Assembly: GCF_018889995.1 (NCBI RefSeq)
Contig: NZ_CP076547.1
Coordinates: forward strand, 2,170,001 to 2,234,000
DNA: 64,000 bases
Direction of reading: 5' to 3'
Source of the DNA: Subtercola sp. PAMC28395
GTDB lineage: Bacteria; Actinomycetota; Actinomycetes; Actinomycetales; Microbacteriaceae
The notes under the pieces were generated by a model that worked only from the letters and a program-made list of their open reading frames with translations, was not told the origin of the DNA and searched no databases. A program made the translations under genes and the position numbers. This document shows, in pieces, positions 1 to 64,000 of the stretch; within the stretch, counting starts at the first letter, position 1; every line of letters starts with the position of its first letter.

Positions 1-14
1 ATTGAGGGTTTTCC

Positions 15-1553
15 ATGGTCAACATCCACAGCGCTGACAAAGACACCGACGGCGACTTCGACGACTACCCAGCCGTCTCGAACGCGGTTGTCGAACGTCT
101 CTCCGACCTCGACGAAGACCTGGTGTCGCGTCGGGCCGACGCGCTCCGCACCGGTCTCGCCGACTACGACCTGGGTGAAGACGACCTCGCCATCCTCGAC
201 GCGGCGACCGAAGATCCCAACGCGATCACCTACCTGCCCGCGCTCCCGGTGCTCGCCATCGTGGGTCGCCCGAACGTCGGCAAGTCAGCGCTCGTCAACC
301 GCATCATCGGTCGGCGCGAAGCCGTCGTCGAAGACACCCCCGGAGTCACGCGCGACCGCGTCAACTACAAGGCCGAATGGGCCGGTCGGCACTTCACCAT
401 CGTCGACACCGGCGGCTGGGAGCCCGATGCCCGCGGCATCGACGCCTCTGTCGCCGCACAGGCCGAGATCGCGATCGACCTCGCCGACGCCGTACTGTTC
501 GTCGTCGACGCCAACGTGGGCCCGACGGCCACCGACGAGCACGTCGTTCGCATGCTTCGCAAGACCAAGCGACCCGTCTTCGTCGCCGCGAACAAGATCG
601 ACGACGTGCGCCAGGAGCCGAACGCGGCCGCACTCTGGTCACTCGGCCTCGGCAACCCGTACCCGGTCTCCGCACTTCACGGGCGTGGGGTCGCCGACCT
701 GCTCGACCAGATCATGAAGGTGCTTCCTGAGGTCTCTGCCGTTGCCAAGCAGGAGGTGGGCGGCCCCCGTCGTGTCGCCATCCTCGGCCGGCCGAACGTC
801 GGCAAGTCGTCACTGCTCAACCGCGCCGCCGGTGAAGAGCGGGTCGTCGTCAACGAGCTCGCGGGTACAACACGTGACCCGGTCGACGAGCAGGTCGAGA
901 TCGCCGGCAAGATCTGGCGCTTCGTCGACACCGCCGGCATCCGTCGCCGCGTGCACCTGCAGCAGGGTGCCGACTTCTACGCTTCGCTTCGCACCTCGGC
1001 TGCACTCGAGAAGGCCGAAGTCGCCGTCGTGATGATCGACGTCTCGCAGCCGGTGAGCGAACAGGATGTTCGGATCATCGACCTCGTTCTCGAATCCGGC
1101 CGCGCCCTGGTGCTGGCCTTCAACAAGTGGGACCTGCTCGACGACGAACGCAGGCGCTACCTCGAACGCGAGATCGAGCAGGATCTCGCGCACGTGTCGT
1201 GGGCACCCCGCGTGAACATCTCGGCGAAGACCGGGCGCCACATGGAGAAGCTGGTACCGGCTCTCGAGCTTGCACTCGAGTCATGGGACACCCGTATCCC
1301 GACCGGAAAGTTCAACGCGTTCCTCGCAGAACTCACCGCCGAGCATCCTCACCCGGTTCGCGGCGGAAAGCAGCCGCGTATTCTGTTCGGCACCCAGGCG
1401 TCGTCACGCCCGCCGACATTCGTGCTGTTCACGACCGGTTTTCTCGACCCGGGCTACCGCCGGTATATCACGCGGCGCCTGCGCGAGATCTGGGGCTTCG
1501 AGGGCTCACCGGTCAACGTGAACATGCGCGTGCGCGAGAAGCGCAAGCGCTAG
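15..1553 (+). CDS. der: Ribosome-assembly GTPase Der (EngA)
   Basis: This 512-residue protein has the tandem GTPase layout diagnostic of Der/EngA, an essential GTPase that acts in the cytosol on late 50S subunit assembly. Two complete G domains each carry the P-loop GRPNVGKS (about residues 84-91 and 261-268). Each also has a DTxG-type G3 motif (VDTGGW, VDTAGI) and an NKxD-type G4 motif (ANKIDD, FNKWDL). A KH-like C-terminal domain ends in a basic tail (REKRKR). The N-terminal extension of about 80 acidic residues before the first G domain is usual in actinobacteria. A GAGGG stretch at 4-8 serves as ribosome binding site for the ATG at 15. A TGA at 3-5 may be the end of an upstream gene lying outside the window. 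The gene is convergent with the LysR regulator that follows, with 18 bp between their ends. Confidence 0.97.
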
Positions 1554-1571
1554 CACTGGCACCCGCTTCTC

Positions 1572-2465
1572 TCAGTGGAGGTTTGCGGCCGTCCCTGCCC
1601 GCACGGCGTCGGTGACGGCGTCGAGTAGGGCAGACTTCAGGTTCCACCGTTGCCAGTAGAGCACGACGTCGACCGGATGGTCGGGGTCCAGTTCGATCAG
1701 TCGACCCTGTTTCAGGTCGGCACCGCACTGCTGCTCGGGGAGGAGCCCCCACCCGAAACCGAGCAGCAGCGAGCGGGCGAAATCCGCTGACGTCGGCACG
1801 AAATGCGTCGGCGGAACGTCGTTGCTGTGAGTGGCCAGAAAAGTGCGCTGCAGTTCGTCTTTGCGATCGAAGTTGACCATGGGGGAGCGGCCGAGTCGGT
1901 CGAGGGTGTCGGGCCCGATCATCCATCGCCGGGCGAAGGCCGGGCTGCAGACCGCCCGGTACTGCATGATGCCGAGACGCTCAGAGGTGCAGCCCTGCAC
2001 GGGTTCGGGCGTCGAGGTGACAGCGGCGAGCACCGTGCCCGAGCGAAGCAGGGTGGTCGTGTGCTCCTGGTCGTCCCTGTGCAGGTCGAAGACGAGTTTG
2101 TGCGAGACAGACACCTCGGCGATGCTCTCGAGGAACCACGTCGCGAGGCTGTCGGCGTTCACCGCAAGGGCGATCGTGGTCGTCTGTTCGCCCGAATCAC
2201 CTGAGCCCCCGGCGTGGAGCTCGCGCCGGGTGTCTTCGTCGAGAAGCTGAACCTGGCGCGCGTACCTCACGACGACGGTGCCCGCGGCAGTGAGCGTGAC
2301 CGGAGTCGTACGTTCGACGAGGATCTGCGACGCGGCCTGCTCCATGGCCTTGATGCGCTGCGAGACGGCCGACGCGGTGATGTGCAACCGGAGTGCGGTC
2401 TTCTCGAAGGTGCCCTCTTCGAGAAGCGTGGTCAGCGTCTGCAGTTGCTCGAACTGGAATGGCAT
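1572..2465 (-). CDS. lysG: LysR-family regulator, ArgP/LysG type
   Basis: This is a LysR-type regulator of about 297 residues. The N-terminal winged helix-turn-helix (TASAVSQRIKAMEQ) matches the LysG/ArgP group, which senses lysine or arginine and activates the divergent LysE/ArgO exporter. The exporter gene starts 85 bp away on the other strand, so the pairing supports the assignment. The reading frame opens at 2489. I prefer the ATG at 2465 because GTGAGG lies a proper distance upstream, whereas 2489 has no ribosome binding site, and family members begin with a short lead into FEQLQTLTTLLEEGTF. The C-terminal half is the periplasmic-binding-like effector domain. Expression is presumably autoregulated from the shared intergenic region. 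Confidence 0.88.
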   Translation of the reverse strand: MPFQFEQLQTLTTLLEEGTFEKTALRLHITASAVSQRIKAMEQAASQILVERTTPVTLTAAGTVVVRYARQVQLLDEDTRRELHAGGSGDSGEQTTTIALAVNADSLATWFLESIAEVSVSHKLVFDLHRDDQEHTTTLLRSGTVLAAVTSTPEPVQGCTSERLGIMQYRAVCSPAFARRWMIGPDTLDRLGRSPMVNFDRKDELQRTFLATHSNDVPPTHFVPTSADFARSLLLGFGWGLLPEQQCGADLKQGRLIELDPDHPVDVVLYWQRWNLKSALLDAVTDAVRAGTAANLH

Positions 2466-2550
2466 CATCAGCCTCACGTCATTAGTCATGCTTATGTATG
2501 GTAAGAAACATTAGCTGTACTGAATTCACTTCACCACCTACGGTTGGCCT

Positions 2551-3180
2551 GTGCCGTTCTCTCAGACTCTGTTGCCTGCCCTCTTCGGCCTCGGAACGGG
2601 GTTGGCGCTCATCGTCGCAATCGGTGCCCAGAACGCCTTTGTGCTCCGCCTGGGTATCGAAGGTCGCAACCGCACGATTCTGCCCGTGGTTCTCGTGTGC
2701 GCACTCTCTGACGCCGTGCTGATCCTGGCCGGAGTCGTCGGCATCGGGGCCGTCATCCAGGCCGCGCCGCTGGCGCTCATATTCATCCGCATCGTCGGCT
2801 CGGGGTTTCTGATCGTGTACGGGTTGTTTGCCGCTGCGAGAGCCGTGCATCCGAAAGTCCTGGTCGCAGCTGAGGGTCCCGCATCGATCACCCTGAAGAT
2901 GGCCGTCGTCACCGCAGTCGCACTCACCTGGCTCAACCCGCACGTGTACCTCGACACCGTGATCTTTCTGGGGTCCGTCGCCAACCAGCAGGGCGCGGCC
3001 GAGCGATGGTGGTGGGCGGCCGGCGCCATCGCCGGGAGCTTTATCTGGTTCTTCGGCGTCGGGTTTGGCGCGAGGCTGCTGCGGCCGTTCTTCGCCAGGC
3101 CCTCCTCCTGGCGCATTCTCGACGGCATCATCGCTGTCGTCATGATCGCGCTCGGCCTGCGCATGGCACTGGGAGTCTGA
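2551..3180 (+). CDS. lysE: LysE/ArgO-family amino-acid exporter
   Basis: This 209-residue membrane protein of the LysE/ArgO family exports basic amino acids (lysine, arginine) across the cytoplasmic membrane. The family signature GxxxALIVAIGAQNAFVLRLG lies at residues 10-34. About six hydrophobic segments follow, and a second conserved block (VALTWLNPHVYLD) sits near residue 125. The start codon is GTG, with no Shine-Dalgarno sequence upstream. A TANNNT hexamer (TACGGT, 2539-2544) lies seven bases before the GTG, which fits a leaderless transcript. It is divergent from the LysG-type regulator. Which amino acid is exported cannot be told from the sequence. Confidence 0.93.
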   Translation: MPFSQTLLPALFGLGTGLALIVAIGAQNAFVLRLGIEGRNRTILPVVLVCALSDAVLILAGVVGIGAVIQAAPLALIFIRIVGSGFLIVYGLFAAARAVHPKVLVAAEGPASITLKMAVVTAVALTWLNPHVYLDTVIFLGSVANQQGAAERWWWAAGAIAGSFIWFFGVGFGARLLRPFFARPSSWRILDGIIAVVMIALGLRMALGV

Positions 3181-3245
3181 CGTGCTGCTGGTCGGTAAAC
3201 TCTGAATCACGCTGGCAGAACCCAGCGCACGAGAGGGGCATCATC

Positions 3246-3809
3246 GTGGCAGAACTGGTAGCAGCATGTGTCGTCCATGAGCTCAGGCCAGACGCGGGTT
3301 CGGTCGGCGTCACCGCCATCGACAAACGCCCTGTCTCCGGCCCCGTGCGCGTGCGCAAGCTCGGCCTGCACGCCGACGTTCAGGCCAGCCGCAAGCACCA
3401 CGGCGGCGAACTGCAGGCGCTCTACGTCTACGCGCAGGAAGACGCCGAGTACTGGCAGAACGAACTCGGTCGCCCGCTCGAGGCCGGCTGGTTCGGCGAG
3501 AACCTCCGTGTCTCGGGCCTTGACGTGTCGGGCGCCAGGGTCGGCGAGCGATGGATGATCGGCTCCACCGTGATCGTCGAAGTCACCTCCCCTCGCGAAC
3601 CCTGCGCCACCTTCGCGCGCTGGGTCGGTGGGCCGGATGAACGCGGCTGGGTGAAGCGTTTCGCTGCAGCCAGGCGCACCGGACTCTACCTGCGCGTGGT
3701 CAAGGCCGGCGAGATCGTTGCCGGCGACACGATCGAGGTCATCGACGTTCCCGCCGACGCACCGACGATCACCGAGGTCTTCACCGGTACTGCTTCGCCG
3801 GCAGCCTGA
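3246..3809 (+). CDS. MOSC-domain protein
   Basis: This 187-residue protein is a stand-alone MOSC (molybdenum-cofactor sulfurase C-terminal) domain, related to YiiM-type proteins that handle sulfur on Moco or reduce N-hydroxylated compounds. Typical features are HHGGELQALYVYAQEDAEYW near the N terminus, GWFGENLRVSGLDV in the middle, and the conserved cysteine in PREPCATF, the expected catalytic or sulfur-carrying residue. The open frame extends upstream to 3006 over the lysE end. The GTG at 3246 is preceded by AGAGGGG (3230-3237) and gives the family start MAELVAACV. The substrate is unknown. It follows lysE by 65 bp on the same strand but need not be co-regulated. Confidence 0.88.
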   Translation: MAELVAACVVHELRPDAGSVGVTAIDKRPVSGPVRVRKLGLHADVQASRKHHGGELQALYVYAQEDAEYWQNELGRPLEAGWFGENLRVSGLDVSGARVGERWMIGSTVIVEVTSPREPCATFARWVGGPDERGWVKRFAAARRTGLYLRVVKAGEIVAGDTIEVIDVPADAPTITEVFTGTASPAA

Positions 3810-3818
3810 CGGTGTGAT

Positions 3819-5201
3819 TCAGGCGGTGAGCTGTGCGTTCGCCGCCGTCAGCAGCTCGAAGTCGGCCTGCGACTGGTCAGCGTACGCCAGCGACCAGTCC
3901 ACGACCGCGTCGTCGAACACCCCGGAGCCGCCAAGGTACCCGGCGATGAGCGCTGCGTTCTCGCTCTGCGAGTGTGCCCGTGCCAGCAGCGTGCCGCACG
4001 CGGCCGCGTAGGTCACGAACGGGTCGATCGTGAGCTTGGAGACGTCGATCGACCCCTTCATGTCGCGGAACTGGCGAACATAGAAGTCCTTCTCGTCGTA
4101 GCGGACGTACCCGAGAAAGAGGTCGGAGACAGCCTGCAGGATGCGCTGGTTCGACACCACGCGAAGGGCTTGCGGGGCATCCGCCGTCTCGAGCCCCAGA
4201 AAGCGCGGGTTGACCGGTTCGCCGGCGTACGACTGCAGCACAGAGACCTGCGCCTCTTTGATCTGCAGCACCAGTGATTCGCCCTGCGGCCCCGTGAGGA
4301 TCATGATGTAGCACCGCGTGCCGACGCTGCCCACTCCGACGACCCGGCGAGCGATGTCGGTGATGGTGAACTGCGAAAGCAACTGGGCGATGTCTGCAGG
4401 CACCGTTCGGCGGTATTTCTCGAAGAGCTCGATGATGGATTCTTCGTCGGTGTACGGCACATGGGCGAGCACGGGAGGGTTCTCTTTGAGCAGCAGCCGG
4501 CCGTCGGGCCCGCGTTCGGAGATCTTCTCGACGAACGCTTCAGAGGTTCGCTGGCGCGCCTGCTTGGTCGCCTTCTTCAGCACCTTTCGGGCCGCTGAAT
4601 CGAGGTTCTTGTTCTCACCCTCGATGTCCACGCGAAAGTAGAACCGCTCGAGTACCGAGAGCTTCATCATGTCGCAGAGGCCCTCGCGGTAACCCGCTGC
4701 TGCCGCCGTGGCCGCCCGGCGAATCTCGGAGGCGGAGAAGTTCGACTCGCGGGCGCCGATCACCACGCTCGCCACCAGGCGCTTCACGTCCCACTCCCAG
4801 GGCCCGACCGCGGCCTCGTCGAAGTCGTTCAGGTCGAACACCATCGTGCGTTGCGGGCTGGCGAACAGGCCGAAGTTGCTGATGTGGGCGTCGCCGCAAC
4901 TCACCACGCGAATACCCGTGATCGGGCCGGATGCGAGGTCGGCGGCCATGATGGCGGCGGCACCGCGGTAGAACGTGAAAGGGCTGACGAGCATCCGCTG
5001 CATTCGAAGGGGCACCAGCTCCTGCACCCGCGTGGCGTTCTGTTCGTTCAGGATGCCCAGCGGGTCTCTCTGCGCTGACGGCACGTAGCTCGCATGCGAC
5101 TGGCGCGGCACCTTCGAACGCAGGGCTTTGCCCGCAGCCAGCAGGTCGCTCTGGGACGCGCGGCCCTCACGTTCGTCGAGATTCCAGCCGGCGATTGTCA
5201 T
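3819..5201 (-). CDS. DUF2252 family protein
   Basis: This 460-residue protein matches the DUF2252 family, which is common in actinobacteria and has a kinase-like fold. The conserved blocks RMLVSPFTFYRGAAAIMA, CGDAHISNFG and FDLNDFDEAAVGPWEWDVKRL are present. The last two resemble the catalytic HxDxHxxN / DxD arrangement of aminoglycoside-phosphotransferase-like proteins, here with GDAHxxNFG and a following D-x-N-D-F-D. A substrate has not been established for the family. It is transcribed away from the tRNA-Pro gene and is convergent with the MOSC gene, 9 bp between stops. No operon partner is apparent. Confidence 0.9.
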   Translation of the reverse strand: MTIAGWNLDEREGRASQSDLLAAGKALRSKVPRQSHASYVPSAQRDPLGILNEQNATRVQELVPLRMQRMLVSPFTFYRGAAAIMAADLASGPITGIRVVSCGDAHISNFGLFASPQRTMVFDLNDFDEAAVGPWEWDVKRLVASVVIGARESNFSASEIRRAATAAAAGYREGLCDMMKLSVLERFYFRVDIEGENKNLDSAARKVLKKATKQARQRTSEAFVEKISERGPDGRLLLKENPPVLAHVPYTDEESIIELFEKYRRTVPADIAQLLSQFTITDIARRVVGVGSVGTRCYIMILTGPQGESLVLQIKEAQVSVLQSYAGEPVNPRFLGLETADAPQALRVVSNQRILQAVSDLFLGYVRYDEKDFYVRQFRDMKGSIDVSKLTIDPFVTYAAACGTLLARAHSQSENAALIAGYLGGSGVFDDAVVDWSLAYADQSQADFELLTAANAQLTA

Positions 5202-5304
5202 GCGTGCCTTTCGTTTGAGTTCACTCTAGGGGCGCGGAGGTCGGCTGGGCGTCTCGTGGTGCAGTTGTCGTGCCTGGTGTTCCACGGCGGCTTGGTTTTC
5301 GGGC

Positions 5305-5310
5305 TAATAT
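5305..5310 (+). promoter_or_regulatory. -10 box of the tRNA-Pro promoter
   Basis: TAATAT lies 15 bases before the first base of the tRNA and is one change from the TATAAT consensus. I do not see a convincing -35 hexamer at the standard spacing. Confidence 0.45.
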
Positions 5311-5325
5311 AGTCAAGTTGTCCCA

Positions 5326-5401
<76 letters not shown>

Positions 5402-5408
5402 CAGAAAA

Positions 5409-5450
5409 AGCCCGGAATCATGCGGATCTCGCAGGTTCCGGGCTTTCGTG
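5409..5450 (+). terminator. Rho-independent terminator after tRNA-Pro (element-borne)
   Basis: A 9-bp perfect stem (AGCCCGGAA 5409-5417 with TTCCGGGCT 5436-5444) encloses an inner TGCG/CGCA stem and is followed by the T-rich tail TTCGTGTTT. It lies just inside attL, so the tRNA now uses a terminator supplied by the element. The tRNA's own terminator appears to be the one beyond attR at 8569. Confidence 0.7.
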
Positions 5451-5459
5451 TTTCTGCCT

Positions 5460-5909
5460 TCAAACGGGTTGTGTGTGCAGTGTGTGTGCACCGGCCTTCC
5501 TCGCAGGCACCAAAGCGGACGCATTCTCCGCTGCTTGACGTGATGCCGATCCGATCATGTGCGAATAGATGTCGCTCGTGATCGACACTGAACTGTGCCC
5601 GAGCCGCTTGGCGACCAGCGACACATCGGTGCCAGCAGCAAGCAGCAGCGATGCAGCTTCGTGGCGCTGACCGTGGAATGTGAGGGCAGGCAGCCCCGAC
5701 TTTTCCTGAAGCTTCGCGAACAGCCTGGTTGCGTACTGAGGCTTCAGAGGTTGGCCGTTCTCGTATGTAAAGACGTAGCCGGTGTTCTCGTACGCTTCAG
5801 CCCACTTGTCGGCCTCAGCGGCCTGCTGCAGCTTCCACGCAATGAGCGCGCCCGCCAAACGATCGTCAAGGTCGTCGCGGTCGCATTGCTCCATCATGCA
5901 TTCGAGCAT
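5460..5909 (-). pseudogene. Truncated tyrosine recombinase (integrase), C-terminal half
   Basis: The 149-residue frame holds only the C-terminal part of a phage-type tyrosine integrase. It includes the segment with the HGQRH element (the H-x-x-R box in this family), KRLGHSSVSITSDIYSH with the probable nucleophilic tyrosine, and the usual tail. A complete enzyme has about 350-400 residues. The core-binding domain and first catalytic arginine are missing, and the frame upstream runs directly into the 3' end of the DUF4214 gene. The gene ends 60 bp from attL, the normal position of an integrase next to its own attachment site. The element is probably no longer able to excise itself. Confidence 0.8.
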
Positions 5910-5948
5910 GGCTCAGCGTATCGGGGCGACCGACGGCGCAATGTCTTC

Positions 5949-7349
5949 TTAGCCACTGATCGGGAATCTTTCGGCTGATCTACTGAAGTATTCATCGCTG
6001 CACGTGAGGCCGGCACGCAGGCCGGAGTCGCCGATCTGGAGTGCGAGGCCGACCCAGGTCGCCAGACCCGAGGGGTCAGGCGTACGACCGAGGTAGTGCG
6101 CATACATCAGGCTGACGCGCTCACTGATGGTCTCGGTGGAGTCCCAGAAGCGTGCGATGACCCAAGCCCTGTCGTGCTGTTGCACGAGGTTCGACCAGAA
6201 CGCGTAATCGGTGTCGGTTCCGCCTCGGTGCAGGAGCGTCTGGTAGATGGCGTTGACGAACTGCTTGTTCGTGCCACCCTGTTTGTTGAAGTACTCGTCA
6301 GACGCATAGAACGATGTCTCGATGTCATCGGTCGTGATGCGACCCTGCTGCATCCAGTGCAGCCAGTCGAGGCGGCCCGCCGGGTCCGCGCCACGACCGA
6401 GGATCGTCTGATAGGCCGCGTTGATACGGCTCAGACGGTATTCGTCGCTGTTCACGAAGCCCGCAGAGACGGCGCTCCGCGGAGCGCCAATGCTGAACTG
6501 ATTGCTCCAGAACGCGATGTCATTGTTGGCGGGAGTGCGACCCAGATAATCGGAGTAGAGAGCGGTGATGAAGCTCTGAGTGGAAGCGGGAACCCCGGTG
6601 ACTCGCGCGGGTAGCTGGGTCATGGTCAGGTTCGAGTTGAGAGCCTGACCTTCATCGATGACAACCGACTGGGAATTGGTCTGCTGGTAGCCCTTTTCGC
6701 CATTCTGCAGGATGTCGAAGCGGAACGTTCCCGGGAAGTAGAAGATCGCGTTCCAATTCATGTCATATCCATTGATGGGGATTGTGTATAACTGCACCCA
6801 GGTCGCTGTCTGCGGGTCGTAGTAATTGACCGAAATGAAAAGGTAAAACGTTCCGAAGTACTTCACATTAAACGTGCATCCGACGCAGGTAATGTCTCCG
6901 TTCACGATGGTCGATGTCGGAACTGACATGCTCACACCGGTCTTGTTCTCTCCGGCGGCAAGCGCAAACGGTGCGGTGCCGTTCGGGTTTAGCGTTGTCC
7001 CGCCCCAGAACGCGTCGAACGTCTGTGGAAGCGCGTCGCCGATTGTTCTTACGTCGAACGAGGTGAACTCGACGTGGTAGTGATCTGGCGTCAGACCGGA
7101 AATGGTATAGCTTCCGTCAGCAGCCGTCACGGCGTAGAACTCGGATGGGTATGACGACAGATCGTTTCCGTTGCTGTCGTATTCTCGCGGCACTACAAAA
7201 GCGCCGGCCCTTGGTGCGCCGCTGCTGTCGGTCACGACTCCGCTGATACTCGCGGTGGTTGGCGAAACCGTTGCCTGAGCGGAGTCAGCTAGAACGATGG
7301 AAGTCGTTGAGAGAATACCGACCACAAGGGCGGCGAGAATGCGATTCAT
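5949..7349 (-). CDS. Secreted protein with carboxypeptidase-regulatory-like and DUF4214 domains
   Basis: This 466-residue protein begins with a Sec signal peptide (MNRILAALVVGILSTTSIVL, cleavage likely near AQA). Residues 33-130 look like a carboxypeptidase-regulatory-like Ig fold: ISGVVTDSSGAPRAGAFV followed by DGSYTISGLTPDHYHVEF. The C-terminal 200 residues contain DUF4214-type repeats with the recurring signature LYSDYLGRTPANNDIAFW, TILGRGADPAGRLDWL and MYAHYLGRTPDPSGLATW. DUF4214 is found in secreted and surface proteins of bacteria, with no firm function. It is the largest cargo of the element in tRNA-Pro. Its codons are less GC-biased than those of neighbours (for example many TTT/TAT/AAT), which fits transfer. 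Confidence 0.82.
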   Translation of the reverse strand: MNRILAALVVGILSTTSIVLADSAQATVSPTTASISGVVTDSSGAPRAGAFVVPREYDSNGNDLSSYPSEFYAVTAADGSYTISGLTPDHYHVEFTSFDVRTIGDALPQTFDAFWGGTTLNPNGTAPFALAAGENKTGVSMSVPTSTIVNGDITCVGCTFNVKYFGTFYLFISVNYYDPQTATWVQLYTIPINGYDMNWNAIFYFPGTFRFDILQNGEKGYQQTNSQSVVIDEGQALNSNLTMTQLPARVTGVPASTQSFITALYSDYLGRTPANNDIAFWSNQFSIGAPRSAVSAGFVNSDEYRLSRINAAYQTILGRGADPAGRLDWLHWMQQGRITTDDIETSFYASDEYFNKQGGTNKQFVNAIYQTLLHRGGTDTDYAFWSNLVQQHDRAWVIARFWDSTETISERVSLMYAHYLGRTPDPSGLATWVGLALQIGDSGLRAGLTCSDEYFSRSAERFPISG

Positions 7350-7449
7350 GCGGGCTCCGTAGGTCGTCGCATGAGACTACCGCATGGCTGTCAGACCATG
7401 CGTCTATCGTTGAGGTTACGTTGGCCGGAACGCTCTTGAGAGGGCGCAG

Positions 7450-7659
7450 ATGGTCGGTGACGGGCCTATCCGGATCGGTTTGCACGAGTGGGTCATCGTG
7501 CGGAATAACCCACGTTATCCGGCTGCTGTCATTCGCCGTATCGACCCAGGGCAGACAACCGAGCATTACCGGGCGGTTACGTTCGACCCCGATCCGAGCG
7601 AACGTGAACTGCTCGGGAGGTATCGGACGCTCGAGGCCGCCAACGATTCCGTGCGGTAG
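7450..7659 (+). CDS. Small conserved hypothetical protein
   Basis: This 69-residue protein contains WVIVRNNPRYPAAVIRRID, then FDPDPSERELLGRYRTLEAANDSV. This pattern, a short strand, PAAVIRR, then LxxYxTLEAAN, resembles small actinobacterial and phage-associated hypothetical proteins, so I take it as real. The ATG is preceded by GAGAGGGCG at a good distance. It lies within the tRNA-Pro element, divergent from the DUF4214 gene. Function unknown. Confidence 0.6.
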   Translation: MVGDGPIRIGLHEWVIVRNNPRYPAAVIRRIDPGQTTEHYRAVTFDPDPSERELLGRYRTLEAANDSVR

Positions 7660-7766
7660 GACAACTCTGGTCACTCGCCGGAATCAAACTTCGGGATGTA
7701 CGGGACCGGAATTTTGTGACGCACTGAGATGCTATTTTTGGGACCAATCGTAAGCGAGGGGGGCAC

Positions 7767-8342
7767 TTGGATACGTCTCAGGTAGCGCTCGCGGTTTCGT
7801 GTGGCGCATTCGTGGCATCGGTTATCGCCGCCGTCTTCGCCGGATTTCAAGCCAGACATGCCCGTCGCAGTGCAGATGCACAAATTGCCGCTATCAGGCT
7901 TGAGAATGATGCCGAAATCTACGTGCTCATCGATATCGTGCCACCTCCGGTGAAAATTCAGCCGCAGCCCAGCACTGGAGGCGCGAAAGCAAAGTATTCA
8001 GGCGCACCCCGAATTGATATGTCTCTATTAGAGCGCTCATTAGATCGCTCTATTAGAGAATTCGGAAAGGCTGGGCCGGAGATTGTCCTGACTGCGGTGA
8101 ATCGGGGAAAACGTGCCGCGACTTCGATGGTCCTGATCATTGAGACTTCTCGCGACATCACAACGACCGACATCGGACGACTTAAGCCCGACGAGGAGCG
8201 AGAAATTAGGCGATTCAACACCTCTGGGCCGTCGGAGGTGTCCGAGTTTGTAAAGTCCATACAGGCCGATGCGACATGGAGTGCAGCTTCGGGCGAACAG
8301 CGAAAGGCCGACATACCGGTTATCCCTCGGGCGCAACTGTAA
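7767..8342 (+). CDS. Membrane-anchored hypothetical protein
   Basis: This 191-residue protein has a single N-terminal transmembrane segment (about residues 5-28, VALAVSCGAFVASVIAAVFAG) followed by a basic stretch (ARHARRSADAQ) and a soluble domain facing the cytosol. The soluble part has no motif I recognise. The start is TTG, supported by GCGAGGGGGG just upstream. The sequence is visibly less GC-rich than flanking core genes. It is the last gene of the tRNA-Pro element before attR. Similar membrane-anchored small proteins are common cargo in actinobacterial islands, but I cannot assign a role. Confidence 0.65.
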   Translation: MDTSQVALAVSCGAFVASVIAAVFAGFQARHARRSADAQIAAIRLENDAEIYVLIDIVPPPVKIQPQPSTGGAKAKYSGAPRIDMSLLERSLDRSIREFGKAGPEIVLTAVNRGKRAATSMVLIIETSRDITTTDIGRLKPDEEREIRRFNTSGPSEVSEFVKSIQADATWSAASGEQRKADIPVIPRAQL

Positions 8343-8514
8343 TTTCAAATCCAATTCGGGCGGCGCTTTGCAAATGTGTGTGCACCGATGTGTGCAAACC
8401 GCTTAGGAACGGGTGGGAATGGACGGCAACTCACGATTCGGCATTGCGGAACAACTTTGGGAAGCGCTGGCTTGTCGGGACCCAATGGTAGCGAAAGGGA
8501 CCCCCGCCTGTTCT

Positions 8515-8558
8515 CTGGGGGTCAAGGGGTCGCAGGTTCAAATCCTGTCAGCCCGACA
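8515..8558 (+). repeat. attR: second copy of the 44-bp tRNA-Pro repeat
   Basis: This is identical to 5358-5401 but lacks the 5' half of the tRNA, so it is not a functional tRNA. It marks the right boundary of the integrated element, whose length between repeats is about 3.1 kb. Confidence 0.9.
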
Positions 8559-8568
8559 AACGAAAAGA

Positions 8569-8591
8569 GGTCACCTAACGGTGGCCTTTTT
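8569..8591 (+). terminator. Terminator, probably the original tRNA-Pro terminator
   Basis: The stem is GGTCACC (8569-8575) with GGTGGCC (8580-8586), containing one G-T pair, around the loop TAAC, followed by TTTTT (8587-8591). It sits 10 bases beyond attR, where the native tRNA terminator would have been before integration. Confidence 0.7.
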
Positions 8592-8658
8592 GCGTTGTTG
8601 AGGTGCTGGACGCGCTCACGTCGTTTGCACGGCCACGCCGATGCTGACGAACAACGCC

Positions 8659-9951
8659 TCACGGCGCTGCCGCCGGTTCGCCATCAACGGGCGTCTCCTT
8701 TTGGTGGATGATCATCGCGGGCGCACGCGAAACCATCAGCCACACCGGCAGAATGATCACGCACAGCAGCGACAGGAGTGTGATGTCTCCGACGACTGCG
8801 ACCGCCACGAACAGCGCCAGCCAACCGTCACGGGCGATCGCCAGGACCATTCCGAGCACTCCGCAGGCGAGGGCGAGCGAAATCGGAACCTGGGGAAAGA
8901 ACGCCACCGCGACCAGCCCGACCGCGACTCCGATGAACACGGCCGGAAAGATGCGGCCGCCCCGAAACCCGGCCGCTGCGGCAACGATCAGGGCCGCGAC
9001 CTTGACGAGAGTGACCACGACGAGTTGCCCCGGGTCGTAGTTCGCCCGGTCGTCGACCAAGGTTGCCATCTGCGCGAGCCCCTTGAACAGCGTGATCTGC
9101 CCGCCCAGTGCACCGAGCGCGCCGAGCACCACGCCGCCGAGCGTGATGTACACGATTGGGTGTCTCAGACCGTGGAAGAAGCGATGGATGTAGGGAAACA
9201 CAAGCACCATCGCGAGGCCGAACAGGGTGGCGGCGACGGCGACTGCGAGGCCGTCGACTACGTAGATGGGCTGGAGGTCGCCCATCTTCGGAACATCCAC
9301 CGTGAGTGATGACCCTCCCAGTAACCGTGTGGTCACCGATCCCGCGCCCGCCGCGGCGATCGGCAGAAACAACCTGTCCCACAGGGCCCCGCCGGTTTTG
9401 AGTGCCGCAACGACGCCGGTGAAGACCAGGGCGGCAGCAACGGGAGTGCCGAACAGCGCTCCGATCGTGCCCGCGGCCGCCAGCAGCAGGATGAGTTGGG
9501 TGGGTACCTTCGGCATGAGCCGGGCGAGCAGCGCCACCAGCACGGCCGTGTTGATGGCGATGATCGGGTTCTCGGGCCCGAGGCTGACGCCGCCAGCCAG
9601 CCCGAGAACAGTCACCAGTATGAGGCTCGGGATGACGGCGAGCTTCAGCGGCGGAGCGATCAACTCGGTCGTCGCCGAGTCCCGCGCCCCATGCCCGGGT
9701 ACCAGCCACACCACGAGTCCGACCGCAACACCTGAAAGGGTCAGCAGTGCGAAGATCCACCACCCGTTGTTCGAGTCGACGTTCAGGCTCGCGGGCAGAG
9801 TTGACCAGAGATAGTGCTCGAGTTGGCCCGAAACCCACTCGAGCGCCCACAGAATGAGGGCCGAGACGATTCCGATCGCGACAGCCGGTATGGCCAGCAG
9901 TGCCAGCTGACGAAGCGGCAGTGCTCCGGAGGGAGCGTCTACGTCTGTCAT
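8659..9951 (-). CDS. CLC-type ion channel/transporter, YfeO-like
   Basis: This is a polytopic membrane protein of about 430 residues in the CLC voltage-gated chloride channel superfamily. The motif GGVSLGPENPIIAIN resembles the GxxLGPExP filter of the YfeO branch of ion-channel proteins. The second pore element GGRIFPAVFIGVAVG near the C terminus matches the GxxFxPxxxxG motif. About ten hydrophobic segments are visible. The frame opens with GTG at 9957 and reaches ATG at 9951. I use the ATG, although both are compatible with GAGATCGGGG upstream. Whether it is a channel or an H+-coupled exchanger cannot be told. It stands alone beside the attR end. Confidence 0.85.
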   Translation of the reverse strand: MTDVDAPSGALPLRQLALLAIPAVAIGIVSALILWALEWVSGQLEHYLWSTLPASLNVDSNNGWWIFALLTLSGVAVGLVVWLVPGHGARDSATTELIAPPLKLAVIPSLILVTVLGLAGGVSLGPENPIIAINTAVLVALLARLMPKVPTQLILLLAAAGTIGALFGTPVAAALVFTGVVAALKTGGALWDRLFLPIAAAGAGSVTTRLLGGSSLTVDVPKMGDLQPIYVVDGLAVAVAATLFGLAMVLVFPYIHRFFHGLRHPIVYITLGGVVLGALGALGGQITLFKGLAQMATLVDDRANYDPGQLVVVTLVKVAALIVAAAAGFRGGRIFPAVFIGVAVGLVAVAFFPQVPISLALACGVLGMVLAIARDGWLALFVAVAVVGDITLLSLLCVIILPVWLMVSRAPAMIIHQKETPVDGEPAAAP

Positions 9952-10140
9952 GCACACGCCCCGATCTCGGGTGAGAAGTCACCCTTGTGAAAAGAACTGT
10001 AGGGCATCCGGCACGCACCCATCCAGATTGCCGGAGGCCGATCTGTAGAAGAACTTCACCGTGCCGTGGTTCCGGGTGCCGGGAGTGACCCGCTGGCCAG
10101 GCGGTGTACTCGTACGAGTCGCCAAACACGACGGCGTCAT

Positions 10141-10156
10141 TCGAACATATGTTCTA
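10141..10156 (+). promoter_or_regulatory. LexA (SOS) box
   Basis: TCGAACATATGTTCTA matches the actinobacterial LexA operator TCGAAC-N4-GTTCGA with one mismatch in the right arm. It overlaps a TAATGT -10-like element at 10154-10159 and ends 10 bases before the next start codon. LexA binding here would block transcription until DNA damage. Confidence 0.75.
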
Positions 10157-10166
10157 ATGTTTCTCT

Positions 10167-10481
10167 ATGGGCACAAACAAGCGCTACTCCGAAGCCGTCG
10201 ATCGCCGCATGAGTGAACGGATCGACCAGGCCGTGCCCAGACCCACGCCGGTGACCCTCACCGCGGCAGAACTCGACGTCGCCAATCACCCCATCAAGCA
10301 GGCGGTGTCAGTCATCCCTGTACTTGCCTGGGTGCGATTCCCCGAGACCGCGGTGCAGGCAGAAGCTGAGGCGTTCGAGTGGACAGATAAGGCCGTGCAC
10401 GTCTCGTGGAAGGCCGCAGACGGTGGGCGGCATCAAGCGTGGGTATGGGCCTCGTCAGTCGAACGCCGCGCCCAAAAGTAA
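10167..10481 (+). CDS. Small SOS-regulated conserved hypothetical protein
   Basis: This 104-residue protein begins GTNKRYSEAVDRRMSERI and has no recognised domain. The tryptophan-rich C-terminal half (WVRFPETAVQAEAEAFEW...WKAADGGRHQAWVWASSVERR) suggests a small beta-rich fold. There is no Shine-Dalgarno sequence, and the ATG lies seven bases after a TAATGT hexamer, so the message is probably leaderless. A near-perfect LexA box covers the promoter, so the gene should belong to the SOS regulon. Similar short proteins occur, to my recollection, near imuA/imuB/dnaE2 mutasome genes in related actinobacteria, but no such gene is seen nearby here. A role in damage tolerance is inference from regulation alone. 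Confidence 0.8.
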   Translation: MGTNKRYSEAVDRRMSERIDQAVPRPTPVTLTAAELDVANHPIKQAVSVIPVLAWVRFPETAVQAEAEAFEWTDKAVHVSWKAADGGRHQAWVWASSVERRAQK

Positions 10482-10643
10482 CAACGTTCAGCACCGGCGG
10501 CGATCGTCGCCGCGCCGAAACGTCACTGTTCGACGTCGTCCTCCTCGGGAGGCTCGATGTAGTCGGCGGGTTCGGTAGCGACAGGCCCGCCTTGGGGTGA
10601 CCGCAAGGTGTGTCAAGCTGTGAGTCATCACATCGGGGGAACA

Positions 10644-11729
10644 GTGACGAACAAGTTGGGGCGCTCGCCTAGGTATTCCATGGCGGTTGCAGGCGCAGTC
10701 GTGTCACTCGTTGTCGCTTTCGCGCTGACATCATGCGCGTCGACGGCCGAGATGGTCGCTTCACAATCGATTGCGACGCCGGTCGCGACACCGACTCCCA
10801 GCCCGCCTCCAAGTGCACTCGCGAATTCCGGGCAGCTCGACCCGGAGACGCCGGTCGCCTCAGGTGACAGCGCAAGCGTCGCCGCATCCGATTCCAGCGT
10901 CACGACGGGAATGGCGATCGATGTGCTCGCGAAGCTGGCGGTCAAGGGCCGTGCGCCTAAGACCGGCTACGACCGGGTCGGCGATTTCGGCACAGCCTGG
11001 CTCGATGTCGACAGAAATGGCTGTGACACCCGAAACGACATTCTCGGCCGCGACCTCACCGCGACGACGAAGTCCGGGCCGTGCAAGGTGATGACCGGCA
11101 CGCTCACCGACCCCTACACGGCGAAGACCATCAGCTTCGTGCGCGGCAACACGACATCGCTCGCCGTGCAGATCGACCATGTCGTCGCCCTGTCTGACGC
11201 CTGGCAGAAGGGTGCGCAGCAGCTCACCCAGGCCCAGCGCGTCAGCCTGGCCAACGACCCGCTCAACCTGATCGCGACCGACGGGCCGACGAACGAACAG
11301 AAGAGCGATGGGGATGCTGCCACCTGGCTTCCGCCGAACAAATCGTTTCGCTGCGAGTACGCCGCTCGCCAGATCTCGGTGAAGGCGACGTATGGCTTGT
11401 GGGTCACGCAGGCCGAGCATGACGCTCTTGCGACGATCCTCAGTGCCTGCCCGAGCCAGCCGGCGGTGTCGTCGACATTCGCGCCCCCGGTGGTCGTGCA
11501 GCCCACGCCGGGGCCCGCTGCGCCAACGCCTGTTCCAGCACCGGCCCAGGCACCGGCTCCTGCACCTGCTCCCGCACCGGCACCGGCACCGGCTCCCGCT
11601 CCGGCCCCCGACGTCTACTACGCCAACTGTGCCGCCGCACGCGCTGCTGGCGTTGCACCGTTGCACACCGGTGACCCCGGCTACCGGTCGGGCCTCGACC
11701 GCGACCACGACGGAATCGCCTGCGAATAG
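10644..11729 (+). CDS. Lipoprotein nuclease with DUF1524 (HNH) and Excalibur domains
   Basis: This is a predicted secreted lipoprotein of 361 residues. After a hydrophobic signal with lipobox LTSC comes a low-complexity linker, then a DUF1524/GmrSD-type HNH domain: YDRVGDFGTAWLDVDRNGCDTRNDIL, then the catalytic IDHVVALSDAW, then NDPLNLIATDGPTNEQKSD. A Pro-Ala repeat linker of about 30 residues (PAPAPAPAP) follows. The protein ends in an Excalibur calcium-binding motif (YYANCAAARAAGVAPL...DRDHDGIACE). Such proteins are thought to be extracellular nucleases. The frame opens at 10608, but GTG at 10644 has GGGGGA directly upstream and is the better start. Confidence 0.9.
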   Translation: MTNKLGRSPRYSMAVAGAVVSLVVAFALTSCASTAEMVASQSIATPVATPTPSPPPSALANSGQLDPETPVASGDSASVAASDSSVTTGMAIDVLAKLAVKGRAPKTGYDRVGDFGTAWLDVDRNGCDTRNDILGRDLTATTKSGPCKVMTGTLTDPYTAKTISFVRGNTTSLAVQIDHVVALSDAWQKGAQQLTQAQRVSLANDPLNLIATDGPTNEQKSDGDAATWLPPNKSFRCEYAARQISVKATYGLWVTQAEHDALATILSACPSQPAVSSTFAPPVVVQPTPGPAAPTPVPAPAQAPAPAPAPAPAPAPAPAPAPDVYYANCAAARAAGVAPLHTGDPGYRSGLDRDHDGIACE

Positions 11730-11783
11730 CGTTCCCGTGCTCTCCAGAGAGGAAACCACTAACCGGGACCGCTCGGACAGCAA

Positions 11784-11810
11784 ATCAACTTTATGGGCAA
11801 CAAAGTTGAT
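11784..11810. promoter_or_regulatory. Perfect inverted repeat upstream of the ABC transporter genes
   Basis: ATCAACTTT (11784-11792) and AAAGTTGAT (11802-11810) are perfect 9-base arms separated by 9 bases. No T-tract follows, so this is more likely an operator for a dimeric regulator than a terminator for the preceding nuclease gene. It lies 106 bp before the permease start. Confidence 0.45.
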
Positions 11811-11916
11811 TGGGGCAGGGCACGAGAGCGGTTGCTTAGACGGTTGAAGGGCGGGTCATAGGGCCCGCATAGGACTCCTTTCTAGGGTCGTGTCAGAACC
11901 CACACGAAGGAGCCCC

Positions 11917-13407
11917 ATGTTCGGCACGTACCTCCGGCGAGAACTCGTCAACAGGCGAAAACAGACCATCATCATCTCGATCGGCATGGCGTTGGCGATC
12001 GGCCTCGTCATTCTGGTCAACTCGATCTCGGCTGGGGTGCAGGGTGCCCAGGCCTCGGTGCTGCAGTCGGTCTACGGTGTCGGCACCGACATCACGATCA
12101 GCCAGGCCGCTGCAGCCCCGACGGCCGGCGCAAACCCCGGCGGGCAGTTCAACTTCGGTTCGGGGTCGGGCGCGACCTCCGGTGGAACGACCACTCTGAA
12201 CCAGTCCACCCTGACGGCAGGCCGAACGCAAACGGTGTTCGCCGACACCGCGCTCGCCACCGTGCAGTCGACGAGCGGCGTCTCGGCGGCGACCGCGACC
12301 CTTGCACTGACGAACCTGACCTTCAACGGGCAGCTTCCCGACCAGAATGCGTCTGGTGCAAGCGGCACGACCGGTGGCCAGGGCGCCGCCCCAGTGGCCG
12401 GCGACACGCCTCCGACGGGCGGCCCCGATGGCGCAGGCGGAAGCGCGTTCGACGTGAACAGCTTCACTGTGCTTGGCCTTGACCCGAGCGGCAGCTCTGT
12501 TGGCCCACTCTCGGCGGTGAGTCTTGCGACAGGCCGTCTGCTGACCGCAGCCGACGTCGGAACAGACAATGCTGTGCTCGACAGTAGCTACGCCACCTCG
12601 GCCTCTCTCGCCACCGGCGGCACGATCGACATCGGCGGTACGACCTTCACCATCGTCGGCACGGTTTCATCGACCGGTTCTGACAGTGTGACGGCCTCGA
12701 ACGTGTACATCCCGCTGGATGTCGCCCAGACGCTCTCGAGCAACGCCGGCATGATCAGCAACATCTACGTGACGGCCGCCTCATCGGGCAGCGTCGACTC
12801 TGTGGCCACTGCGCTTCAGGCCGCTCTGCCCGCCGCGACGGTGAGCACGCAGGCTGACCTTGCGTCGACCGTCTCCGGCTCGCTTTCGACCGCATCGTCT
12901 CTGCTGTCGAACCTCGGCACGTGGCTGTCGGTGCTGGTGCTCGCAGCTGCCTTTTTGATCGCTATCCTCTTCACGATCTCGGGCGTGACCCGCAGAACGC
13001 GTGAATTCGGCACTCTGAAGGCCGTCGGCTGGAGCAACCGCCGCATCGTCAGCCAGGTCGCCGGTGAGTCAGTAGTACAGGGACTCATCGGTGGCGCGAT
13101 CGGCATCGTCGTGGGCCTGGTTGGCATTCTCATCGTCAACATCATCGCTCCGACGCTGAGCGGCTCAGCGGCGTCGACGACTGCAGCGTCTGGTGGCCCC
13201 GGTGGGGGTGGCCCAGGCGGCGGTGGGTTCGGAGCAGCTGCATCGGCGGTCGCATCCACGACGGTCACGCTGCAGGCACCGGTCACGATCGGCATCATCC
13301 TGATCGCTGTGGGGCTGGCCGTGCTCGGCGGGCTGCTGGCCGGCGCAATCGGCGGCTGGCGCGCGGCCCGGCTTCGGCCCGCAGAGGCTCTGCGTTCGGT
13401 GGGTTAG
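11917..13407 (+). CDS. ABC transporter permease, MacB/FtsX type
   Basis: This 496-residue permease has one N-terminal transmembrane helix, a large extracytoplasmic MacB-like periplasmic-core domain (about residues 45-335) and three C-terminal FtsX-domain helices, with the cytoplasmic loop TRRTREFGTLKAVGWSNRRIVSQ that contacts the ATPase. The extracytoplasmic part is rich in Gly, Ser, Ala and Thr. A glycine-rich insert (GGPGGGGPGGGGFGAAAS) lies between the second and third helices. ATG at 11917 follows GAAGGAG. The adjacent ATPase gene completes a type VII ABC exporter, a class used in efflux or mechanotransmission at the envelope. The substrate is unknown. Confidence 0.9.
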   Translation: MFGTYLRRELVNRRKQTIIISIGMALAIGLVILVNSISAGVQGAQASVLQSVYGVGTDITISQAAAAPTAGANPGGQFNFGSGSGATSGGTTTLNQSTLTAGRTQTVFADTALATVQSTSGVSAATATLALTNLTFNGQLPDQNASGASGTTGGQGAAPVAGDTPPTGGPDGAGGSAFDVNSFTVLGLDPSGSSVGPLSAVSLATGRLLTAADVGTDNAVLDSSYATSASLATGGTIDIGGTTFTIVGTVSSTGSDSVTASNVYIPLDVAQTLSSNAGMISNIYVTAASSGSVDSVATALQAALPAATVSTQADLASTVSGSLSTASSLLSNLGTWLSVLVLAAAFLIAILFTISGVTRRTREFGTLKAVGWSNRRIVSQVAGESVVQGLIGGAIGIVVGLVGILIVNIIAPTLSGSAASTTAASGGPGGGGPGGGGFGAAASAVASTTVTLQAPVTIGIILIAVGLAVLGGLLAGAIGGWRAARLRPAEALRSVG

Positions 13408-13517
13408 CACCACGGGCATCCGGAGCAGTGCACAATCGCGGCGCGGACGGCACATACAGCCCCGCGCGCCACACCCACCATCTGAACGATACGAACGACA
13501 CGAAGGAGTTGCAGACC

Positions 13518-14306
13518 ATGTACGAACTGAAGAACGTGACGAAGACCTACAACGCATCGAAACGAAAGATCACAGCCCTCGACGGAGTGACGCTGAGCAT
13601 TCCCGATGGGCAGATGGTCGCCATCCAGGGGCCGACAGGCGGTGGCAAGTCGACGCTGCTGCAGATGCTCGGGGCGCTCGACCGGCCCACCTCGGGCGAG
13701 GTCATGCTGGGCTCGTCGCTGCTGTCAAAGCTGGGCGACAACAAGCTCGCGGCCATCCGGGCCAAGGAGGTCGGCTTCGTCTTTCAGGGCTTCAACCTGA
13801 TTCCGACGCTGACGGCTCTCGAGAATGTGGAGACCGCTCTGGCGCCCCTGCCGGTTTCTGGGCCGGAGCGCAGGCGGCGCTCGCAGGAGGCCCTCGACTC
13901 TGTCGGTCTCTCGGAGCGGTACAGCCACCTGCCCGCCGAACTGTCGGGCGGCCAGCAGCAGCGTGTTGCGATTGCCCGAGCGTTGGTCAAGCGACCGGAT
14001 GTTCTGCTCGCCGATGAACCGACCGGAGCACTCGACGAAGACACCCGTGACGAGATCATGGAGTTGCTCGAGAGCTTCTGGCGCGACCAGGGGCTCACAC
14101 TGATCATCGTGACGCACGATTCGGCCGTGGCGCGCCGGGCCGAGCGGCGCCTGCACATCAAGGCAGGCAAAGTCACAGAACTGTCGGCTCAGGGCGCGAA
14201 GGCCGGTACTACTTCGGCCGCTGTGCGACCCGCGGCGTCACCCGCTGGTGCCGTCTCGTCGACGGGTGCTGAGTCGCTCACGGGCATCGAGGCCCTGACC
14301 CCGTAA
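13518..14306 (+). CDS. ABC transporter ATPase, MacB/LolD type
   Basis: This 262-residue ATPase partners the preceding permease. Walker A is GPTGGGKST (about residue 40, with G for the usual S), then the Q-loop FVFQGFNLIP, signature LSGGQQQRVAIARAL, Walker B VLLADEPTGALD and switch histidine IVTHD. The order and the LolD/MacB-specific sequence VFQGFNLIPTLTALENVE are typical. A poorly conserved tail of about 45 residues rich in Ala, Ser and Thr follows the ABC domain. The frame opens earlier, but ATG at 13518 follows CGAAGGAG. The 110-bp gap to the permease has no terminator, so the two are probably co-transcribed. Confidence 0.93.
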   Translation: MYELKNVTKTYNASKRKITALDGVTLSIPDGQMVAIQGPTGGGKSTLLQMLGALDRPTSGEVMLGSSLLSKLGDNKLAAIRAKEVGFVFQGFNLIPTLTALENVETALAPLPVSGPERRRRSQEALDSVGLSERYSHLPAELSGGQQQRVAIARALVKRPDVLLADEPTGALDEDTRDEIMELLESFWRDQGLTLIIVTHDSAVARRAERRLHIKAGKVTELSAQGAKAGTTSAAVRPAASPAGAVSSTGAESLTGIEALTP

Positions 14307-14329
14307 TTCACCTCCTATGTCGAGCCGTC

Positions 14330-14375
14330 GTCGGCCGGGCCACCGCGGTTCGGCCGACAACGCCTTCTTTGTGGG
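14330..14375 (+). terminator. Possible terminator of the ABC transporter operon
   Basis: GTCGGCCG (14330-14337) pairs with CGGCCGAC (14351-14358). The following sequence AACGCCTTCTTTGT is only weakly T-rich. It lies 24 bp after the ATPase stop. Confidence 0.4.
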
Positions 14376-14417
14376 TCAGCGATGGAATGAAATCTGCTTC
14401 GCAGTGTTGAAGTACTT

Positions 14418-15065
14418 ATGACTGAATACGGAATCATCGGAGCCGGCCACATCGGCACGGCTCTTGCACGCACACTCATCGAGCACGGTCACACCGTCAC
14501 CATCGCGAATTCACGTGGGCCCGAAACCCTGGCTGACCTCGTCGCAGAGCTTGGCCCGAAGGCCGTCGCTGCGACCGCGGAAGAGGCCGCTGAGGCAGGC
14601 GACGTCGTGATCGTGACTGTGCCACTGAAGAACTACACCGCCGTTCCGGTCGCACCGCTGGTCGGCAAGATCGTGATCGACACGAACAACTACTACTGGG
14701 AGCGTGACGGGCGAATCGCGGCCCTCGACGAGGGGCGCACGACCGTCTCGAGCATGCTGCAGGAGCACCTGCCGGAGTCGAAGGTCGTCAAGGGCTTCAA
14801 CCACATCATGGCTGCCGACATCCAGACCACCGGTTCGCCTGCTGGCACCGCTGACCGCCGTGCGCTCGCGACCTCGAGCGACTTCCCCGAAGCCACCGCC
14901 CTTGTGGTCGCGCTCTACGATGAGTTCGGTTTCGACACCGTCGACGTTGGCCCACTCTCAGAGAGCTGGCGTGTCGAGCGTGACCGGCCTGCCTATGTGA
15001 TCCGCCAGAACAAGGCAGAGCTCGAGGCGAACCTCGCGAAGGCACCGCGCACGCTCGAGGCCTGA
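14418..15065 (+). CDS. NAD(P)-binding protein related to F420-dependent NADP reductases
   Basis: This 215-residue Rossmann protein has the dinucleotide-binding motif GIIGAGHIGTALARTL at the very N terminus and the second-strand signature IANSRGPE, as in the NADP oxidoreductase / coenzyme F420-dependent family. The blocks VTVPLKNY, VIDTNNYYWERDG and VVKGFNHI also fit this family, whose archetype transfers hydride between F420H2 and NADP+. Single-domain actinobacterial members have varied or unknown substrates. The window has other F420/flavin-type enzymes, but none adjacent. The gene stands alone. A hairpin (15077-15110, arms around GGGGATGGGCA/TGCCCACCCC) follows. Confidence 0.85.
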   Translation: MTEYGIIGAGHIGTALARTLIEHGHTVTIANSRGPETLADLVAELGPKAVAATAEEAAEAGDVVIVTVPLKNYTAVPVAPLVGKIVIDTNNYYWERDGRIAALDEGRTTVSSMLQEHLPESKVVKGFNHIMAADIQTTGSPAGTADRRALATSSDFPEATALVVALYDEFGFDTVDVGPLSESWRVERDRPAYVIRQNKAELEANLAKAPRTLEA

Positions 15066-15076
15066 TCGACGCAACC

Positions 15077-15111
15077 GGGGGATGGGCAAGCAATTCATTT
15101 CTGCCCACCCC
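15077..15111 (+). terminator. Hairpin after the F420-reductase-like gene
   Basis: Imperfect arms GGGGATGGGCA and TGCCCACCCC enclose a short AT-rich loop. There is no T-tract, so termination here is only possible. Confidence 0.3.
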
Positions 15112-15212
15112 TGGTGATGGTCGGCTGGCTGCCGATGATCGACCCGGCATGAGCCCAGGCTACGAGCGCTGGCGTGCAGCCAGCCGACCTGGCCGCACGG
15201 CAAGATAGAACC

Positions 15213-16901
15213 ATGGCAACGACCGAATCACGCCCCTGGCTGAAGAACTACCAGCCGGGAGTCCCCGCCGACATCGAACTGCCGACCGAATCGCTCGTCG
15301 ACATGCTCGAACGCTCTGTCTCCGAAGCAGGTGACAGCCCGGCCACCGAGTTCTTCGGCCGCCGCACGAGCTATCGCGAGCTGGGAGACCAGATCGACCG
15401 CGCAGCCGAGGGCCTTCGCCGCCTGGGCGTGCGCTCGGGTGACCGGGTCGCCCTGCTGCTGCCGAACTGCCCGCAGCACGTCGTCGCGTTCTACGCGATC
15501 CTGCGCCTGGGTGCCGTGGTCGTCGAGCACAACCCGCTCTACACCTCGCGGGAGCTCCGCCACCAGTTCGAGGACCACCAGGCCCGCGTCGTGATCGCGT
15601 GGGACAAGTCGGTCGCCGCCATCCAGAGCTTCCCTTCAGACGTCGAGATCGACCAGATCGTCTCGGTGAACCTGCTGCAAGCGTTCCCGACGCTCAAGCG
15701 CCTTGCCCTGCACCTGCCCGTGAAGAAGTTGCGCGAATCACGTGAAGCCCTCAGTGGCAAGGCGCCAGGAACGGTCAGCTGGAAAGAACTTCTCGCCCAC
15801 GAACCGATCGACCCCGAGCATCCGAAGCCTGCCGTCGGCGACCTCGCCGCGATCCAGTACACCTCAGGCACCACCGGGCGACCCAAGGGCGTCATGCTCT
15901 CGCATTTCAACCTCTACTCGAACGCCCTGCAGGGCGAGGCATGGATGCTCGGGGCCGAGCCGCGCAAAGAGATCTTCTATGCCATCCTGCCGATGTTCCA
16001 CGCGTTCGGAATGACGCTGTACCTCACCTACGGCGTGCACAAACAGGCGCTGATCGTGCTCTTCCCGAAGTTCGAGCCGGGTCTCATTCTCGATGCCATG
16101 AAGAAGTCGCCGGCCACGGTGTACTGCGCGGTGCCGCCGATCTACGAGAGAACTGCGCTTGCCGCGAAGGAACGCGGCATCTCGCTGAAGTCGTGCAAGT
16201 ACTGCATCTCGGGCGCCATGAACCTGCCCGACAGCGTCGTCGAACTCTGGGAATCGGTGTCTGGCGGCTTGCTCGTGGAAGGCTACGGCATGACCGAGTC
16301 CTCTCCGGTGGCGCTCGGCAACCCGTTCTACCGCACCCGACGAACCGGCACCATCGGCGTGCCCTTCCCGTCGACGCTGATGAAGGTGGTCGATCTGGAT
16401 GATCCGGCCATCGAAGTGCCGCAGGGCGAACCCGGTGAGCTGCTCATCTCCGGCCCGCAGGTGTTCCAGGGGTACTGGAACAGCCCCGAAGAGACGGCGA
16501 AGGCGCTCCTGCCGGGAGGGTGGCTGCGAACTGGCGACATCGTCACGGTCGACGCCGACGGTTTCACGACGATCGTCGACCGTGCCAAAGAGCTGATCAT
16601 CACCGGCGGGTTCAATGTGTCGCCCACCGAGGTGGAACTCGCACTGCGGTCTCACCCCGACGTCGTCGATGCGGCCGTGTTCGGCAAGCCTCTCGAACGC
16701 GGGGGAGAACTGGTCGTCGCTGCCGTGCAGCTCGAACCGGGCGTGACGCTCGACGAGGAGGCACTGCGGGCCCACTGCCGCGACCTGCTCGCTGCCTACA
16801 AGATCCCGAAGCGCATCGTGCAGATCGATGACATGCCGCGATCGATGCTCGGTAAGATCCTCCGAAAGCAGGTTCGCGAGCGGGTGTTGCCCGGGCTCTG
16901 A
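15213..16901 (+). CDS. Long-chain fatty acid-CoA ligase (FadD-type)
   Basis: This 562-residue member of the ANL adenylate-forming superfamily activates a carboxylic acid, most likely a fatty acid, to its CoA thioester. The AMP-binding P-loop YTSGTTGRPKG lies near residue 215. GYGMTESSP marks the adenine pocket. GWLRTGD and DRAKELIITGGFNVSPTEVE mark the hinge to the mobile C-terminal domain, and the catalytic lysine is in the SMLGKILRK block. Length and motif order are those of FadD. The frame opens at 15174, but ATG at 15213 begins the conserved MATTESRPWLKNY start. It stands alone. Chain-length preference is not readable. Confidence 0.92.
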   Translation: MATTESRPWLKNYQPGVPADIELPTESLVDMLERSVSEAGDSPATEFFGRRTSYRELGDQIDRAAEGLRRLGVRSGDRVALLLPNCPQHVVAFYAILRLGAVVVEHNPLYTSRELRHQFEDHQARVVIAWDKSVAAIQSFPSDVEIDQIVSVNLLQAFPTLKRLALHLPVKKLRESREALSGKAPGTVSWKELLAHEPIDPEHPKPAVGDLAAIQYTSGTTGRPKGVMLSHFNLYSNALQGEAWMLGAEPRKEIFYAILPMFHAFGMTLYLTYGVHKQALIVLFPKFEPGLILDAMKKSPATVYCAVPPIYERTALAAKERGISLKSCKYCISGAMNLPDSVVELWESVSGGLLVEGYGMTESSPVALGNPFYRTRRTGTIGVPFPSTLMKVVDLDDPAIEVPQGEPGELLISGPQVFQGYWNSPEETAKALLPGGWLRTGDIVTVDADGFTTIVDRAKELIITGGFNVSPTEVELALRSHPDVVDAAVFGKPLERGGELVVAAVQLEPGVTLDEEALRAHCRDLLAAYKIPKRIVQIDDMPRSMLGKILRKQVRERVLPGL

Positions 16902-17019
16902 AGGCCGTCGACCCAGCCTCGGCGCGCGCACCCACAGCTGGACGATGCCGATTGTCACAGAGGCCGATCTCTCTGATTGTGTTACCTTCCGGTGAATTCT
17001 GGCGCCCCCGCGCGATCCT

Positions 17020-17829
17020 GTGATTAGCCTTGATGATGTGAGATCACCCGGAGGAGAAACCAGTCGCGCCAAAGGACGTCGCGGCCGCCGGGTGCTCTGG
17101 GCAGGGCTTGCCGGCGGTGCTCTTCTGGCGTCTGGTCTTCTTCTTGTCGACGGAATCGTCGTGTCGGGGGACTCGCAGGTGACTACCCCGAGCACTCCAC
17201 CAGCACTCCCAGTCGGTGCTGGCGCACAGCCGACCGACGTCGGTCATGGGCGTGAACCCGGCGCCGTTCCGTCGACAGTCGTCGCCATCGGGGACTCCAT
17301 AATGGATGGGCACGGGGTAGGCGAGACCGATTCCTGGCCCGCTCTACTGGCGCAGTCCGGCCGATGGCAGCTGCAGAATCTCGCCAGTGACGGCACTGGA
17401 TTTGTCACGGTGGGCGACGATGGCGAAACATTTGCCGATCAAGCGGTCGTCGCAGAGGGCCTGAACCCCTCGATTGTGATCGTGGCGGCAAGCAGCAATG
17501 ACCTCGGGCAGGACGACTCGGCCGTGCAGAGTACAGCCGACAGCGTGTTCCAACGCCTGAGAACGGCACTGCCTTTGGCGAAGATCGTTGCTGTGAGTGC
17601 TGCCTGGGGGAGCACGCCCCTGCCAGAGCAACTCGTGCGCTTCAACCAGATCGTCTCAGACGCCTCGGCGTCGGTCGGCGGCGCCTACATCGACATCGGG
17701 CAGCTGTTTCTCGATCATCCGGAACTCATGCAGGCCGACGACACCCACCCGACTGTCGACGGGCAGAACCTGCTGGCTGAGACGATCGGCCGACAGTTGA
17801 CCGTCGATCAGATTGCGGCCATTCCCTAG
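17020..17829 (+). CDS. Membrane-anchored or secreted SGNH/GDSL hydrolase
   Basis: This 269-residue protein has a basic N terminus, one hydrophobic segment (VLWAGLAGGALLASGLLLVDGIV) serving as signal anchor, a Ser/Thr/Pro-rich spacer and an SGNH hydrolase domain. The catalytic serine is in VVAIGDSIMDG (block I), the glycine in LASDGTGF, the asparagine in IVAASSNDLGQD, and the Asp-His pair in DDTHPTVDGQ. Such enzymes remove acyl groups from envelope glycans or lipids outside the membrane. The start is uncertain: GTG at 17020 and GTG at 17038 are both possible and neither has a good ribosome binding site. It is convergent with the helicase gene. Confidence 0.85.
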   Translation: MISLDDVRSPGGETSRAKGRRGRRVLWAGLAGGALLASGLLLVDGIVVSGDSQVTTPSTPPALPVGAGAQPTDVGHGREPGAVPSTVVAIGDSIMDGHGVGETDSWPALLAQSGRWQLQNLASDGTGFVTVGDDGETFADQAVVAEGLNPSIVIVAASSNDLGQDDSAVQSTADSVFQRLRTALPLAKIVAVSAAWGSTPLPEQLVRFNQIVSDASASVGGAYIDIGQLFLDHPELMQADDTHPTVDGQNLLAETIGRQLTVDQIAAIP

Positions 17830-17965
17830 CGGCCTGCCGCCGCACCCGGTGCCCTGGCATGACAGGCACAGGCGCGACACTGCCGGGGCGCCCCACCAAT
17901 CGGAACTGGCGGATCCCCGCGTTGCGCAGAGCGATTTCCCCGCGCAGCGACGCTCGCCCTGTCTC

Positions 17966-19834
17966 TCAGCGGCGCGGCTTGCGGTCGGGGCGATCGGTGC
18001 CGTAACCCTGGCGGGTGGGGCGAGCGTCGGGCTGGATCTCGATCAGCTTTCCACTGATGCGGGTGCCCTTGAGTCGCCCGAGAACGTCACCGGGCAGATC
18101 GGCTGGCAGCTCGACGAGCGAGAACTCGGGCAGGATTTGGATCGCCCCGAAGTCCTCGCGGCTCAAGCCCCCCTCGTTGGCGAGGGCGCCGACGATCTGG
18201 CGGGGTTCGACCTTGTGCCGCTTGCCGACCTCGATGCGGTACGAGGCCATGGCGCGGTTCGCGGGGCGTGCACGGCGTTCGGGCTTGTCGCCGTCGTCAC
18301 CGCGAGAAGAGCCCCCGTACGAGCCTGCGCCGCCGGCCCTATCGCCGCGGCCGCCGCGTTCGTCGCGGTCGTACGACCCCCGGCGATCGCCCTGGCCGCC
18401 ACGGTCGCGCTCGGCAGCGCGTGCCGCCCGGTCGCCGCGGTCGGCGCGTTCCGGGCGCTGGGCGCGCTCGTCGGCAGCAGAGAGCAGCAGGGGCGTGTCA
18501 CCCTGGGCGACGACGGCAAGAGCCGCAGCCACATCGGCCTCAGGCACGTCGTGGTGCTCGATGTAGTGCCCGACGATGTCGCGGAAGGCCTCGATGCGAC
18601 TGGTCTGGGTGAGCGCCTCGGTGATCGCATCGTCGAATCGCGCGAGCCGCGTGAGGTTCACATCTTCGAAGCTCGGCAGTTGCATCTGGGTGAGCGGCTG
18701 TCGCGTCGCCTTCTCGATCGCGTTCAAGAGGTGGCGCTCGCGGGGCGTGACGAAGCTGATCGCCGCGCCACTGCGGCCCGCGCGGCCCGTGCGCCCGATG
18801 CGGTGCACGTACGACTCGGTGTCGATCGGAATGTCGTAGTTCACCACGTGGCTGATGCGATCGACGTCGAGCCCGCGGGCAGCGACATCGGTGGCCACGA
18901 GAATGTCGAGCTTTCCGCTCTTCAGCTGGTTCACGGTTCGCTCACGCTGCGCCTGGGGCACGTCGCCGCTGATGGCCATCGCCGAGTATCCGCGTGCGCG
19001 CAGCTTCTCGGCGAGCGCCTCGGTCTCGTTCTTGGTGCGAACGAAGACGATCATGCCCTCGAAGTTCTCGACCTCGAGGATGCGCGTCAGGGCATCCACC
19101 TTCTGCGGGTAGGAGACGAGAAGATAACGCTGGGTCGTGTTCGCCGAGGTGGTGGTCTTGTTCTTGACCGTGATCTCTTCGGGGTCGTGCAGGTAGTTCT
19201 TCGAGATGCGCCGGATGCTCGCGGGCATCGTCGCCGAGAAGAGGGCGACCTGTTTCTCGTCCGGTGTATCGGCCAGAATCGTCTCGACGTCTTCGGCGAA
19301 GCCCATCTTCAGCATCTCGTCGGCTTCGTCGAGCACGAGGAACTTGAGTTCGGAGAGGTCGAGTGTGCCCTTGTCGAGGTGGTCCATGATGCGCCCCGGC
19401 GTGCCGACGACCACGTGCACGCCCCGGCGAAGAGCTGACAGCTGTGTTCCGTAGCCCTGGCCACCGTAGACCGGCAGCACGTGCACACCCATCATGTGTG
19501 CTGCGTATTTCTCGAATGCCTCACAGACCTGCAGTGCCAGCTCGCGTGTGGGTGCGAGAACGAGCGCCTGCGGGTTCTTCTGCGAGAGGTCGAGCCGCGA
19601 GAGGATGGGCAGCGCGAACGCTGCGGTCTTGCCGGTGCCGGTCTGGGCAAGGCCCACCACGTCGCGACCGGCGAGCAGCGGCGGGATCGTGGCGGCCTGG
19701 ATAGCAGAGGGATTCTCGTACCCCACGTCGCGCAGCGCCTTCAGTACCGCGTCACTGAGCCCCAGCTCGTTGAAGGTCAGAGCGTCAGGGGCGGTCTCTG
19801 CCTCACTGGGCGCGACGATTTCGGGTGATGTCAT
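17966..19834 (-). CDS. DEAD-box RNA helicase, DeaD/CsdA type
   Basis: This 622-residue ATP-dependent RNA helicase has all core motifs in order: Q motif region, AQTGTGKT (motif I), PTRELALQV, GTPGRIMDH, DEAD within VLDEADEM, SAT, TDVAARGLD and HRIGRTGR. After the two RecA domains comes a low-complexity arginine-glycine-aspartate stretch (about residues 440-530) and a C-terminal DbpA-like RNA-binding domain (MASYRIEVGKRHKVEPRQIVGALANEGG), then a basic tail. This layout is that of DeaD/CsdA-type helicases in ribosome assembly and cold adaptation. The frame extends to 19963, but ATG at 19834 is preceded by GGAGGAGAT and fits the family. Confidence 0.95.
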   Translation of the reverse strand: MTSPEIVAPSEAETAPDALTFNELGLSDAVLKALRDVGYENPSAIQAATIPPLLAGRDVVGLAQTGTGKTAAFALPILSRLDLSQKNPQALVLAPTRELALQVCEAFEKYAAHMMGVHVLPVYGGQGYGTQLSALRRGVHVVVGTPGRIMDHLDKGTLDLSELKFLVLDEADEMLKMGFAEDVETILADTPDEKQVALFSATMPASIRRISKNYLHDPEEITVKNKTTTSANTTQRYLLVSYPQKVDALTRILEVENFEGMIVFVRTKNETEALAEKLRARGYSAMAISGDVPQAQRERTVNQLKSGKLDILVATDVAARGLDVDRISHVVNYDIPIDTESYVHRIGRTGRAGRSGAAISFVTPRERHLLNAIEKATRQPLTQMQLPSFEDVNLTRLARFDDAITEALTQTSRIEAFRDIVGHYIEHHDVPEADVAAALAVVAQGDTPLLLSAADERAQRPERADRGDRAARAAERDRGGQGDRRGSYDRDERGGRGDRAGGAGSYGGSSRGDDGDKPERRARPANRAMASYRIEVGKRHKVEPRQIVGALANEGGLSREDFGAIQILPEFSLVELPADLPGDVLGRLKGTRISGKLIEIQPDARPTRQGYGTDRPDRKPRR

Positions 19835-19893
19835 AGTCCCACGGTATCTCCTCCAGACCGGCGCTGGTTCGGCCGCGCCCAGCGCTTTCGTGC

Positions 19894-19953
19894 GTTGTGT
19901 GGTCAGAAAACCCCCTAAGATCCGGGTTTTGGGTGCTTTTCTGCCCACACAAC
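19894..19953. repeat. Long imperfect inverted repeat
   Basis: GTTGTGTGGTCAGAAAA (19894-19910) is the reverse complement of TTTTCTGCCCACACAAC (19937-19953) with one mismatch in 17 bases. An inner set of short C-run and G-run arms can extend the stem. It sits between the end of the nickel-permease gene and the start of the helicase, both on the minus strand. It may be a terminator for the hyp/nickel arm or a dispersed extragenic palindrome. Confidence 0.6.
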
Positions 19954-19956
19954 GGG

Positions 19957-20000
19957 GTGCCACCGGGTGTCACGGGGTGTCACCGGGTGTCACCGGGCGA
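19957..20000. repeat. Tandem 10-bp repeat over the 3' end of the nickel-permease gene
   Basis: Four consecutive copies of a unit close to GGTGTCACCG occupy this stretch and encode the last residues of the permease, including its stop codon. Confidence 0.6.
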
Positions 20001-21124
20001 CTGCGCGGAACGCTGCGGTGCAGACACCAGCGTTCTTCGATGCGGCCGAAACGCCATGCCGCCAGCGCTATGACCCAGGAGAGCACGAAGATCGCCACGA
20101 TCGCGTACCCGACACTGTTGAGGTCGAGCGAGCCGATCGCGGCGAGGGGCCCCGAGGTGATCCCGGCACGATCGACGACAATCGAGACCACCTCGATCGT
20201 GCCGATCACGAGCGCAACCGCCACTGAGAGGGCCGTGATGACGACGTTGTAGTAGACCTTGCGAACGGGCGTCGTGAACGCCCAGTTGTATGCGACCGTC
20301 ATGAACACGCCGTCGAGGGAGTCGAGCAGGCTCATCCCGGCGGCGAAGAGAATCGGCAGCGTCAGAAGCGCGTACCAGGGCAGTGCGAAAGCCGCGGCAC
20401 CCCCGGCGAGAACCAGCAGGCCGACCTCTGTGGCCGTGTCGAACCCCAGGCCGAAGAGCAGCCCGACGACGTACATGTGCCGGGGTCGCCGCACCACGGC
20501 CCCTACCCGACCGAAGACACGGTTCGCGAAGCCACCACGCTTCTTCAGCTGGTCGTCGAACTCGCTCTCGTCGAACTCACCGCGCCGCATGCCCCGGAAC
20601 ACCTTCACGATGCCGATGAGAACCACGAGATTCAGAATGCCGATGATCCACAGGAAGAGCCCTGAGACGCCGGCGCCGACGAGACCCAGGATCTGGTGGG
20701 TCGCTGATTGGTCTGACTCGACCTGGCCGGCGAGCATCCGGATGCCCGTGGCCAGCAGCACGCAGAGCGCGAGCACCACGCTCGAATGCCCGAGCGAGAA
20801 CCAGAAGCCCACGGTGAGGGGCTTGCCGCCGTCGTGCATGAGCTTGCGGGTGGTGTTGTCGATGGCAGCGATGTGGTCGGCGTCGAAGGCATGGCGGAGC
20901 CCCAGGGTGTAGGCGGTGACTCCGAGGCCGACGCCGAAGAACCCGGCGCTGCTCACCTGCAGGTGCTGTGGTGCCACGATCATGACCAGCACGCCCCAGC
21001 CCACCACATGCAGCAACGCCACGAATGAGAACATGGCCACCAGGGTGACCCGTTCGCGCCGGGTGAGTGCTGACCTGGCCTTCGAAAAGCGGGATTTCGA
21101 GAAGCGCAGGTCTTCTACTGCCAT
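19970..21124 (-). CDS. High-affinity nickel permease (HoxN/HupN/NixA family)
   Basis: This integral membrane protein of 384 residues imports Ni2+ (possibly Co2+) across the cytoplasmic membrane. The diagnostic HX4DH motif is present as RHAFDADHIAAIDN. The companion family motif LGHSSVV and a later block GFDTATEVG are also conserved, with about eight hydrophobic segments. The start ATG (21122-21124) overlaps the end of hypB by 10 bases, so it is translationally coupled to the nickel-insertion genes. This makes supply of nickel to the hydrogenase its obvious job. The C-terminal residues are encoded by a short tandem repeat and may vary between strains. The frame extends far upstream within hypB, but that part is a shadow. 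Confidence 0.95.
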   Translation of the reverse strand: MAVEDLRFSKSRFSKARSALTRRERVTLVAMFSFVALLHVVGWGVLVMIVAPQHLQVSSAGFFGVGLGVTAYTLGLRHAFDADHIAAIDNTTRKLMHDGGKPLTVGFWFSLGHSSVVLALCVLLATGIRMLAGQVESDQSATHQILGLVGAGVSGLFLWIIGILNLVVLIGIVKVFRGMRRGEFDESEFDDQLKKRGGFANRVFGRVGAVVRRPRHMYVVGLLFGLGFDTATEVGLLVLAGGAAAFALPWYALLTLPILFAAGMSLLDSLDGVFMTVAYNWAFTTPVRKVYYNVVITALSVAVALVIGTIEVVSIVVDRAGITSGPLAAIGSLDLNSVGYAIVAIFVLSWVIALAAWRFGRIEERWCLHRSVPRSRPVTPGDTP

Positions 21125-22014
21125 TCCCGCCCAGTGCCGGCCGCTGCGGCTGCTGCGGGGAGAGCGACGCCGGCGATGAGCCAGTCGACCCACTCGGTGA
21201 TGCCTTCGCCCGTCTTGGCACTCGTGTGGATCACGGTAGCGGTGGGGTTGATCAGCCGCAGGTTCGACTCGAACAGGGCGAGGTCGAAATCGAGATACGG
21301 CAACAGGTCGATCTTGTTCACGATCACCACGTCGACGCTGCGGAACATCACCGGGTACTTCAGCGGCTTGTCTTCGCCCTCGGTCACCGAGTAGACCATC
21401 GCCTTGCGGTGCGCGCCAACGTCGAACTCGGCAGGGCACACGAGATTGCCGACGTTCTCAACCAGCACGAGGTCGAGGTCGTCGAGATTCAGGCCGGTGA
21501 TCGCCCTGGCGACCATCGGTGCATCGAGGTGGCACTCGCCCCCGAAGCCGTTGCCCGTGTTGAGCAGTGAGATCTGCGCGCCGTATCCGCGCAGACGGTC
21601 GGCATCGATCGAGGTCTCGATGTCGCCTTCGATCACGCCGCAGCGCACAACGCCCTGAAGCTGGTCGAGGGTGCGGCCGAGCACGCTCGTCTTACCGGAG
21701 CCGGGAGACGACATGAGGTTGACCGCGACGACTCCTGCGGCGTCGAACAGCGCGAGGTTACGGGCGGCCGCGGCGTCGTTCTCGTCGAAGATGCGCTCGA
21801 GCACCTGGATGCGTTCGGTGCCGGTCTCGTAGCCCGAGTGGTCTCCGAGGTGGTCGGTGTCGTGCGTGCTGCCGGTGTCATCGTCATGGGGATGCTCGTG
21901 GGGTTCGTGGTGCGAATGCGTGTGATCATCGTGAGAGTGTTCAGCCCCGCCCTCGTCTGCATCGTGCGAGTGCGAGTGCTCTGTGCCGTCGTCGTGGCGG
22001 TGGAATCGTCCCAT
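21115..22014 (-). CDS. hypB: Hydrogenase nickel-insertion GTPase HypB, His-rich
   Basis: This 299-residue SIMIBI-class GTPase works with HypA to deliver Ni2+ to the hydrogenase large subunit. The P-loop is SSPGSGKTS, followed by ECHLDAPM with the metal-binding Cys-His pair at the GTPase dimer interface, VENVGNLVCPAEFD and NKIDL. The first 65 residues are strikingly histidine-rich, with runs such as HSHSHD, HSHDDHTHSHHEPHEHPHDD. Such tails store or buffer nickel, as in HypB of Bradyrhizobium. ATG at 22014 is chosen because the preceding frame overlaps hypA. It lies 5 bp after hypA. Confidence 0.97.
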   Translation of the reverse strand: MGRFHRHDDGTEHSHSHDADEGGAEHSHDDHTHSHHEPHEHPHDDDTGSTHDTDHLGDHSGYETGTERIQVLERIFDENDAAAARNLALFDAAGVVAVNLMSSPGSGKTSVLGRTLDQLQGVVRCGVIEGDIETSIDADRLRGYGAQISLLNTGNGFGGECHLDAPMVARAITGLNLDDLDLVLVENVGNLVCPAEFDVGAHRKAMVYSVTEGEDKPLKYPVMFRSVDVVIVNKIDLLPYLDFDLALFESNLRLINPTATVIHTSAKTGEGITEWVDWLIAGVALPAAAAAAGTGREWQ

Positions 22015-22019
22015 GGTCT

Positions 22020-22358
22020 TCAGTCCTTCACATCGATCGATCTGACGAGGAACTCCTCGCCAGAGGTGACACTGACCGAACCGCCGCCGCAGCGGCCGCA
22101 CAGCAGCATCGGCACGCCCTGCAGCGTCGTGTTCGCACCACAATCGGCACAGGCGATCACCGCGGGAATGGAGGTCACCCGCAACTGGCTGCCCTCGAGG
22201 GCCGACTCCTCGGTCACGACACCCCAGCAGTACACGAGTGTCTCGGGCACCACCTGGCGGAGCTGACCCACGTCGAGCAGGATCTGCGTCACCGCCCGCC
22301 CGGCAGCGGCGCGCTCGGCGATGCCGTAGATCGAGCGGCAGAGCGACAATTCGTGCAT
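22020..22358 (-). CDS. hypA: Hydrogenase nickel chaperone HypA
   Basis: This 112-residue Ni/Zn metallochaperone passes Ni2+ to the large subunit together with HypB. The nickel-binding N terminus MHELS is intact, so the start is certain. The zinc site is two CxxC pairs: CADC (residues 70-73) and CGRC. Length and fold order are typical. It heads the hypA-hypB-nickel permease run and is 107 bp downstream of the AraC-family regulator on the same strand. Confidence 0.97.
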   Translation of the reverse strand: MHELSLCRSIYGIAERAAAGRAVTQILLDVGQLRQVVPETLVYCWGVVTEESALEGSQLRVTSIPAVIACADCGANTTLQGVPMLLCGRCGGGSVSVTSGEEFLVRSIDVKD

Positions 22359-22465
22359 GAGGGTGAGGTCTTCCGTTCAGTGCGAGAGTGCGGGTGGAAC
22401 AGGTGTCGGGGAGAGTGCGGGGTAGTGGGCGGCTTCACGTCGGGTTGGTGCGCAGTGGTGGCGGC

Positions 22466-23524
22466 TCAGTGCTCACGCAGGGTCTGCGACGGTGATTCGC
22501 CGAAGCGTTTTCGGTACAGCACCGAGAACTCACCGAGGTGGTTGAACCCCCAACGCTCGGCTGAGGCGGTAACCGTGACCCCGTCGCTCGGCAGTGCCTC
22601 GAGCAGGTCACCGTGCACCTTTTCAAGTCGGCGCTCGCGGATGAACGCGGTCGGTGTTGTTCCGAGGCTCTCTTTGAACGCCTTCTGCACGGTGCGTGCG
22701 CTGAGGTACACGGCGCCCGCGACCTCAGCGAGTGTCACGGGCTCGGCGAGGTGCTGTTCGATGTAGTCACTGGCCGCCGTCACTGTGGCGTCGTGCTCCA
22801 CGCGGGGGGCGAGCAGTTCGCTGTAGTTCGAGGGCATCGACAGCAGCAGGGATGAGATCAGCAGCTCCTCGATGCTCGAGAGCCCGATTCCGAGGTTCAC
22901 GAGAGAGTCGGGCATCATGACTTCGGCGCTGAGCAGCTGGATCGCCATGTTCCACCGCACTGCCCGGGGGGAGGTGAGTTCGAGCACCGGGTCGAAGACG
23001 ATCGGCTTCGTGATGCTCCTGCCGAGCATCCGGCTCAGTTGGCGTTCGACGCTCTCGCGCTCGAGGCGCACGATGAGCTGGGGCGAGTCGAAGTCGAACA
23101 TCTGTCGAACGTGGGTTCCGGGTGACGTGACGATCGCGCTGGTCGAGGTGGCGATGACGTTGGCGCCCCCGATGAGGCAGGCCGAACGCCCGAAGGTATG
23201 GATGTGCACGGTGAAGATGTCGTCTGTGGCGGGGATGTCGAGCGTGACCGCCGAGTGGAAGTCGAGGTGGGCGAGAGTGACGCCCCGCACTCGCACGGCG
23301 TTCAGCGCCGCCTGAAAACCGGAGGCCTCTGAGAAATCGACCGTCAGCCGGTTCCTGCCGAGAAATGCCCCCACCAGCACGCTTGCCTGCTCGACATCTG
23401 CGGTGCAGAACACCTCGCGCCCGGCGAGCGCCGGGGGCACGCCCCTCGAGCGGAGCCGGGGGCTGACGGGCAGATCTGTAGCGCGCGCGTCGATGAACCC
23501 CAGTCGCGACAGGCGCTGCGTCAT
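22466..23524 (-). CDS. AraC-family regulator, candidate hydrogenase regulator
   Basis: This 352-residue regulator has an N-terminal AraC-binding-like (cupin-type) domain and a C-terminal pair of helix-turn-helix motifs. The segment VTLAEVAGAVYLSARTVQKAFKESLGTTPTAFIRERRLEKVHGDL is split between the two helices, followed by AERWGFNHLGEFSVLYRKRFGESPSQTLRE. This C-terminal block is the standard AraC signature. ATG at 23524 has AGGAAA upstream. It lies divergently from the structural operon and upstream of hypA, so it is well placed to control both arms. That role is inferred from position only. Its effector is unknown. Carbon-starvation or redox signals are plausible for this hydrogenase class. 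Confidence 0.85.
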   Translation of the reverse strand: MTQRLSRLGFIDARATDLPVSPRLRSRGVPPALAGREVFCTADVEQASVLVGAFLGRNRLTVDFSEASGFQAALNAVRVRGVTLAHLDFHSAVTLDIPATDDIFTVHIHTFGRSACLIGGANVIATSTSAIVTSPGTHVRQMFDFDSPQLIVRLERESVERQLSRMLGRSITKPIVFDPVLELTSPRAVRWNMAIQLLSAEVMMPDSLVNLGIGLSSIEELLISSLLLSMPSNYSELLAPRVEHDATVTAASDYIEQHLAEPVTLAEVAGAVYLSARTVQKAFKESLGTTPTAFIRERRLEKVHGDLLEALPSDGVTVTASAERWGFNHLGEFSVLYRKRFGESPSQTLREH

Positions 23525-23662
23525 TGATTTCCTGTTCCGAAAAACCGTGCGGAGGTGAAGCGTTCGCAATCACGATAGTTGCTGCGTTCTGCGGATAGTC
23601 GGGACTAAAGGCCCGCTCTACTGTCGGAGAAGAAGCCACGATTCTCACCAGGAGGAGCAGCT
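23525..23662. promoter_or_regulatory. Divergent control region between the AraC regulator and the hydrogenase operon
   Basis: These 138 bases separate two divergent genes and must hold both promoters. I do not see consensus -10/-35 boxes that I would stand behind. AGGAGGAGCAGCT just before 23663 is a strong ribosome binding site for the first operon gene. Confidence 0.5.
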
Positions 23663-24253
23663 ATGAGCGTGCATACGGCAACCGCGCCTGCGGAAGCGGG
23701 CATCAGTGCGCACGACGCACTTCTGGCCCGCCTCGACGACCCGGCGACGGCCGCGGAGCTCAGCGATCTGCTCGACAACATCTCCACCCTGAGTGGGCTG
23801 CTCACTGCCACGGGCTCGTTTCTGGCCCGCGGCGAAGAAGTGCTCGACAACGTGGCCAGCAGCTACCAGGAGATCGCCGGCAGCCTGTCTGCCGATGCCT
23901 CGCTGGCGGGTGCGCTGAAGACGGGCATGAAGCTCGCCGGCCAGGCCGCACCGCTTGCGGGCACCTTGGCCGATACGGCAGTACTCGAAAAGCTCGCAGA
24001 CCCCGCACTGCTCGAACTGCTTGCGACACTCGTCGGTGCGATCAGCACGACCCAGGCCGCCGTCAGGGCCGACCCTGTCGCCCACGAATACGGGCTCACC
24101 AGGGCCGCGCGTGCCACCCGTGACCCCGATGTGAAGCGTGGCATCGGGTTCGTGCTCGGCATTCTGAAAGAGCTCGGCAAGTCACTCGATGCGCCGGCCA
24201 CCGCTGTTCGAACCAGCCCAGCAGATGTTAAACCAAGAGTGAGGACCAAGTAA
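23663..24253 (+). CDS. DUF1641 family protein, first gene of the hydrogenase operon
   Basis: This 196-residue, nearly all-helical protein with Ala/Leu-rich amphipathic segments matches the DUF1641 family. The C-terminal block RDPDVKRGIGFVLGILKELGKSL is the family core. DUF1641 genes occur beside [NiFe]-hydrogenase genes of this class and beside formate dehydrogenase genes. They are thought to help assembly, membrane association or electron transfer, but the biochemistry is not settled. An excellent ribosome binding site (AGGAGGAG) precedes the ATG. The stop TAA shares one base with the ATG of the small subunit (TAATG), so the two are translationally coupled. This argues for a dedicated role with the enzyme. 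Confidence 0.8.
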   Translation: MSVHTATAPAEAGISAHDALLARLDDPATAAELSDLLDNISTLSGLLTATGSFLARGEEVLDNVASSYQEIAGSLSADASLAGALKTGMKLAGQAAPLAGTLADTAVLEKLADPALLELLATLVGAISTTQAAVRADPVAHEYGLTRAARATRDPDVKRGIGFVLGILKELGKSLDAPATAVRTSPADVKPRVRTK

Positions 24254-25224
24254 TGACCAGTGTCTTGTGGCTCCAGGGCGGCGCGTGTTCCGGCAACACG
24301 ATGTCGTTCCTGAATGCCGATGAACCGAACGTGGTCGACCTGATCGTGGACTTCGGGCTCGAAGTGCTCTGGCACCCCTCCCTCGGGGTCGAGATGGGCC
24401 AGAACGCCCAGAAGATCTTCACGGACTGCGTCAGCGGTGCCCAGCCGCTCGACATCTTCGTCTTCGAGGGCAGCATCATCGAGGGCCCGAACGGCACCGG
24501 CCGCTTCGACATGTTCGCCGATCGCCCGATGAAGGACTGGGCGCGCGAGTTCGCGGAGTCGGCCTCGATCGTGGTCGCCATCGGCGACTGCGCCTGCTTC
24601 GGCGGAATCCCGGCGATGGAGCCGAACCCCAGTTCCTCGACGGGCCTGCAGTTCCACAAGCGCAGCAAGGGCGGCTTTCTCGGCGCTGACTGGAAGTCGA
24701 AGAGCGGCCTTCCCGTCATCAACATTCCCGGATGCCCGGCCCACCCCGACTGGATCACCCAGATCATCGTGGCACTCGCCACAGGTCGCGCCGGCGATAT
24801 CGCCCTCGACGAACTGCACCGCCCGCAGACCTTCTTCACGACGTTCGTGCACAACGGCTGCACGCGCAACACCTTCTTCGAGTTCAAGCAGTCGACCATG
24901 CTCTTCGGTGAGGGCACCCGCACCGGCTGCTTGTTCTACGAGTTCGGGTGCCGTGGCCCGATGACCCACGCCCCCTGCAACCGCATCCTGTGGAATCGCC
25001 AGTCGTCGAAGACGCGGGCGGGCATGCCGTGCCTCGGGTGCACGGAGCCTGAGTTCCCCCACGCCGATCTGGCACCGGGAACCGTGTTCAAGACGCAGAA
25101 GATCGCCGGTGCGATTCCCAAAGAGGTGCCCACCGGCCAGGACCACGTCACCTACATGGCCATGGCCGCCGCGGCGAAGATCGGCGCGCCGCAGTGGTCG
25201 AAGGAAGACATGTTCGTCGTCTGA
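24253..25224 (+). CDS. hhyS: [NiFe]-hydrogenase small subunit, group 1h type
   Basis: This 323-residue electron-transfer subunit of an uptake hydrogenase carries three Fe-S clusters from the active site outward. It has no Tat signal peptide and no C-terminal membrane helix, as in actinobacterial high-affinity (group 1h, formerly group 5) enzymes, so it acts inside the cell. The N terminus LQGGACSGNTMSFLN replaces the usual CxxC proximal-cluster motif with a single cysteine (C12, then N15). C115 and C161 (PGCP) supply two more proximal ligands. H200, C203, C226 and C233 fit the distal site, and C242, C260 and C263 the medial site. In the group 1h enzyme of Ralstonia the proximal cluster is held by three Cys and one Asp. 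The acidic fourth ligand cannot be assigned here. Confidence 0.95.
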   Translation: MTSVLWLQGGACSGNTMSFLNADEPNVVDLIVDFGLEVLWHPSLGVEMGQNAQKIFTDCVSGAQPLDIFVFEGSIIEGPNGTGRFDMFADRPMKDWAREFAESASIVVAIGDCACFGGIPAMEPNPSSSTGLQFHKRSKGGFLGADWKSKSGLPVINIPGCPAHPDWITQIIVALATGRAGDIALDELHRPQTFFTTFVHNGCTRNTFFEFKQSTMLFGEGTRTGCLFYEFGCRGPMTHAPCNRILWNRQSSKTRAGMPCLGCTEPEFPHADLAPGTVFKTQKIAGAIPKEVPTGQDHVTYMAMAAAAKIGAPQWSKEDMFVV

Positions 25225-25282
25225 TGCCCCGCCCCGGGCATCCATTCGGCTTCTGAATTCCCCCGCACGCACCACCGCACTC

Positions 25283-25318
25283 TCTGCACAGCCAGCACAG
25301 TCTGCACAGCCAGCACAG
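25283..25318. repeat. Perfect 18-bp tandem duplication between the hydrogenase subunit genes
   Basis: The unit TCTGCACAGCCAGCACAG occurs twice with no mismatch (25283-25300, 25301-25318), and half-units of CAGCACAG are repeated within. It lies in the 123-bp gap between the small- and large-subunit genes, just upstream of the ribosome binding site for the latter. Confidence 0.9.
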
Positions 25319-25347
25319 ATAGACCTCACGAAGAAGAAGGAACACTG

Positions 25348-26958
25348 ATGACCTCAACAATCGACCTGAACGTCAGCCCGCTGGGCCGGGTCGAGGGTGA
25401 CCTCGATGTGCGGGTCATCATTGAAGACGGCGTGGTGACCGACGCCTGGACAAAGGCCATGATGTTCCGCGGTTTCGAGACGATTCTGCGCGGCAAGGAC
25501 ATGCAGGCCGGCCTCATCATGACGCCGCGGATCTGTGGCATCTGCGGCGGCAGCCACCTCTACAAGGCCTGTTACGCCCTCGACACGGCGTTCAAGACCT
25601 ATGTGCCGCACAACGCGACCCTCATCCGCAACATCGCCCAGGCTGTCGAAACGCTGCAGTCCATTCCGCGGTACTTCTACGCGCTGTTCGCCATCGACCT
25701 GACGCACGAGAAATACAAGAACTCTCCGCTCTATGACGAAGCGTGCCGCCGCTTCAGTGCCTACGTCGGCACGAGCTACCAGTCGGGTGTCGTGCTGAGC
25801 CAGAAGCCCGTCGAGGTGTACGCGATCTTCGGCGGCCAGTGGCCACACTCCTCGTTCATGGTTCCCGGCGGCATCATGGGCGCACCGACTCTCTCTGATG
25901 TCACCCGCTCGACGGCCATCCTGGCCAACTGGAAGGACAACTGGCTCGAGAATCAATGGCTCGGATGCTCGATCGACCGCTGGCTCGCCAACGAGACGTG
26001 GGATGACATTCTCGCCTGGGTCGACGAGAACGAAGCCCAGAAGAACTCCGACTGCGGGTTCTTCATTCGCTACTGCCTCGACATCGGACTCGACAAGTAC
26101 GGCCAGGGCTGGGGAAACTACATCGCGGCCGGCACCTATTTCGACCCTGAGGCATACGAGAACCCCACCATCGACGGCCGCAACGCCGCGCTCATCAACC
26201 GTTCGGGTGTCTATGCGAACGGAAAGCACCACGAGTTCGACCAGGCCCGCATCTCTGAAGACGTCGCGCATTCGTTCTACACGGGCGGCGACGTCGTGCA
26301 CCCCTTCGACGGCACGCAGAACGCGATCGACCCCCTCGAGGGCGCCAAGCACGACAAGTACTCGTTCGCCAAGGCGCCGCGGTACGACGTCGAAGGCGTC
26401 GGCCGGCTCCCGCTCGAGGCCGGTCCGCTGGCACGGCGGATCGTCTCCGGTAAGCCGACGACCGAAGCCCACCAGGACTACGACCCCCTGTTCACCAACG
26501 TGATGGGAACCCTCGGGCCGTCGGTGATGGTGCGCCAGCTCGCCCGCATGCACGAGGCACCGAAGTACTACAAGCTCGTGATGGACTGGCTCAGCCGCAT
26601 CGACCTGCACGGCTCGTTCTATGTGAAGCCCGAAGAGCCCGTCAATGCTCGCGGCTACGGCGGAACCGAGGCCGCGCGCGGTGCTCTGCAGGACTGGATC
26701 GTGATCGAAGACTCGAAGATCGCGAACTACAACGTGATCACCCCGAGCGGCTGGAACATCGGCCCACGCGACAAAGACGCGATTCTCGGCCCGATCGAGA
26801 AGGCCCTGGTCGGCACCCCGGTGTACGACACGAGCGACCCTGTCGAGCTCGGCCACGTCACACGGAGCTTCGACGCGTGCATCGTGTGCACGGTGCACGC
26901 CTACGACGGCAAGACCGGGCGAGAGCTGTCGAGCTTCGTGATCAACAGCATGGTCTGA
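25348..26958 (+). CDS. hhyL: [NiFe]-hydrogenase large subunit, group 1h type
   Basis: This 536-residue catalytic subunit splits H2 at a Ni-Fe(CN)2CO centre. Both cysteine pairs that hold the metals are present: the L1 motif RICGICGGSH (R61, C63, C66, H70) and the L2 motif DACIVCTVH (C511, C514, H517). L2 is followed by 19 residues (AYDGKTGRELSSFVINSMV) that the maturation protease must remove after H517. The L1 sequence with GGSHLYKACYALDTAF differs from the DNHATC form of group 2a enzymes and fits the actinobacterial Hhy type known for oxidising H2 at atmospheric concentration. The start ATG follows AAGAAGAAGGAA. The protease gene begins 8 bp downstream. Confidence 0.96.
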   Translation: MTSTIDLNVSPLGRVEGDLDVRVIIEDGVVTDAWTKAMMFRGFETILRGKDMQAGLIMTPRICGICGGSHLYKACYALDTAFKTYVPHNATLIRNIAQAVETLQSIPRYFYALFAIDLTHEKYKNSPLYDEACRRFSAYVGTSYQSGVVLSQKPVEVYAIFGGQWPHSSFMVPGGIMGAPTLSDVTRSTAILANWKDNWLENQWLGCSIDRWLANETWDDILAWVDENEAQKNSDCGFFIRYCLDIGLDKYGQGWGNYIAAGTYFDPEAYENPTIDGRNAALINRSGVYANGKHHEFDQARISEDVAHSFYTGGDVVHPFDGTQNAIDPLEGAKHDKYSFAKAPRYDVEGVGRLPLEAGPLARRIVSGKPTTEAHQDYDPLFTNVMGTLGPSVMVRQLARMHEAPKYYKLVMDWLSRIDLHGSFYVKPEEPVNARGYGGTEAARGALQDWIVIEDSKIANYNVITPSGWNIGPRDKDAILGPIEKALVGTPVYDTSDPVELGHVTRSFDACIVCTVHAYDGKTGRELSSFVINSMV

Positions 26959-26966
26959 GACCCGCG

Positions 26967-27590
26967 ATGACAGGTGTGCGTGCGGTGACAGGTGGCGTCG
27001 TGCTCGGCGATCCGCTGAGCGACGACCTGCCTGCTGCGGCGCAGCAACCGTGGGAGCTGCTCAACGATGGCTTCGATCATCCGCGCATCGAGTTGCTGGT
27101 CATCGGCTGCGGCAACGTGCTCCGTGGTGACGACGCCGCAGGCCCCGTGGTTGTTCGCCGGCTGTGGGAGCGCGGCGGCCTGGGCGAGCACGTGCGCCTC
27201 GCCGACGGAGGAACCAGTGGCATGGATGTGGCCTTCCAGATGCGTCACGCCGACCGGGTGCTGATTGTGGATGCTGCGCGAACCGGTGCCGCACCCGGAA
27301 CGATCTACCGCGTACCCGGCATCGAACTGGCGGCGCTGCCGCCCGTGTCGGGGGTGGCGAGCCACGACTTCCGCTGGGACAACGCGATCGCCTTCGGACA
27401 CTGGCTGCTCGGCCCCCTCATGCCCACCGAGATAGAGGTGTACCTCATCGAGGGCCGGGACTTCGAGTTCGGCGAAGCGCTGAGTGCCCCGGTCGACGCC
27501 GCCATCGACGCGGTCGCCGAGCTGATCGAACTGCAGGCCGAGGCGTTGCTCGGCGAACGGCACGTGGTCGGTGAAGTGGGCCATGCCTGA
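26967..27590 (+). CDS. Hydrogenase maturation protease (HyaD/HoxM family)
   Basis: This 207-residue endopeptidase clips the C-terminal peptide of the large subunit after nickel insertion. The family signature LLVIGCGNVLRGDDAAGPVV (about residues 43-62) includes the first nickel-sensing acidic residue (GDDA). ADRVLIVDAARTGAAPG holds the second, and SHDFRW the histidine. An N-terminal extension of about 40 residues precedes the domain. ATG at 26967 lies 8 bp after the large-subunit stop. Its end overlaps the next gene by 8 bp. Presence of the cleavable tail in the adjacent large subunit supports the pairing. Confidence 0.92.
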   Translation: MTGVRAVTGGVVLGDPLSDDLPAAAQQPWELLNDGFDHPRIELLVIGCGNVLRGDDAAGPVVVRRLWERGGLGEHVRLADGGTSGMDVAFQMRHADRVLIVDAARTGAAPGTIYRVPGIELAALPPVSGVASHDFRWDNAIAFGHWLLGPLMPTEIEVYLIEGRDFEFGEALSAPVDAAIDAVAELIELQAEALLGERHVVGEVGHA

Positions 27591-28050
27591 CAACACGACC
27601 GTGACAGTGTCGGCGAGCCGCTCAGAGTCGGTGACGGTCGAGGTGACGGCAGACGGCTACCTTCGCCTCTCGCCCGAGTTCAGCCGCGACCACTTCTCGC
27701 ACGACCGGTGCGTCGGATTGCGGCTCGACGAGACGTCATTCGTCGTGATGCCGGTCACGCCTGTGACGCCGAACGCCCTGATCATGAAACAGCGATCGCT
27801 GGCGGGGGAGCGGAGTGTGCTCATTCGAGAGGTGTGGGGAGACGATCATCCGGTAGGAACCCTCGAGGCCTCCTGGATGCCCGGCCGGCGTCGTTTGGTA
27901 CTAAAGACCCTATCGACGCCTCCCGCCTCGGGCGAAGCTGGCTCGAGGGCCGCCGCTTCAGCACAGAACACGCCGGAGACGACGCCGCAGAACGAGCTCC
28001 AGAACCAGCTGCAGAACGAGCACAGCCTGACATCAGAGGAACACGAATGA
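27583..28050 (+). CDS. Conserved hypothetical protein of the hydrogenase operon
   Basis: This 155-residue protein has a compact N-terminal domain of about 100 residues. Its alternating beta pattern includes DGYLRLSPEFSRDHF, CVGLRLDETSFVVMPVTP and RSVLIREVWGDDHPVGTLEASWMPGRRRLVLKT. A disordered tail rich in Gln, Asn and Glu follows. I do not know a named family. Its 5' end overlaps the protease gene by 8 bases and its stop overlaps the next start (ATGA), so it is firmly embedded in the operon and likely acts in assembly of this enzyme. The tail includes three 12-bp tandem units (27988-28023) encoding QNEL, QNQL, QNEH. Confidence 0.75.
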   Translation: MPDNTTVTVSASRSESVTVEVTADGYLRLSPEFSRDHFSHDRCVGLRLDETSFVVMPVTPVTPNALIMKQRSLAGERSVLIREVWGDDHPVGTLEASWMPGRRRLVLKTLSTPPASGEAGSRAAASAQNTPETTPQNELQNQLQNEHSLTSEEHE

Positions 28051-29276
28051 CGCGACTCTCCCACCCCCAGCCGCTGGGCGCGTTCCCACTGCCCGCAGGG
28101 CTTCTGCTCGTGCAGGGCGATGGCCCCGATCGCGGCACTGCGGATGACAGCATTGTTGATCGCCCTGCCGACGACATCGACGCCGTCAGGGAGGGTCTTC
28201 TCCTCGGGCGGCTGCCCGAACAGTGGCCAGACGCGCTCGAGGGCCACCGTCTCGCCCACGCCGGCGAGATAGAGCCGGCGATCGCCTGGTTCGCCTCGCG
28301 CGACGACGCGGCGAGCCTCTACAACCTGTTCGTTCTCGACCCCGAGCGGGTCTCGCGCACTGAGGTCGCTGCTGCCCTCGGCGAAGACCTGGTTCCGCTG
28401 GTCGACTATGTGGCCTATGCGCTCGGGTTGACGAGTGTGCCGCCGCTGGTGGCCGGGCCGCACAGCGAAGTGGCGGCGATCATCCTCACCGCGCTCGCCG
28501 CCGCAGCAATCGACGATGACGACGAAGACGAAGTGCTCTTCTTTCTCGACAAGGCCGCTGACGCGTCGAGGCACTCGCACCCCGCCTTTGCCGGGATCGT
28601 TCTCAGTGAGTACGCCGGGCGTTCGCACAGTCTCGAAGCGGCAGACGAGGCGGTCCAGCTGTTGAAAGGTACCGACCTCACCGTCGCCTACGCCGAGGCG
28701 CTCTACCAGCGCGCAGGGCTCATCCATGGCCTGGCCATCGAAGGCAGGCGACCGCTCTCTGAGGCCATCAACGGGTACACCGAGGCCCTGAAGTTCCTGA
28801 ACGAGCGCGACAACGCGCCGCTCTACGCCCGGGTGCACATGAACCTGGGCATCGCGTATCTCGCGGCACCTCTGATGAGTGCGAACGACCACCTGCGGGC
28901 CGGTATCGCCGTGCAGTCACTGCGCACCGCCGTGCGGTTGCTCGACGAGAAGACCGACGCCGAAGAGTGGGCGAGCGCGACGCTCAACCTCGCGAACTCC
29001 CTCGTCTACGCGCCCTCGACCCACCAACGCGACAACCTCATGGAGGCCGTCGACCTCTACGAGACTGTGATCCGTCTTCGCTCGGCGAAGAAGGATCCTC
29101 TGGGCCGCGCCAGAGTGCTCGCCAACCAGGGCAACGCCTTGGCCCACCTCGGCCTGCTCGAGGATTCCCGCACCCGGCTGGGCGAGGCGCGGTACCTCTT
29201 CGCATCGAAGGGCGATGCGGCATCGGCGGCGATGGTCGGCGACATGGTGGCCGAACTCGCCGTCGCCGCGTCGTGA
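28047..29276 (+). CDS. TPR-like helical repeat protein of the hydrogenase operon
   Basis: This 409-residue soluble protein is built of helical repeats. From about residue 120 there are tandem TPR-like units such as AYAEALYQRAGLIHGLAIEGRRPLSEAINGYTEAL, ARVHMNLGIAYL, ASATLNLANSLVYAP and GRARVLANQGNALAHLGLLEDSRTRLGEARYLF. There is no signal peptide or membrane segment. TPR proteins are part of several group 1h hydrogenase loci and probably scaffold the assembly or electron-transfer partners. Its ATG overlaps the stop of the preceding gene by four bases. A gap of 119 bp follows. Confidence 0.82.
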   Translation: MTRLSHPQPLGAFPLPAGLLLVQGDGPDRGTADDSIVDRPADDIDAVREGLLLGRLPEQWPDALEGHRLAHAGEIEPAIAWFASRDDAASLYNLFVLDPERVSRTEVAAALGEDLVPLVDYVAYALGLTSVPPLVAGPHSEVAAIILTALAAAAIDDDDEDEVLFFLDKAADASRHSHPAFAGIVLSEYAGRSHSLEAADEAVQLLKGTDLTVAYAEALYQRAGLIHGLAIEGRRPLSEAINGYTEALKFLNERDNAPLYARVHMNLGIAYLAAPLMSANDHLRAGIAVQSLRTAVRLLDEKTDAEEWASATLNLANSLVYAPSTHQRDNLMEAVDLYETVIRLRSAKKDPLGRARVLANQGNALAHLGLLEDSRTRLGEARYLFASKGDAASAAMVGDMVAELAVAAS

Positions 29277-29395
29277 GCAGCACCTCGCTGTGTAGCAGGC
29301 AGATCAACCCGACCGAGGCTGACATCCGCGCTTGCTGACGCTCAGGCATCACCCCCGCGCAACCACGAATTTCGCATCAACGAAAGGAACCGAGA

Positions 29396-29935
29396 ATGAC
29401 ACTCACGAGTCCGTCCATGCCCTCTGCAGCAGATTCCCTCGACTCGAGCAGCCCAGACTCGAGTAGCCCAGACGCGAGCCTCGCCGTTGCCGCCGCCACC
29501 GACGTGAGCGAGCTGGCTGTGCGTCTCGATGCCGCTGTGCAGGGCATCCGGAGCCTTGACCCCGGCGTGCAGGTGGTGGCAGAGCAGTTCGCCCTCGCGC
29601 TCGATGCCCTCTCGCGTGTTGCGCTCACGACCATCGTGAAGGCACTGCGGGCCGACCCGCGCGGTACCGAGCTGCTGTTCGAACTCCTGGACGACGAGGC
29701 CGTGCGCATGCTGCTCGGAATGTACGGCATCATTCGCCTGCCCGACCCGGAGCAGGCGCAGAGGGCGGCTGCTGGGCTCGGGGCCGACGGCGTGGCGCCG
29801 GCTCCTGCGAAGGCGGGCCGCGCCTTCATCAGCCTGGACTCGATGCTCCGCGGCCCGTCGGAGCAGACCGGGGGAGGGTGCGGCACCGCTGGTGACAGCT
29901 GCGGCCCTGAATCCTGCGTCTGCGGCGACCACTGA
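29396..29935 (+). CDS. Small hydrogenase-associated protein with a Cys-rich tail
   Basis: This 179-residue protein has a Ser/Asp/Pro-rich leader (a 15-bp unit encoding DSSSP is duplicated at 29441-29470). A helical core follows (about residues 40-125, QFALALDALSRVALTTIVKALRADPRGTELLFELLDDEAVRMLLGMYGIIRLP). The C-terminal tail has four cysteines (C162, C169, C174, C176) and ends CGDH. The core resembles the helical segment of NifU-like proteins encoded with actinobacterial hydrogenases, but the NifU and Rieske cluster domains I would expect downstream are missing. The cysteine tail could bind an Fe-S cluster or another metal. The start has AAAGGAACCGAG upstream. It lies between the TPR gene and hypF. 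Confidence 0.7.
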   Translation: MTLTSPSMPSAADSLDSSSPDSSSPDASLAVAAATDVSELAVRLDAAVQGIRSLDPGVQVVAEQFALALDALSRVALTTIVKALRADPRGTELLFELLDDEAVRMLLGMYGIIRLPDPEQAQRAAAGLGADGVAPAPAKAGRAFISLDSMLRGPSEQTGGGCGTAGDSCGPESCVCGDH

Positions 29936-29961
29936 CCTGCGCTCGCCGACTCCACGACCAT

Positions 29962-32298
29962 ATGCCTCGACGTTCATATGTCATCCGCGGGGTCGTGCAG
30001 GGCGTCGGATTCCGCCCTCACGTCGCCCGGGTTGCCAGCGCCTTTCGCGTGAGCGGGTTCTGCGGCAACGACGAGGAATCGGTGTTCATCGAGGTCCAAG
30101 GTGCTCATCGGGAGGTGGCGGCGTTCTTCGATGCCGTCTGCCAGACACTGCCGCCGCTGGCGAGTATCGTGTCGTGGGAGGCACTCGATGTAGCGGAGCT
30201 CGACGAACCTGGTGGCTTTCGAATTGTTGCCAGCCACCACGCGGCGGGTGCCCGCACTCTCGTGCCTCCCGACGTTGCGTGCTGCGCAGAGTGCCTGGCC
30301 GAACTCTCCGACCCTGCGGACAGGCGCTACCAGTACCCGTTCATCACGTGCACGAACTGTGGCCCCCGCCTCAGCATCGTGCGTGACCTGCCGTACGACC
30401 GTTCGACGACGACCCTCGCCGAGTTCGCGATGTGCGTGGCGTGCACGGCCGAATACGAGGACCCGACGAGCCGCCGGTTCCACGCCCAGACGATCAGCTG
30501 CTTCGAATGCGGGCCCGTGCTGTGGCTGCAGGCAGTGGATGACCGGCCAGACGACTTCGCACTCTGGGGTGATGCCATCGCTCAGGCCAGGGCGCTTCTC
30601 GCAGCAGGCCGGATCGTCGCGGTGAAGGGTATCGGCGGGTTCCACCTGCTCTGTGATGCCACGAATGACCTGGCTGTTGCACGCCTCCGCCAGCGGAAGA
30701 ACCGTCCGGACAAACCCCTGGCGATCATGGTCGCGTCGCTGGAAGTCGCCAGTACTATCGCCTCGCTGTCGACGAACCAGCAGCAGCAGCTCGCGAGCCC
30801 GCAGCGGCCGATCGTGCTCTGCCCGCAGGCTCCGACGTACGCGCTCGCTGACGCCGTCGCCCCTGGTCTCGATGACATCGGAGTGATGCTGCCATACGCA
30901 CCGCTGCACGAGCTCTTGCTCGGGGGTGTGACCGGCGCGCGACCCGGCGCACGGCCGCTCACCCTCGTGGCCACGAGCGGAAACTGCGGGGGAGAGCCCC
31001 TGAGCTACCGCAACGACGATGCACTGGCGAACCTGGCGGGAATCGCCGATGCCTTCCTGATGCACGACCGCGGCATCCATGTGCCCGTCGAGGACTCTGT
31101 GCTGCTTGCCGACGGATCGACGACACTGCCGATCAGGCGCAGCCGCGGCTACGCGCCGCTCCCGGTGAAGCTGGGTTCGGCTGATGCCCACGTTCTCGCG
31201 GTGGGTGGTGAGGTCAAGAACACGTTCGCCTTCACCCGCAACGGGCTCGCCTTTCTGAGTGCGCACATCGGCGACATGGGCTCGCTCGCGAGCCAGCGGG
31301 CCTTCGAGGCAAGCGTCGAGCAGCTCGTGGGCTTCCATGCCCAACCCCCGCAACTCGTCGTTGCGGACAAGCACCCGGGATACGCCACGACGGGATGGGC
31401 CCAGCGCTATTGCGAGCGCACCGGAGTCGACTTGTTGCAGGTGCAGCACCACCACGCCCACGCGCTGAGTCTGCTCGCCGAACACGACGCTGCCGGTGAA
31501 GACGTGGCGGTGGCCGTCTTCGACGGCACGGGTTATGGCGATGACGGCACGGTCTGGGGTGGGGAGATCCTCGTTCTCGGCGCCGACCCGCTCAGCTTCG
31601 AGCGAGCCTGGCACCTGCCGACCTTCTCCATTCCCGGGGGCGAGAGCGCTGTACGCAACCCCTGGAAGCTCGCGGTCGCCCTGCTCGCCGAGCACGGCAT
31701 CGAAACGGATGACCTGCCACCCCTGCTCGCAGCGCCGCCCGCAGAGCTCCGCCTGGTGCAGAGCCAGCTGCGATCATCCACCGCCCTCGTTCGCACCAGC
31801 AGCGCCGGACGGATCTTCGACGCCATCTCGTCGCTTCTCGGGATCCGGCACCACGTGAGCTATGAAGCCCAGGCCGCCATGGAGCTCGAACGCGCCGCAC
31901 GGGAATGCGACCACCCGCACCACGCAGCACTCGTGCATCACGCAGCAGCCCTGCACGCCGGATCCGCCGTCGACGAGCTCGGCGAACTGCTGTCAAGGCT
32001 CGTCTGGGGGCTGCGACGGGGTACGGCTGTGAGCTGTCTGGCCCGCCAGGCCCATTCGGGACTCGCTGCCATCACAGCACGGGACTTAAGTCACACCTGT
32101 GAGGTTCGCGGCATCCATACAGTGGGTCTCAGCGGTGGTGTGTTTCAGAACCGGCTCTTCACACGGTCGGTTCAGAATGCCTTGTCTGACTCGCAGACGA
32201 CGATCTCGACAGTCTTGACTCACCAGCGTGTGCCTGCCAACGACGGCGGCCTGAGCCTCGGCCAGGCGCTCGCCGGGTACCTGCAACTGACGAGCTGA
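29962..32298 (+). CDS. hypF: Carbamoyltransferase HypF
   Basis: This 778-residue enzyme uses carbamoyl phosphate and ATP to carbamoylate the C-terminal cysteine of HypE, the first step in making the cyanide ligands of the active site. The domains run in the usual order: N-terminal acylphosphatase (VQGVGFRPHVARVA), paired zinc-finger motifs (CCAEC, CTNC, CVAC, CFEC), a YrdC-like domain (VAVKGIGGFHLLCDA) and a Kae1-like domain with HHHAHALSLLAEH and GLSGGVFQNRLF. Length is typical. The ATG at 29962 is 26 bp after the preceding gene and lacks a strong ribosome binding site. Confidence 0.97.
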   Translation: MPRRSYVIRGVVQGVGFRPHVARVASAFRVSGFCGNDEESVFIEVQGAHREVAAFFDAVCQTLPPLASIVSWEALDVAELDEPGGFRIVASHHAAGARTLVPPDVACCAECLAELSDPADRRYQYPFITCTNCGPRLSIVRDLPYDRSTTTLAEFAMCVACTAEYEDPTSRRFHAQTISCFECGPVLWLQAVDDRPDDFALWGDAIAQARALLAAGRIVAVKGIGGFHLLCDATNDLAVARLRQRKNRPDKPLAIMVASLEVASTIASLSTNQQQQLASPQRPIVLCPQAPTYALADAVAPGLDDIGVMLPYAPLHELLLGGVTGARPGARPLTLVATSGNCGGEPLSYRNDDALANLAGIADAFLMHDRGIHVPVEDSVLLADGSTTLPIRRSRGYAPLPVKLGSADAHVLAVGGEVKNTFAFTRNGLAFLSAHIGDMGSLASQRAFEASVEQLVGFHAQPPQLVVADKHPGYATTGWAQRYCERTGVDLLQVQHHHAHALSLLAEHDAAGEDVAVAVFDGTGYGDDGTVWGGEILVLGADPLSFERAWHLPTFSIPGGESAVRNPWKLAVALLAEHGIETDDLPPLLAAPPAELRLVQSQLRSSTALVRTSSAGRIFDAISSLLGIRHHVSYEAQAAMELERAARECDHPHHAALVHHAAALHAGSAVDELGELLSRLVWGLRRGTAVSCLARQAHSGLAAITARDLSHTCEVRGIHTVGLSGGVFQNRLFTRSVQNALSDSQTTISTVLTHQRVPANDGGLSLGQALAGYLQLTS

Positions 32299-32309
32299 GG
32301 AGCCACCGT

Positions 32310-32549
32310 ATGTGCCTGGCAATACCGGGGCAGATCATCCGGACCTGGAATGACGGCGGCGCGATCTTCGCCGAGGCCGACTTCAACGGGGAGACCCGCA
32401 AGGTGTGTCTCAACTTTCTGCCTGACCTCGACGTCGGCGACTACGTCATCGTGCACGCCGGCTACGCGCTCAGCCGCGTGGGAATAGAGCAGGTCGCCCA
32501 AGTGATGGAGAGCATGCGCGACGCGGGGCTTCTCGAGGTGCAGTCGTGA
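32310..32549 (+). CDS. hypC: Hydrogenase chaperone HypC, copy 1
   Basis: This 79-residue chaperone carries the Fe(CN)2CO unit between HypD and the large subunit. The functional N terminus MCLAIPGQI contains the essential Cys2. The rest (GDYVIVHAGYALSRV) is the canonical OB-like fold. TGAGGAGCC precedes the ATG. Its stop overlaps the GTG of the next gene (GTGA). Confidence 0.96.
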   Translation: MCLAIPGQIIRTWNDGGAIFAEADFNGETRKVCLNFLPDLDVGDYVIVHAGYALSRVGIEQVAQVMESMRDAGLLEVQS

Positions 32550-33202
32550 GTGAGCTGCGGGCTGCGGCGATCACGCTTGCTCGCGCCCTGGAACCCGGCG
32601 GCATCGTGTTCTGCGTGCCCGCTGGGGCGGTGGAGGGATCCTCCCCACTCGACTTAGCCCCGTTCGACTTCTCCCCACTCAACATCGACAGCGCTGAAAT
32701 CCAGTTGCGCGCTTTGTCGCGGCCGGGCGATGCCGTGCTTGTCGTCGGCGACTTCGCCGGGCGCGACCGTCTGCTGCGCCGCTGCCCAGCGTGGGGCGTC
32801 GCGTCGGTCTGGGTGGGCACGGATGATCGGCCAGAGCCTGGGCTGGCAACCGTCTGCCTGCTCGTACCCGACCAGAAGTGCACGCTCGATGCTCTCGTGG
32901 GGCAGATGCGGGCGCTCGCGGGAGACACCGAACAACTTGCGCCGGAAGTAGTCGACTGCACAGACGAGGTCTGCATCACCTGCAGCGATGAGGGGCGCCT
33001 GGGTGAAGTGGTGTTTGTGCAAGGGGGGTATCTTCCGGCGCGGGTACGCACGGCGACGGGGGTCGAAGAGGTCGATCTGACGCTCGTCGGCGACCTGATG
33101 GTCAATGAACTCATCCTGATTCACGCCGGCAGTGCCATCGCCGTCGTCCCCGAAGCCGAGCCTGAACCCAGTTTCGAACCCCTGACCGTACGAGGAGCCT
33201 GA
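32546..33202 (+). CDS. Fusion of a SIS-like domain with a HypC-like domain
   Basis: In this 218-residue protein residues 1-130 look like a sugar-isomerase (SIS/GmhA-like) Rossmann fold (EIQLRALSRPGDAVLVVGDFAGRDRLLRRCPAWGVASVWVG). Residues 138-201 look like HypC (GRLGEVVFVQGGYLPAR, then LVGDLMVNELILIHAGSAIAVV). The HypC part is not at the N terminus, so it lacks the free Met-Cys start. It has instead a local set of cysteines (C138, C143, C146) just before the fold. SIS-domain genes next to hypC are known in actinobacterial hydrogenase loci. A role in protecting or handing over the iron ligand complex is inference. The stop is immediately followed by the hypE ATG. Confidence 0.75.
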   Translation: MSELRAAAITLARALEPGGIVFCVPAGAVEGSSPLDLAPFDFSPLNIDSAEIQLRALSRPGDAVLVVGDFAGRDRLLRRCPAWGVASVWVGTDDRPEPGLATVCLLVPDQKCTLDALVGQMRALAGDTEQLAPEVVDCTDEVCITCSDEGRLGEVVFVQGGYLPARVRTATGVEEVDLTLVGDLMVNELILIHAGSAIAVVPEAEPEPSFEPLTVRGA

Positions 33203-34315
33203 ATGACCGTCTCCCATCCCGTCACGCGGGGAAACAACCGGCTCAACGACTCCGAGCAACAGGTGCTCGAGCGCATCGAGGCGTTTCGTCGCCGCAGGCC
33301 CCGGCTGATCGACGAGACCATCACCCTCGCCCACGGAGCCGGAGGAAAATCATCGGCCGCGCTGGTCGACGCCGTGTTCGTCGAGGCGTTCGGCAACCCG
33401 GCTCTCGACGAGATGGGCGACGGGGCCGTATTGACCGTACCGGCCGGCCGCGTGGCATTCTCCACCGATTCCTACGTCGTGAATCCGATCTTCTTTCCCG
33501 GCGGCAGCATTGGAGACCTCGCTGTGAACGGCACGGTGAACGACCTTGCGGTCAGCGGTGCCGAACCGAAATGGCTGAGTGCAGCCTTCGTCATCGAAGA
33601 GGGGCTGCCCATCGCCACTCTGCGGCAGATCGTCGCCGACATGCAGTCGGCGGCCGAGGCTGCGGGAGTGCTGATCGTCACCGGCGACACGAAGGTCGTT
33701 CCGAAGGGCGCCGCCGATCGTGTCTTCATCACCACCGCCGGAATCGGCGTGATCCCCGAGGCACGCAGGCTCGGCGCCACTTTGGTGGAGCCGGGCGACC
33801 GGGTGATCGTCTCTGGGTCGATCGGGGACCACGGCATGGCCGTCATGATGGCGCGCGGCGACCTGGCGATCGAGGCCGACATCCACAGTGACACGCGCTC
33901 GGTGGCCGGCCTCGTCGCCGCACTGCTCGAAGCCGCCCCCGAGACCAGATGGATGCGCGATGCCACTCGCGGAGGGCTGGGTACCGTCGCCAACGAGCTC
34001 GCCCAGGCCTCGGGGCTCGGCGTCGTGCTCGACGAGGATTCCCTGCCCGTGAAACCGATGGTGCGCGGAGCCTGCGACATGCTGGGCATCGACCCGCTCT
34101 ACGTTGCCAACGAAGGATGCTTCGTGGCTATCGTTCCGGCAGAGGGTGCTGCCGCGGCTGTCGAGGCACTGCGGTTGCTGCCCGGCGGGGCAGACGCAGC
34201 GGTGATCGGGGAGATCGTGGCCGACCCCGCCGAAATCGTGGTGGTGCGAACCAGCTTCGGAGGTACCCGCATCGTCGACATGCTCGTCGGAGACCCGCTC
34301 CCTCGAATCTGCTGA
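33203..34315 (+). CDS. hypE: Carbamoyl dehydratase HypE
   Basis: This 370-residue enzyme converts the carbamoyl group on its own C-terminal cysteine into thiocyanate, giving CN- to the iron in the HypCD complex. It ends in the signature PRIC, so the acceptor cysteine is intact. It also has the family blocks TLAHGAGGKSS, DGAVLTVP, GDLAVNGTVNDLAVSGAEP and GDTKVVPKG. The ATP-binding fold is of the PurM/SelD type. The N-terminal extension of about 35 residues is charged. The ATG follows the preceding stop directly. Confidence 0.97.
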   Translation: MTVSHPVTRGNNRLNDSEQQVLERIEAFRRRRPRLIDETITLAHGAGGKSSAALVDAVFVEAFGNPALDEMGDGAVLTVPAGRVAFSTDSYVVNPIFFPGGSIGDLAVNGTVNDLAVSGAEPKWLSAAFVIEEGLPIATLRQIVADMQSAAEAAGVLIVTGDTKVVPKGAADRVFITTAGIGVIPEARRLGATLVEPGDRVIVSGSIGDHGMAVMMARGDLAIEADIHSDTRSVAGLVAALLEAAPETRWMRDATRGGLGTVANELAQASGLGVVLDEDSLPVKPMVRGACDMLGIDPLYVANEGCFVAIVPAEGAAAAVEALRLLPGGADAAVIGEIVADPAEIVVVRTSFGGTRIVDMLVGDPLPRIC

Positions 34316-34350
34316 ATCCGTACCTTCACAACTACGAAAGGCGAACACTG

Positions 34351-34623
34351 ATGTGTTTGGGAATCCCCGGCGAGATCGTCGAGATCGTCGATGCCGACGA
34401 CTGCCTGGCCAAGGTCGATGTGAGCGGCGTGAAACGCACCATCTCGATCCGGCTGCTGGCCGACGAGGGCATCGAGGTCGGTGACTGGGTGCTCGTGCAC
34501 GTAGGTTTCGCCATGAGCAAGATCGACGAAGCCGAGGCCCAGATGACGCTCGACCAGATCAAGAAGCTCGGCCAGACCTACGACGAAGAACTGATTGCAT
34601 TCATGGAAACGGAGATTGTCTAG
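34351..34623 (+). CDS. hypC: Hydrogenase chaperone HypC, copy 2
   Basis: This 90-residue HypC paralogue starts MCLGIPGEIVEIVD, again with Cys2, and continues with the canonical DWVLVHVGFAMSKIDEAEA. It differs clearly from copy 1 at 32310, so this is not a recent duplication. It is followed by hypD with a one-base overlap (TAGTG), which is the normal neighbour of the HypC that forms the HypCD scaffold. Copy 1 may then be the version that escorts the large subunit. That division of labour is inference. Confidence 0.96.
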   Translation: MCLGIPGEIVEIVDADDCLAKVDVSGVKRTISIRLLADEGIEVGDWVLVHVGFAMSKIDEAEAQMTLDQIKKLGQTYDEELIAFMETEIV

Positions 34624-35753
34624 TGAAGTTCGTCGACGAGTTCCGCGACCCCGCTGCGGCGAAGGGTCTGCTCAAGGTCATCACCAAGCTCGCCGAAGAA
34701 TCGGGCCGCACCTTCAAGTTCATGGAGGTCTGCGGCGGTCACACGCACACGATCTACCGGCACGGCATCGAGCACCTGTTGCCCGATTCCATCGAGCTCA
34801 TCCACGGCCCTGGATGCCCGGTGTGCGTCATACCGATGGGCCGCGTCGACGACGCGGGATGGCTCGCTCGGCAGCCCGGCGTCATCTTCACGACCTTCGG
34901 CGACATGATGCGGGTTCCCGGAACGCAGGGGAGCCTGCTGCAGGCCAAGGCCGATGGCGCCGACGTGCGGTTCGTCTATTCGCCGCTCGATGCACTGAAG
35001 ATTGCGGTCGACAACCCCGACCGACAGGTCGTCTTCTTCTCCGTGGGCTTCGAGACCACGGCGCCATCGACCGCCGTGACGCTCGTCAGAGCGAAGGCCC
35101 TCGGGGTGACGAACTTCTCCATCTTCTGCAACCACGTCACGATCGAGCCTCCGCTTCGTGCCATCCTCGATTCCGATGACCTGGTGCTAGACGGGTTCAT
35201 CGGCCCGGGCCATGTCTCCACGGTGGTCGGCACCCGCATCTTCGACTTCATTCCGAATGAGTACCACATCCCCATCGTCGTCACCGGGTTCGAACCCCTC
35301 GACATTCTGCAGTCCATCGAGATGCTCCTGACCCAGTACGCCGAGGGTCGCTGCGAGGTCGAGAACCAGTATGCGCGGGTCGTTCGCGAAGACGGCAACC
35401 CGCAGGCGCTGGCCCTGATGGAGAAGACGTTCACCCTGCGCGACACCTTCGAGTGGCGGGGGCTCGGCTATATTCCCCGCTCGGGGCTCGCCGTGCATCC
35501 GGATTTCGCCCAGTTCGACGCCGAGAAGCGCTTCGACCTTCCGGGCGTTCGTGTTCAGGACCCACCCGCGTGCGAGTGCGGCGGGGTGCTCAAGGGTGTC
35601 ATCAAGCCGTGGGAGTGCAAGGTCTTCGGCACGGCCTGCACGCCCGAGACGCCCATCGGCACCTGCATGGTTTCGCCAGAGGGTGCCTGTGCGGCGTACT
35701 ACAACTTCGGGCGCATGCACCGCGAGGCTGCGCTGGCCGTGGGCAGCGCCTGA
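34623..35753 (+). CDS. hypD: Fe-S scaffold protein HypD
   Basis: This 376-residue scaffold, together with HypC, assembles Fe(CN)2CO. Conserved cysteine motifs are FMEVCGGHTH, HGPGCPVCVIP and the C-terminal cluster CECGGVLKGVIKPWECKVFG with GTACTPETPIGTCMVSPEGAC, which binds a [4Fe-4S] cluster. The start is GTG overlapping the hypC stop by one base. Length is typical for the family. Confidence 0.97.
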   Translation: MKFVDEFRDPAAAKGLLKVITKLAEESGRTFKFMEVCGGHTHTIYRHGIEHLLPDSIELIHGPGCPVCVIPMGRVDDAGWLARQPGVIFTTFGDMMRVPGTQGSLLQAKADGADVRFVYSPLDALKIAVDNPDRQVVFFSVGFETTAPSTAVTLVRAKALGVTNFSIFCNHVTIEPPLRAILDSDDLVLDGFIGPGHVSTVVGTRIFDFIPNEYHIPIVVTGFEPLDILQSIEMLLTQYAEGRCEVENQYARVVREDGNPQALALMEKTFTLRDTFEWRGLGYIPRSGLAVHPDFAQFDAEKRFDLPGVRVQDPPACECGGVLKGVIKPWECKVFGTACTPETPIGTCMVSPEGACAAYYNFGRMHREAALAVGSA

Positions 35754-35758
35754 CGACC

Positions 35759-36520
35759 GTGGGCAGCCCACCTGTGCCCGCGAGGCACACCCGCGGTGAG
35801 CAGCTGTTCGGCCGGTATGCGTATTCTCCGAACGAACTCGGGTACTGCGGGCCGGCCGGTGCCGCCGGGCTGGCCGCGGTTGCCCGTGGCGAGAACGCTG
35901 CAGTGGATGTTCGGGGTGTCGCTTCACGCTTCTCCGGGGCCTGGGCCTACCAGGTCGTCATCGCCGACATGCTCGGTCTCGACCCGCTCGATGCCGAGGT
36001 CGTGCGCGGGTACTGGACGGGCACGGCAGCGACCGCAGCGCTCGACAGGCAGGAGTTCTGGGCCCGCCTGCTCGCAGTGATCGGCCCACAGGCCGGCTCG
36101 TACTGGAAGCACCTCGACGCGGCACTCGCCGTCGAAGCCGCGCCGAACCACGCCTTTCACGTACTCGGCGTCTACCCCTGGACGAGGCTGTTGACCACCG
36201 GCCGCCCTGAGCCGGTTCAGGTCATCGACTCCTGCTGCATCCGGCCGGCAACCGTGGTGGGGTTCGCCGATGAGGGCTTGGTCGAGGTGGAGGCTGCGTC
36301 GCTGCGTTTCACCGACGGGGTGCTCTCATTCGACACCGTGTCGACGACGCGGGTCGAGTCCCTGTTCGTTCCGGACCTCGCGGTGGGCGAGCGCGTTGCC
36401 CTGCACTGGGGGGCGATCTGCGATCGTCTCACCTCGGAAGAGGCGTCACTGCTCGGAGTGCAGCTCGGCGATCAAGTGCGCCGTGTCAATGCGCGCCTCT
36501 CGGCCCGACCGCTGGCCTGA
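35759..36520 (+). CDS. DUF6390 family protein at the end of the hyp operon
   Basis: This 253-residue protein matches the pattern I know as DUF6390: an N-terminal FGRYAYSPNELGYCGPA block, a central helical part, HAFHVLGVYPWTRLL, then a beta-rich C-terminal domain with PVQVIDSCCIRPATVVGF and LHWGAICDRLT. No reaction is known. Related genes occur at the end of hyp operons in actinobacteria. The GTG at 35759 is five bases after the hypD stop, so it is the last gene of the operon. The C-terminal half (values such as VVGFADEGLVEVEA, VGERVALHWG) recalls the HypC fold, so a chaperone role is possible but unproven. Confidence 0.78.
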   Translation: MGSPPVPARHTRGEQLFGRYAYSPNELGYCGPAGAAGLAAVARGENAAVDVRGVASRFSGAWAYQVVIADMLGLDPLDAEVVRGYWTGTAATAALDRQEFWARLLAVIGPQAGSYWKHLDAALAVEAAPNHAFHVLGVYPWTRLLTTGRPEPVQVIDSCCIRPATVVGFADEGLVEVEAASLRFTDGVLSFDTVSTTRVESLFVPDLAVGERVALHWGAICDRLTSEEASLLGVQLGDQVRRVNARLSARPLA

Positions 36521-36598
36521 CGGTGCGCGTGCGCGTAACGCGGCAGGTGCGACGCCAGTGGTCGTGGGGTTGATAGGCCATCGCCGTGCATCCGATCG

Positions 36599-37567
36599 CT
36601 ACTGGATGCCTTCGGCTCCCGCCGCCGAAGCGGGTGTGCCCGGAAGTTCGGTCGCGTGCGGCGCTCGCATGGCGAGCTGGAACACGCCGTAGGCCGCGAG
36701 CGCACCCGCGATCACGAAGACGAATCCGGCCCAGATCGGAGCTGTCGCCGCCTCGCCGAGCACGAAGATTCCGATGCTCACGCCGACGATCGGGTCGATC
36801 ACGGTCAGCCCGGCCACCACGAGGTCGGGCGGTCCGGAGGAATAGGCCGTCTGAACGAAGTACGAGCCGATGAGCGCCGCAGCGATGATGCCGACGATGC
36901 AGAAGATGGTGATTCCGTCAGAGGGAGTCAGGTGGAATCCGCGCTGCACGATCGTGTGCACCCGGTCGATGATGACTTTGGCGAGCGTTGCGACGAAGCC
37001 GAAGAGGATGCCTGCGCCCACGATGTAGAAGATGTTCGTGAAGCGGTGACGGAACATCAGGAATGCCGCGCCGAGGATGACCAGCACGATCGCGAGGATG
37101 ACCAGCACGATGATGAGCTGCGCCTCACCGATCGGGAGCGACGAGGTCGTCAACGCTGCGACCGTGACGAACAACGCGATACCTCCCACGCAGAAGATGA
37201 TGCCCCTGATGGTCTGGCGGCTGAGTTTCGTCTTCGTGGTTCGTGCCGTGACGATGGAGGTGATCACCAGGGCGATCGCACCCAGGGGCTGCACCACGGT
37301 CAGGGGAGCGAGAAACAAGCTGATGAGCTGGAACACGATGGCGAGGCCGAGCATGAGAGTGCCGAGCACCCACGACGGTCGCTTGACCAGGGCCAGCAGT
37401 TGGCTGACGCTCAGGCCCGTCGATGCGCTCTTACCTGTCGCGGCGTCGACCTTGTTCACTCCTCTGTGCTGGAATTCCGCGCCGAGGGCGAGAAAGACAG
37501 CACCGACGAGGGCGATCGGAATGCCGAGAGCCTGCATGGGCGTCAGCGTGATGAGTTCAACTTCCAC
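36599..37567 (-). CDS. DMT-superfamily membrane transporter
   Basis: This membrane protein of about 322 residues has nine to ten hydrophobic segments in the DMT (EamA-like) style. It begins near ALGIPIALVGAVFLALGAEFQHRGV and ends with VIDPIVGVSIGIFVLGEAATAPIWAGFVFVIAGALAAYGVFQLA. The latter block is the conserved second-repeat region. Actinobacterial proteins of this group are often annotated only as DMT family or integral membrane protein. The GTG start at 37567 is a guess. An internal ATG at 37537 is possible. It is convergent with the hydrogenase operon and divergent from the metallopeptidase gene. The substrate is unknown. Confidence 0.78.
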   Translation of the reverse strand: MEVELITLTPMQALGIPIALVGAVFLALGAEFQHRGVNKVDAATGKSASTGLSVSQLLALVKRPSWVLGTLMLGLAIVFQLISLFLAPLTVVQPLGAIALVITSIVTARTTKTKLSRQTIRGIIFCVGGIALFVTVAALTTSSLPIGEAQLIIVLVILAIVLVILGAAFLMFRHRFTNIFYIVGAGILFGFVATLAKVIIDRVHTIVQRGFHLTPSDGITIFCIVGIIAAALIGSYFVQTAYSSGPPDLVVAGLTVIDPIVGVSIGIFVLGEAATAPIWAGFVFVIAGALAAYGVFQLAMRAPHATELPGTPASAAGAEGIQ

Positions 37568-37692
37568 CTGATCAGGGTACTTGCCTGCCGCCCGAGCCGG
37601 CGCACCCGACGGGCGCGTTCGGCGAAGTTCCTGCGTAACGATTGACACGCGCAGCGCTTCGCCGATTGCGCTCGGGTGCACGCACCGCCAAG

Positions 37693-38739
37693 ATGTCAGG
37701 TGTGAATTCCCTGCGCTGCCCGAACTGCTCTTCCCCGGTCTTTCTCGAAACCCTCGACTGCCCCACCTGCAGCGCCCCGATCGGGTTCCACGCACCGACC
37801 CGTGGGTTCTTCCTGGTCGGCGCAGAGAACAGGGAGATCGACATCGACGGGTCTGTCTGGGTGGCGTGTTCGAATCGATTCTGGCAGTGCAACTGGCTGG
37901 CCGACACAAGCCAGCCGAGCGGCGAGTGCCGGGCCTGCCGCCTCACCCGGCGTCAGCCGTCCAACGACGACACCCTGGCGCTCGAACGGCTGGCCGATGC
38001 TGCGGTCGACAAGCGACGATTGTTGGTGCAGCTGAACGACCTTGGGCTGCCGATCGTGCCGTTCTATGAGCGAGAGGGTGGCCTCGCCTTCGACCTCGTG
38101 TCGAGCCGCAGCGGTGAGCCTGTGACGATCGGCCATGCGAATGGCGTGATCACCATCGATCTCGCCGAATCGCTCGACGACTATCGCGAGACGTTGCGGG
38201 TGAAGCTCGGCGAGGTGTATCGAACCGTGCTCGGACACTTCCGGCACGAAGTCGGCCACTACTACCAGAACATCCTTGTCGACACCGAGGAGCGCTGGGC
38301 AGAGTGCCGCCGGCTCTTCGGTGACGAGCGCACGAGTTACAGCGACGCCATTGCCCGCCACTATCGTTACGGCGCGCCGCCGACCTGGCGTGAATCGTTC
38401 ATCTCGGACTACGCGACCATGCACCCATGGGAAGACTTCGCCGAGACCTTTGCCCACTACCTCCACATCACCGGCACCGTCGCCACCGCGGCCGGCTCCG
38501 GGCTCATCCTGCATGCCGATCGCGTCGGGTTCACGGGTGTCGGCGACATCGTGGCCCGATTCTCGTACGCCGACCGCACGATCGAGGAGCTGCTCGCCGA
38601 CTGGCACTGGTTGTCGCTGATGTTCAACCGGGTGAACCGGTCCATGGGTCTTGGTGATTTCTATCCGTTCGACCTGACCGAGCCTGTCATTGAGAAGCTG
38701 TCGTTCGTTCACACCCTGGTCACGGATGCCCGTGGATGA
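37693..38739 (+). CDS. Putative zinc-binding metallopeptidase (DUF2248 family)
   Basis: This 348-residue protein has an N-terminal zinc ribbon with two CxxC pairs (CPNC, CPTC) plus further cysteines (CRAC), followed by a metallopeptidase-like domain with HEVGHYYQNI, an HExxH active site. WEDFAETFAHYLHITGT supplies the probable third ligand (E or H). This is the architecture of the DUF2248 / putative zinc-binding peptidase family, seen in diverse actinobacteria. Targets are unknown. The ATG at 37693 is used. No ribosome binding site is obvious, and the gene diverges from the transporter. Confidence 0.88.
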   Translation: MSGVNSLRCPNCSSPVFLETLDCPTCSAPIGFHAPTRGFFLVGAENREIDIDGSVWVACSNRFWQCNWLADTSQPSGECRACRLTRRQPSNDDTLALERLADAAVDKRRLLVQLNDLGLPIVPFYEREGGLAFDLVSSRSGEPVTIGHANGVITIDLAESLDDYRETLRVKLGEVYRTVLGHFRHEVGHYYQNILVDTEERWAECRRLFGDERTSYSDAIARHYRYGAPPTWRESFISDYATMHPWEDFAETFAHYLHITGTVATAAGSGLILHADRVGFTGVGDIVARFSYADRTIEELLADWHWLSLMFNRVNRSMGLGDFYPFDLTEPVIEKLSFVHTLVTDARG

Positions 38740-39031
38740 TCTTCCCAGCCAGAACTGAGGTTCTCTTCAGCTGAGTCGGGTTAGGGTTTTCACTTCGCCT
38801 GCGGCAGCCCATCGAGGAGCCGTTGCACCTGCCGAGACCACCATGCGTCTCGAATACACCCGACACCGACTGTCACGTCTGCCTCGCTCGAGTCATGCGC
38901 ACTGTGCCCTGCCCCCTGCCAGCCGCGCCCCTCGATGGGGGAAGGTCTTCTTCTTCTGCGAAAGCCGACGTGCCGGTACCCGGCTTCCCGTTGTGGAAAC
39001 CAGGTACAGGTCGGCCGAACCATTGGAATAC

Positions 39032-39880
39032 ATGCACTCCCGTCACACCGAATCCGACCAGTCCACTACTGTCGCCAGCCGCAGAGCACTCCGCAGAGGA
39101 GTGAGGCGGTTCGCCACGAAACAGATCATCATCGCCTCGGCTCTCGCCGCAACCGGAGTGCTCGTCGGCTCCGGATTTCTTGCGCAGTCCTCGATCGCTT
39201 CGAGCGAGAAGGCCGCTTCCTCCCAGCGGACCGAGCACGCGCTCGCCGCGACCGTCGAGAAATCGCGGGTCGTAGCCCAGGCCCAGGACACCCTCGCGCG
39301 GGCTGACCAGGTTGTCGCCGCGGCTACCGCAAAGGTCGACACCACCACACTTTCGACGTCGATCGCCTCGCTCACCAACTACAGCGCACTCGATGCGCCC
39401 GCCGTCACAGCGCTCACCGTGCAGACCGAATTCCAGGCGCAGCAGGTGAAAGCCGCCGCCGATGAGGCAGACCGAGTCGCAGCGGAGGCCGCCGCCGCTG
39501 CCGCCGCGAAAGCCGAAGCAGACGCTCAGGCTGCTGCCGCAGCTGCTGCCGAGGCACTGGCCCAGACAAACACCGTCGATGGGGCGAAAGCCGCCGCGGC
39601 CAGTATCGCTTCTTCGCAGTACGGGTGGGGCGACTCGCAGTTCTCCTGCCTGTCGAATCTCTGGCAGAAGGAATCCGGATGGTCGTACCAGGCCTACAAC
39701 GCCTCAAGTGGTGCCACGGGCATCCCGCAGGCGCTCCCCGGCAGCAAGATGGCCTCGATCGGCAGTGACTGGGAGACCAACGCCACCACACAGATCAAAT
39801 GGGGGCTGCAGTACATCGCCTCCTCGTACGGGACACCGTGCTCCGCTTGGTCGCATTCACAGTCGGTCAACTGGTACTGA
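39032..39880 (+). CDS. Secreted lysozyme-like (transglycosylase-like) protein
   Basis: This 282-residue exported protein has a signal anchor (IIIASALAATGVLVGSGFLA) after a basic N terminus. An alanine-rich coiled segment (about residues 60-190) follows. The C-terminal domain has QYGWGDSQFSCLSNLWQKESGWSYQAYNASSGATGIPQALPGSKMAS and ends in HSQSVNWY. The glutamate in WQKESGW is the likely catalytic residue of a lytic-transglycosylase or lysozyme-like fold, as in many actinobacterial cell-wall enzymes. It probably cleaves or remodels peptidoglycan. The frame opens far upstream, but ATG at 39032 gives a normal signal peptide. Confidence 0.85.
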   Translation: MHSRHTESDQSTTVASRRALRRGVRRFATKQIIIASALAATGVLVGSGFLAQSSIASSEKAASSQRTEHALAATVEKSRVVAQAQDTLARADQVVAAATAKVDTTTLSTSIASLTNYSALDAPAVTALTVQTEFQAQQVKAAADEADRVAAEAAAAAAAKAEADAQAAAAAAAEALAQTNTVDGAKAAAASIASSQYGWGDSQFSCLSNLWQKESGWSYQAYNASSGATGIPQALPGSKMASIGSDWETNATTQIKWGLQYIASSYGTPCSAWSHSQSVNWY

Positions 39881-40109
39881 TCTGGAACTGGGCGCCATTG
39901 TTTCAGGGCGACTCCACACAGGCGTGCGAAGGCATGACCCCACTATTCGGCCTGCCAATATCGGGCAGATCTCCGTGCAGAGGGATCGCGCTGCACGTTT
40001 CTGCTCGTAGAATCTCTGAGGCGGGTTGTGCCGACGGTGTCCGTCAGGCTCTCCTGCTGCGGTCTTTACCCGGGAGACTCGCAGTGTGTGCGAAAGGTTT
40101 GACAGAAAA

Positions 40110-40637
40110 ATGGCGAGTGGCGTAAACACGAAGTGCCCGATCTGCGGGCGGGCTGTTGCCGTCGGTCTCGTTTCCCAGGCGTTGATCCAGCACGAGACCA
40201 AGAATGGCGAACGCTGCCAGGGCTCGGGCCAGGCGCCGGTCACGTCGGGGAGTTCCGCCTCGTCGCGCACAGCATCTCCGGCTATTCGCTCCGGCAGTAC
40301 GTCGACCGCAGCGCGAACGCCGAGCAGCGGCCGTTCGACCTCGGGAACCGGCACGAGCGCGGCTCCGAAGACGGCACCCGCCGTCAAGCGCGGAGTGAGC
40401 GTTCGGCGAGTCGAGGTCGACCAGGATCGCCTGCGGGAGCGCGAAGAGAAGCAGGAACGCCTGCGGCTCGAGCGCGAGGCACGCGCCCGTGCCCGCAACG
40501 AGTTCTATGTCGTCGACATCGAGGTCGGGCAGGCTGGAGATACGGTCGATCCGATCATCGAGTCTGAAACCGCGCAGCAGACGGAAACCACGCAGCACGC
40601 TGTCGTCGCCGACGAGTCGAAGGACCACGCCGAGTAG
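40110..40637 (+). CDS. Hypothetical protein with an N-terminal zinc-finger-like motif
   Basis: This 175-residue protein starts with TKCPICGRAVAVGLVSQALIQHETKNGERCQGSG, which spaces Cys, Cys, His and Cys as in a small zinc finger. A Ser/Thr/Pro/Ala-rich linker and a charged coiled-coil (VDQDRLREREEKQERLRLEREARARARNEF) follow. I do not know its function. ATG at 40110 is preceded by GAAAGG. It is 22 bp upstream of the LLM oxidoreductase gene on the same strand, so the two may be co-transcribed. Confidence 0.65.
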   Translation: MASGVNTKCPICGRAVAVGLVSQALIQHETKNGERCQGSGQAPVTSGSSASSRTASPAIRSGSTSTAARTPSSGRSTSGTGTSAAPKTAPAVKRGVSVRRVEVDQDRLREREEKQERLRLEREARARARNEFYVVDIEVGQAGDTVDPIIESETAQQTETTQHAVVADESKDHAE

Positions 40638-40658
40638 AGAGCGTCGTAGAGTGAAAAC

Positions 40659-41528
40659 ATGAAACTGGGCATCCATTTTTCGAACTTCACTCTTCCGGGC
40701 GGGGCCGAGGCCCTTGCCCCCACCCTCGCAGCGACGGCCAGAGCGGCCGAAGAGGGCGGTGCTTCGCTCTTCACCCTGATGGACCACTGGTTCCAGATGG
40801 AGAGCCTCGCCACCTCGTACGACCCCATGCTCGAGGGCTACACCTCCCTCGGATTCGTCGCCGGGCAGACCTCGACCATCAAGCTGGGGCTTCTCGTCAC
40901 GGGCGTGACATACCGCTACCCGGGGCTGCTGGCCAAGATCGTCACGACGCTCGATGTTCTCAGCGGAGGTCGCGCCGTACTGGGGTTGGGTGCGGCATGG
41001 TACGAACGTGAGCACCTCGGGCTCGGCGTGCCATACCCGGCCCTCGGCGAGCGTTTCGGGCGACTGGAGGAGACGATCCAGATCTGCCAGCAGATGTGGA
41101 GCGACGACGACGGGGCGTACGACGGCGAGTACTACCACCTCGCTGAAACCATCTGTTCCCCGAAGCCCATTCAGAAGCCTGGTCCCGAGCTTCTGATCGG
41201 TGGCAGTGGCGAGAAGAAGACCCTTCGTCTGGTCGCGCAGTACGCTGACGCGTGCAACCTCTTCGACGTTGGTCTCGACGGCCTCCGTCACAAGCTCGAG
41301 GTTCTGCGCGGCCACTGCGACGACCTCGGTCGCGACTACGACGCGATCGAGAAGACCGTCATCACCGGCGCCGACCGCTTCGACGACGCAGACGTTTTTC
41401 TCGCCGCGATGGAGACATATTCCGCTATCGGAATCAAACTGGTCACGACGAGTCCGAAGGCGCCAGACCCCGCTGGCTGGGTCGCGCGCACCACGGAGGT
41501 GCTGGGCACCCGTCTCCGCGAGATCTGA
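40659..41528 (+). CDS. LLM-class F420-dependent oxidoreductase
   Basis: This is a 289-residue TIM-barrel protein of the luciferase-like monooxygenase superfamily, in the F420-dependent (TIGR03560-like) branch. It begins KLGIHFSNFTLPGG, has GAAWYEREHLGLGVPYPALGERFGRLEE and a C-terminal GADRFDDADVFLAAMETYSAIGIKLV. Such enzymes transfer hydride to or from F420, often in secondary metabolism or detoxification. The actual substrate is unknown. Confidence 0.88.
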   Translation: MKLGIHFSNFTLPGGAEALAPTLAATARAAEEGGASLFTLMDHWFQMESLATSYDPMLEGYTSLGFVAGQTSTIKLGLLVTGVTYRYPGLLAKIVTTLDVLSGGRAVLGLGAAWYEREHLGLGVPYPALGERFGRLEETIQICQQMWSDDDGAYDGEYYHLAETICSPKPIQKPGPELLIGGSGEKKTLRLVAQYADACNLFDVGLDGLRHKLEVLRGHCDDLGRDYDAIEKTVITGADRFDDADVFLAAMETYSAIGIKLVTTSPKAPDPAGWVARTTEVLGTRLREI

Positions 41529-41707
41529 GCGAAGCGAGGCGCCGGCCGGTCACGCCGGCCAATCCTGTCGGCCCAGAGCGCGGGGCGGGGTGACACCACG
41601 AGCCACTGCACTCGACCGTCGTGACCGGCGACCACGCGAGCTGCCCGTGAGCTCGAGATGTGGCTAGCCTTGGATTGTTGACGACGAAGCCCGACGAAGG
41701 GAATTCC

Positions 41708-42190
41708 ATGCAGAAGATCAGCCCGTTCCTCTGGTTCGACACGCAGGCAGAAGAGGCCGCCGAACTCTACGTGTCGATCTTCGACAACTCGAAGATCCTC
41801 AGCGTCTCGCGATACCCGGAAGGTTCGCCCATGCCCGCCGGAACAGCGATGGGAGTCAGCTTTGTGATCGACGGGCTCGAGGTGCAGGCCATGAACGCCG
41901 GCCCACAGTTTCCCTTCACCGAGGCGATCTCGCTTTTCGTCAGTGCCGAGACACAGGAGAAGGTCGACTTCTACTGGGACTCCCTGCTCTCGGGCGGCGG
42001 TGAACCCAGCAGGTGCGGCTGGCTGAAAGACCGATTCGGGCTCTCCTGGCAGATCGTTCCTCCGTTGCTCTCCCAGTTGCTGGGCGACACCGATCCGGTG
42101 AAGGCCGAGAGAACGATGCAGGCCATGATGGGCATGAGCAAGATCGACCTTGCTGCACTGCAGGCGGCACACGATGGGGTCGGACTCTGA
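41708..42190 (+). CDS. VOC-fold protein (PhnB / 3-demethylubiquinone methyltransferase-like)
   Basis: This 160-residue glyoxalase/VOC-fold protein is related to PhnB and the 3-demethylubiquinone-9 methyltransferase-like family. The start MQKISPFLWFDTQAEEAAELYVSIF and the end DLAALQAAHDG are typical. Family members are often of unknown reaction, despite the methyltransferase name. The ATG at 41708 sits behind GAAGGGAATTCC. It is followed immediately by a DinB-like gene, whose apparent start overlaps its stop. Confidence 0.85.
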   Translation: MQKISPFLWFDTQAEEAAELYVSIFDNSKILSVSRYPEGSPMPAGTAMGVSFVIDGLEVQAMNAGPQFPFTEAISLFVSAETQEKVDFYWDSLLSGGGEPSRCGWLKDRFGLSWQIVPPLLSQLLGDTDPVKAERTMQAMMGMSKIDLAALQAAHDGVGL

Positions 42191-42702
42191 CGAGCGCAGC
42201 ATCCGTTCTCGCCGATTCGTTCGACCGCATCCACGGTTCGGTGCACCGCATTCTCGACGGCCTCACGCCCGAGCAGCTCATCGCCCGGGTCGACAGTGAG
42301 GCGAACACCATCGCCTGGCTCGTCTGGCACCTCACACGCGTGCAGGATGACCACCTCGCCGACGCCGCAGGCACCCCCCAGCTCTGGGTGACCGACGGGT
42401 GGTTCGACCGTTTTGCGCTGCCGTTCGACGTGGAGGCCACTGGCTACGGGCAATCGTCAGACGACGTTGAGCTCGTTGCGGGCCTCACGCCGGAACTGTT
42501 GGCCGGATACTTCGACGACGTGCACACTCAAACGATCGCCTTCGTTTCTGCACTGAGTGACGACGACCTCGACCGTATCGTCGACACTCGCTGGACGCCG
42601 GCCGTCACCCTCTCGGCGCGACTCGTGAGTGTGATCGGCGACGACACCCAGCACGTCGGCCAGGCCGCCTTCATCAAGGGAGTTCTGAAGCGGCGGGCAT
42701 AA
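42187..42702 (+). CDS. DinB-superfamily (DUF664-like) protein with an apparent CTG start
   Basis: This 171-residue four-helix protein of the DinB/mycothiol-dependent maleylpyruvate isomerase superfamily has SFDRIHGSVHRILDGLTPEQL, the metal-ligand histidine in WLVWHLTRVQDDH, and DDTQHVGQAAFIKGVLKRR at the end, with a further histidine. These proteins bind a metal and often use mycothiol, the actinobacterial low-molecular-weight thiol. Family members start just before this point. There is no ATG, GTG or TTG in frame near it, but CTG at 42187 overlaps the preceding TGA as CTGA and gives MTSAASVLADSF. Coupled translation from a rare start codon is the likely solution. Confidence 0.75.
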   Translation: MTSAASVLADSFDRIHGSVHRILDGLTPEQLIARVDSEANTIAWLVWHLTRVQDDHLADAAGTPQLWVTDGWFDRFALPFDVEATGYGQSSDDVELVAGLTPELLAGYFDDVHTQTIAFVSALSDDDLDRIVDTRWTPAVTLSARLVSVIGDDTQHVGQAAFIKGVLKRRA

Positions 42703-42751
42703 GACAGGCTGATCTGTCGTTGCATTACTTGTCTCATCGAAAGGAATTCAC

Positions 42752-43570
42752 ATGAAGGTATGGTTCATCACTGGTACGTCACGAGGCTTCGGGCGCGAAT
42801 GGGCCGAAGCGGCCCTCGAGCGTGGAGACAAGGTCGCAGCCACGGCTCGCAACGTCGATTCACTGGCCGATCTGGTCGAGAAGTACGGCGACAACATTCT
42901 GCCGATCGCCCTCGACGTGACTGACCACGACGCCGATTTTGCCGCAGTGGCGCTGGCGCACGAGCACTTCGGGCGTCTCGACGTCGTCATCAACAACGCC
43001 GGCTACGGGCACTTCGGATTCATCGAGGAGATCACCGAGAAGGAGGCGCGGGCACAGATCGAGACGAACGTGTTCGGGGCCCTGTGGGTGACGCAGGCCG
43101 CGCTGCCATTCCTGCGTGCGCAGAAGAGCGGGCACATCATCCAGGTCTCGTCGATCGGCGGCATCTCGGCATTCCCGCTCGTCGGTATCTACCACGCATC
43201 GAAGTGGGCGCTCGAGGGGTTCACCCAGTCGCTGGCCCAGGAGGTCGCGCCGTTCGGAATCAAGGTCACCCTGATTGAGCCCGGCGGGTTCTCCACCGAC
43301 TGGGGCGGATCGTCGTCGGTGACCTCGGAGCCGCTCGCCGACTACGCCGAGCTTCACGAAGCCGTCGCGGCCGCGCGCAAACAGCGCCTCGGCATCGCGG
43401 GAGACCCCTCGGCTTCGGCCGCAGCGGTGCTGAAGATCGTCGACGCCGAGGAGCCGCCACTGCGCGTCTTCTTCGGTACGGCGCCGCTTGGCATCGCCAA
43501 GGCCGACTACGCCAGCCGCATTGAGACGTGGGAAAAGTGGAACGACGTGTCGGTCGAGGCGCAGGGCTAG
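42752..43570 (+). CDS. Short-chain dehydrogenase/reductase
   Basis: This is a 272-residue classical SDR enzyme. The cofactor motif TGTSRGFGREWAEAAL has the TGxxxGxG pattern. NNAGYG is followed by the catalytic serine in IIQVSSIGG and YxxxK in YHASKWALEGF. Positively charged residues after strand 2 (ARN) favour NADP. An AAAGGAATT ribosome binding site precedes the ATG. It is related to oxidoreductases of the YusZ type; the substrate is unknown. Confidence 0.9.
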   Translation: MKVWFITGTSRGFGREWAEAALERGDKVAATARNVDSLADLVEKYGDNILPIALDVTDHDADFAAVALAHEHFGRLDVVINNAGYGHFGFIEEITEKEARAQIETNVFGALWVTQAALPFLRAQKSGHIIQVSSIGGISAFPLVGIYHASKWALEGFTQSLAQEVAPFGIKVTLIEPGGFSTDWGGSSSVTSEPLADYAELHEAVAAARKQRLGIAGDPSASAAAVLKIVDAEEPPLRVFFGTAPLGIAKADYASRIETWEKWNDVSVEAQG

Positions 43571-43646
43571 TCTCCTCGAGCCAGGGCCCCGGCAGGCTAA
43601 CGTAGGGAGTGTGCCGGGGCCTTCTGGCCCGGAGAAGAGGTTCGAA

Positions 43647-44003
43647 ATGTTTGAAGCGGAAAACCTGCGCGACTGGGTGGGCTTGGCCGTTGTCGATGCG
43701 TCGGGTGACAAGGTCCGTTCGCTCGAAAGCATCTACTTCGACACCACGAGCGACCAGCCTTCGTTCGCCACCGTGCACATCGGCATTCTGGGTGGCCAGA
43801 AGCTCGTCTTCGTCCCCTTGGCTGGTGCGCTCGTCTCTCCCAAGAACCTCAAGGTCACCTTCGACAAGAAGTTGATCAAAGACGCACCTTTCATTTCCAC
43901 CGACGGTGAGTTGGATGCCGCGAGCGAGCCCGCGGTCTACGCTCACTACGGGCTCGCCTATGAGACGGGTGCCGCAGGCGAGCGCCGTCTCGGTCGGCGC
44001 TGA
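43647..44003 (+). CDS. PRC-barrel domain protein
   Basis: This 118-residue protein has a PRC-barrel fold. It starts NLRDWVGLAVVDASGDKVRSLESIYFD and has HIGILGGQKLVFVPLAGA. PRC-barrels in small soluble proteins occur in ribosome-maturation and photosynthetic assemblies, and in actinobacteria they occur widely without known function. The C-terminal tail (YAHYGLAYETGAAGERRLGRR) is conserved in related proteins. ATG at 43647 follows GGAGAAGAGG. Confidence 0.85.
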   Translation: MFEAENLRDWVGLAVVDASGDKVRSLESIYFDTTSDQPSFATVHIGILGGQKLVFVPLAGALVSPKNLKVTFDKKLIKDAPFISTDGELDAASEPAVYAHYGLAYETGAAGERRLGRR

Positions 44004-44056
44004 CTCCGGCAGCCTCGAGGCCGCAGTAAATCTGTGCTGCACGATACCCTCGAGGT

Positions 44057-44545
44057 ATGGCCACCCCTGACTTCGTCATCGCGCTGCGCGAACGCATCGG
44101 CACGGACCCACTCTGGCTGACCGGGGTCACGGCCGTTGTCACGCGGGCCGATGGTGACGACGAGCACGCCGAGATCCTCATGGTCAAGAGATCCGACAAC
44201 GGCGCCTGGACCCCCGTCACCGGCATCATCGACCCGGGTGAACAGCCTGCGGTCGCTGCTGCGCGTGAGGTGCTCGAAGAGGCCAACATAACCGCGGTCG
44301 CCGCACGGCTGGCCTGGGTCAATGCCTTGCCGCCCATGACCTATCCGAATGGCGACCAGGCCCAGTATCTCGACCTGACCTTCCTGATGAGGTATGTCTC
44401 AGGCGAGCCTCACCCCGCCGACGGCGAGAACTCCGAGGCCCGCTGGTTCCGTGCGGATGCCCTGCCCCCCGTTTCGGCGAACTTCGCCGATCGCATCGCC
44501 CACGCCCTCGCCGATGTGACTGCTACAGCATTCGAAACGGTGTAG
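44057..44545 (+). CDS. Nudix hydrolase
   Basis: This 162-residue protein has the full Nudix box as GIIDPGEQPAVAAAREVLEEANI (G-x5-E-x7-REVxEExN). It hydrolyses nucleoside diphosphates linked to another moiety. Features before and after the box (DNGAWTPVTG, YLDLTFLMRYVSGE) fit the MutT/ADP-sugar type in general. The exact substrate is unknown. A TCTCGAGGT stretch sits upstream of the ATG. Confidence 0.9.
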   Translation: MATPDFVIALRERIGTDPLWLTGVTAVVTRADGDDEHAEILMVKRSDNGAWTPVTGIIDPGEQPAVAAAREVLEEANITAVAARLAWVNALPPMTYPNGDQAQYLDLTFLMRYVSGEPHPADGENSEARWFRADALPPVSANFADRIAHALADVTATAFETV

Positions 44546-44567
44546 TAGGCATCGCTTTCGCTTTCTC

Positions 44568-45986
44568 TCACCGGTTCGCCTTGCGGGCAATCCGGTCGTC
44601 GGCCAGCGGGATGCTTTGAGCGAAATGAAACACGTCGCTCGGGTCGTAGGCCGACTTCGTCGCACTGAGGCGCCCGACACCAGCGCCCCAATAGTCACCC
44701 ATCCAGTCTGCCGCGTCGGCATTGGGAACGTTGGGGTAGGCGCCCTTCACGAAAGGAGCGAGGGCCTCCACGAAGTCAGCGACCCAGCGCAGGCAGCTCG
44801 ACGTGAGCGGGTCGTCTGCGGCCGGCACCCCTCCGCGAGCGCCCCAGCCCGCACCGGGTTCGGCGTAGAACAGGGCATCGCGGTGGGCGAAGGCGCTACC
44901 GCCGATCGGTTCGCTGTGGGCCACGGCGCCGCCGAACGCATGGGTGAAGTAATTGCAGTCGTCGCTCGGCGCGGCCGCCATGAAGCGGGTGATGAGATCG
45001 ATCGCTTCGGCTTCAAACGGTTGCTTCACGAATTGTGAGGTGAATTTCCAGTTTGCCGGTTCATCGGCCGTTGCGATCTGGAATCCAGCGTACGTTTCGG
45101 GCCACGAGGCAATCGTCACCACGACGTCAGGTCGTGCTATTGCGAGCAGCGGATCGAGCATCCGTTCGGCTTCGGCTCGCAGGTCGGTTGCTGCAGACGA
45201 ACCTGCGGGAAGGAGCACAGCTATAAGCACCACCGAATCGCGACGGATCTCCAGCTGGCTGGTGAGTCTCTCGTCGGCCGCCGGAGCAGTCGCCTGCCAT
45301 GTCGAAAACACCTCGGGCAAGGCTTCGAGGCTCGGCCAGGTAACAGTGACCGAACAGACTTCGGCAAGTGGATGCACGGCATACCTCAGCGCGGTGACGA
45401 CGCCGAAGCTGCCATTGCCCGCTCCACGCAGCGCCCACAGCAGCTCGGTGTTGTGGTCGGCGTCAACGGTCAGCACCTCGGCACCGCCGTCAGCTGACGC
45501 CACGACGATCTCGACACCGAGTAGGTTGTCGCAGGCCATGCCGAATGCGCGGGTCAGCAGGCCGAAGCCGCCGCCGAGGGTCGCCCCGGCGAGACTCACG
45601 GTGCCCTCGGTGCCGGTCGGTGCGGCGAAGCCAGCTGCTCCGAGCGCTGCAACCGCCTGCGCCTGCGTGAGCCCGGCGCCGACCGTCGCAATACAGGATT
45701 CTGTGTCGATCGAGAAAGAGGTGAGGCCGCTGACGTCGATCACCAGTCCGTCGTCGAGTGTCGACCAACCCTCGAGGCAATGACCGCCACTGCGAACCCG
45801 CAGGGGAATGGCGCTGTGTCGTGCGGTGGCTACAGCGTTGACCACATCGCTCGTGTCATGCACGTAGACGATCGCTGATGGCCGGTGCGAGAACAGCATG
45901 TTCCACGATGACCGTACCGAATCGTACTCGTCGTCACCTGGTAACACGATCCGACCGGTGAGTGTGTCGAGCGCGCTCACCTTCAC
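44568..45986 (-). CDS. FAD-linked oxidoreductase, BBE-type
   Basis: This 472-residue protein has a PCMH-type FAD domain and a BBE C-terminal region. The double covalent flavin link is expected: His69 in VRSGGHC and Cys152 in FGMACDNLLG are both present. The C-terminal blocks WMGDYWGAGVGRLSATKSAYDPSDVFHFAQSI are conserved in berberine-bridge-like oxidases. Such enzymes oxidise alcohols, sugars or aromatics. The start GTG overlaps the end of the amino-acid permease (GTGA), so the two are probably one transcript. The permease may deliver the substrate. Confidence 0.9.
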   Translation of the reverse strand: MKVSALDTLTGRIVLPGDDEYDSVRSSWNMLFSHRPSAIVYVHDTSDVVNAVATARHSAIPLRVRSGGHCLEGWSTLDDGLVIDVSGLTSFSIDTESCIATVGAGLTQAQAVAALGAAGFAAPTGTEGTVSLAGATLGGGFGLLTRAFGMACDNLLGVEIVVASADGGAEVLTVDADHNTELLWALRGAGNGSFGVVTALRYAVHPLAEVCSVTVTWPSLEALPEVFSTWQATAPAADERLTSQLEIRRDSVVLIAVLLPAGSSAATDLRAEAERMLDPLLAIARPDVVVTIASWPETYAGFQIATADEPANWKFTSQFVKQPFEAEAIDLITRFMAAAPSDDCNYFTHAFGGAVAHSEPIGGSAFAHRDALFYAEPGAGWGARGGVPAADDPLTSSCLRWVADFVEALAPFVKGAYPNVPNADAADWMGDYWGAGVGRLSATKSAYDPSDVFHFAQSIPLADDRIARKANR

Positions 45987-47515
45987 GCCCCCGGAGTGGT
46001 GCCAGCGTCGGCAGTCGCAGTGCCTTCGTGCCGGGCATCCATCTCGATGTCTTCAACGGCGGCCCCGCCGTCAGGCTCGGTCTCGAGTACGGCGCGCCTG
46101 AAGATCATGAGCCAGGCGAAGTAGACTCCGCCGGCCAGAATGAGCCCGAGAACCACCAGTGCCGGTACGAGCGCGTCCGGAGGAGTCACGAGTACGAAGA
46201 GCACGAGAGCCACCCACGCGAGCGCGACGACTGTGACGGGCAACTCGAAGCGGCCGAGGTTGAATCCACCCTGTTTACGTTCGAGCTTGGTGCGCACAGC
46301 GAGGTACAGCACCACGATGGCTCCATACATCAACGCAGGCAATAGCGTGCCGCCCACGATCAGTTGGTTCAGAGCGGCACCGGGGAGCGCCACCATGAGC
46401 ACCACTCCTATGGCCACAATCAACAGGGTCGCGGCGACAGGTGTACGCGTGCGTCGGTTCACTCGTTTCATCAGACCGGATGCGGGAAAGCGACCATCGC
46501 GTGCCATCGCGAACGCCTGGCGCGCGCAGGCAGCCATCACGACCATCCCGGCCCCGAAGAACGCGAAAGCGATGCCTCCGATGAGAATCCGCTCCCAGAA
46601 CGGCCCGAGCTGGCCCCGGATGATTGCGGCAACCGGTGAAGCGTCGGCGGTGACCGCGCCCACATCTTTGATCGAGACCGTGAGCACGATCAGAAAGACC
46701 AGACCGGCAACGCTTGCTGCGACGACCGACCCGACGATCGCCCGCGGTACCGTTCGAAATGGGTCCTTTGCCTCCTCGGCGAGGTTCGCCGCCGAGTCGA
46801 ACCCGACCAGCGTTGTCAGCCCCATCAGGGCGCCGGCCATCAACCCACCGCCGATTGCGAAGTAGTTGGGGTCGGTGATCGAGACTCCGCGTGACGCGAG
46901 GTTGCCGACGTCACCGCCACCGGTGAGGGCGATGACGACGAGCAGGGCGACGACCAGCACGGCGATGATGCCGAGTTCGACGGCAACTGCAGCGGAGGTG
47001 ATCAGGCCGAACAGTCGGGTCGAGGCGATCACCAGTGCAGCTTGAACGACAAGGATGACCAGGGTCACGACACGCGCAGTGCCTTCGTCAGCATTCATGC
47101 CGAAGAGTGGCATGACGGCCTGGCTCGCCATTGCGTTGGCCATGGTCACAACGGCGATCGCGAGATACCAGAAGCTGAGCCAGCCGAAGAACCAGCCGAT
47201 CTTCGGATTCGCCAGCCTCGAGGCCCACTGGTAGGAGGAGCCACTCAGTGCGATGCGGGCGGCGAATTGGGCGACGACCAGCGCGACGAGGGTCTGCCCG
47301 ATCGCCGCGGCCACCCAGAGCCAGATACCGACTGGTCCAGCCGTCTGTAACATCTCGCCGTACGTGGCGAAAACGCCGACAGCAACAGAGATGAAGGCGA
47401 AGGAGATCGCGAAGACCTGAAACCCGCCGAGTGTGCGTTTCAGCTGCGGCTGGTCGGTGGCTGGCGGATCGAATTCGTCGGGTCGGGCGTCGGCGCGGGG
47501 CGTGTTGACCGCCAT
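45983..47515 (-). CDS. APC-family amino-acid/amine permease
   Basis: This 510-residue permease has about twelve hydrophobic segments. The N-terminal LGGFQVFAISFAFISVAVGVFATYG, GLTTLVGFDSAANLAEEAKDP and GRFPASGLMKRVNRRTRTPVAATLL identify it as an APC-superfamily transporter of the amino acid/GABA/choline (BAT1/UgaA-like) type, which imports amino acids or polyamines with protons. ATG at 47515 is preceded by AGAAGGG. The frame extends to 47569. It is divergent from a putative regulator. Confidence 0.92.
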   Translation of the reverse strand: MAVNTPRADARPDEFDPPATDQPQLKRTLGGFQVFAISFAFISVAVGVFATYGEMLQTAGPVGIWLWVAAAIGQTLVALVVAQFAARIALSGSSYQWASRLANPKIGWFFGWLSFWYLAIAVVTMANAMASQAVMPLFGMNADEGTARVVTLVILVVQAALVIASTRLFGLITSAAVAVELGIIAVLVVALLVVIALTGGGDVGNLASRGVSITDPNYFAIGGGLMAGALMGLTTLVGFDSAANLAEEAKDPFRTVPRAIVGSVVAASVAGLVFLIVLTVSIKDVGAVTADASPVAAIIRGQLGPFWERILIGGIAFAFFGAGMVVMAACARQAFAMARDGRFPASGLMKRVNRRTRTPVAATLLIVAIGVVLMVALPGAALNQLIVGGTLLPALMYGAIVVLYLAVRTKLERKQGGFNLGRFELPVTVVALAWVALVLFVLVTPPDALVPALVVLGLILAGGVYFAWLMIFRRAVLETEPDGGAAVEDIEMDARHEGTATADAGTTPGA

Positions 47516-47669
47516 GGTTTTCCCTTCTCTGGGTATTCCCAGTGTCCTGAACTGTCCAGCTGGCAACAAGATCCGCTTGCGGACACGTCCGCTACCGGCA
47601 ACGATCAGTACAAGCAGACGCGATCGCCTGCGGATGCACCAATTTCGGGGAATTCACGAAGGGGGCACG

Positions 47670-48620
47670 ATGGACGACGAGACTCTCCGCGCGGTGATCT
47701 ACCGTGGTCGGCCCGCGACGACCGGTGAGGTTGCGGCGCTGGCGCACCTGACAGAGCGCGAGGCAGAAGAGGCCGTCGAGCGTCTGCGCCACAGTGGAGT
47801 TCTCGGAGGCACCGACGCCATTCTTGCCTACATGAATCCGTCGGCCTGGGTCGCTGAGACCGTGGCTATGCGGGCTGAATACTTGCGCCGAAGTGCTGAA
47901 GCGAGTCTGGCCGAGATCGAGCGAGCCGTGGCGGGGCTTCCTGAGATGCTGCGTCACTGGTCGGTCGGCGAGGCGTCAGCTGAACTCGTGCCCATTCTGG
48001 TGCGACACGGGACGAACGCATCGGAAGACCTCTGGTTCGACACTGCTCGCCATGATTCGGGCACACTTCAGGCGATCGTGCCCGATGTGACTCGCTTTCT
48101 CTCGGGTGCCGAAGATCGGATCGCGCGGTTTGCGCACGCGCTCAGCGGTAAAGATTCAGTGCGCGTCATCATCGCGACATCAGCGATTGCCGATCCTTCA
48201 ACGGCTGCGATTGTGCACCGCTACGACAGTGCTGGTGTCGAACTTCGTATGCTCGACGATCTGCCGAGCTGGTTCTGGATCGACGGTGAGCAGCTTGCCT
48301 TGCCCTTCGAATGGGGGGAATCGCGCCCGACCAGCGTTCTCGGCGTTCGCAACGGCGTGATCGCCGGCCTTGCAGGCGCATATTTCCAGAAGTTGTGGGA
48401 GCGCGCCGAACCTGTTGTGCCTGTCACACACCCGTGGACGCCTTTGCTGAGATTGATGAGGCAGGGAGTAACTCTCGAGACGGCTTCGCGCGCCGTCGGC
48501 GTCAACCCGCGCACCGGTCGGAGGCGGGTTTCGGCAGCGATGGAGCACTACGGTGTGTCGACACTGTTCGCTTTGGGTGTGGCTTGGTCAGCCGACTCCG
48601 AGCGTGCAGAGAAACTGTAA
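47670..48620 (+). CDS. Putative HTH transcriptional regulator
   Basis: This 316-residue protein has an N-terminal winged-HTH of the TrmB/LuxR-like sort (TTGEVAALAHLTEREAEEAVERLRHSGVLGG), a central sensing domain of about 150 residues, and a C-terminal helix-turn-helix (RLMRQGVTLETASRAVGVNPRTGRRRVSAAMEHYGVSTLFALG). This layout is common among actinobacterial regulators. It is divergent from the permease/oxidoreductase pair and is likely to control them. ATG at 47670 has GAAGGGGG upstream. The effector is unknown. Confidence 0.82.
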   Translation: MDDETLRAVIYRGRPATTGEVAALAHLTEREAEEAVERLRHSGVLGGTDAILAYMNPSAWVAETVAMRAEYLRRSAEASLAEIERAVAGLPEMLRHWSVGEASAELVPILVRHGTNASEDLWFDTARHDSGTLQAIVPDVTRFLSGAEDRIARFAHALSGKDSVRVIIATSAIADPSTAAIVHRYDSAGVELRMLDDLPSWFWIDGEQLALPFEWGESRPTSVLGVRNGVIAGLAGAYFQKLWERAEPVVPVTHPWTPLLRLMRQGVTLETASRAVGVNPRTGRRRVSAAMEHYGVSTLFALGVAWSADSERAEKL

Positions 48621-48770
48621 GCGCACGGTTCCCGTTTCAGGTGGGTGAGACGACGCTCCCTGGCACGCGCGATGGTGATCTGCGTGAACTCTTTGACACG
48701 GCGCCGGTCTGCTGGAGATTGAGGCCTCGAGCTTGACAGTGACGGGACACTACGAGTCGTTCGATGACTG

Positions 48771-49151
48771 ATGGCAGTGGTCTTGTCTCCGGAGTTGGAA
48801 GAGAAACGCGGGTTGTGGTTGCGGCAGCAGGCTGACGGCACGTTCAAGGTCGGTGGTCTGTTGACGGCGGTGCAGGGTGCGAAGTGGCAGGCCATCGCCC
48901 AAACCATCCTCAGCCCCCGACTCCCCACATTCACCAGTGACGACACCGACGACGGCAGCGACGATGAGGTGAGCCCGGTGTTGGCTGATGGGCGTGCGCG
49001 TGAGCAGTTGTTGGCTGATGGGTTCACGGCGTATATCGATCGGCATCATCCCGCCGCCCGAGATCGACTGGACACAAACACCCAGGACCTCCACACAACG
49101 AAGAACCAGACAGTAGCCGCCTACGCGGCAACGGAGGGCCGAGGGATCTGA
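48771..49151 (+). pseudogene. Fragment of a DUF222/HNH endonuclease gene
   Basis: This 126-residue frame contains ELEEKRGLWLRQQADGTFKVGGLLTAVQGAKWQAI and VSPVLADGRAREQLLADGFTAYI, the middle part of DUF222 proteins of the 13E12 family. These proteins are normally 400-550 residues with a C-terminal HNH nuclease. The HNH part and the N-terminal portion are missing. The frame ends in unrelated sequence after a Thr/Asn/His-rich stretch. These genes are multicopy in actinobacteria and often decay. Confidence 0.8.
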
Positions 49152-49224
49152 AAAGTTCAGGCGCGGCGATTGTGTTTGGGGTATCAGGTGATCCCACTCA
49201 ATATGGGAATACCCTGAAGAATGA

Positions 49225-49254
49225 TGGAATAGTTTGGGATCGTTTGGAATAGTT
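49225..49254. promoter_or_regulatory. Direct repeat upstream of the LLM monooxygenase gene
   Basis: TGGAATAGTT occurs at 49225-49234 and 49245-49254, 20 bp apart, about two helical turns. Such in-phase repeats may be a regulator binding site. The start of the gene is 57 bp further on. Confidence 0.35.
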
Positions 49255-49311
49255 CGATCCAGGTGCTCGTTGATTCGTATGTCAATGCGTAAGCATAGAA
49301 ATGAGGGCATC

Positions 49312-50448
49312 ATGCAGTTTGGAATCTTCAGCGTCAGCGATGTGACCACTGACCCCACCAACCTCACCACCCCGACCGAGCACGAGCGCATCAAAGCGAT
49401 CATTGCCATTGCCAAGAAGGCCGAAGAAGTCGGGCTGGACGTTTTTGCGCTGGGGGAGCACCACAACCCACCGTTTGTGTCGTCGTCGCCGACCACGATG
49501 TTGGCCTACATCGCGGCCCAGACCGAGAAGATCATCCTGAGCACGTCGACGACGCTGATCACGACAAACGATCCTGTGCGCATTGCTGAGGACTACGCGA
49601 TGTTGCAGCACGTGTCTGACGGTCGCATGGACGTCATGATGGGCCGCGGCAATACTGGCCCGGTCTACCCGTGGTTCGGGCAGGACATTCGCCAGGGCAT
49701 CCCGCTGGCGATCGAGAACTACGCGCTGCTGCACCGGTTGTGGCGCGAAGAGTATGTCGACTGGGAGGGGAAGTTCCGCACTCCGCTGCACGGTTTCCAG
49801 TCGACGCCGCGCCCGCTCGACGGGGTGCCTCCGTTTGTGTGGCATGGGAGCATCCGTTCGCCTGAAATCGCTGAGCAGGCGGCTTATTACGGCGACGGGT
49901 TCTTCGCAAACAACATCTTCTGGCCGAAAGAGCACTACATGCAGCTCATCGGTTACTACCGCCAGCGCTTCGAACACTACGGGCACGGTTCCGCCGACCA
50001 GGCGATCGTCGGGCTGGGCGGGCAGGCGTACATGGCCAAGAATTCGCAAGATGCGGTGAACGAATTCCGCCCGTACTTCAACGAGGCTCCGGTGTACGGC
50101 CATGGGCCATCACTGGAGGACTTCACCGAGCAGACGCCACTGACGGTGGGGAGCCCGCAGCAGGTCATCGACCGTTACGCGTCTATGCGTGAACACTTCG
50201 GCGACTACCAGCGCCAGCTCTTCCTGATGGACCACGCGGGTTTGCCGTTGAAGACGGTGCTCGAGCAGCTCGACCTGCTGGGCGAAGAGGTGGTTCCCGT
50301 GCTTCGCAAGGAATTCGCCGTGAACCGGCCGGCGACGGTGCCCGACGGGCCCACGCATGCCTCGCTGGTTGCTGCGGCGCTTGCGCGTGAAGGTTCGGAG
50401 GGGTTGTCTGCCAGTGCCCCGAGCGAACGGGAATCCGAACGGGTCTGA
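49312..50448 (+). CDS. LLM-class flavin-dependent oxidoreductase
   Basis: This is a 378-residue TIM-barrel monooxygenase of the bacterial luciferase-like family, in the branch without F420 signature. Landmarks are QFGIFSVSDVTTDPTN at the N terminus, LGEHHNPPFVSSSPTTMLAYIAAQT, RMDVMMGRGNTGPVYPWFG and WHGSIRSPEIAEQAAYYGDGFFANNIFWP. These use FMN supplied by a partner. ATG at 49312 is chosen because the conserved N terminus starts there and the earlier start gives a foreign leader. The tail after the barrel is poorly conserved, and its last codons and stop belong to a 14-bp tandem repeat. Confidence 0.9.
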   Translation: MQFGIFSVSDVTTDPTNLTTPTEHERIKAIIAIAKKAEEVGLDVFALGEHHNPPFVSSSPTTMLAYIAAQTEKIILSTSTTLITTNDPVRIAEDYAMLQHVSDGRMDVMMGRGNTGPVYPWFGQDIRQGIPLAIENYALLHRLWREEYVDWEGKFRTPLHGFQSTPRPLDGVPPFVWHGSIRSPEIAEQAAYYGDGFFANNIFWPKEHYMQLIGYYRQRFEHYGHGSADQAIVGLGGQAYMAKNSQDAVNEFRPYFNEAPVYGHGPSLEDFTEQTPLTVGSPQQVIDRYASMREHFGDYQRQLFLMDHAGLPLKTVLEQLDLLGEEVVPVLRKEFAVNRPATVPDGPTHASLVAAALAREGSEGLSASAPSERESERV

Positions 50449-50491
50449 GCGAACGGGTTTGTGCGAATGGGCCTGCGCGAACGGGTCTGCG
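50436..50491. repeat. 14-bp tandem repeat over the stop codon of the LLM gene
   Basis: Four consecutive 14-bp units (CGAACGGGTCTGAG, CGAACGGGTTTGTG, CGAATGGGCCTGCG, CGAACGGGTCTGCG) run from within the last codons of the gene past its TGA. The unit is not a multiple of three, so a change in number would alter any downstream reading but not the gene end itself. Confidence 0.85.
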
Positions 50492-50598
50492 AGCGGCTCG
50501 GCAGCCGGGCCAGCTCGCCCTGCTGCCAGACCCGATTGCTCAGCCTCCTTGCTGAGTCACTCACTGCTGTGCCAGTTAGCTCGTTGCGGTGCAGAAGC

Positions 50599-51063
50599 TC
50601 AGACGAAGGGTGTCGCTGTCTCCATGAGGCGCGATCGGATGAGGAACCGAACACCTTCGGGAGCCTCGACCGAGAAGCCACTCCCGCGGCCTTTGACCAC
50701 GTCGACCGTCAGGTGTGTGTGGCTCCAGTAGGCGAACTGTTCGGATGACATCCAGAAGTTGATCGGTTGGTGTTCTGTCGGGGTGGAGTCGGCACCCGCC
50801 GCGGCTGAAGGGCTGATGTCGAAGGTGCCCAGCAGTATGTCGTTGTCGGAGGTGAGGAAGTCGCCCTCCGGGTAACACATGGGGGAGCTTCCGTCGCAGC
50901 AACCCCCAGACTGGTGGAACATGAGGGGGCCGTACTGGGTCCAGAGCTTGCGGAGGAGCTCGACGGCGGTCGCGCTGAGGGAGACCCGCGACAGGGTTTC
51001 CCCGGGAATCGTGACGGTGGCTTCGAGCGGCGCTTCGAGCGGCGCTTCGGTCGTGTCGAGCAT
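50599..51063 (-). CDS. DUF779 family protein (aldehyde-dehydrogenase companion)
   Basis: This 154-residue protein has the DUF779 signature: HQSGGCCDGSSPMCYPEGDF, FWMSSEQFAYWSHTHLTVDVVKGRGSGFSVEAPEGVRFLIRSRL. It is normally encoded beside an aldehyde dehydrogenase and presumably aids it, for example in metal or thiol handling. Here it follows that gene by 123 bp on the same strand. A 12-bp unit is duplicated near the N terminus (APLEAPLE). ATG at 51063 has GAGAAGG upstream. Confidence 0.9.
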   Translation of the reverse strand: MLDTTEAPLEAPLEATVTIPGETLSRVSLSATAVELLRKLWTQYGPLMFHQSGGCCDGSSPMCYPEGDFLTSDNDILLGTFDISPSAAAGADSTPTEHQPINFWMSSEQFAYWSHTHLTVDVVKGRGSGFSVEAPEGVRFLIRSRLMETATPFV

Positions 51064-51186
51064 GGTGACCTTCTCTCTTCTCAGAACGTTACGCCTGTCG
51101 TGGGCTTCTCGGGGGCCTTCCTTGGCGGGCGGCGGGTTTCGGTACTCGGGAATACCGAAACCCGCCCTTCCGTCACGAGTGATGGT

Positions 51187-52710
<1,524 letters not shown>

Positions 52711-52883
52711 GTCTGCATCCTTCTGACGTCATTGTCGTGTATGTGCTGTCGTGTACGTACTTCACAGTCGAGGTTCAGACTGTGTCGCTCACACTACGGC
52801 CGTGCACGTTGCAGAAAGGTTGCGAGGGGTTGCGGGCAAGCAGGGCGGCGGAATTGCGGGGTGGTGGGCGCGCACCCCACAAC

Positions 52884-54575
52884 TCAGCGTCTGAGTTCAG
52901 CGTCGATTCGTTCGATGCGTGAGACGACGGATGCCCGTTTCGGCGATTGCGCCGGCAGACGCTGCAGACAGGCGATCCACACCTCGCGGTCGTAGGCGCA
53001 CTCATCAGTGTGGGCGTAGGCCAGCAACACATCCGCTGAGGCATCGGTCATCAGCGATTCGCGCACATTTGCACTGATCTCGGCCCGGATCTCCACAACT
53101 CCGGGCGCAGTCGAACCCATCACCACGGGGCCGACGTACGCGGCCAGGGCAACGCGGTGCGCTCCACGTTCGAGAAACGCCAGCACGCGATGAGCATCGA
53201 GTTCAAGCGGAGTGGCGAGTCGATAGGGGCGTGATTCGATGACGACGGAAGGGTCGACCTCAGCCAACACGGCACGCAATCGTACGATCTCTGCCCTCAG
53301 GGTGGCGACCGAATTGTCGGCTGTGTAGAGCTTCTGTGCCAGTTGCTCGGCCGAGAGCCCGCGGCGGTGCCACGCCAGCAGCGTCAGGATCTCGGTGTGG
53401 CGGGCGCTGAGTTCGACTGTGTTTGCAGCTGCGCCGACCGTGAGGCGGCCAACCTCGCGGCCGAGCACACTGAGTTGCCGGGCATCCGTTGCTCGCGGCT
53501 TCTTCGTGCTGCTCGATGAGCGGGCCCTGGTCTCGACGTTGCCGGGTGCGCCGCTGATTGCGCTGTTCACCGTGTTGATGCTGGTGGCTGTGTTCATGCT
53601 CACGGCGGTATTGATGGCAGCCGTATTGATGGCAGCGGTCGGGTTGATAGCAGCGATCGTGTTGGCAACGGCCGTTTTGGCCGCGGCCGTGTTGGCAACG
53701 ACGTGCCCTCCCGCACCTGGCCAGCCAGCAGTGTCTCCTGGCCTCGGAGGCAGTCGCAGCTGCGTGGTGAGGCCGAGTCTGGGGTGGGCCCGGGCCAGTT
53801 GGTGGATGCGCAGTTCGGATTCCGCTGCGGCTACAGCGGCCTCGAGCAGGGGCATTGTCGCCGGAGAGACGGCATTGTCGCCGCCGGTGATGTCGATGAC
53901 ACCGAGAATGTCGCCGGTAGCGGGGTCGTGCACGGGAACGGCGGTGCAGCTCCAGGGGTGCACGATGCGGTTGAAGTGCTCCGCGCCACCGATCTGGATG
54001 CCATGGTCGAGTGCCAGGGCAGTGCCCGGGGCGCTTGTCCCGACACTGGCCTCAGACCAGTCGGCACCCTCGACGAAGTACATGCCCTCTGCACGGCGGC
54101 GCAGTTCGCGGTCACCGTCGATCCAGAGCAGTCTGCCGGCCTGGTCCCCGATTGCGACGATGAGACCGCTCTCGAAGGTGTGGGCGATCAGCAGGCGGTG
54201 GATGATCGGCAGCACCAGCGACAAGGGATGCTCCCTGCGGTACTCGCGCAGGGTCTCATCGTCGAGGTCGAATCGCGGAAGAAGCGTGTCGGGGTCGAGT
54301 TTTCGCGCCAGCGAGCGCATCCACGACTCCTCGACCAGGCGGCGCACGCCAGCCGCGTCTGCATAGTCGGTGCCCACAGAGTGGTCGAGAGCGCTGCTGG
54401 CGCCGGTTCGGGTGCCCGAGGTGTCTACAACGCTTCTGGCGGTGTTGTCCAAGCCGGTGTCCAGACTCGTTCCAGCGCCGATCAGCGCATCGTGGGCCTG
54501 CGCCTGGGATCGCGCACGTTCGCGTGGGCCATCATGACGGCCGCCTGGCGGGGCGACAATCCAGGGACTGGCCAC
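52884..54575 (-). CDS. GAF-domain transcriptional regulator of the aldehyde dehydrogenase operon (AcoR-like)
   Basis: This 563-residue protein has an N-terminal GAF-type sensor region (LVEESWMRSLARKLDPDTLLPRFDLDD through RIVHPWSCTAVPVHDPATGDILGVIDITGG) as in AcoR-type activators of acetoin and aldehyde catabolism. It lacks the sigma54 AAA+ domain of classic AcoR. The C-terminal region (SARHTEILTLLAWHRRGLSAEQLAQKLY) is a LuxR-like winged helix. In between is an unusual Asn/Thr/Ala/Ile-rich linker (53572-53703) made of 15-bp repeats. The start GTG at 54575 has CGGAG upstream. It is upstream of the aldehyde dehydrogenase on the same strand and likely controls it. Confidence 0.85.
   Translation of the reverse strand: MASPWIVAPPGGRHDGPRERARSQAQAHDALIGAGTSLDTGLDNTARSVVDTSGTRTGASSALDHSVGTDYADAAGVRRLVEESWMRSLARKLDPDTLLPRFDLDDETLREYRREHPLSLVLPIIHRLLIAHTFESGLIVAIGDQAGRLLWIDGDRELRRRAEGMYFVEGADWSEASVGTSAPGTALALDHGIQIGGAEHFNRIVHPWSCTAVPVHDPATGDILGVIDITGGDNAVSPATMPLLEAAVAAAESELRIHQLARAHPRLGLTTQLRLPPRPGDTAGWPGAGGHVVANTAAAKTAVANTIAAINPTAAINTAAINTAVSMNTATSINTVNSAISGAPGNVETRARSSSSTKKPRATDARQLSVLGREVGRLTVGAAANTVELSARHTEILTLLAWHRRGLSAEQLAQKLYTADNSVATLRAEIVRLRAVLAEVDPSVVIESRPYRLATPLELDAHRVLAFLERGAHRVALAAYVGPVVMGSTAPGVVEIRAEISANVRESLMTDASADVLLAYAHTDECAYDREVWIACLQRLPAQSPKRASVVSRIERIDAELRR
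53572..53703. repeat. 15-bp-period repeat array inside the GAF regulator gene
   Basis: Near-repeated units such as GTATTGATGGCAGCC, GTATTGATGGCAGCG and GTGTTGGCAACGGCC encode a linker of the kind AINTA-AINTA in the minus-strand protein. The period of 15 bp preserves the frame. Confidence 0.75.
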
Positions 54576-54590
54576 GGTTCTCCGATCTTC

Positions 54591-54740
54591 GTTGATCTGG
54601 TGAGCGTTGATCTGGTGAGCGTTGAGCTGCTGAGTGTTGAGCTGCTGAATGTTGATCTGCTGAGTGTTGAGCTGGCTTGTGTTGAGCTGACACGTTTTGT
54701 GCTGACGCGTGTCGAGCTGACAAATTCTGTGGTGCGCATT
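54591..54740. repeat. 15-bp tandem repeat array upstream of the GAF regulator gene
   Basis: About ten contiguous 15-bp units begin with two identical copies of GTTGATCTGGTGAGC (54591-54605, 54606-54620) and decay with distance. No gene lies here. Its left end is 15 bp upstream of the regulator start codon. Confidence 0.9.
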
Positions 54741-54809
54741 TTGTGCTGAGCGTTGTGTGCTTGCGATTCTTGTGAGCTTTTATCCGGTCTGCTGCGACCT
54801 CTGGCGAGT

Positions 54810-56318
54810 CTACCGCCCCTGACCCCGCGCTGGCCGGGCGCGCTCGACGTCTTCGACCCGGGCTTCGGGCATAGCGGCAGCCGCGAATATCGTTGCTCCA
54901 GCACACACAGCGATGGCAACGAAGGCACTTCCAGATGCGAGCGCGATGACCGCCGGATCGTGTTGGGAGCCTGCTCCGGAGCCCGCCCCAACACTGTGCG
55001 CCGCATAGATGCCATTCGCGATCGCTCCGAAGATCGCGACTCCGACTGCGCTGCCGATGGAGCGGGCGAACAGGTTGGTGCCGGTGACGACACCACGCTC
55101 GTTCCAGGGCACGCTCGATTGCGCGGCGATGAGTGCCGGGGTAGCCGTGAGCCCAAGACCCAGGCCCACGACGAAACAGCTCGCGGCGGTCAGCCAGAGG
55201 TTGGGCGTGGTAGCGGTGAAGCACAGCGCGAGTGTGCCGATGACCGCGATGCTGGTACCGATGAGAACAGTGCGGCGAAATCCGAGCCGCAGGTAGAGAC
55301 GCCCCGATTGTGATGCAGAGATCGGCCAGCCCACCGTGAGTGCTGCAACAGCCAGCCCGGAAACGATGGGTGTGACGCCGATCGACCCCTCGAGGAACGT
55401 AGGCACGAATGAGGTGAGCCCGACGAGGATGGCGCCGACGCCGAGCGACACGAGGGTCGTCGTCAACAGGAGTCGCCTCGAGAAGACCCAGAGGGGCAGG
55501 ATCGGTTCGGCGGCCCGACGCTCGGCGAGCACGAACATGACCAGAAGCAGCGCCCCGAGAACGAATGCGCCGATGCTGATCGCAGAATCCCACGCCCACG
55601 CCTGTCCGCCTTCCAGCACCGCCAGAATGAGGGCGCTGAGGCCCAGGGTGAGCAACACGGCACCCGCGTAGTCGATCGTGTGCTTCTGCGGGGCGATCTT
55701 CTCATGGAGGTTCTTCACGAGCATCCACCCCGCAAGAAAGCAGAGCGGAATGTTGACGAAGAAGATCCAGCGCCACGAGACGAACTCCGAGAAGACTCCA
55801 CCGAGGGTCGGGCCGACTACAGAGGAGACGGCCCAGACGCTCGCGATGTAGCCCTGCACTTTGGCCCGTTCGGCCACGCTGTAGATGTCGCCGGCGATAG
55901 TGACGGCCATCGGTTGCACGGCGCCTGCGCCGAGGCCCTGCACCACGCGGAAGGCGATGAGAGCGGGCATGCTCCACGCGAACCCGCAGAGAATGGAGCC
56001 GACCAGGAAGAGACCGATACCGACGAGGATGATCGGCTTGCGCCCGAGCGTGTCACTCAGTTTCGCGTAGACGGGCACCGACACCGCTTGCGCGAGCAGG
56101 TATATCGAGAACAGCCACGGAAACTGGGAGAAGCCGCCGATGTCGCTGACGATCGAGGGAACGGAGGTTGCCAGGATCGTCGAGTCGATGGCGACGAGGC
56201 CTGTCGTGAGCATGAGGGCGATGAGTACGGGGCCGCGCTCGGAGCGGAAGCCGACGTCAGCGCGGGTCGCCGCGCCGGTCACGCTGCGAGGGAGGTTTCT
56301 GCGCTGGCGTGGTTGCAC
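54810..56318 (-). CDS. MFS efflux transporter (DHA2-type)
   Basis: This is a 502-residue major-facilitator protein of the DHA2/EmrB-QacA type with about fourteen hydrophobic segments. Motif A is present as KLSDTLGRKPIILVG, motif C as VVGPTLGGVFSEFVSWRWIFFVNIP, and an N-terminal D1 motif as LDxTILA (AIDSTILATSVPSI). Such pumps expel hydrophobic toxins or drugs with protons. The substrate is unknown. The long basic N terminus and tail are typical. Confidence 0.92.
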   Translation of the reverse strand: MQPRQRRNLPRSVTGAATRADVGFRSERGPVLIALMLTTGLVAIDSTILATSVPSIVSDIGGFSQFPWLFSIYLLAQAVSVPVYAKLSDTLGRKPIILVGIGLFLVGSILCGFAWSMPALIAFRVVQGLGAGAVQPMAVTIAGDIYSVAERAKVQGYIASVWAVSSVVGPTLGGVFSEFVSWRWIFFVNIPLCFLAGWMLVKNLHEKIAPQKHTIDYAGAVLLTLGLSALILAVLEGGQAWAWDSAISIGAFVLGALLLVMFVLAERRAAEPILPLWVFSRRLLLTTTLVSLGVGAILVGLTSFVPTFLEGSIGVTPIVSGLAVAALTVGWPISASQSGRLYLRLGFRRTVLIGTSIAVIGTLALCFTATTPNLWLTAASCFVVGLGLGLTATPALIAAQSSVPWNERGVVTGTNLFARSIGSAVGVAIFGAIANGIYAAHSVGAGSGAGSQHDPAVIALASGSAFVAIAVCAGATIFAAAAMPEARVEDVERARPARGQGR

Positions 56319-56477
56319 ACTGATTCGTCCATCACGAAGGGCATTTGATTCTCATGAGTCATCCAATTGACGGCGGGCTTCACCTTCAGGAAGTCAGGCT
56401 ACGCCCGTTGTGCCCCTTTCATTGACCAGCGCGAAGTACATTTCGCAGTCTCCGCCAATGTGCACGTAGTGAGTCTG

Positions 56478-57531
56478 TCAGCACGGGTTGCCGTCTGAGC
56501 CGACACACGGTGGAGCTGCACTGTTTTGCGGTTCTGGAGCTAAACCGGGCATTGGCGAAAGCGGGACAGTGAACACGAATGGGGCAGGGTTCGAGTAGAT
56601 CTTTGTGACCCCCGATGATCCTGAGGATGTTGATCCAGATGATGCAGATCGCTTCCGCGCGTCAGCAGCAGCCTGCTGGGCTGCGACTTGGTCAGCGTTG
56701 CTCTGCTGCACGGCCTTCGCTGCCGTTACATAGACACTCAACGCTTCCGTCAGTGCGGCCACGTCGGTTGTTACCTTCGCGGTCGCAGTGGGAGTCGGAG
56801 TGTCAGTCGCAGTCGATGTGGCAGTGACAGCATCAGTCCCACTCGCAGTGGCGGACGCCGCGGCGAGTGCCGCGAGTGCAGCCGTGAGCGCATCTTTCGT
56901 TCCCTGGTCTGCGCTGGGGTTGCTGGCGATGAGTGCGACACTCGCTGCCGGGACCGAGGTGGCCAGGGCGACGAGTGCAGCCTCGCCAGCAGCGAGTTGA
57001 GAGTTCACATCGGCTAGCGTGATGGCAATTTGGTCTGTGCGAGCGCGCGCATCGGAGATCTGCTGGGTGAGCGTGGTCGTCAATTCGGCAAGCTGAGCAG
57101 GGCGAAGCGACGCAGGATTCACCTTGGGGGGGGACTACCGACGAGGTCGCTTTTGCCGTTGTGATCGTGTTGCTTGTCTGTTCACTGTCGATCGATGACA
57201 GTTGGGCTGTGATGCCCGCTTGCTCGTCGCTCCCGGCATAGCCGTCGGTTTGGGCCACCGTCGAGCCCAGTCCGGTGCGAACGGAACTGAGCGCAGCCGT
57301 TGCCGTTTCTAGCTCGGAGAGCGCAGCATCCTGTGCAGTGCCCGCGGCAAGCAGGTCGGACTCGGCCTGCTGCGCTGTCGCGACTGCCCTGTCGTGGACC
57401 TCGGCATTGTGGATGACGTTCGCGGTGACGCCCCCAGCGGTTAGAAGCGCAACGACAACAGAGAAGCTGACAAGTCCGATCAACTTGGTGCGGCGTGTAG
57501 GGGCCGGAGGCCTGGACGCGACGATGCTCAT
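56478..57531 (-). pseudogene. Secreted coiled-coil protein, frameshifted at a G8 tract
   Basis: Two overlapping frames form one protein of about 350 residues. The first part (57531 down to about 57134) is MSIVASRP..., a signal anchor (LIGLVSFSVVVALLTAGGVTA) and a coiled coil (AQQAESDLLAAGTAQDAALSELETATAALSSV). The second part (from about 57126 to 56478) continues the coiled coil (LTTTLTQQISDARARTDQIA) and a Ser/Thr-rich linker, and ends in a Cys-containing tail (CVGSDGNPC). They are joined by a +1 shift at eight Gs (57126-57133). Removing one G would restore the frame. It is therefore a sequencing error, a phase-variable gene or a fresh pseudogene. No enzyme motif is seen. Confidence 0.78.
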
Positions 57532-57690
57532 GATTTCCCCCCGGCATGCAGCGGATTCGCACGCGAATCCCAAGGATAGCTGACCGGGAATCTGGCACTG
57601 AATCCGACATCGAACGCGTGCTCGGCACTACCTGTCAAGCCGTCGGCACAGAGCGAGCGAATGCGCCTGCCGGATCGTACGCTGGAAATC

Positions 57691-59214
57691 ATGACAGCAC
57701 GGAAACAGGCTCGGCCCAGAACACTCCTTATTCTCGGAGCCAGCGGAGACCTCACGAAGCGGCTGCTCCTTCCGGGGATTTCGAGTCTCATCGCAAGCAC
57801 GGTGCCGGCCGATCGGGAGATGGTCGCAGGCCTTCGCATCGTGGGCTCGGGGCGGTCGAAGCGGAGCCGCAGCGACTGGCAGAAACAGGTGGAGGCCGCG
57901 CTCGCCGAGGCGGGTGTGAGGGCAGCGGATGCCCGTGCCCTTGTTGCGGCGGCCGACTATGTTGTTGCAGACCCGACCTCGAAGGACGACCTGAACCAGA
58001 TCATCGAGGGTATCGATGCTGGCGGTAGCAGCAGCGCCAGCCAGGGCCCCGATGCAGGAGACGTAGCTGGGTTGATCATCTACTTCGCCCTGCCGCCTGC
58101 GATTGTACTGACCGTCGCCGATGCTCTGTCGAAACTGAGCGCAACGGCGACCAAGATTCTCGAGACGGCGGTGTTGGCCGTCGAGAAGCCATTCGGATCG
58201 GACTCGCGCAGTGCCGCGACCCTCAACCGCCGGCTGCTCAAGGTTGTCTCCGAAGAGCAGATCCACCGGGTCGATCACTTTCTCGGCATGGCTACCGTTC
58301 TCAACCTGGTCGGTCTGAGGTTCGTGAACCGTTTGATCGAGCCGATCTGGAACGCAGACAACATCGAGAAGGTCGAGATCGTCTACGACGAAGACCTGGG
58401 CCTCGAAGGCCGCGCCGGTTACTACGACACCTCGGGCGCGCTCGTCGACATGCTGCAGTCTCATCTGCTGCAGGTGCTCTCGATCGTGGCGATGGAGGCG
58501 CCGGCGAGCATCGACCCCGTCGACTTCCGTGCGGCGACGGCGCAGGTGTTGCGAGCCACCGAGGTCTGGTCAGGGCCCCCGGTGCTCTCCGGAACGACGT
58601 TACCGAGCAGGCGCGCGCGATACACCGCTGGAACGGTGGGTGGGGATGCGCGCACCGGGGAGACGGGCCGCGGCAGAAGCATGCCTGCGTACGCGAAGGA
58701 GAAGGGTGTCGATCCCTCTCGCGAGACCGAGACCCTCGCCGAGATGGTGGTCGAGGTGAACACGCGCCGGTGGGCGGGCGTGCCGTTCGTACTTCGGTCG
58801 GGCAAGGCGATCGGCGTGCCTCGTAAGGAGATCATCCTGACCTTGAAACCCGTGGGGTTCGTGCCGCGTGGATTGACCGGCACTGAGCGACCGGAACGCA
58901 TCGTGGTGGGGTTGAAGCCGTCGTCGGTCACGCTCGAATTGACCATGAACGGCGATGGAGACCCGTTCGGGCTCGACCGACACGACCTGTCGGCGACACT
59001 GGATGCTGCGCCCATCACCGCGTACGGAGAGGTCATGCGGGGTGTGCTCGGCGGCGACCCCACACTCTCGATCAGGGGTGACGTTGCGGAGACGTGCTGG
59101 CGTATCGTCGCGCCGGTGCTGAACTCATGGAGGCGGAATGAGGTGCCTCTCGAGGAGTACCGTGCAGGCAGCGAGGGGCCTGCGGCGTGGGGGCGTGACA
59201 TCACCCCTCACTGA
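57691..59214 (+). CDS. Glucose-6-phosphate dehydrogenase-like protein
   Basis: This 507-residue protein has the two G6PDH landmarks. They are the N-terminal NADP-binding GASGDLTKRLLLPGI (residues 16-30) and the active-site region RVDHFLGMATVLNLVGLRF, with the catalytic His. Later blocks (VDMLQSHLLQVLSIVAMEAP, RWAGVPFVLRSGKAI) also fit. It would oxidise glucose 6-phosphate to the lactone. Actinobacteria often have a second, divergent copy and this one seems of that kind. It lies apart from tkt/tal/opcA. ATG at 57691 is preferred to the one at 57661; both lack a good ribosome binding site. Confidence 0.87.
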   Translation: MTARKQARPRTLLILGASGDLTKRLLLPGISSLIASTVPADREMVAGLRIVGSGRSKRSRSDWQKQVEAALAEAGVRAADARALVAAADYVVADPTSKDDLNQIIEGIDAGGSSSASQGPDAGDVAGLIIYFALPPAIVLTVADALSKLSATATKILETAVLAVEKPFGSDSRSAATLNRRLLKVVSEEQIHRVDHFLGMATVLNLVGLRFVNRLIEPIWNADNIEKVEIVYDEDLGLEGRAGYYDTSGALVDMLQSHLLQVLSIVAMEAPASIDPVDFRAATAQVLRATEVWSGPPVLSGTTLPSRRARYTAGTVGGDARTGETGRGRSMPAYAKEKGVDPSRETETLAEMVVEVNTRRWAGVPFVLRSGKAIGVPRKEIILTLKPVGFVPRGLTGTERPERIVVGLKPSSVTLELTMNGDGDPFGLDRHDLSATLDAAPITAYGEVMRGVLGGDPTLSIRGDVAETCWRIVAPVLNSWRRNEVPLEEYRAGSEGPAAWGRDITPH

Positions 59215-59297
59215 GACTGCGAACGCGCACCAGCGGGCGGGTGCATCGACTCGCAGAGTCGTTGATGATCCGTCATTTTCGGCGTAGTGTTGAGGGT

Positions 59298-60107
59298 ATG
59301 TCAGACATGCTGCCCGAACCCCTCGTCACCCAGACGCCGCCGACGATGATCATCGGCCGGGTGACCCGAAAGACGAACAACTCGCTTGTCCTGACGTTCA
59401 ACGATGGGCCCGCAAGCGCTCCGCTGGCGGTAGCGCAGCAGGGCGGGGCTGACGGGGTCGGTTCGAAGCTCGGTGTTCTCTTCGGTTTCAAGAACGGTGG
59501 CTCGGGCCAGCACGTGATGACCATGCGCGACGGCTCGGTGGTCACGGTGGTCACCAGCGGAGGAGACCCCACTCGCATAGTGCGGGGTCCAGGTTCAGGT
59601 TCCGGCTCCGGCGCGGGCTCAGCGGGAGAAGCGATTGCCACCGTGGAACGGGGCGACGTCTCGAAGGTGATACTGGCTGACGGAACACACCTCTTCACGA
59701 TCATTCCCGATCCCGTGGAGCCGAAATCTCCCGAGTTATACAGGCTGCGTGTGGTTGCTGGCGGCTCCGCCGGTGATGCTTCAGGCCTTGCGGGCTTCGC
59801 GGGCACTGCCGGTGATTTCGCTGCCGAGTCGGGTCTTGATGTCACGGGTTCAGAGATCGGGCGGCTCGATGTGATCCTGCAACCCAATGCGTGGCGGCTG
59901 GGGCTCAACAATCTGGGCCTCGACGGGGTCATCGGCGACCTGGCCGATCTCACGAACATGTCCGGGAGGAGCTCCCTGCCCATTCTCGTCCAGGGAACGC
60001 GTCTCATCGTGACCGGTCAGCTGTCCGAGCTACAGCGCGACATTCTCTGCGCCATCTGCGTCGATCTGGCGATCGGTCTCCGTCCGTACGTGAAGGCGAT
60101 GCGCTGA
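59298..60107 (+). CDS. Conserved hypothetical protein
   Basis: This 269-residue protein has no recognised motif. The N-terminal part is beta-rich (IGRVTRKTNNSLVLTFNDGP, LGVLFGFKNGGSGQHVMTMRDGSVVTVV). A Ser/Gly linker (GSGSGSGAGSAG) follows, and a second beta-rich part repeats the same kind of pattern (VSKVILADGTHLFTIIPD, ILQPNAWRLGLNNLG). The last 40 residues contain LSELQRDILCAICVDLAIGLRPYVKAM, which looks like an amphipathic helix. The beta pattern recalls Tubby-like or LURP-one-like folds used for lipid binding, but I cannot support a call. ATG at 59298 has GAGGG upstream. Confidence 0.7.
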   Translation: MSDMLPEPLVTQTPPTMIIGRVTRKTNNSLVLTFNDGPASAPLAVAQQGGADGVGSKLGVLFGFKNGGSGQHVMTMRDGSVVTVVTSGGDPTRIVRGPGSGSGSGAGSAGEAIATVERGDVSKVILADGTHLFTIIPDPVEPKSPELYRLRVVAGGSAGDASGLAGFAGTAGDFAAESGLDVTGSEIGRLDVILQPNAWRLGLNNLGLDGVIGDLADLTNMSGRSSLPILVQGTRLIVTGQLSELQRDILCAICVDLAIGLRPYVKAMR

Positions 60108-60130
60108 GCCCGAGATGGGCTGAGTTGACG

Positions 60131-60189
60131 CTGCGACGCCGCTGCGACGCCGCTCACGCCGCTGACGCCGCTGATGCTGCTGATGCTGC
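60131..60189. repeat. Short-period repeat tract between convergent genes
   Basis: Two 11-bp units (CTGCGACGCCG) are followed by several 9-bp units (CTCACGCCG, CTGACGCCG, CTGATGCTG, CTGATGCTG). It lies in the 115-bp gap before the LCP gene end. Confidence 0.7.
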
Positions 60190-60222
60190 GCTGGCCGTGC
60201 AGCATGTCGGGCTGGAATCACC

Positions 60223-61716
60223 TCAGTTGATGCAGGAGCCTGACGCGTAACTGGTGGTCGGGGCGTCCGTTGCGGGGGCAGACGAGGCCGGGGTGCTCGC
60301 GGGAGCGTCGCTTGTCGCTGGAGCAGCCGCGCTGGGGTCCACGGCAGCGAGGCCGTCAGTGCCGAGAATGAGCGTGACGTCAGTGGCGTCCGAAGACTCC
60401 TCCAGGGCGGCACCCGGTACATAGGCGGCGAGGGCCTTTGCGTCACCCTCCTTGCCAGGAGCGTACTGAATGGTGGTCGTTGCACGCGTGGCCGCAGAGT
60501 CGGGGGTACCGGTCTTGAATCCGAACCCGCCCAGGGCATCGGTGTTCGAGGCCGCCACGCCGTCGGAGTCGCTGGCGTTCAGCACCGTCACCGTGACGTC
60601 GCCGACGTTCGAAGCCGTCGCCGAGTCATACGCCGACGGTGCCGACGAAGCTGACCCAGACGAACCGGAGCCGCCTGGGTTGACGATGCCCTGGATGAAC
60701 GCGGGCATGGCAGCCGTGTCGACCTCGACGATTGAGACATCGTTGCCATCGACGGTGATGGTCGGTGTGCCGGTGATGGGAATGGTGGCCGACGAGATCT
60801 TGTCGGCGTTCAGGTTTCGCATCTGCGCTGCGAGATCGATGATGTTCAGCCCGGAGTCGGTCTCGATCGATGAACTGATCGCGTCAAGAACGCTCGCGAG
60901 CTTGCCGGGATTCAGCAGGGTGCCGGCCGAGAGGATCTGCCGGGCTTCGACAGAGAGAAAGTACTGCTGCCGCACTTCGCGGTCGAGGTCGCCGCGGGGG
61001 AGCCCGTGGCGCTGCCTCACGAATGAGAGAGCCTGCGATGCGTTGAGTTCAGACACACCAGCGGGCAGATTGATTGCAGAGAAGGGGTCGTCAACCGCCT
61101 CATTCAGGCACACCTGCACCGGCCCGAGCGCCTGCACGACGTTGTAGAAGCCGAGCAGGGAGACGCGAACGAAATGGTCGATCGTGAGGCCGGTGAGGTT
61201 CTGGATGGTCGTGATGAGCAGCTTCGCGCCCCCGGCGTCGCCTCCACCGTTCTCGGTGCCGAGCACGAACGCCGAATTCAGTTTGCCCTTGCCGTTGTCA
61301 GGGATGTCGACCCAGGAGTCTCGAGGCAGCGAGATCATGGTTGCCGAGCTGCCATCCGCCGGCAGATGAACGATGATCATCGTGTCGGTCGAGGTGCCGC
61401 CGCCATCTTGCTCGGTACCGAGCTGTGCCAGTTGCTCCGGAGTCGCGTTGTCGGGCCGGTGATCGTCGCCGACCAGGAGGATGTTCTGGTCTTTACCGCT
61501 GCCGCCGTTGCTCCCGATGCCGTCGATGTGAGTGATCCCGTTGACGAACCTCTGGTAGTTGTAGGCGACGTACCCACCCGTCACCACGACGGCGAGCACC
61601 ACCACAATGACGATCCACCGGGTCGCGACCTGGCGTCGCCGCCGACGCCGACGCTGCTCGGGCGTGAGCGGCCGGTGCTGGCGGGGTTGCTGATGGGGCG
61701 GGGTCACAGTAGTCAT
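60223..61716 (-). CDS. LCP (LytR-CpsA-Psr) cell-wall ligase with a LytR C-terminal domain
   Basis: In this 497-residue protein a cytosolic basic N terminus (about 30 residues, with a run of arginines) precedes one transmembrane helix (WIVIVVVLAVVVTGGYVAY) and an extracellular LCP domain: NILLVGDDHRPDN, DTMIIVHL, ISLPRDSWVDIP, SFVRQRHGLPRGDLDREVRQQ. The arginines that bind the polyprenyl-pyrophosphate substrate are present. A LytR_C domain follows (VTVTVLNASDSDGVAASNTDALGGFGF), and the tail is Ser/Ala/Pro-rich. LCP enzymes attach teichoic-acid-like or arabinogalactan-type glycans to peptidoglycan. It is transcribed toward the hypothetical gene at 59298. Confidence 0.92.
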   Translation of the reverse strand: MTTVTPPHQQPRQHRPLTPEQRRRRRRRQVATRWIVIVVVLAVVVTGGYVAYNYQRFVNGITHIDGIGSNGGSGKDQNILLVGDDHRPDNATPEQLAQLGTEQDGGGTSTDTMIIVHLPADGSSATMISLPRDSWVDIPDNGKGKLNSAFVLGTENGGGDAGGAKLLITTIQNLTGLTIDHFVRVSLLGFYNVVQALGPVQVCLNEAVDDPFSAINLPAGVSELNASQALSFVRQRHGLPRGDLDREVRQQYFLSVEARQILSAGTLLNPGKLASVLDAISSSIETDSGLNIIDLAAQMRNLNADKISSATIPITGTPTITVDGNDVSIVEVDTAAMPAFIQGIVNPGGSGSSGSASSAPSAYDSATASNVGDVTVTVLNASDSDGVAASNTDALGGFGFKTGTPDSAATRATTTIQYAPGKEGDAKALAAYVPGAALEESSDATDVTLILGTDGLAAVDPSAAAPATSDAPASTPASSAPATDAPTTSYASGSCIN

Positions 61717-61798
61717 CGGGTACGAGCCTAGGCAGATCGAGGTGTGCAGACCCTGAGCGACCCGGCTCTTGGCGGAAAACAGTCAGCCCGATCCTCCA

Positions 61799-61882
61799 GA
61801 CCACGCAGTAGATCACGCAGCAGATCACGCAGCAGACCAGCGCAGCAGCCGGGCAACAGATCAGCGCAGCCGCCGGGCACGT
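61799..61882. repeat. Tandem 12-bp and 24-bp repeats over the end of the MBL gene
   Basis: Three 12-bp units (GACCACGCAGTA, GATCACGCAGCA, GATCACGCAGCA, 61799-61834) are followed by two related 24-bp units (61835-61858, 61859-61882). The last of these contains the stop codon of the MBL gene at 61861-61863. Confidence 0.8.
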
Positions 61883-63009
61883 CCCTCGGCCGAAGCCACG
61901 AATTCCCGGTGCATCTCCGTCTGGGCGAGCGCGGAGATCCTGTTGAAGGCGGGCAGATTCTCCCAGCCCGCCGACCAGCTCACCCGTTCGGCGATCTGCC
62001 AGACCGACAGATCTGCGTCTTCGGCAACGATGGCTGCGATTTCACGTGACCGGGCCAGGTGATGCTGTTCAGTATCGAGACGCCGTTCGCCGAGACCGGT
62101 GAATCGGTAGCCGTGCCCTGGCAGCGCCTGGAACTCGTCGTACGGCGCAATGCGGTCGAGAGAGTGCAGATAGTCGGCGATCGGGTTCGCCTGCTCAGGG
62201 TTTGACTGCTCAGCGTTTGACTGCTTCGGGTGCGTCTGCTTCGGGTGTGACTGCGCCCCAGCCTGCCGGTCCGCATCCGGAGACAGGGGAGCAACTCGTG
62301 CGCCGAGCCCGAGCCCCGGGTAGAGGGTGGGGAGAACGTGGTCTCCGGTGAAGATCAGCCTGTGCCGGGCATCCACCAGGCACATGTGGCCGGGCGTGTG
62401 ACCGGGTGTATGGATGACCAGCAGCTCGTGCCCGGGAATGTCGATCGTTTCGGCGTGAACGACGCCGCGATCGGCTGGTGTCGGCGCAATCGCTGAGCCG
62501 AGTCGTGGTGCAGCGAGGAGTTCCGGCCGGCGATCCGCGGGGACGCCCCACGAGTGCAGGAGAATGGCGCGCTCGGGATCGTCTGCCGGGTCACTGCCGC
62601 TACTGTTCTGCTGATCGAGAACAGCCTGCTGAGCGAGGACCGCCTGCAGAGCGACGCGCTCGCTCTCGTGCATCACGATCGGGGCACCGGTCGCGGCTCG
62701 GAGTCGCGCTGCCATTCCGAGGTGGTCGATGTGCAGGTGTGTGACAATGATCGACTCAATGGCATCGTTTGTCGAGCCGAACGAGGTGAGGGCCGCCCTG
62801 AGACGGGCAAAGTTGTCGTCGGAGTCCCACCCGGGGTCGATGATGTGAACGGCCCCGGCAGAGTCGACAATGAAGTAGCTCAGCGTGTACGGCACGTGGC
62901 TCGAGGGAATGGGCTGTGGCACCACGAAGACACCGGGTGCCAGTGATCCGGGCTGTGGAAGGGTGCCGCCGAGCGATGATCGGTACTCGTGTTCGCTCAC
63001 AGGCTGCAT
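61861..63009 (-). CDS. MBL-fold metallo-hydrolase
   Basis: This is a 382-residue protein of the metallo-beta-lactamase superfamily. The metal-binding motif is THLHIDHLG (HxHxDH), with further ligands in HTPGHTPGHMCL (H), FTGDHVL (D) and LPGHGYRF (H). It probably hydrolyses a thioester, ester or lactone. A flexible insert encoded by a 15-bp tandem repeat (62185-62259) lies in front of LHSLDRIAPYDEFQALPGHG. A C-terminal helical extension (AIVAEDADLSVWQIAERVSWSAGWENLP) is like that seen in similar actinobacterial proteins. Confidence 0.88.
   Translation of the reverse strand: MQPVSEHEYRSSLGGTLPQPGSLAPGVFVVPQPIPSSHVPYTLSYFIVDSAGAVHIIDPGWDSDDNFARLRAALTSFGSTNDAIESIIVTHLHIDHLGMAARLRAATGAPIVMHESERVALQAVLAQQAVLDQQNSSGSDPADDPERAILLHSWGVPADRRPELLAAPRLGSAIAPTPADRGVVHAETIDIPGHELLVIHTPGHTPGHMCLVDARHRLIFTGDHVLPTLYPGLGLGARVAPLSPDADRQAGAQSHPKQTHPKQSNAEQSNPEQANPIADYLHSLDRIAPYDEFQALPGHGYRFTGLGERRLDTEQHHLARSREIAAIVAEDADLSVWQIAERVSWSAGWENLPAFNRISALAQTEMHREFVASAEGRARRLR
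62185..62259. repeat. 15-bp tandem repeat inside the MBL gene
   Basis: Five contiguous 15-bp units (for example GTTTGACTGCTCAGC, GTTTGACTGCTTCGG) encode a run of five-residue repeats of the form HPKQT, HPKQS, NAEQS, NPEQA. It inserts a hydrophilic loop. Confidence 0.88.
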
Positions 63010-63050
63010 CGTGGTCCCAGACTACTCCCGCAGCAATTCGCCTCACTCGG

Positions 63051-63130
63051 TGCTGAACGGTGCTGAACGGTGGGGAAGGGTGCTGAACGGTGGGGAAGGG
63101 CGCCGAAGGACGCGGAAGGACGGGCGGAAT
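63051..63130. repeat. 10-bp-period tandem repeat in the gap between the MBL and LLM genes
   Basis: Eight contiguous 10-bp units (TGCTGAACGG twice, then alternation with TGGGGAAGGG, then CGCCGAAGGA and CGCGGAAGGA) fill the interval 42 bp upstream of the MBL start. No gene is seen in it. The period is close to one helical turn. Confidence 0.85.
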
Positions 63131-63135
63131 AAATC

Positions 63136-63190
63136 GCGTTGCAGCACGTTGTACTGCATGCAAACGCATGAATATGTAGTCTTGCAACGC
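63136..63190. promoter_or_regulatory. Inverted repeat upstream of the LLM gene
   Basis: GCGTTGCA (63136-63143) and TGCAACGC (63183-63190) form a widely spaced inverted repeat around an AT-rich core with a TGCATGCA palindrome. The core (TTGTAC, then GAATAT) could hold a promoter. This is a candidate operator only. Confidence 0.35.
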
Positions 63191-63213
63191 AGAAGAGCGA
63201 ATGGAGAAGCACA

Positions 63214-64000
63214 ATGACGCAGCAGGCTGAGATGACAACAGTGGCCGAGATGACAACGGTGGCCGAGATCGAGTTCGGCCTCGACACCTTCGGTGATGTC
63301 ACCCAGACGCCAGACGGCCGGCCCGTCTCCCAGGCGCAGGTGATCCGCAACGTCGTCGACGAAGGCGTGCTCGCCGACCAGGTCGGCCTCAGCTTCTTCG
63401 GAGTCGGTGAACACCACCGCGAAGACTTCGCAGTGTCTGCCCCCGACGTGGTACTCGCCGCCATCGCTGCACGCACGTCGAGCATCCATCTCGGTTCTGC
63501 GGTCACGGTATTGAGCTCTGATGACCCCGTGCGGGTGTTTCAGCGTTTCTCAACGCTCGACGCGATCTCGAACGGCCGTGCAGAGGTGATTCTGGGGCGC
63601 GGTTCGTTCACCGAATCGTTCCCGTTGTTCGGTTATGACCTCGCTGACTACGAGCGCCTGTTCGAGGAGAAACTCGAACTGTTCGCTTCGCTCATCACTG
63701 AGAAGCCGGTCACGTGGAGCGGCACCACTCGTGCCTCGCTCACCGACCAGTCGGTCTTTCCGCTCACGGAGAGCGGCTCGCTTCGCACCTGGGTCGGTGT
63801 GGGCGGAAGCCCGGAATCGGTTGTTCGCACTGCGAGCTATGGCATGCCGATGATGCTCGCGATCATCGGTGGTTCGCCTGTGCGGTTCGCGCCGTATGTC
63901 GACCTGTACAAGCAGGCGCTTGCTCAGCTCGAGACACCCCTGCTGCCGATCGGCATGCACTCTCCCGGATTCGTCGCCGACACCGATGTCGATGCACGCA
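63214..64000 (+). CDS. LLM-class flavin-dependent oxidoreductase (3' end outside the window)
   Basis: The frame is open from ATG 63214 to the window end with at least 262 residues. The conserved part starts IEFGLDTFGDVTQTPDGRPVSQ, then VGLSFFGVGEHHREDFAVSAPDVVLAAIAART, AEVILGRGSFTESFPLFG and LRTWVGVGGSPESVVRTASYGMPMMLAIIGG, which is the luciferase-like monooxygenase pattern of the YhbW/LimB type. GGAGAAG lies at 63203-63209. The N terminus carries an 18-bp duplication (63229-63264) that encodes EMTTVA twice. Confidence 0.88.
   Translation, partial: MTQQAEMTTVAEMTTVAEIEFGLDTFGDVTQTPDGRPVSQAQVIRNVVDEGVLADQVGLSFFGVGEHHREDFAVSAPDVVLAAIAARTSSIHLGSAVTVLSSDDPVRVFQRFSTLDAISNGRAEVILGRGSFTESFPLFGYDLADYERLFEEKLELFASLITEKPVTWSGTTRASLTDQSVFPLTESGSLRTWVGVGGSPESVVRTASYGMPMMLAIIGGSPVRFAPYVDLYKQALAQLETPLLPIGMHSPGFVADTDVDAR

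Follow-up and report, generated by a model that had tools for sequence, protein, structure and literature searches.

A locus predicted to encode a Huc-type [NiFe]-hydrogenase of group 2a, located in the cytosol, was identified in the window, by which we mean the whole 64,000-nucleotide stretch of Subtercola sp. PAMC28395 that was analysed. The locus lies in a clean 16.8-kb block that is present in this strain and absent from one sister genome. Taken as a whole, it is very probably explained by a Huc-type 2a enzyme, a HucE protein with a role in assembly, an AraC-family activator that acts at a repeat in the huc promoter, and a block that most likely arrived by transfer. The 18 genes, located at 19970..36520 in two divergent arms (four genes on the minus strand and 14 on the plus strand), were all present as the first-pass annotation had described them, and all frames are open. 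The block and its genes are as follows.

19815..36647, no strand: huc island, absent from sister genome G006, which has 116 bp there instead
19970..21124, minus: NicT nickel permease (NF052500, E=2e-156, over cut-off; predicted start)
21115..22014, minus: HypB with His-rich N-terminus (TIGR00073 over cut-off; predicted start)
22020..22358, minus: HypA (PF01155 over cut-off)
22466..23524, minus: AraC-family protein, a candidate for direct control of huc (PF14525 and AraC helix-turn-helix over cut-off)
23663..24253, plus: HucM, stalk and membrane adapter, with C-terminal DUF1641 (phmmer to 7uus_Q HucM, E=3.3e-12; PF07849)
24253..25224, plus: HucS small subunit (7uur_D, E=2e-194)
25348..26958, plus: HucL large subunit, group 2a (7uus_A, 892 bits; tree)
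26967..27590, plus: maturation protease (TIGR00072 over cut-off)
27583..28050, plus: conserved Huc-locus protein with no family match (many loci have a homologue in this position)
28047..29276, plus: TPR-like Huc-locus protein (weak TPR_12 below cut-off; many loci have a homologue in this position)
29396..29935, plus: short HucE, N-terminal domain and Cys-rich tail, lacking the NifU-like and Rieske domains
29962..32298, plus: HypF (TIGR00143 over cut-off)
32310..32549, plus: HypC (TIGR00074 over cut-off)
32546..33202, plus: protein with C-terminal HypC domain, a HypC fusion (PF01455, residues 155-207)
33203..34315, plus: HypE (TIGR02124 over cut-off)
34351..34623, plus: second HypC (TIGR00074 over cut-off)
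34623..35753, plus: HypD (TIGR00075 over cut-off)
35750..36520, plus: DUF6390 protein (PF19927; approximate start)

The earlier description of the locus as self-contained and cytosolic, with a regulator and nickel import, holds, as does its remark that the accessory set may differ from that of described loci. Its gene set was correct overall, except that three proteins with a HypC domain were found rather than two HypC, and two of the five accessory proteins that it left without a function can now be named, HucM and the protein with the HucE N-terminal domain.

The large subunit was assigned to group 2a by several comparisons. Its best solved relative was Huc (892 bits), compared to 107.5 bits for the structure of HofG (PDB 5AA5), a group 1h enzyme, and in the reciprocal comparison the Hhy-type protein L102 scored 1080.6 bits to HofG and 114 to Huc. 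In a tree of 30 of the 81 Huc-type sequences and 15 others, the window large subunit fell inside the Huc/2a clade of 30 rows (support 100/99), and the Hhy rows, of which L102 was compared to PDB structures and the rest were assigned by clade and motif, stood apart (100/100). The window protein carries L1 RICGICGGSH and L2 DACIVCTVH with 19 residues past the L2 histidine, exactly as read in the first-pass annotation. Among the best 80 of 419 relatives plus the window, a set that was obtained by contig scan and underlies the locus counts, both L1 RICGICGGSH and L2 D[SA]C[LI]VC[TQ]VH were found in 81/81 Huc-type sequences, window included, and the 19-residue tail in 80/81. The Hhy rows have L1 RICGICGDNH and L2 DPCLPCGVH, and neither motif occurs in the window protein. 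The small subunit begins with MTSVLWLQGGACSG, which leaves no room for a Tat signal ahead of the first cluster motif, and so bears out the claim that this signal is lacking. HucM is encoded upstream of hucS, as expected of group 2a.

The first-pass annotation had placed the enzyme in group 1h (Hhy/AH), a class that would also suit a Tat-less, cytosolic actinobacterial enzyme with nickel import; both the Hhy/AH type, represented by HofG, and the window enzyme are cytosolic uptake [NiFe]-hydrogenases of aerobes. However, they belong to different clades and differ in L1 and L2, and the L1/L2 type that had been cited for 1h is a signature of 2a. Group 1h was ruled out by the bit scores, the reciprocal scores, the separate clades and the L1/L2 motifs, and we consider that it has next to no chance of being correct. 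These results indicated that, as judged from its sequence, the locus encodes a Huc-type [NiFe]-hydrogenase of group 2a that is cytosolic.

The residues of the menaquinone site, which were located by hand count with chain numbering shifted by one, have the same letters in the window alignment (HucS Lys212, Tyr229 and Tyr301; HucL His166, Glu15, Ile64 and Leu112), and the active-site residues are likewise the same as in Mycobacterium smegmatis Huc. In the Huc structure, menaquinone is reduced directly by Huc. By homology with the M. smegmatis enzyme, HucS and HucL would oxidise H2 and pass the electrons via the small-subunit clusters straight to menaquinone, HucM would form a stalk anchoring the oligomer to the membrane, and maturation would be the task of the Hyp proteins together with the protease and the nickel permease. 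The host genome has one COX1 and two CydA matches, which represent terminal oxidases for the chain. Passages of PMC7784904 and PMC13098282 report that group 2a enzymes oxidise H2 to below its atmospheric level; three species do so mainly while growing, and M. smegmatis does so around the time when it passes from growth into dormancy. A passage of PMC7784904 describes group 2a as the second hydrogenase lineage for which H2 oxidation at atmospheric level was shown in several phyla. The earlier suggestion that the host could gain energy from trace H2 survives in a form reworked for group 2a, as a prediction for this strain.

The order HucM, HucS, HucL, protease, protein of unknown function, TPR protein and HucE is common to the window and M. 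smegmatis Huc (MSMEG_2261-2270), and the M. smegmatis-like genome G505 also has a divergent AraC gene and a tandem site. Unlike the M. smegmatis locus, that of the window has no NHL gene and a HucE devoid of the NifU-like and Rieske domains, and its hyp run includes the HypC fusion, the second HypC and DUF6390, none of which is in the G505 stretch. In Microbacterium ginsengisoli (L012) and in a Microbacterium MAG (L011), the locus has the same gene order as in the window from HypB to DUF6390, and likewise a short HucE with a Cys-rich tail and no NHL gene. Their large subunits are 82 and 84% identical to that of the window, respectively, but their AraC proteins are only 44% alike to the window AraC.

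In the window, HucE is reduced to its N-terminal domain, with a short Cys-rich tail in place of the NifU-like and Rieske domains, which are common in group 2a but do not define it. A short HucE without an NHL gene was found in 3/3 Microbacteriaceae loci among the best 80 of 419 relatives plus the window, and all four parts (HucE N-terminal, NifU-like and Rieske domains, and the NHL gene) in 65/68 other loci of that set, with 10/81 loci left out that had less than 7 kb downstream. A frameshift or displacement of the HucE domains was ruled out, as the last base of the stop is 29935, with 26 bases separating it from HypF. No other HucE-like match was found in the host genome except a weak Rieske stretch (E 0.054), which coincides with one of three Rieske genes elsewhere in that genome. 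The NifU domain PF01106 had no match in the host, compared to matches in 12/14 control genomes, five of them over the cut-off. A search of the rest of the host genome for the NHL gene, run with no positive control, found none; by tblastn, the same query finds the gene in G505, L127 and L128.

Short HucE proteins of 112-194 aa number 33 in the database, the window's own counted, and 30 of the 32 others have a Cys-rich end; three tail cysteines are conserved at 90% or more among the 28 of 33 that were aligned. AlphaFold modelled the short HucE with a mean pLDDT of 71.5, with helices between residues 25 and 125 and an unstructured tail that is predicted to be disordered, with a mean pLDDT of 43-53 from residue 151 onwards, and Foldseek found nothing like this fold in the PDB (best E 4.9). 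The truncated HucE proteins described in PMC6883350 are likewise shortened, but they retain the NifU-like domain and lack the C-terminus, whereas the window HucE lacks the NifU-like domain too. We propose that HucE acts mainly in assembly, with the helical N-terminal domain as its conserved core, and that in this family the Cys-rich tail may carry out whatever metal handling remains.

HucE is essential in M. smegmatis, and its loss also abolishes the activity stain with an artificial acceptor (PMC6883350). Because HucE is required even for this stain, an enzyme that depends on a HucE lacking Fe-S domains could be weakly active or inactive, and the island may be decaying, with the lost HucE domains and NHL gene marking a cluster on its way out; the rarity of the cluster in the family (1/398 genomes at E<=1e-50) would fit such decay. 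Against this, all 18 frames are open, catalytic and quinone-site residues are kept, and the short HucE recurs in the 32 other database proteins and in the two Microbacterium loci, which suggests that the short form is maintained, and we regard decay as improbable. A somewhat better case, although still an unlikely one, can be made for a short HucE that remains a relay, in which the Cys/His tail, with an Fe-S cluster bound to it, would stand in for NifU and Rieske as the carrier between Huc and some other acceptor. The tail cysteines are conserved, and in 2019 the authors of PMC6883350 favoured a relay role, leaving maturation possible. However, the direct reduction of menaquinone, the predicted disorder of the tail and the loss of artificial-acceptor activity with HucE all argue against a relay.

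The direct regulator of huc was called unidentified in a 2026 paper, and a published huc-promoter pull-down pointed to four other regulators, none of which bound that promoter. A search of a paper library returned no paper that ties an AraC-family protein to the regulation of huc or of a group 2a hydrogenase. The AraC-family protein of the window, with PF12833 and PF00165 helix-turn-helix matches over the cut-off, probably starts at an ATG that is Met16 of the longest ORF, and the G505 homologue aligns from residue 15. In 66/75 loci with at least 3.2 kb upstream, among the best 80 of 419 relatives plus the window, hucM has a divergent AraC-family gene as its neighbour; four loci too short upstream and two without a HucS match were left out. 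Between the two arms lie the following putative elements.

23563..23598, plus: candidate operator, tandem 16-nt direct repeats TTCGCAATCACGATAG-TTGC-TGCGTTCTGCGGATAG with a period of 20
23619..23624, plus: -10-like TACTGT, 20 nt past the proximal half-site

As a sequence pattern, this fits a tandem operator next to the -35, with the half-site TGCGN7GAYAG, and the tandem pattern occurs at no other place in the host genome with up to one mismatch. Among the best 80 of 419 relatives plus the window, the half-site was found on the huc-ward strand in 61/67 intergenic regions, 41 of the 67 loci being mycobacterial, and on the other strand in 0/67, compared to a mean of 0.89 and a maximum of 5 in shuffled regions; the motif was first read by eye in a few of the loci that were later counted. 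In the same set, TAnnnT follows the half-site by 20 nt in 46/61 loci and by 21 nt in 6/61. The six regions without a half-site are L011, L034, L038, L068, L084 and L090. Among the two nearest relatives, L012 carries a single half-site without a strict pair and L011 carries none, and the 36-bp pattern is absent from the L012 genome (G422) even when two mismatches are allowed. G505 has both the tandem site and the -10-like TAnnnT. In 23 further loci, all mycobacterial and drawn from 59 HucM-positive genomes (six already in the first set were passed over), the half-site was found in 23/23 and the full layout in 22/23; among the 15 that were not near-copies, these numbers were 15 and 14.

XylS-type AraC regulators recognise direct repeats in tandem, which in the Pm promoter read TGCAN6GGNTA. 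The huc site resembles that type in its AraC family, its two repeats of about 16 nt, its period near 20 and a proximal repeat that abuts the -35, but differs in the repeat itself. The AraC-family protein is a likely candidate for the direct regulator of huc, as predicted from sequence. It would bind the tandem repeat, with the proximal half abutting the -35 of the huc promoter, and would activate transcription, although it could act as a repressor instead. Alternatively, the AraC protein may control only its own gene or something else, with the repeat serving another factor; its binding here is a prediction, and since the AraC gene is itself divergent, the repeat could serve either gene. This alternative is doubtful, albeit the most plausible of those weighed here, given that the half-sites face hucM in 61/67 regions and the opposite way in 0/67 (best 80 of 419 plus the window) and keep a fixed spacing to the huc-ward -10-like box. 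Moreover, a divergent AraC gene is missing from nine loci; in eight of these the 3 kb upstream of hucS contain no site, and in L013 a lone half-site lies far upstream. Returning to the AraC-family protein as the regulator of huc, we give about even chances to a broader proposal, that the divergent AraC gene is the missing direct huc regulator across Actinobacteria, including M. smegmatis, and a XylS-like activator at two 16-nt repeats abutting the -35, and that Microbacteriaceae huc, which would run with a HucE lacking both Fe-S domains, marks HucE as an assembly factor rather than a relay.

Homology between the window and the corresponding region of G006, the genome used for the empty-site comparison, extends up to 19814 and resumes from 36648 (blastn); the further congeners G004, G003 and G009 were matched at the helicase gene only. 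The island ends showed no convincing direct repeats, and GC3 showed no break between island and flanking genes. The block as a whole is either there or missing, and transfer into the strain would be its most likely origin.

Two questions posed in the literature, how huc is directly regulated and what HucE does, become directly testable with this locus and its relatives, the former with an adjacent gene as candidate regulator and a defined 36-bp site, and the latter with a natural HucE that lacks the Fe-S domains. The enzyme is of a kind that is oxygen-proof and draws energy from trace H2 in air, a capacity predicted for this strain, and a single block of about 17 kb can carry this trait, which is rare in the family.

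All 18 genes that the first-pass annotation had listed between positions 19970 and 36520 were recovered in place, and they form two divergent arms that part at about 23.5-23.66 kb of the window.

Minus strand: AraC-family gene, HypA, HypB and the nickel permease NicT.
Plus strand, first part: DUF1641 protein, small subunit, large subunit and protease.
Plus strand, middle: two proteins without a firm family, a 179-aa protein, HypF and HypC.
Plus strand, end: a protein with a terminal HypC domain (32546-33202), HypE, a second HypC, HypD and a DUF6390 protein.

The protein encoded at 32546-33202 carries its HypC domain at residues 155-207, after a longer N-terminal region for which no Pfam match was found; its homologues adjoin HypE again in a number of Huc loci. 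Rfam searches of the 64-kb window returned one tRNA and no further match at gathering score.

The hydrogenase had been assigned to group 1h (Hhy), an assignment that was not upheld. The closest solved structures to the large subunit were the M. smegmatis Huc chains (892 bits), versus 107.5 bits for HofG, which we take to be a group 1h enzyme; the mycobacterial Hhy-type sequence L102 scored inversely (1080.6 to HofG, 114 to Huc). In a tree of 45 large subunits, six of them Hhy, the window sequence fell inside the Huc clade (support 100/99), in a set of four (100/100) whose other members come from Microbacterium (two) and a Bifidobacteriaceae MAG, while the six Hhy rows formed a separate clade (100/100). 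Group membership is sure, but the order between groups is unsure because the inner branches separating them are long. The residues of the L1 motif and tail had been read correctly and attached to the wrong group: of the 81 Huc-type sequences (the best 80 of 419 relatives plus the window), every one has RICGICGGSH and 80 have the 19-residue tail, whereas the motifs of the Hhy rows are RICGICGDNH and DPCLPCGVH. By sequence, the enzyme is a further member of Huc, which the available sections of PMC6883350 place in group 2a, with Hhy in group 1h.

A match to 7uus_Q (E 3.3e-12), the membrane-associated subunit of Huc, identifies the DUF1641 protein, encoded by the first gene of the plus arm, as HucM. 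In the available text of PMC10017518, HucM forms the stalk of an 833-kDa complex in which HucS is the direct reductant of menaquinone. The contact residues named for M. smegmatis Huc, Tyr301, Lys212 and Tyr229 of HucS and His166 of HucL, are common to the window proteins, being identical in alignments counted by hand. The host genome gave matches to one haem-copper and two bd-type oxidases.

The description of the locus as self-contained was borne out by a sister genome, in which 116 bp replace the whole of 19815-36647 and the helicase protein is 98% identical. The 11 other genomes of the genus yielded no relative of the large subunit, and among 398 genomes of the family, Microbacteriaceae judging by the nearest hits, the host's own was the only match (E<=1e-50). 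Gain of the island in the host strain is the simpler reading, and its loss from the sister genome the less simple one. The 18 genes included no match to integrase families, and neither clear flanking repeats at the island ends nor a composition break against the flanks was seen. Just inside the left end, the stretch 19880-19990 around the end of nicT holds an inverted repeat as well as short GGGTGTCAC-type repeats in tandem.

The 179-aa protein occupies the place of HucE, which in most fetched loci is a protein of about 300 aa with N-terminal, NifU-like and Rieske domains, with an NHL-repeat gene after it. Profile searches covered the best 80 of 419 relatives and the window, 71 of these 81 loci extending 7 kb or more downstream from hucL. 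All three domains and NHL were present in 65 of the 71; the N domain alone, without NHL, was found in three, namely the window locus and the two from Microbacterium. The remaining three were L048, without NHL, L050, with NifU and NHL only, and L074, an actinomycete MAG locus with an NHL gene and no HucE detected. A full HucE query matched the window protein at 47%, confined to residues 20-108. A search of 5.8 billion proteins yielded 33 short HucE proteins of 112-194 aa, the window's own included; this search required exact shared words and had a length limit of about 313 aa, so that missing long forms are uninformative. Those with an organism in the name were from Microbacterium or Lacisediminihabitans, and all except P0032 and P0033 end in a Cys-rich tail, e.g. 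CGTG...CGPESCGCGGH. Huc activity of M. smegmatis depends on HucE even with an artificial acceptor, and the truncated forms described in the available part of PMC6883350 retain the NifU-like domain, in contrast to the window HucE, which lacks both the NifU-like and Rieske domains. The existence of such a natural HucE argues that the N domain may be the core of the protein, with a probable role in assembly.

Among the 75 loci that reach 3.2 kb or more upstream (from the best 80 of 419 relatives plus the window), 66 have a divergent AraC-family gene adjoining hucM; six had none and three had one in a different arrangement. Of 67 AraC-hucM gaps, 61 carry the half-site TGCG[CTA]N5-6GAYA[GT] on the huc-ward strand and none carries it on the opposite strand, with dinucleotide shuffles giving a mean of 0.89 and a maximum of 5. 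Mycobacteria contributed 41 of the 67 loci, all with the half-site, which was also present in 20 of the 26 others. A strict direct-repeat pair, with a second copy upstream and 19-22 nt between starts, occurred in 35 of 67 loci and in no shuffles. Exactly 20 nt upstream of the half-site, the G of the GAYA part was present in 57 of 61 loci and the A in 58, and TAnnnT starts 20 nt past the proximal copy in 46 of 61 and 21 nt past it in six, where roughly 0.5 per offset is expected by chance. Because the motif was first spotted by eye, additional mycobacterial loci were examined: the half-site was present in 23/23 and the full layout in 22/23, or 15/15 and 14/15 after removal of eight near-copies.

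A 36-bp pattern was scanned across eight genomes. With at most one mismatch, it occurred in the host genome only at window 23563-23598, and perfect copies lay at the huc promoter of five other genomes, including one like M. smegmatis. The huc promoter of genome G428 has a copy with two mismatches, and that of M. ginsengisoli had none with up to two; two-mismatch matches over all eight genomes numbered 7, equal to the reversed-pattern control (7). Nine loci lack a divergent AraC gene: eight were site-free within 3 kb upstream of hucS, the Bifidobacteriaceae locus L013 has a single half-site far upstream, and in five of the nine HucM was likewise undetected. These patterns make the AraC-family protein a candidate regulator of huc and the repeat its putative site. 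PMC13098282 bears on huc regulation, and our literature searches found no publication linking AraC to huc.

Several relative loci were unusual. L013, from the MAG filed as Bifidobacteriaceae, encodes HucM, HucS, HucL (75% identical) and protease, and next HypF; in the protease-HypF interval nothing matched the unknown, TPR, HucE or NHL genes. It represents either an unexpected huc host or a binning error. Five loci from Mycobacterium or Mycobacteriaceae MAGs (L032, L048, L075, L077 and L089) have HucS and HucL, with HucM, divergent AraC and operator match all undetected, and may represent a form of Huc that lacks the stalk subunit. In three actinomycete MAG loci (L037, L049 and L087), HypA and HypB sit between HucM and HucS, the AraC gene is co-oriented with hucM, and no operator match was found.

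What is noteworthy in the locus is its stripped HucE, together with a conserved candidate regulator-operator pair, and both are open to direct test.
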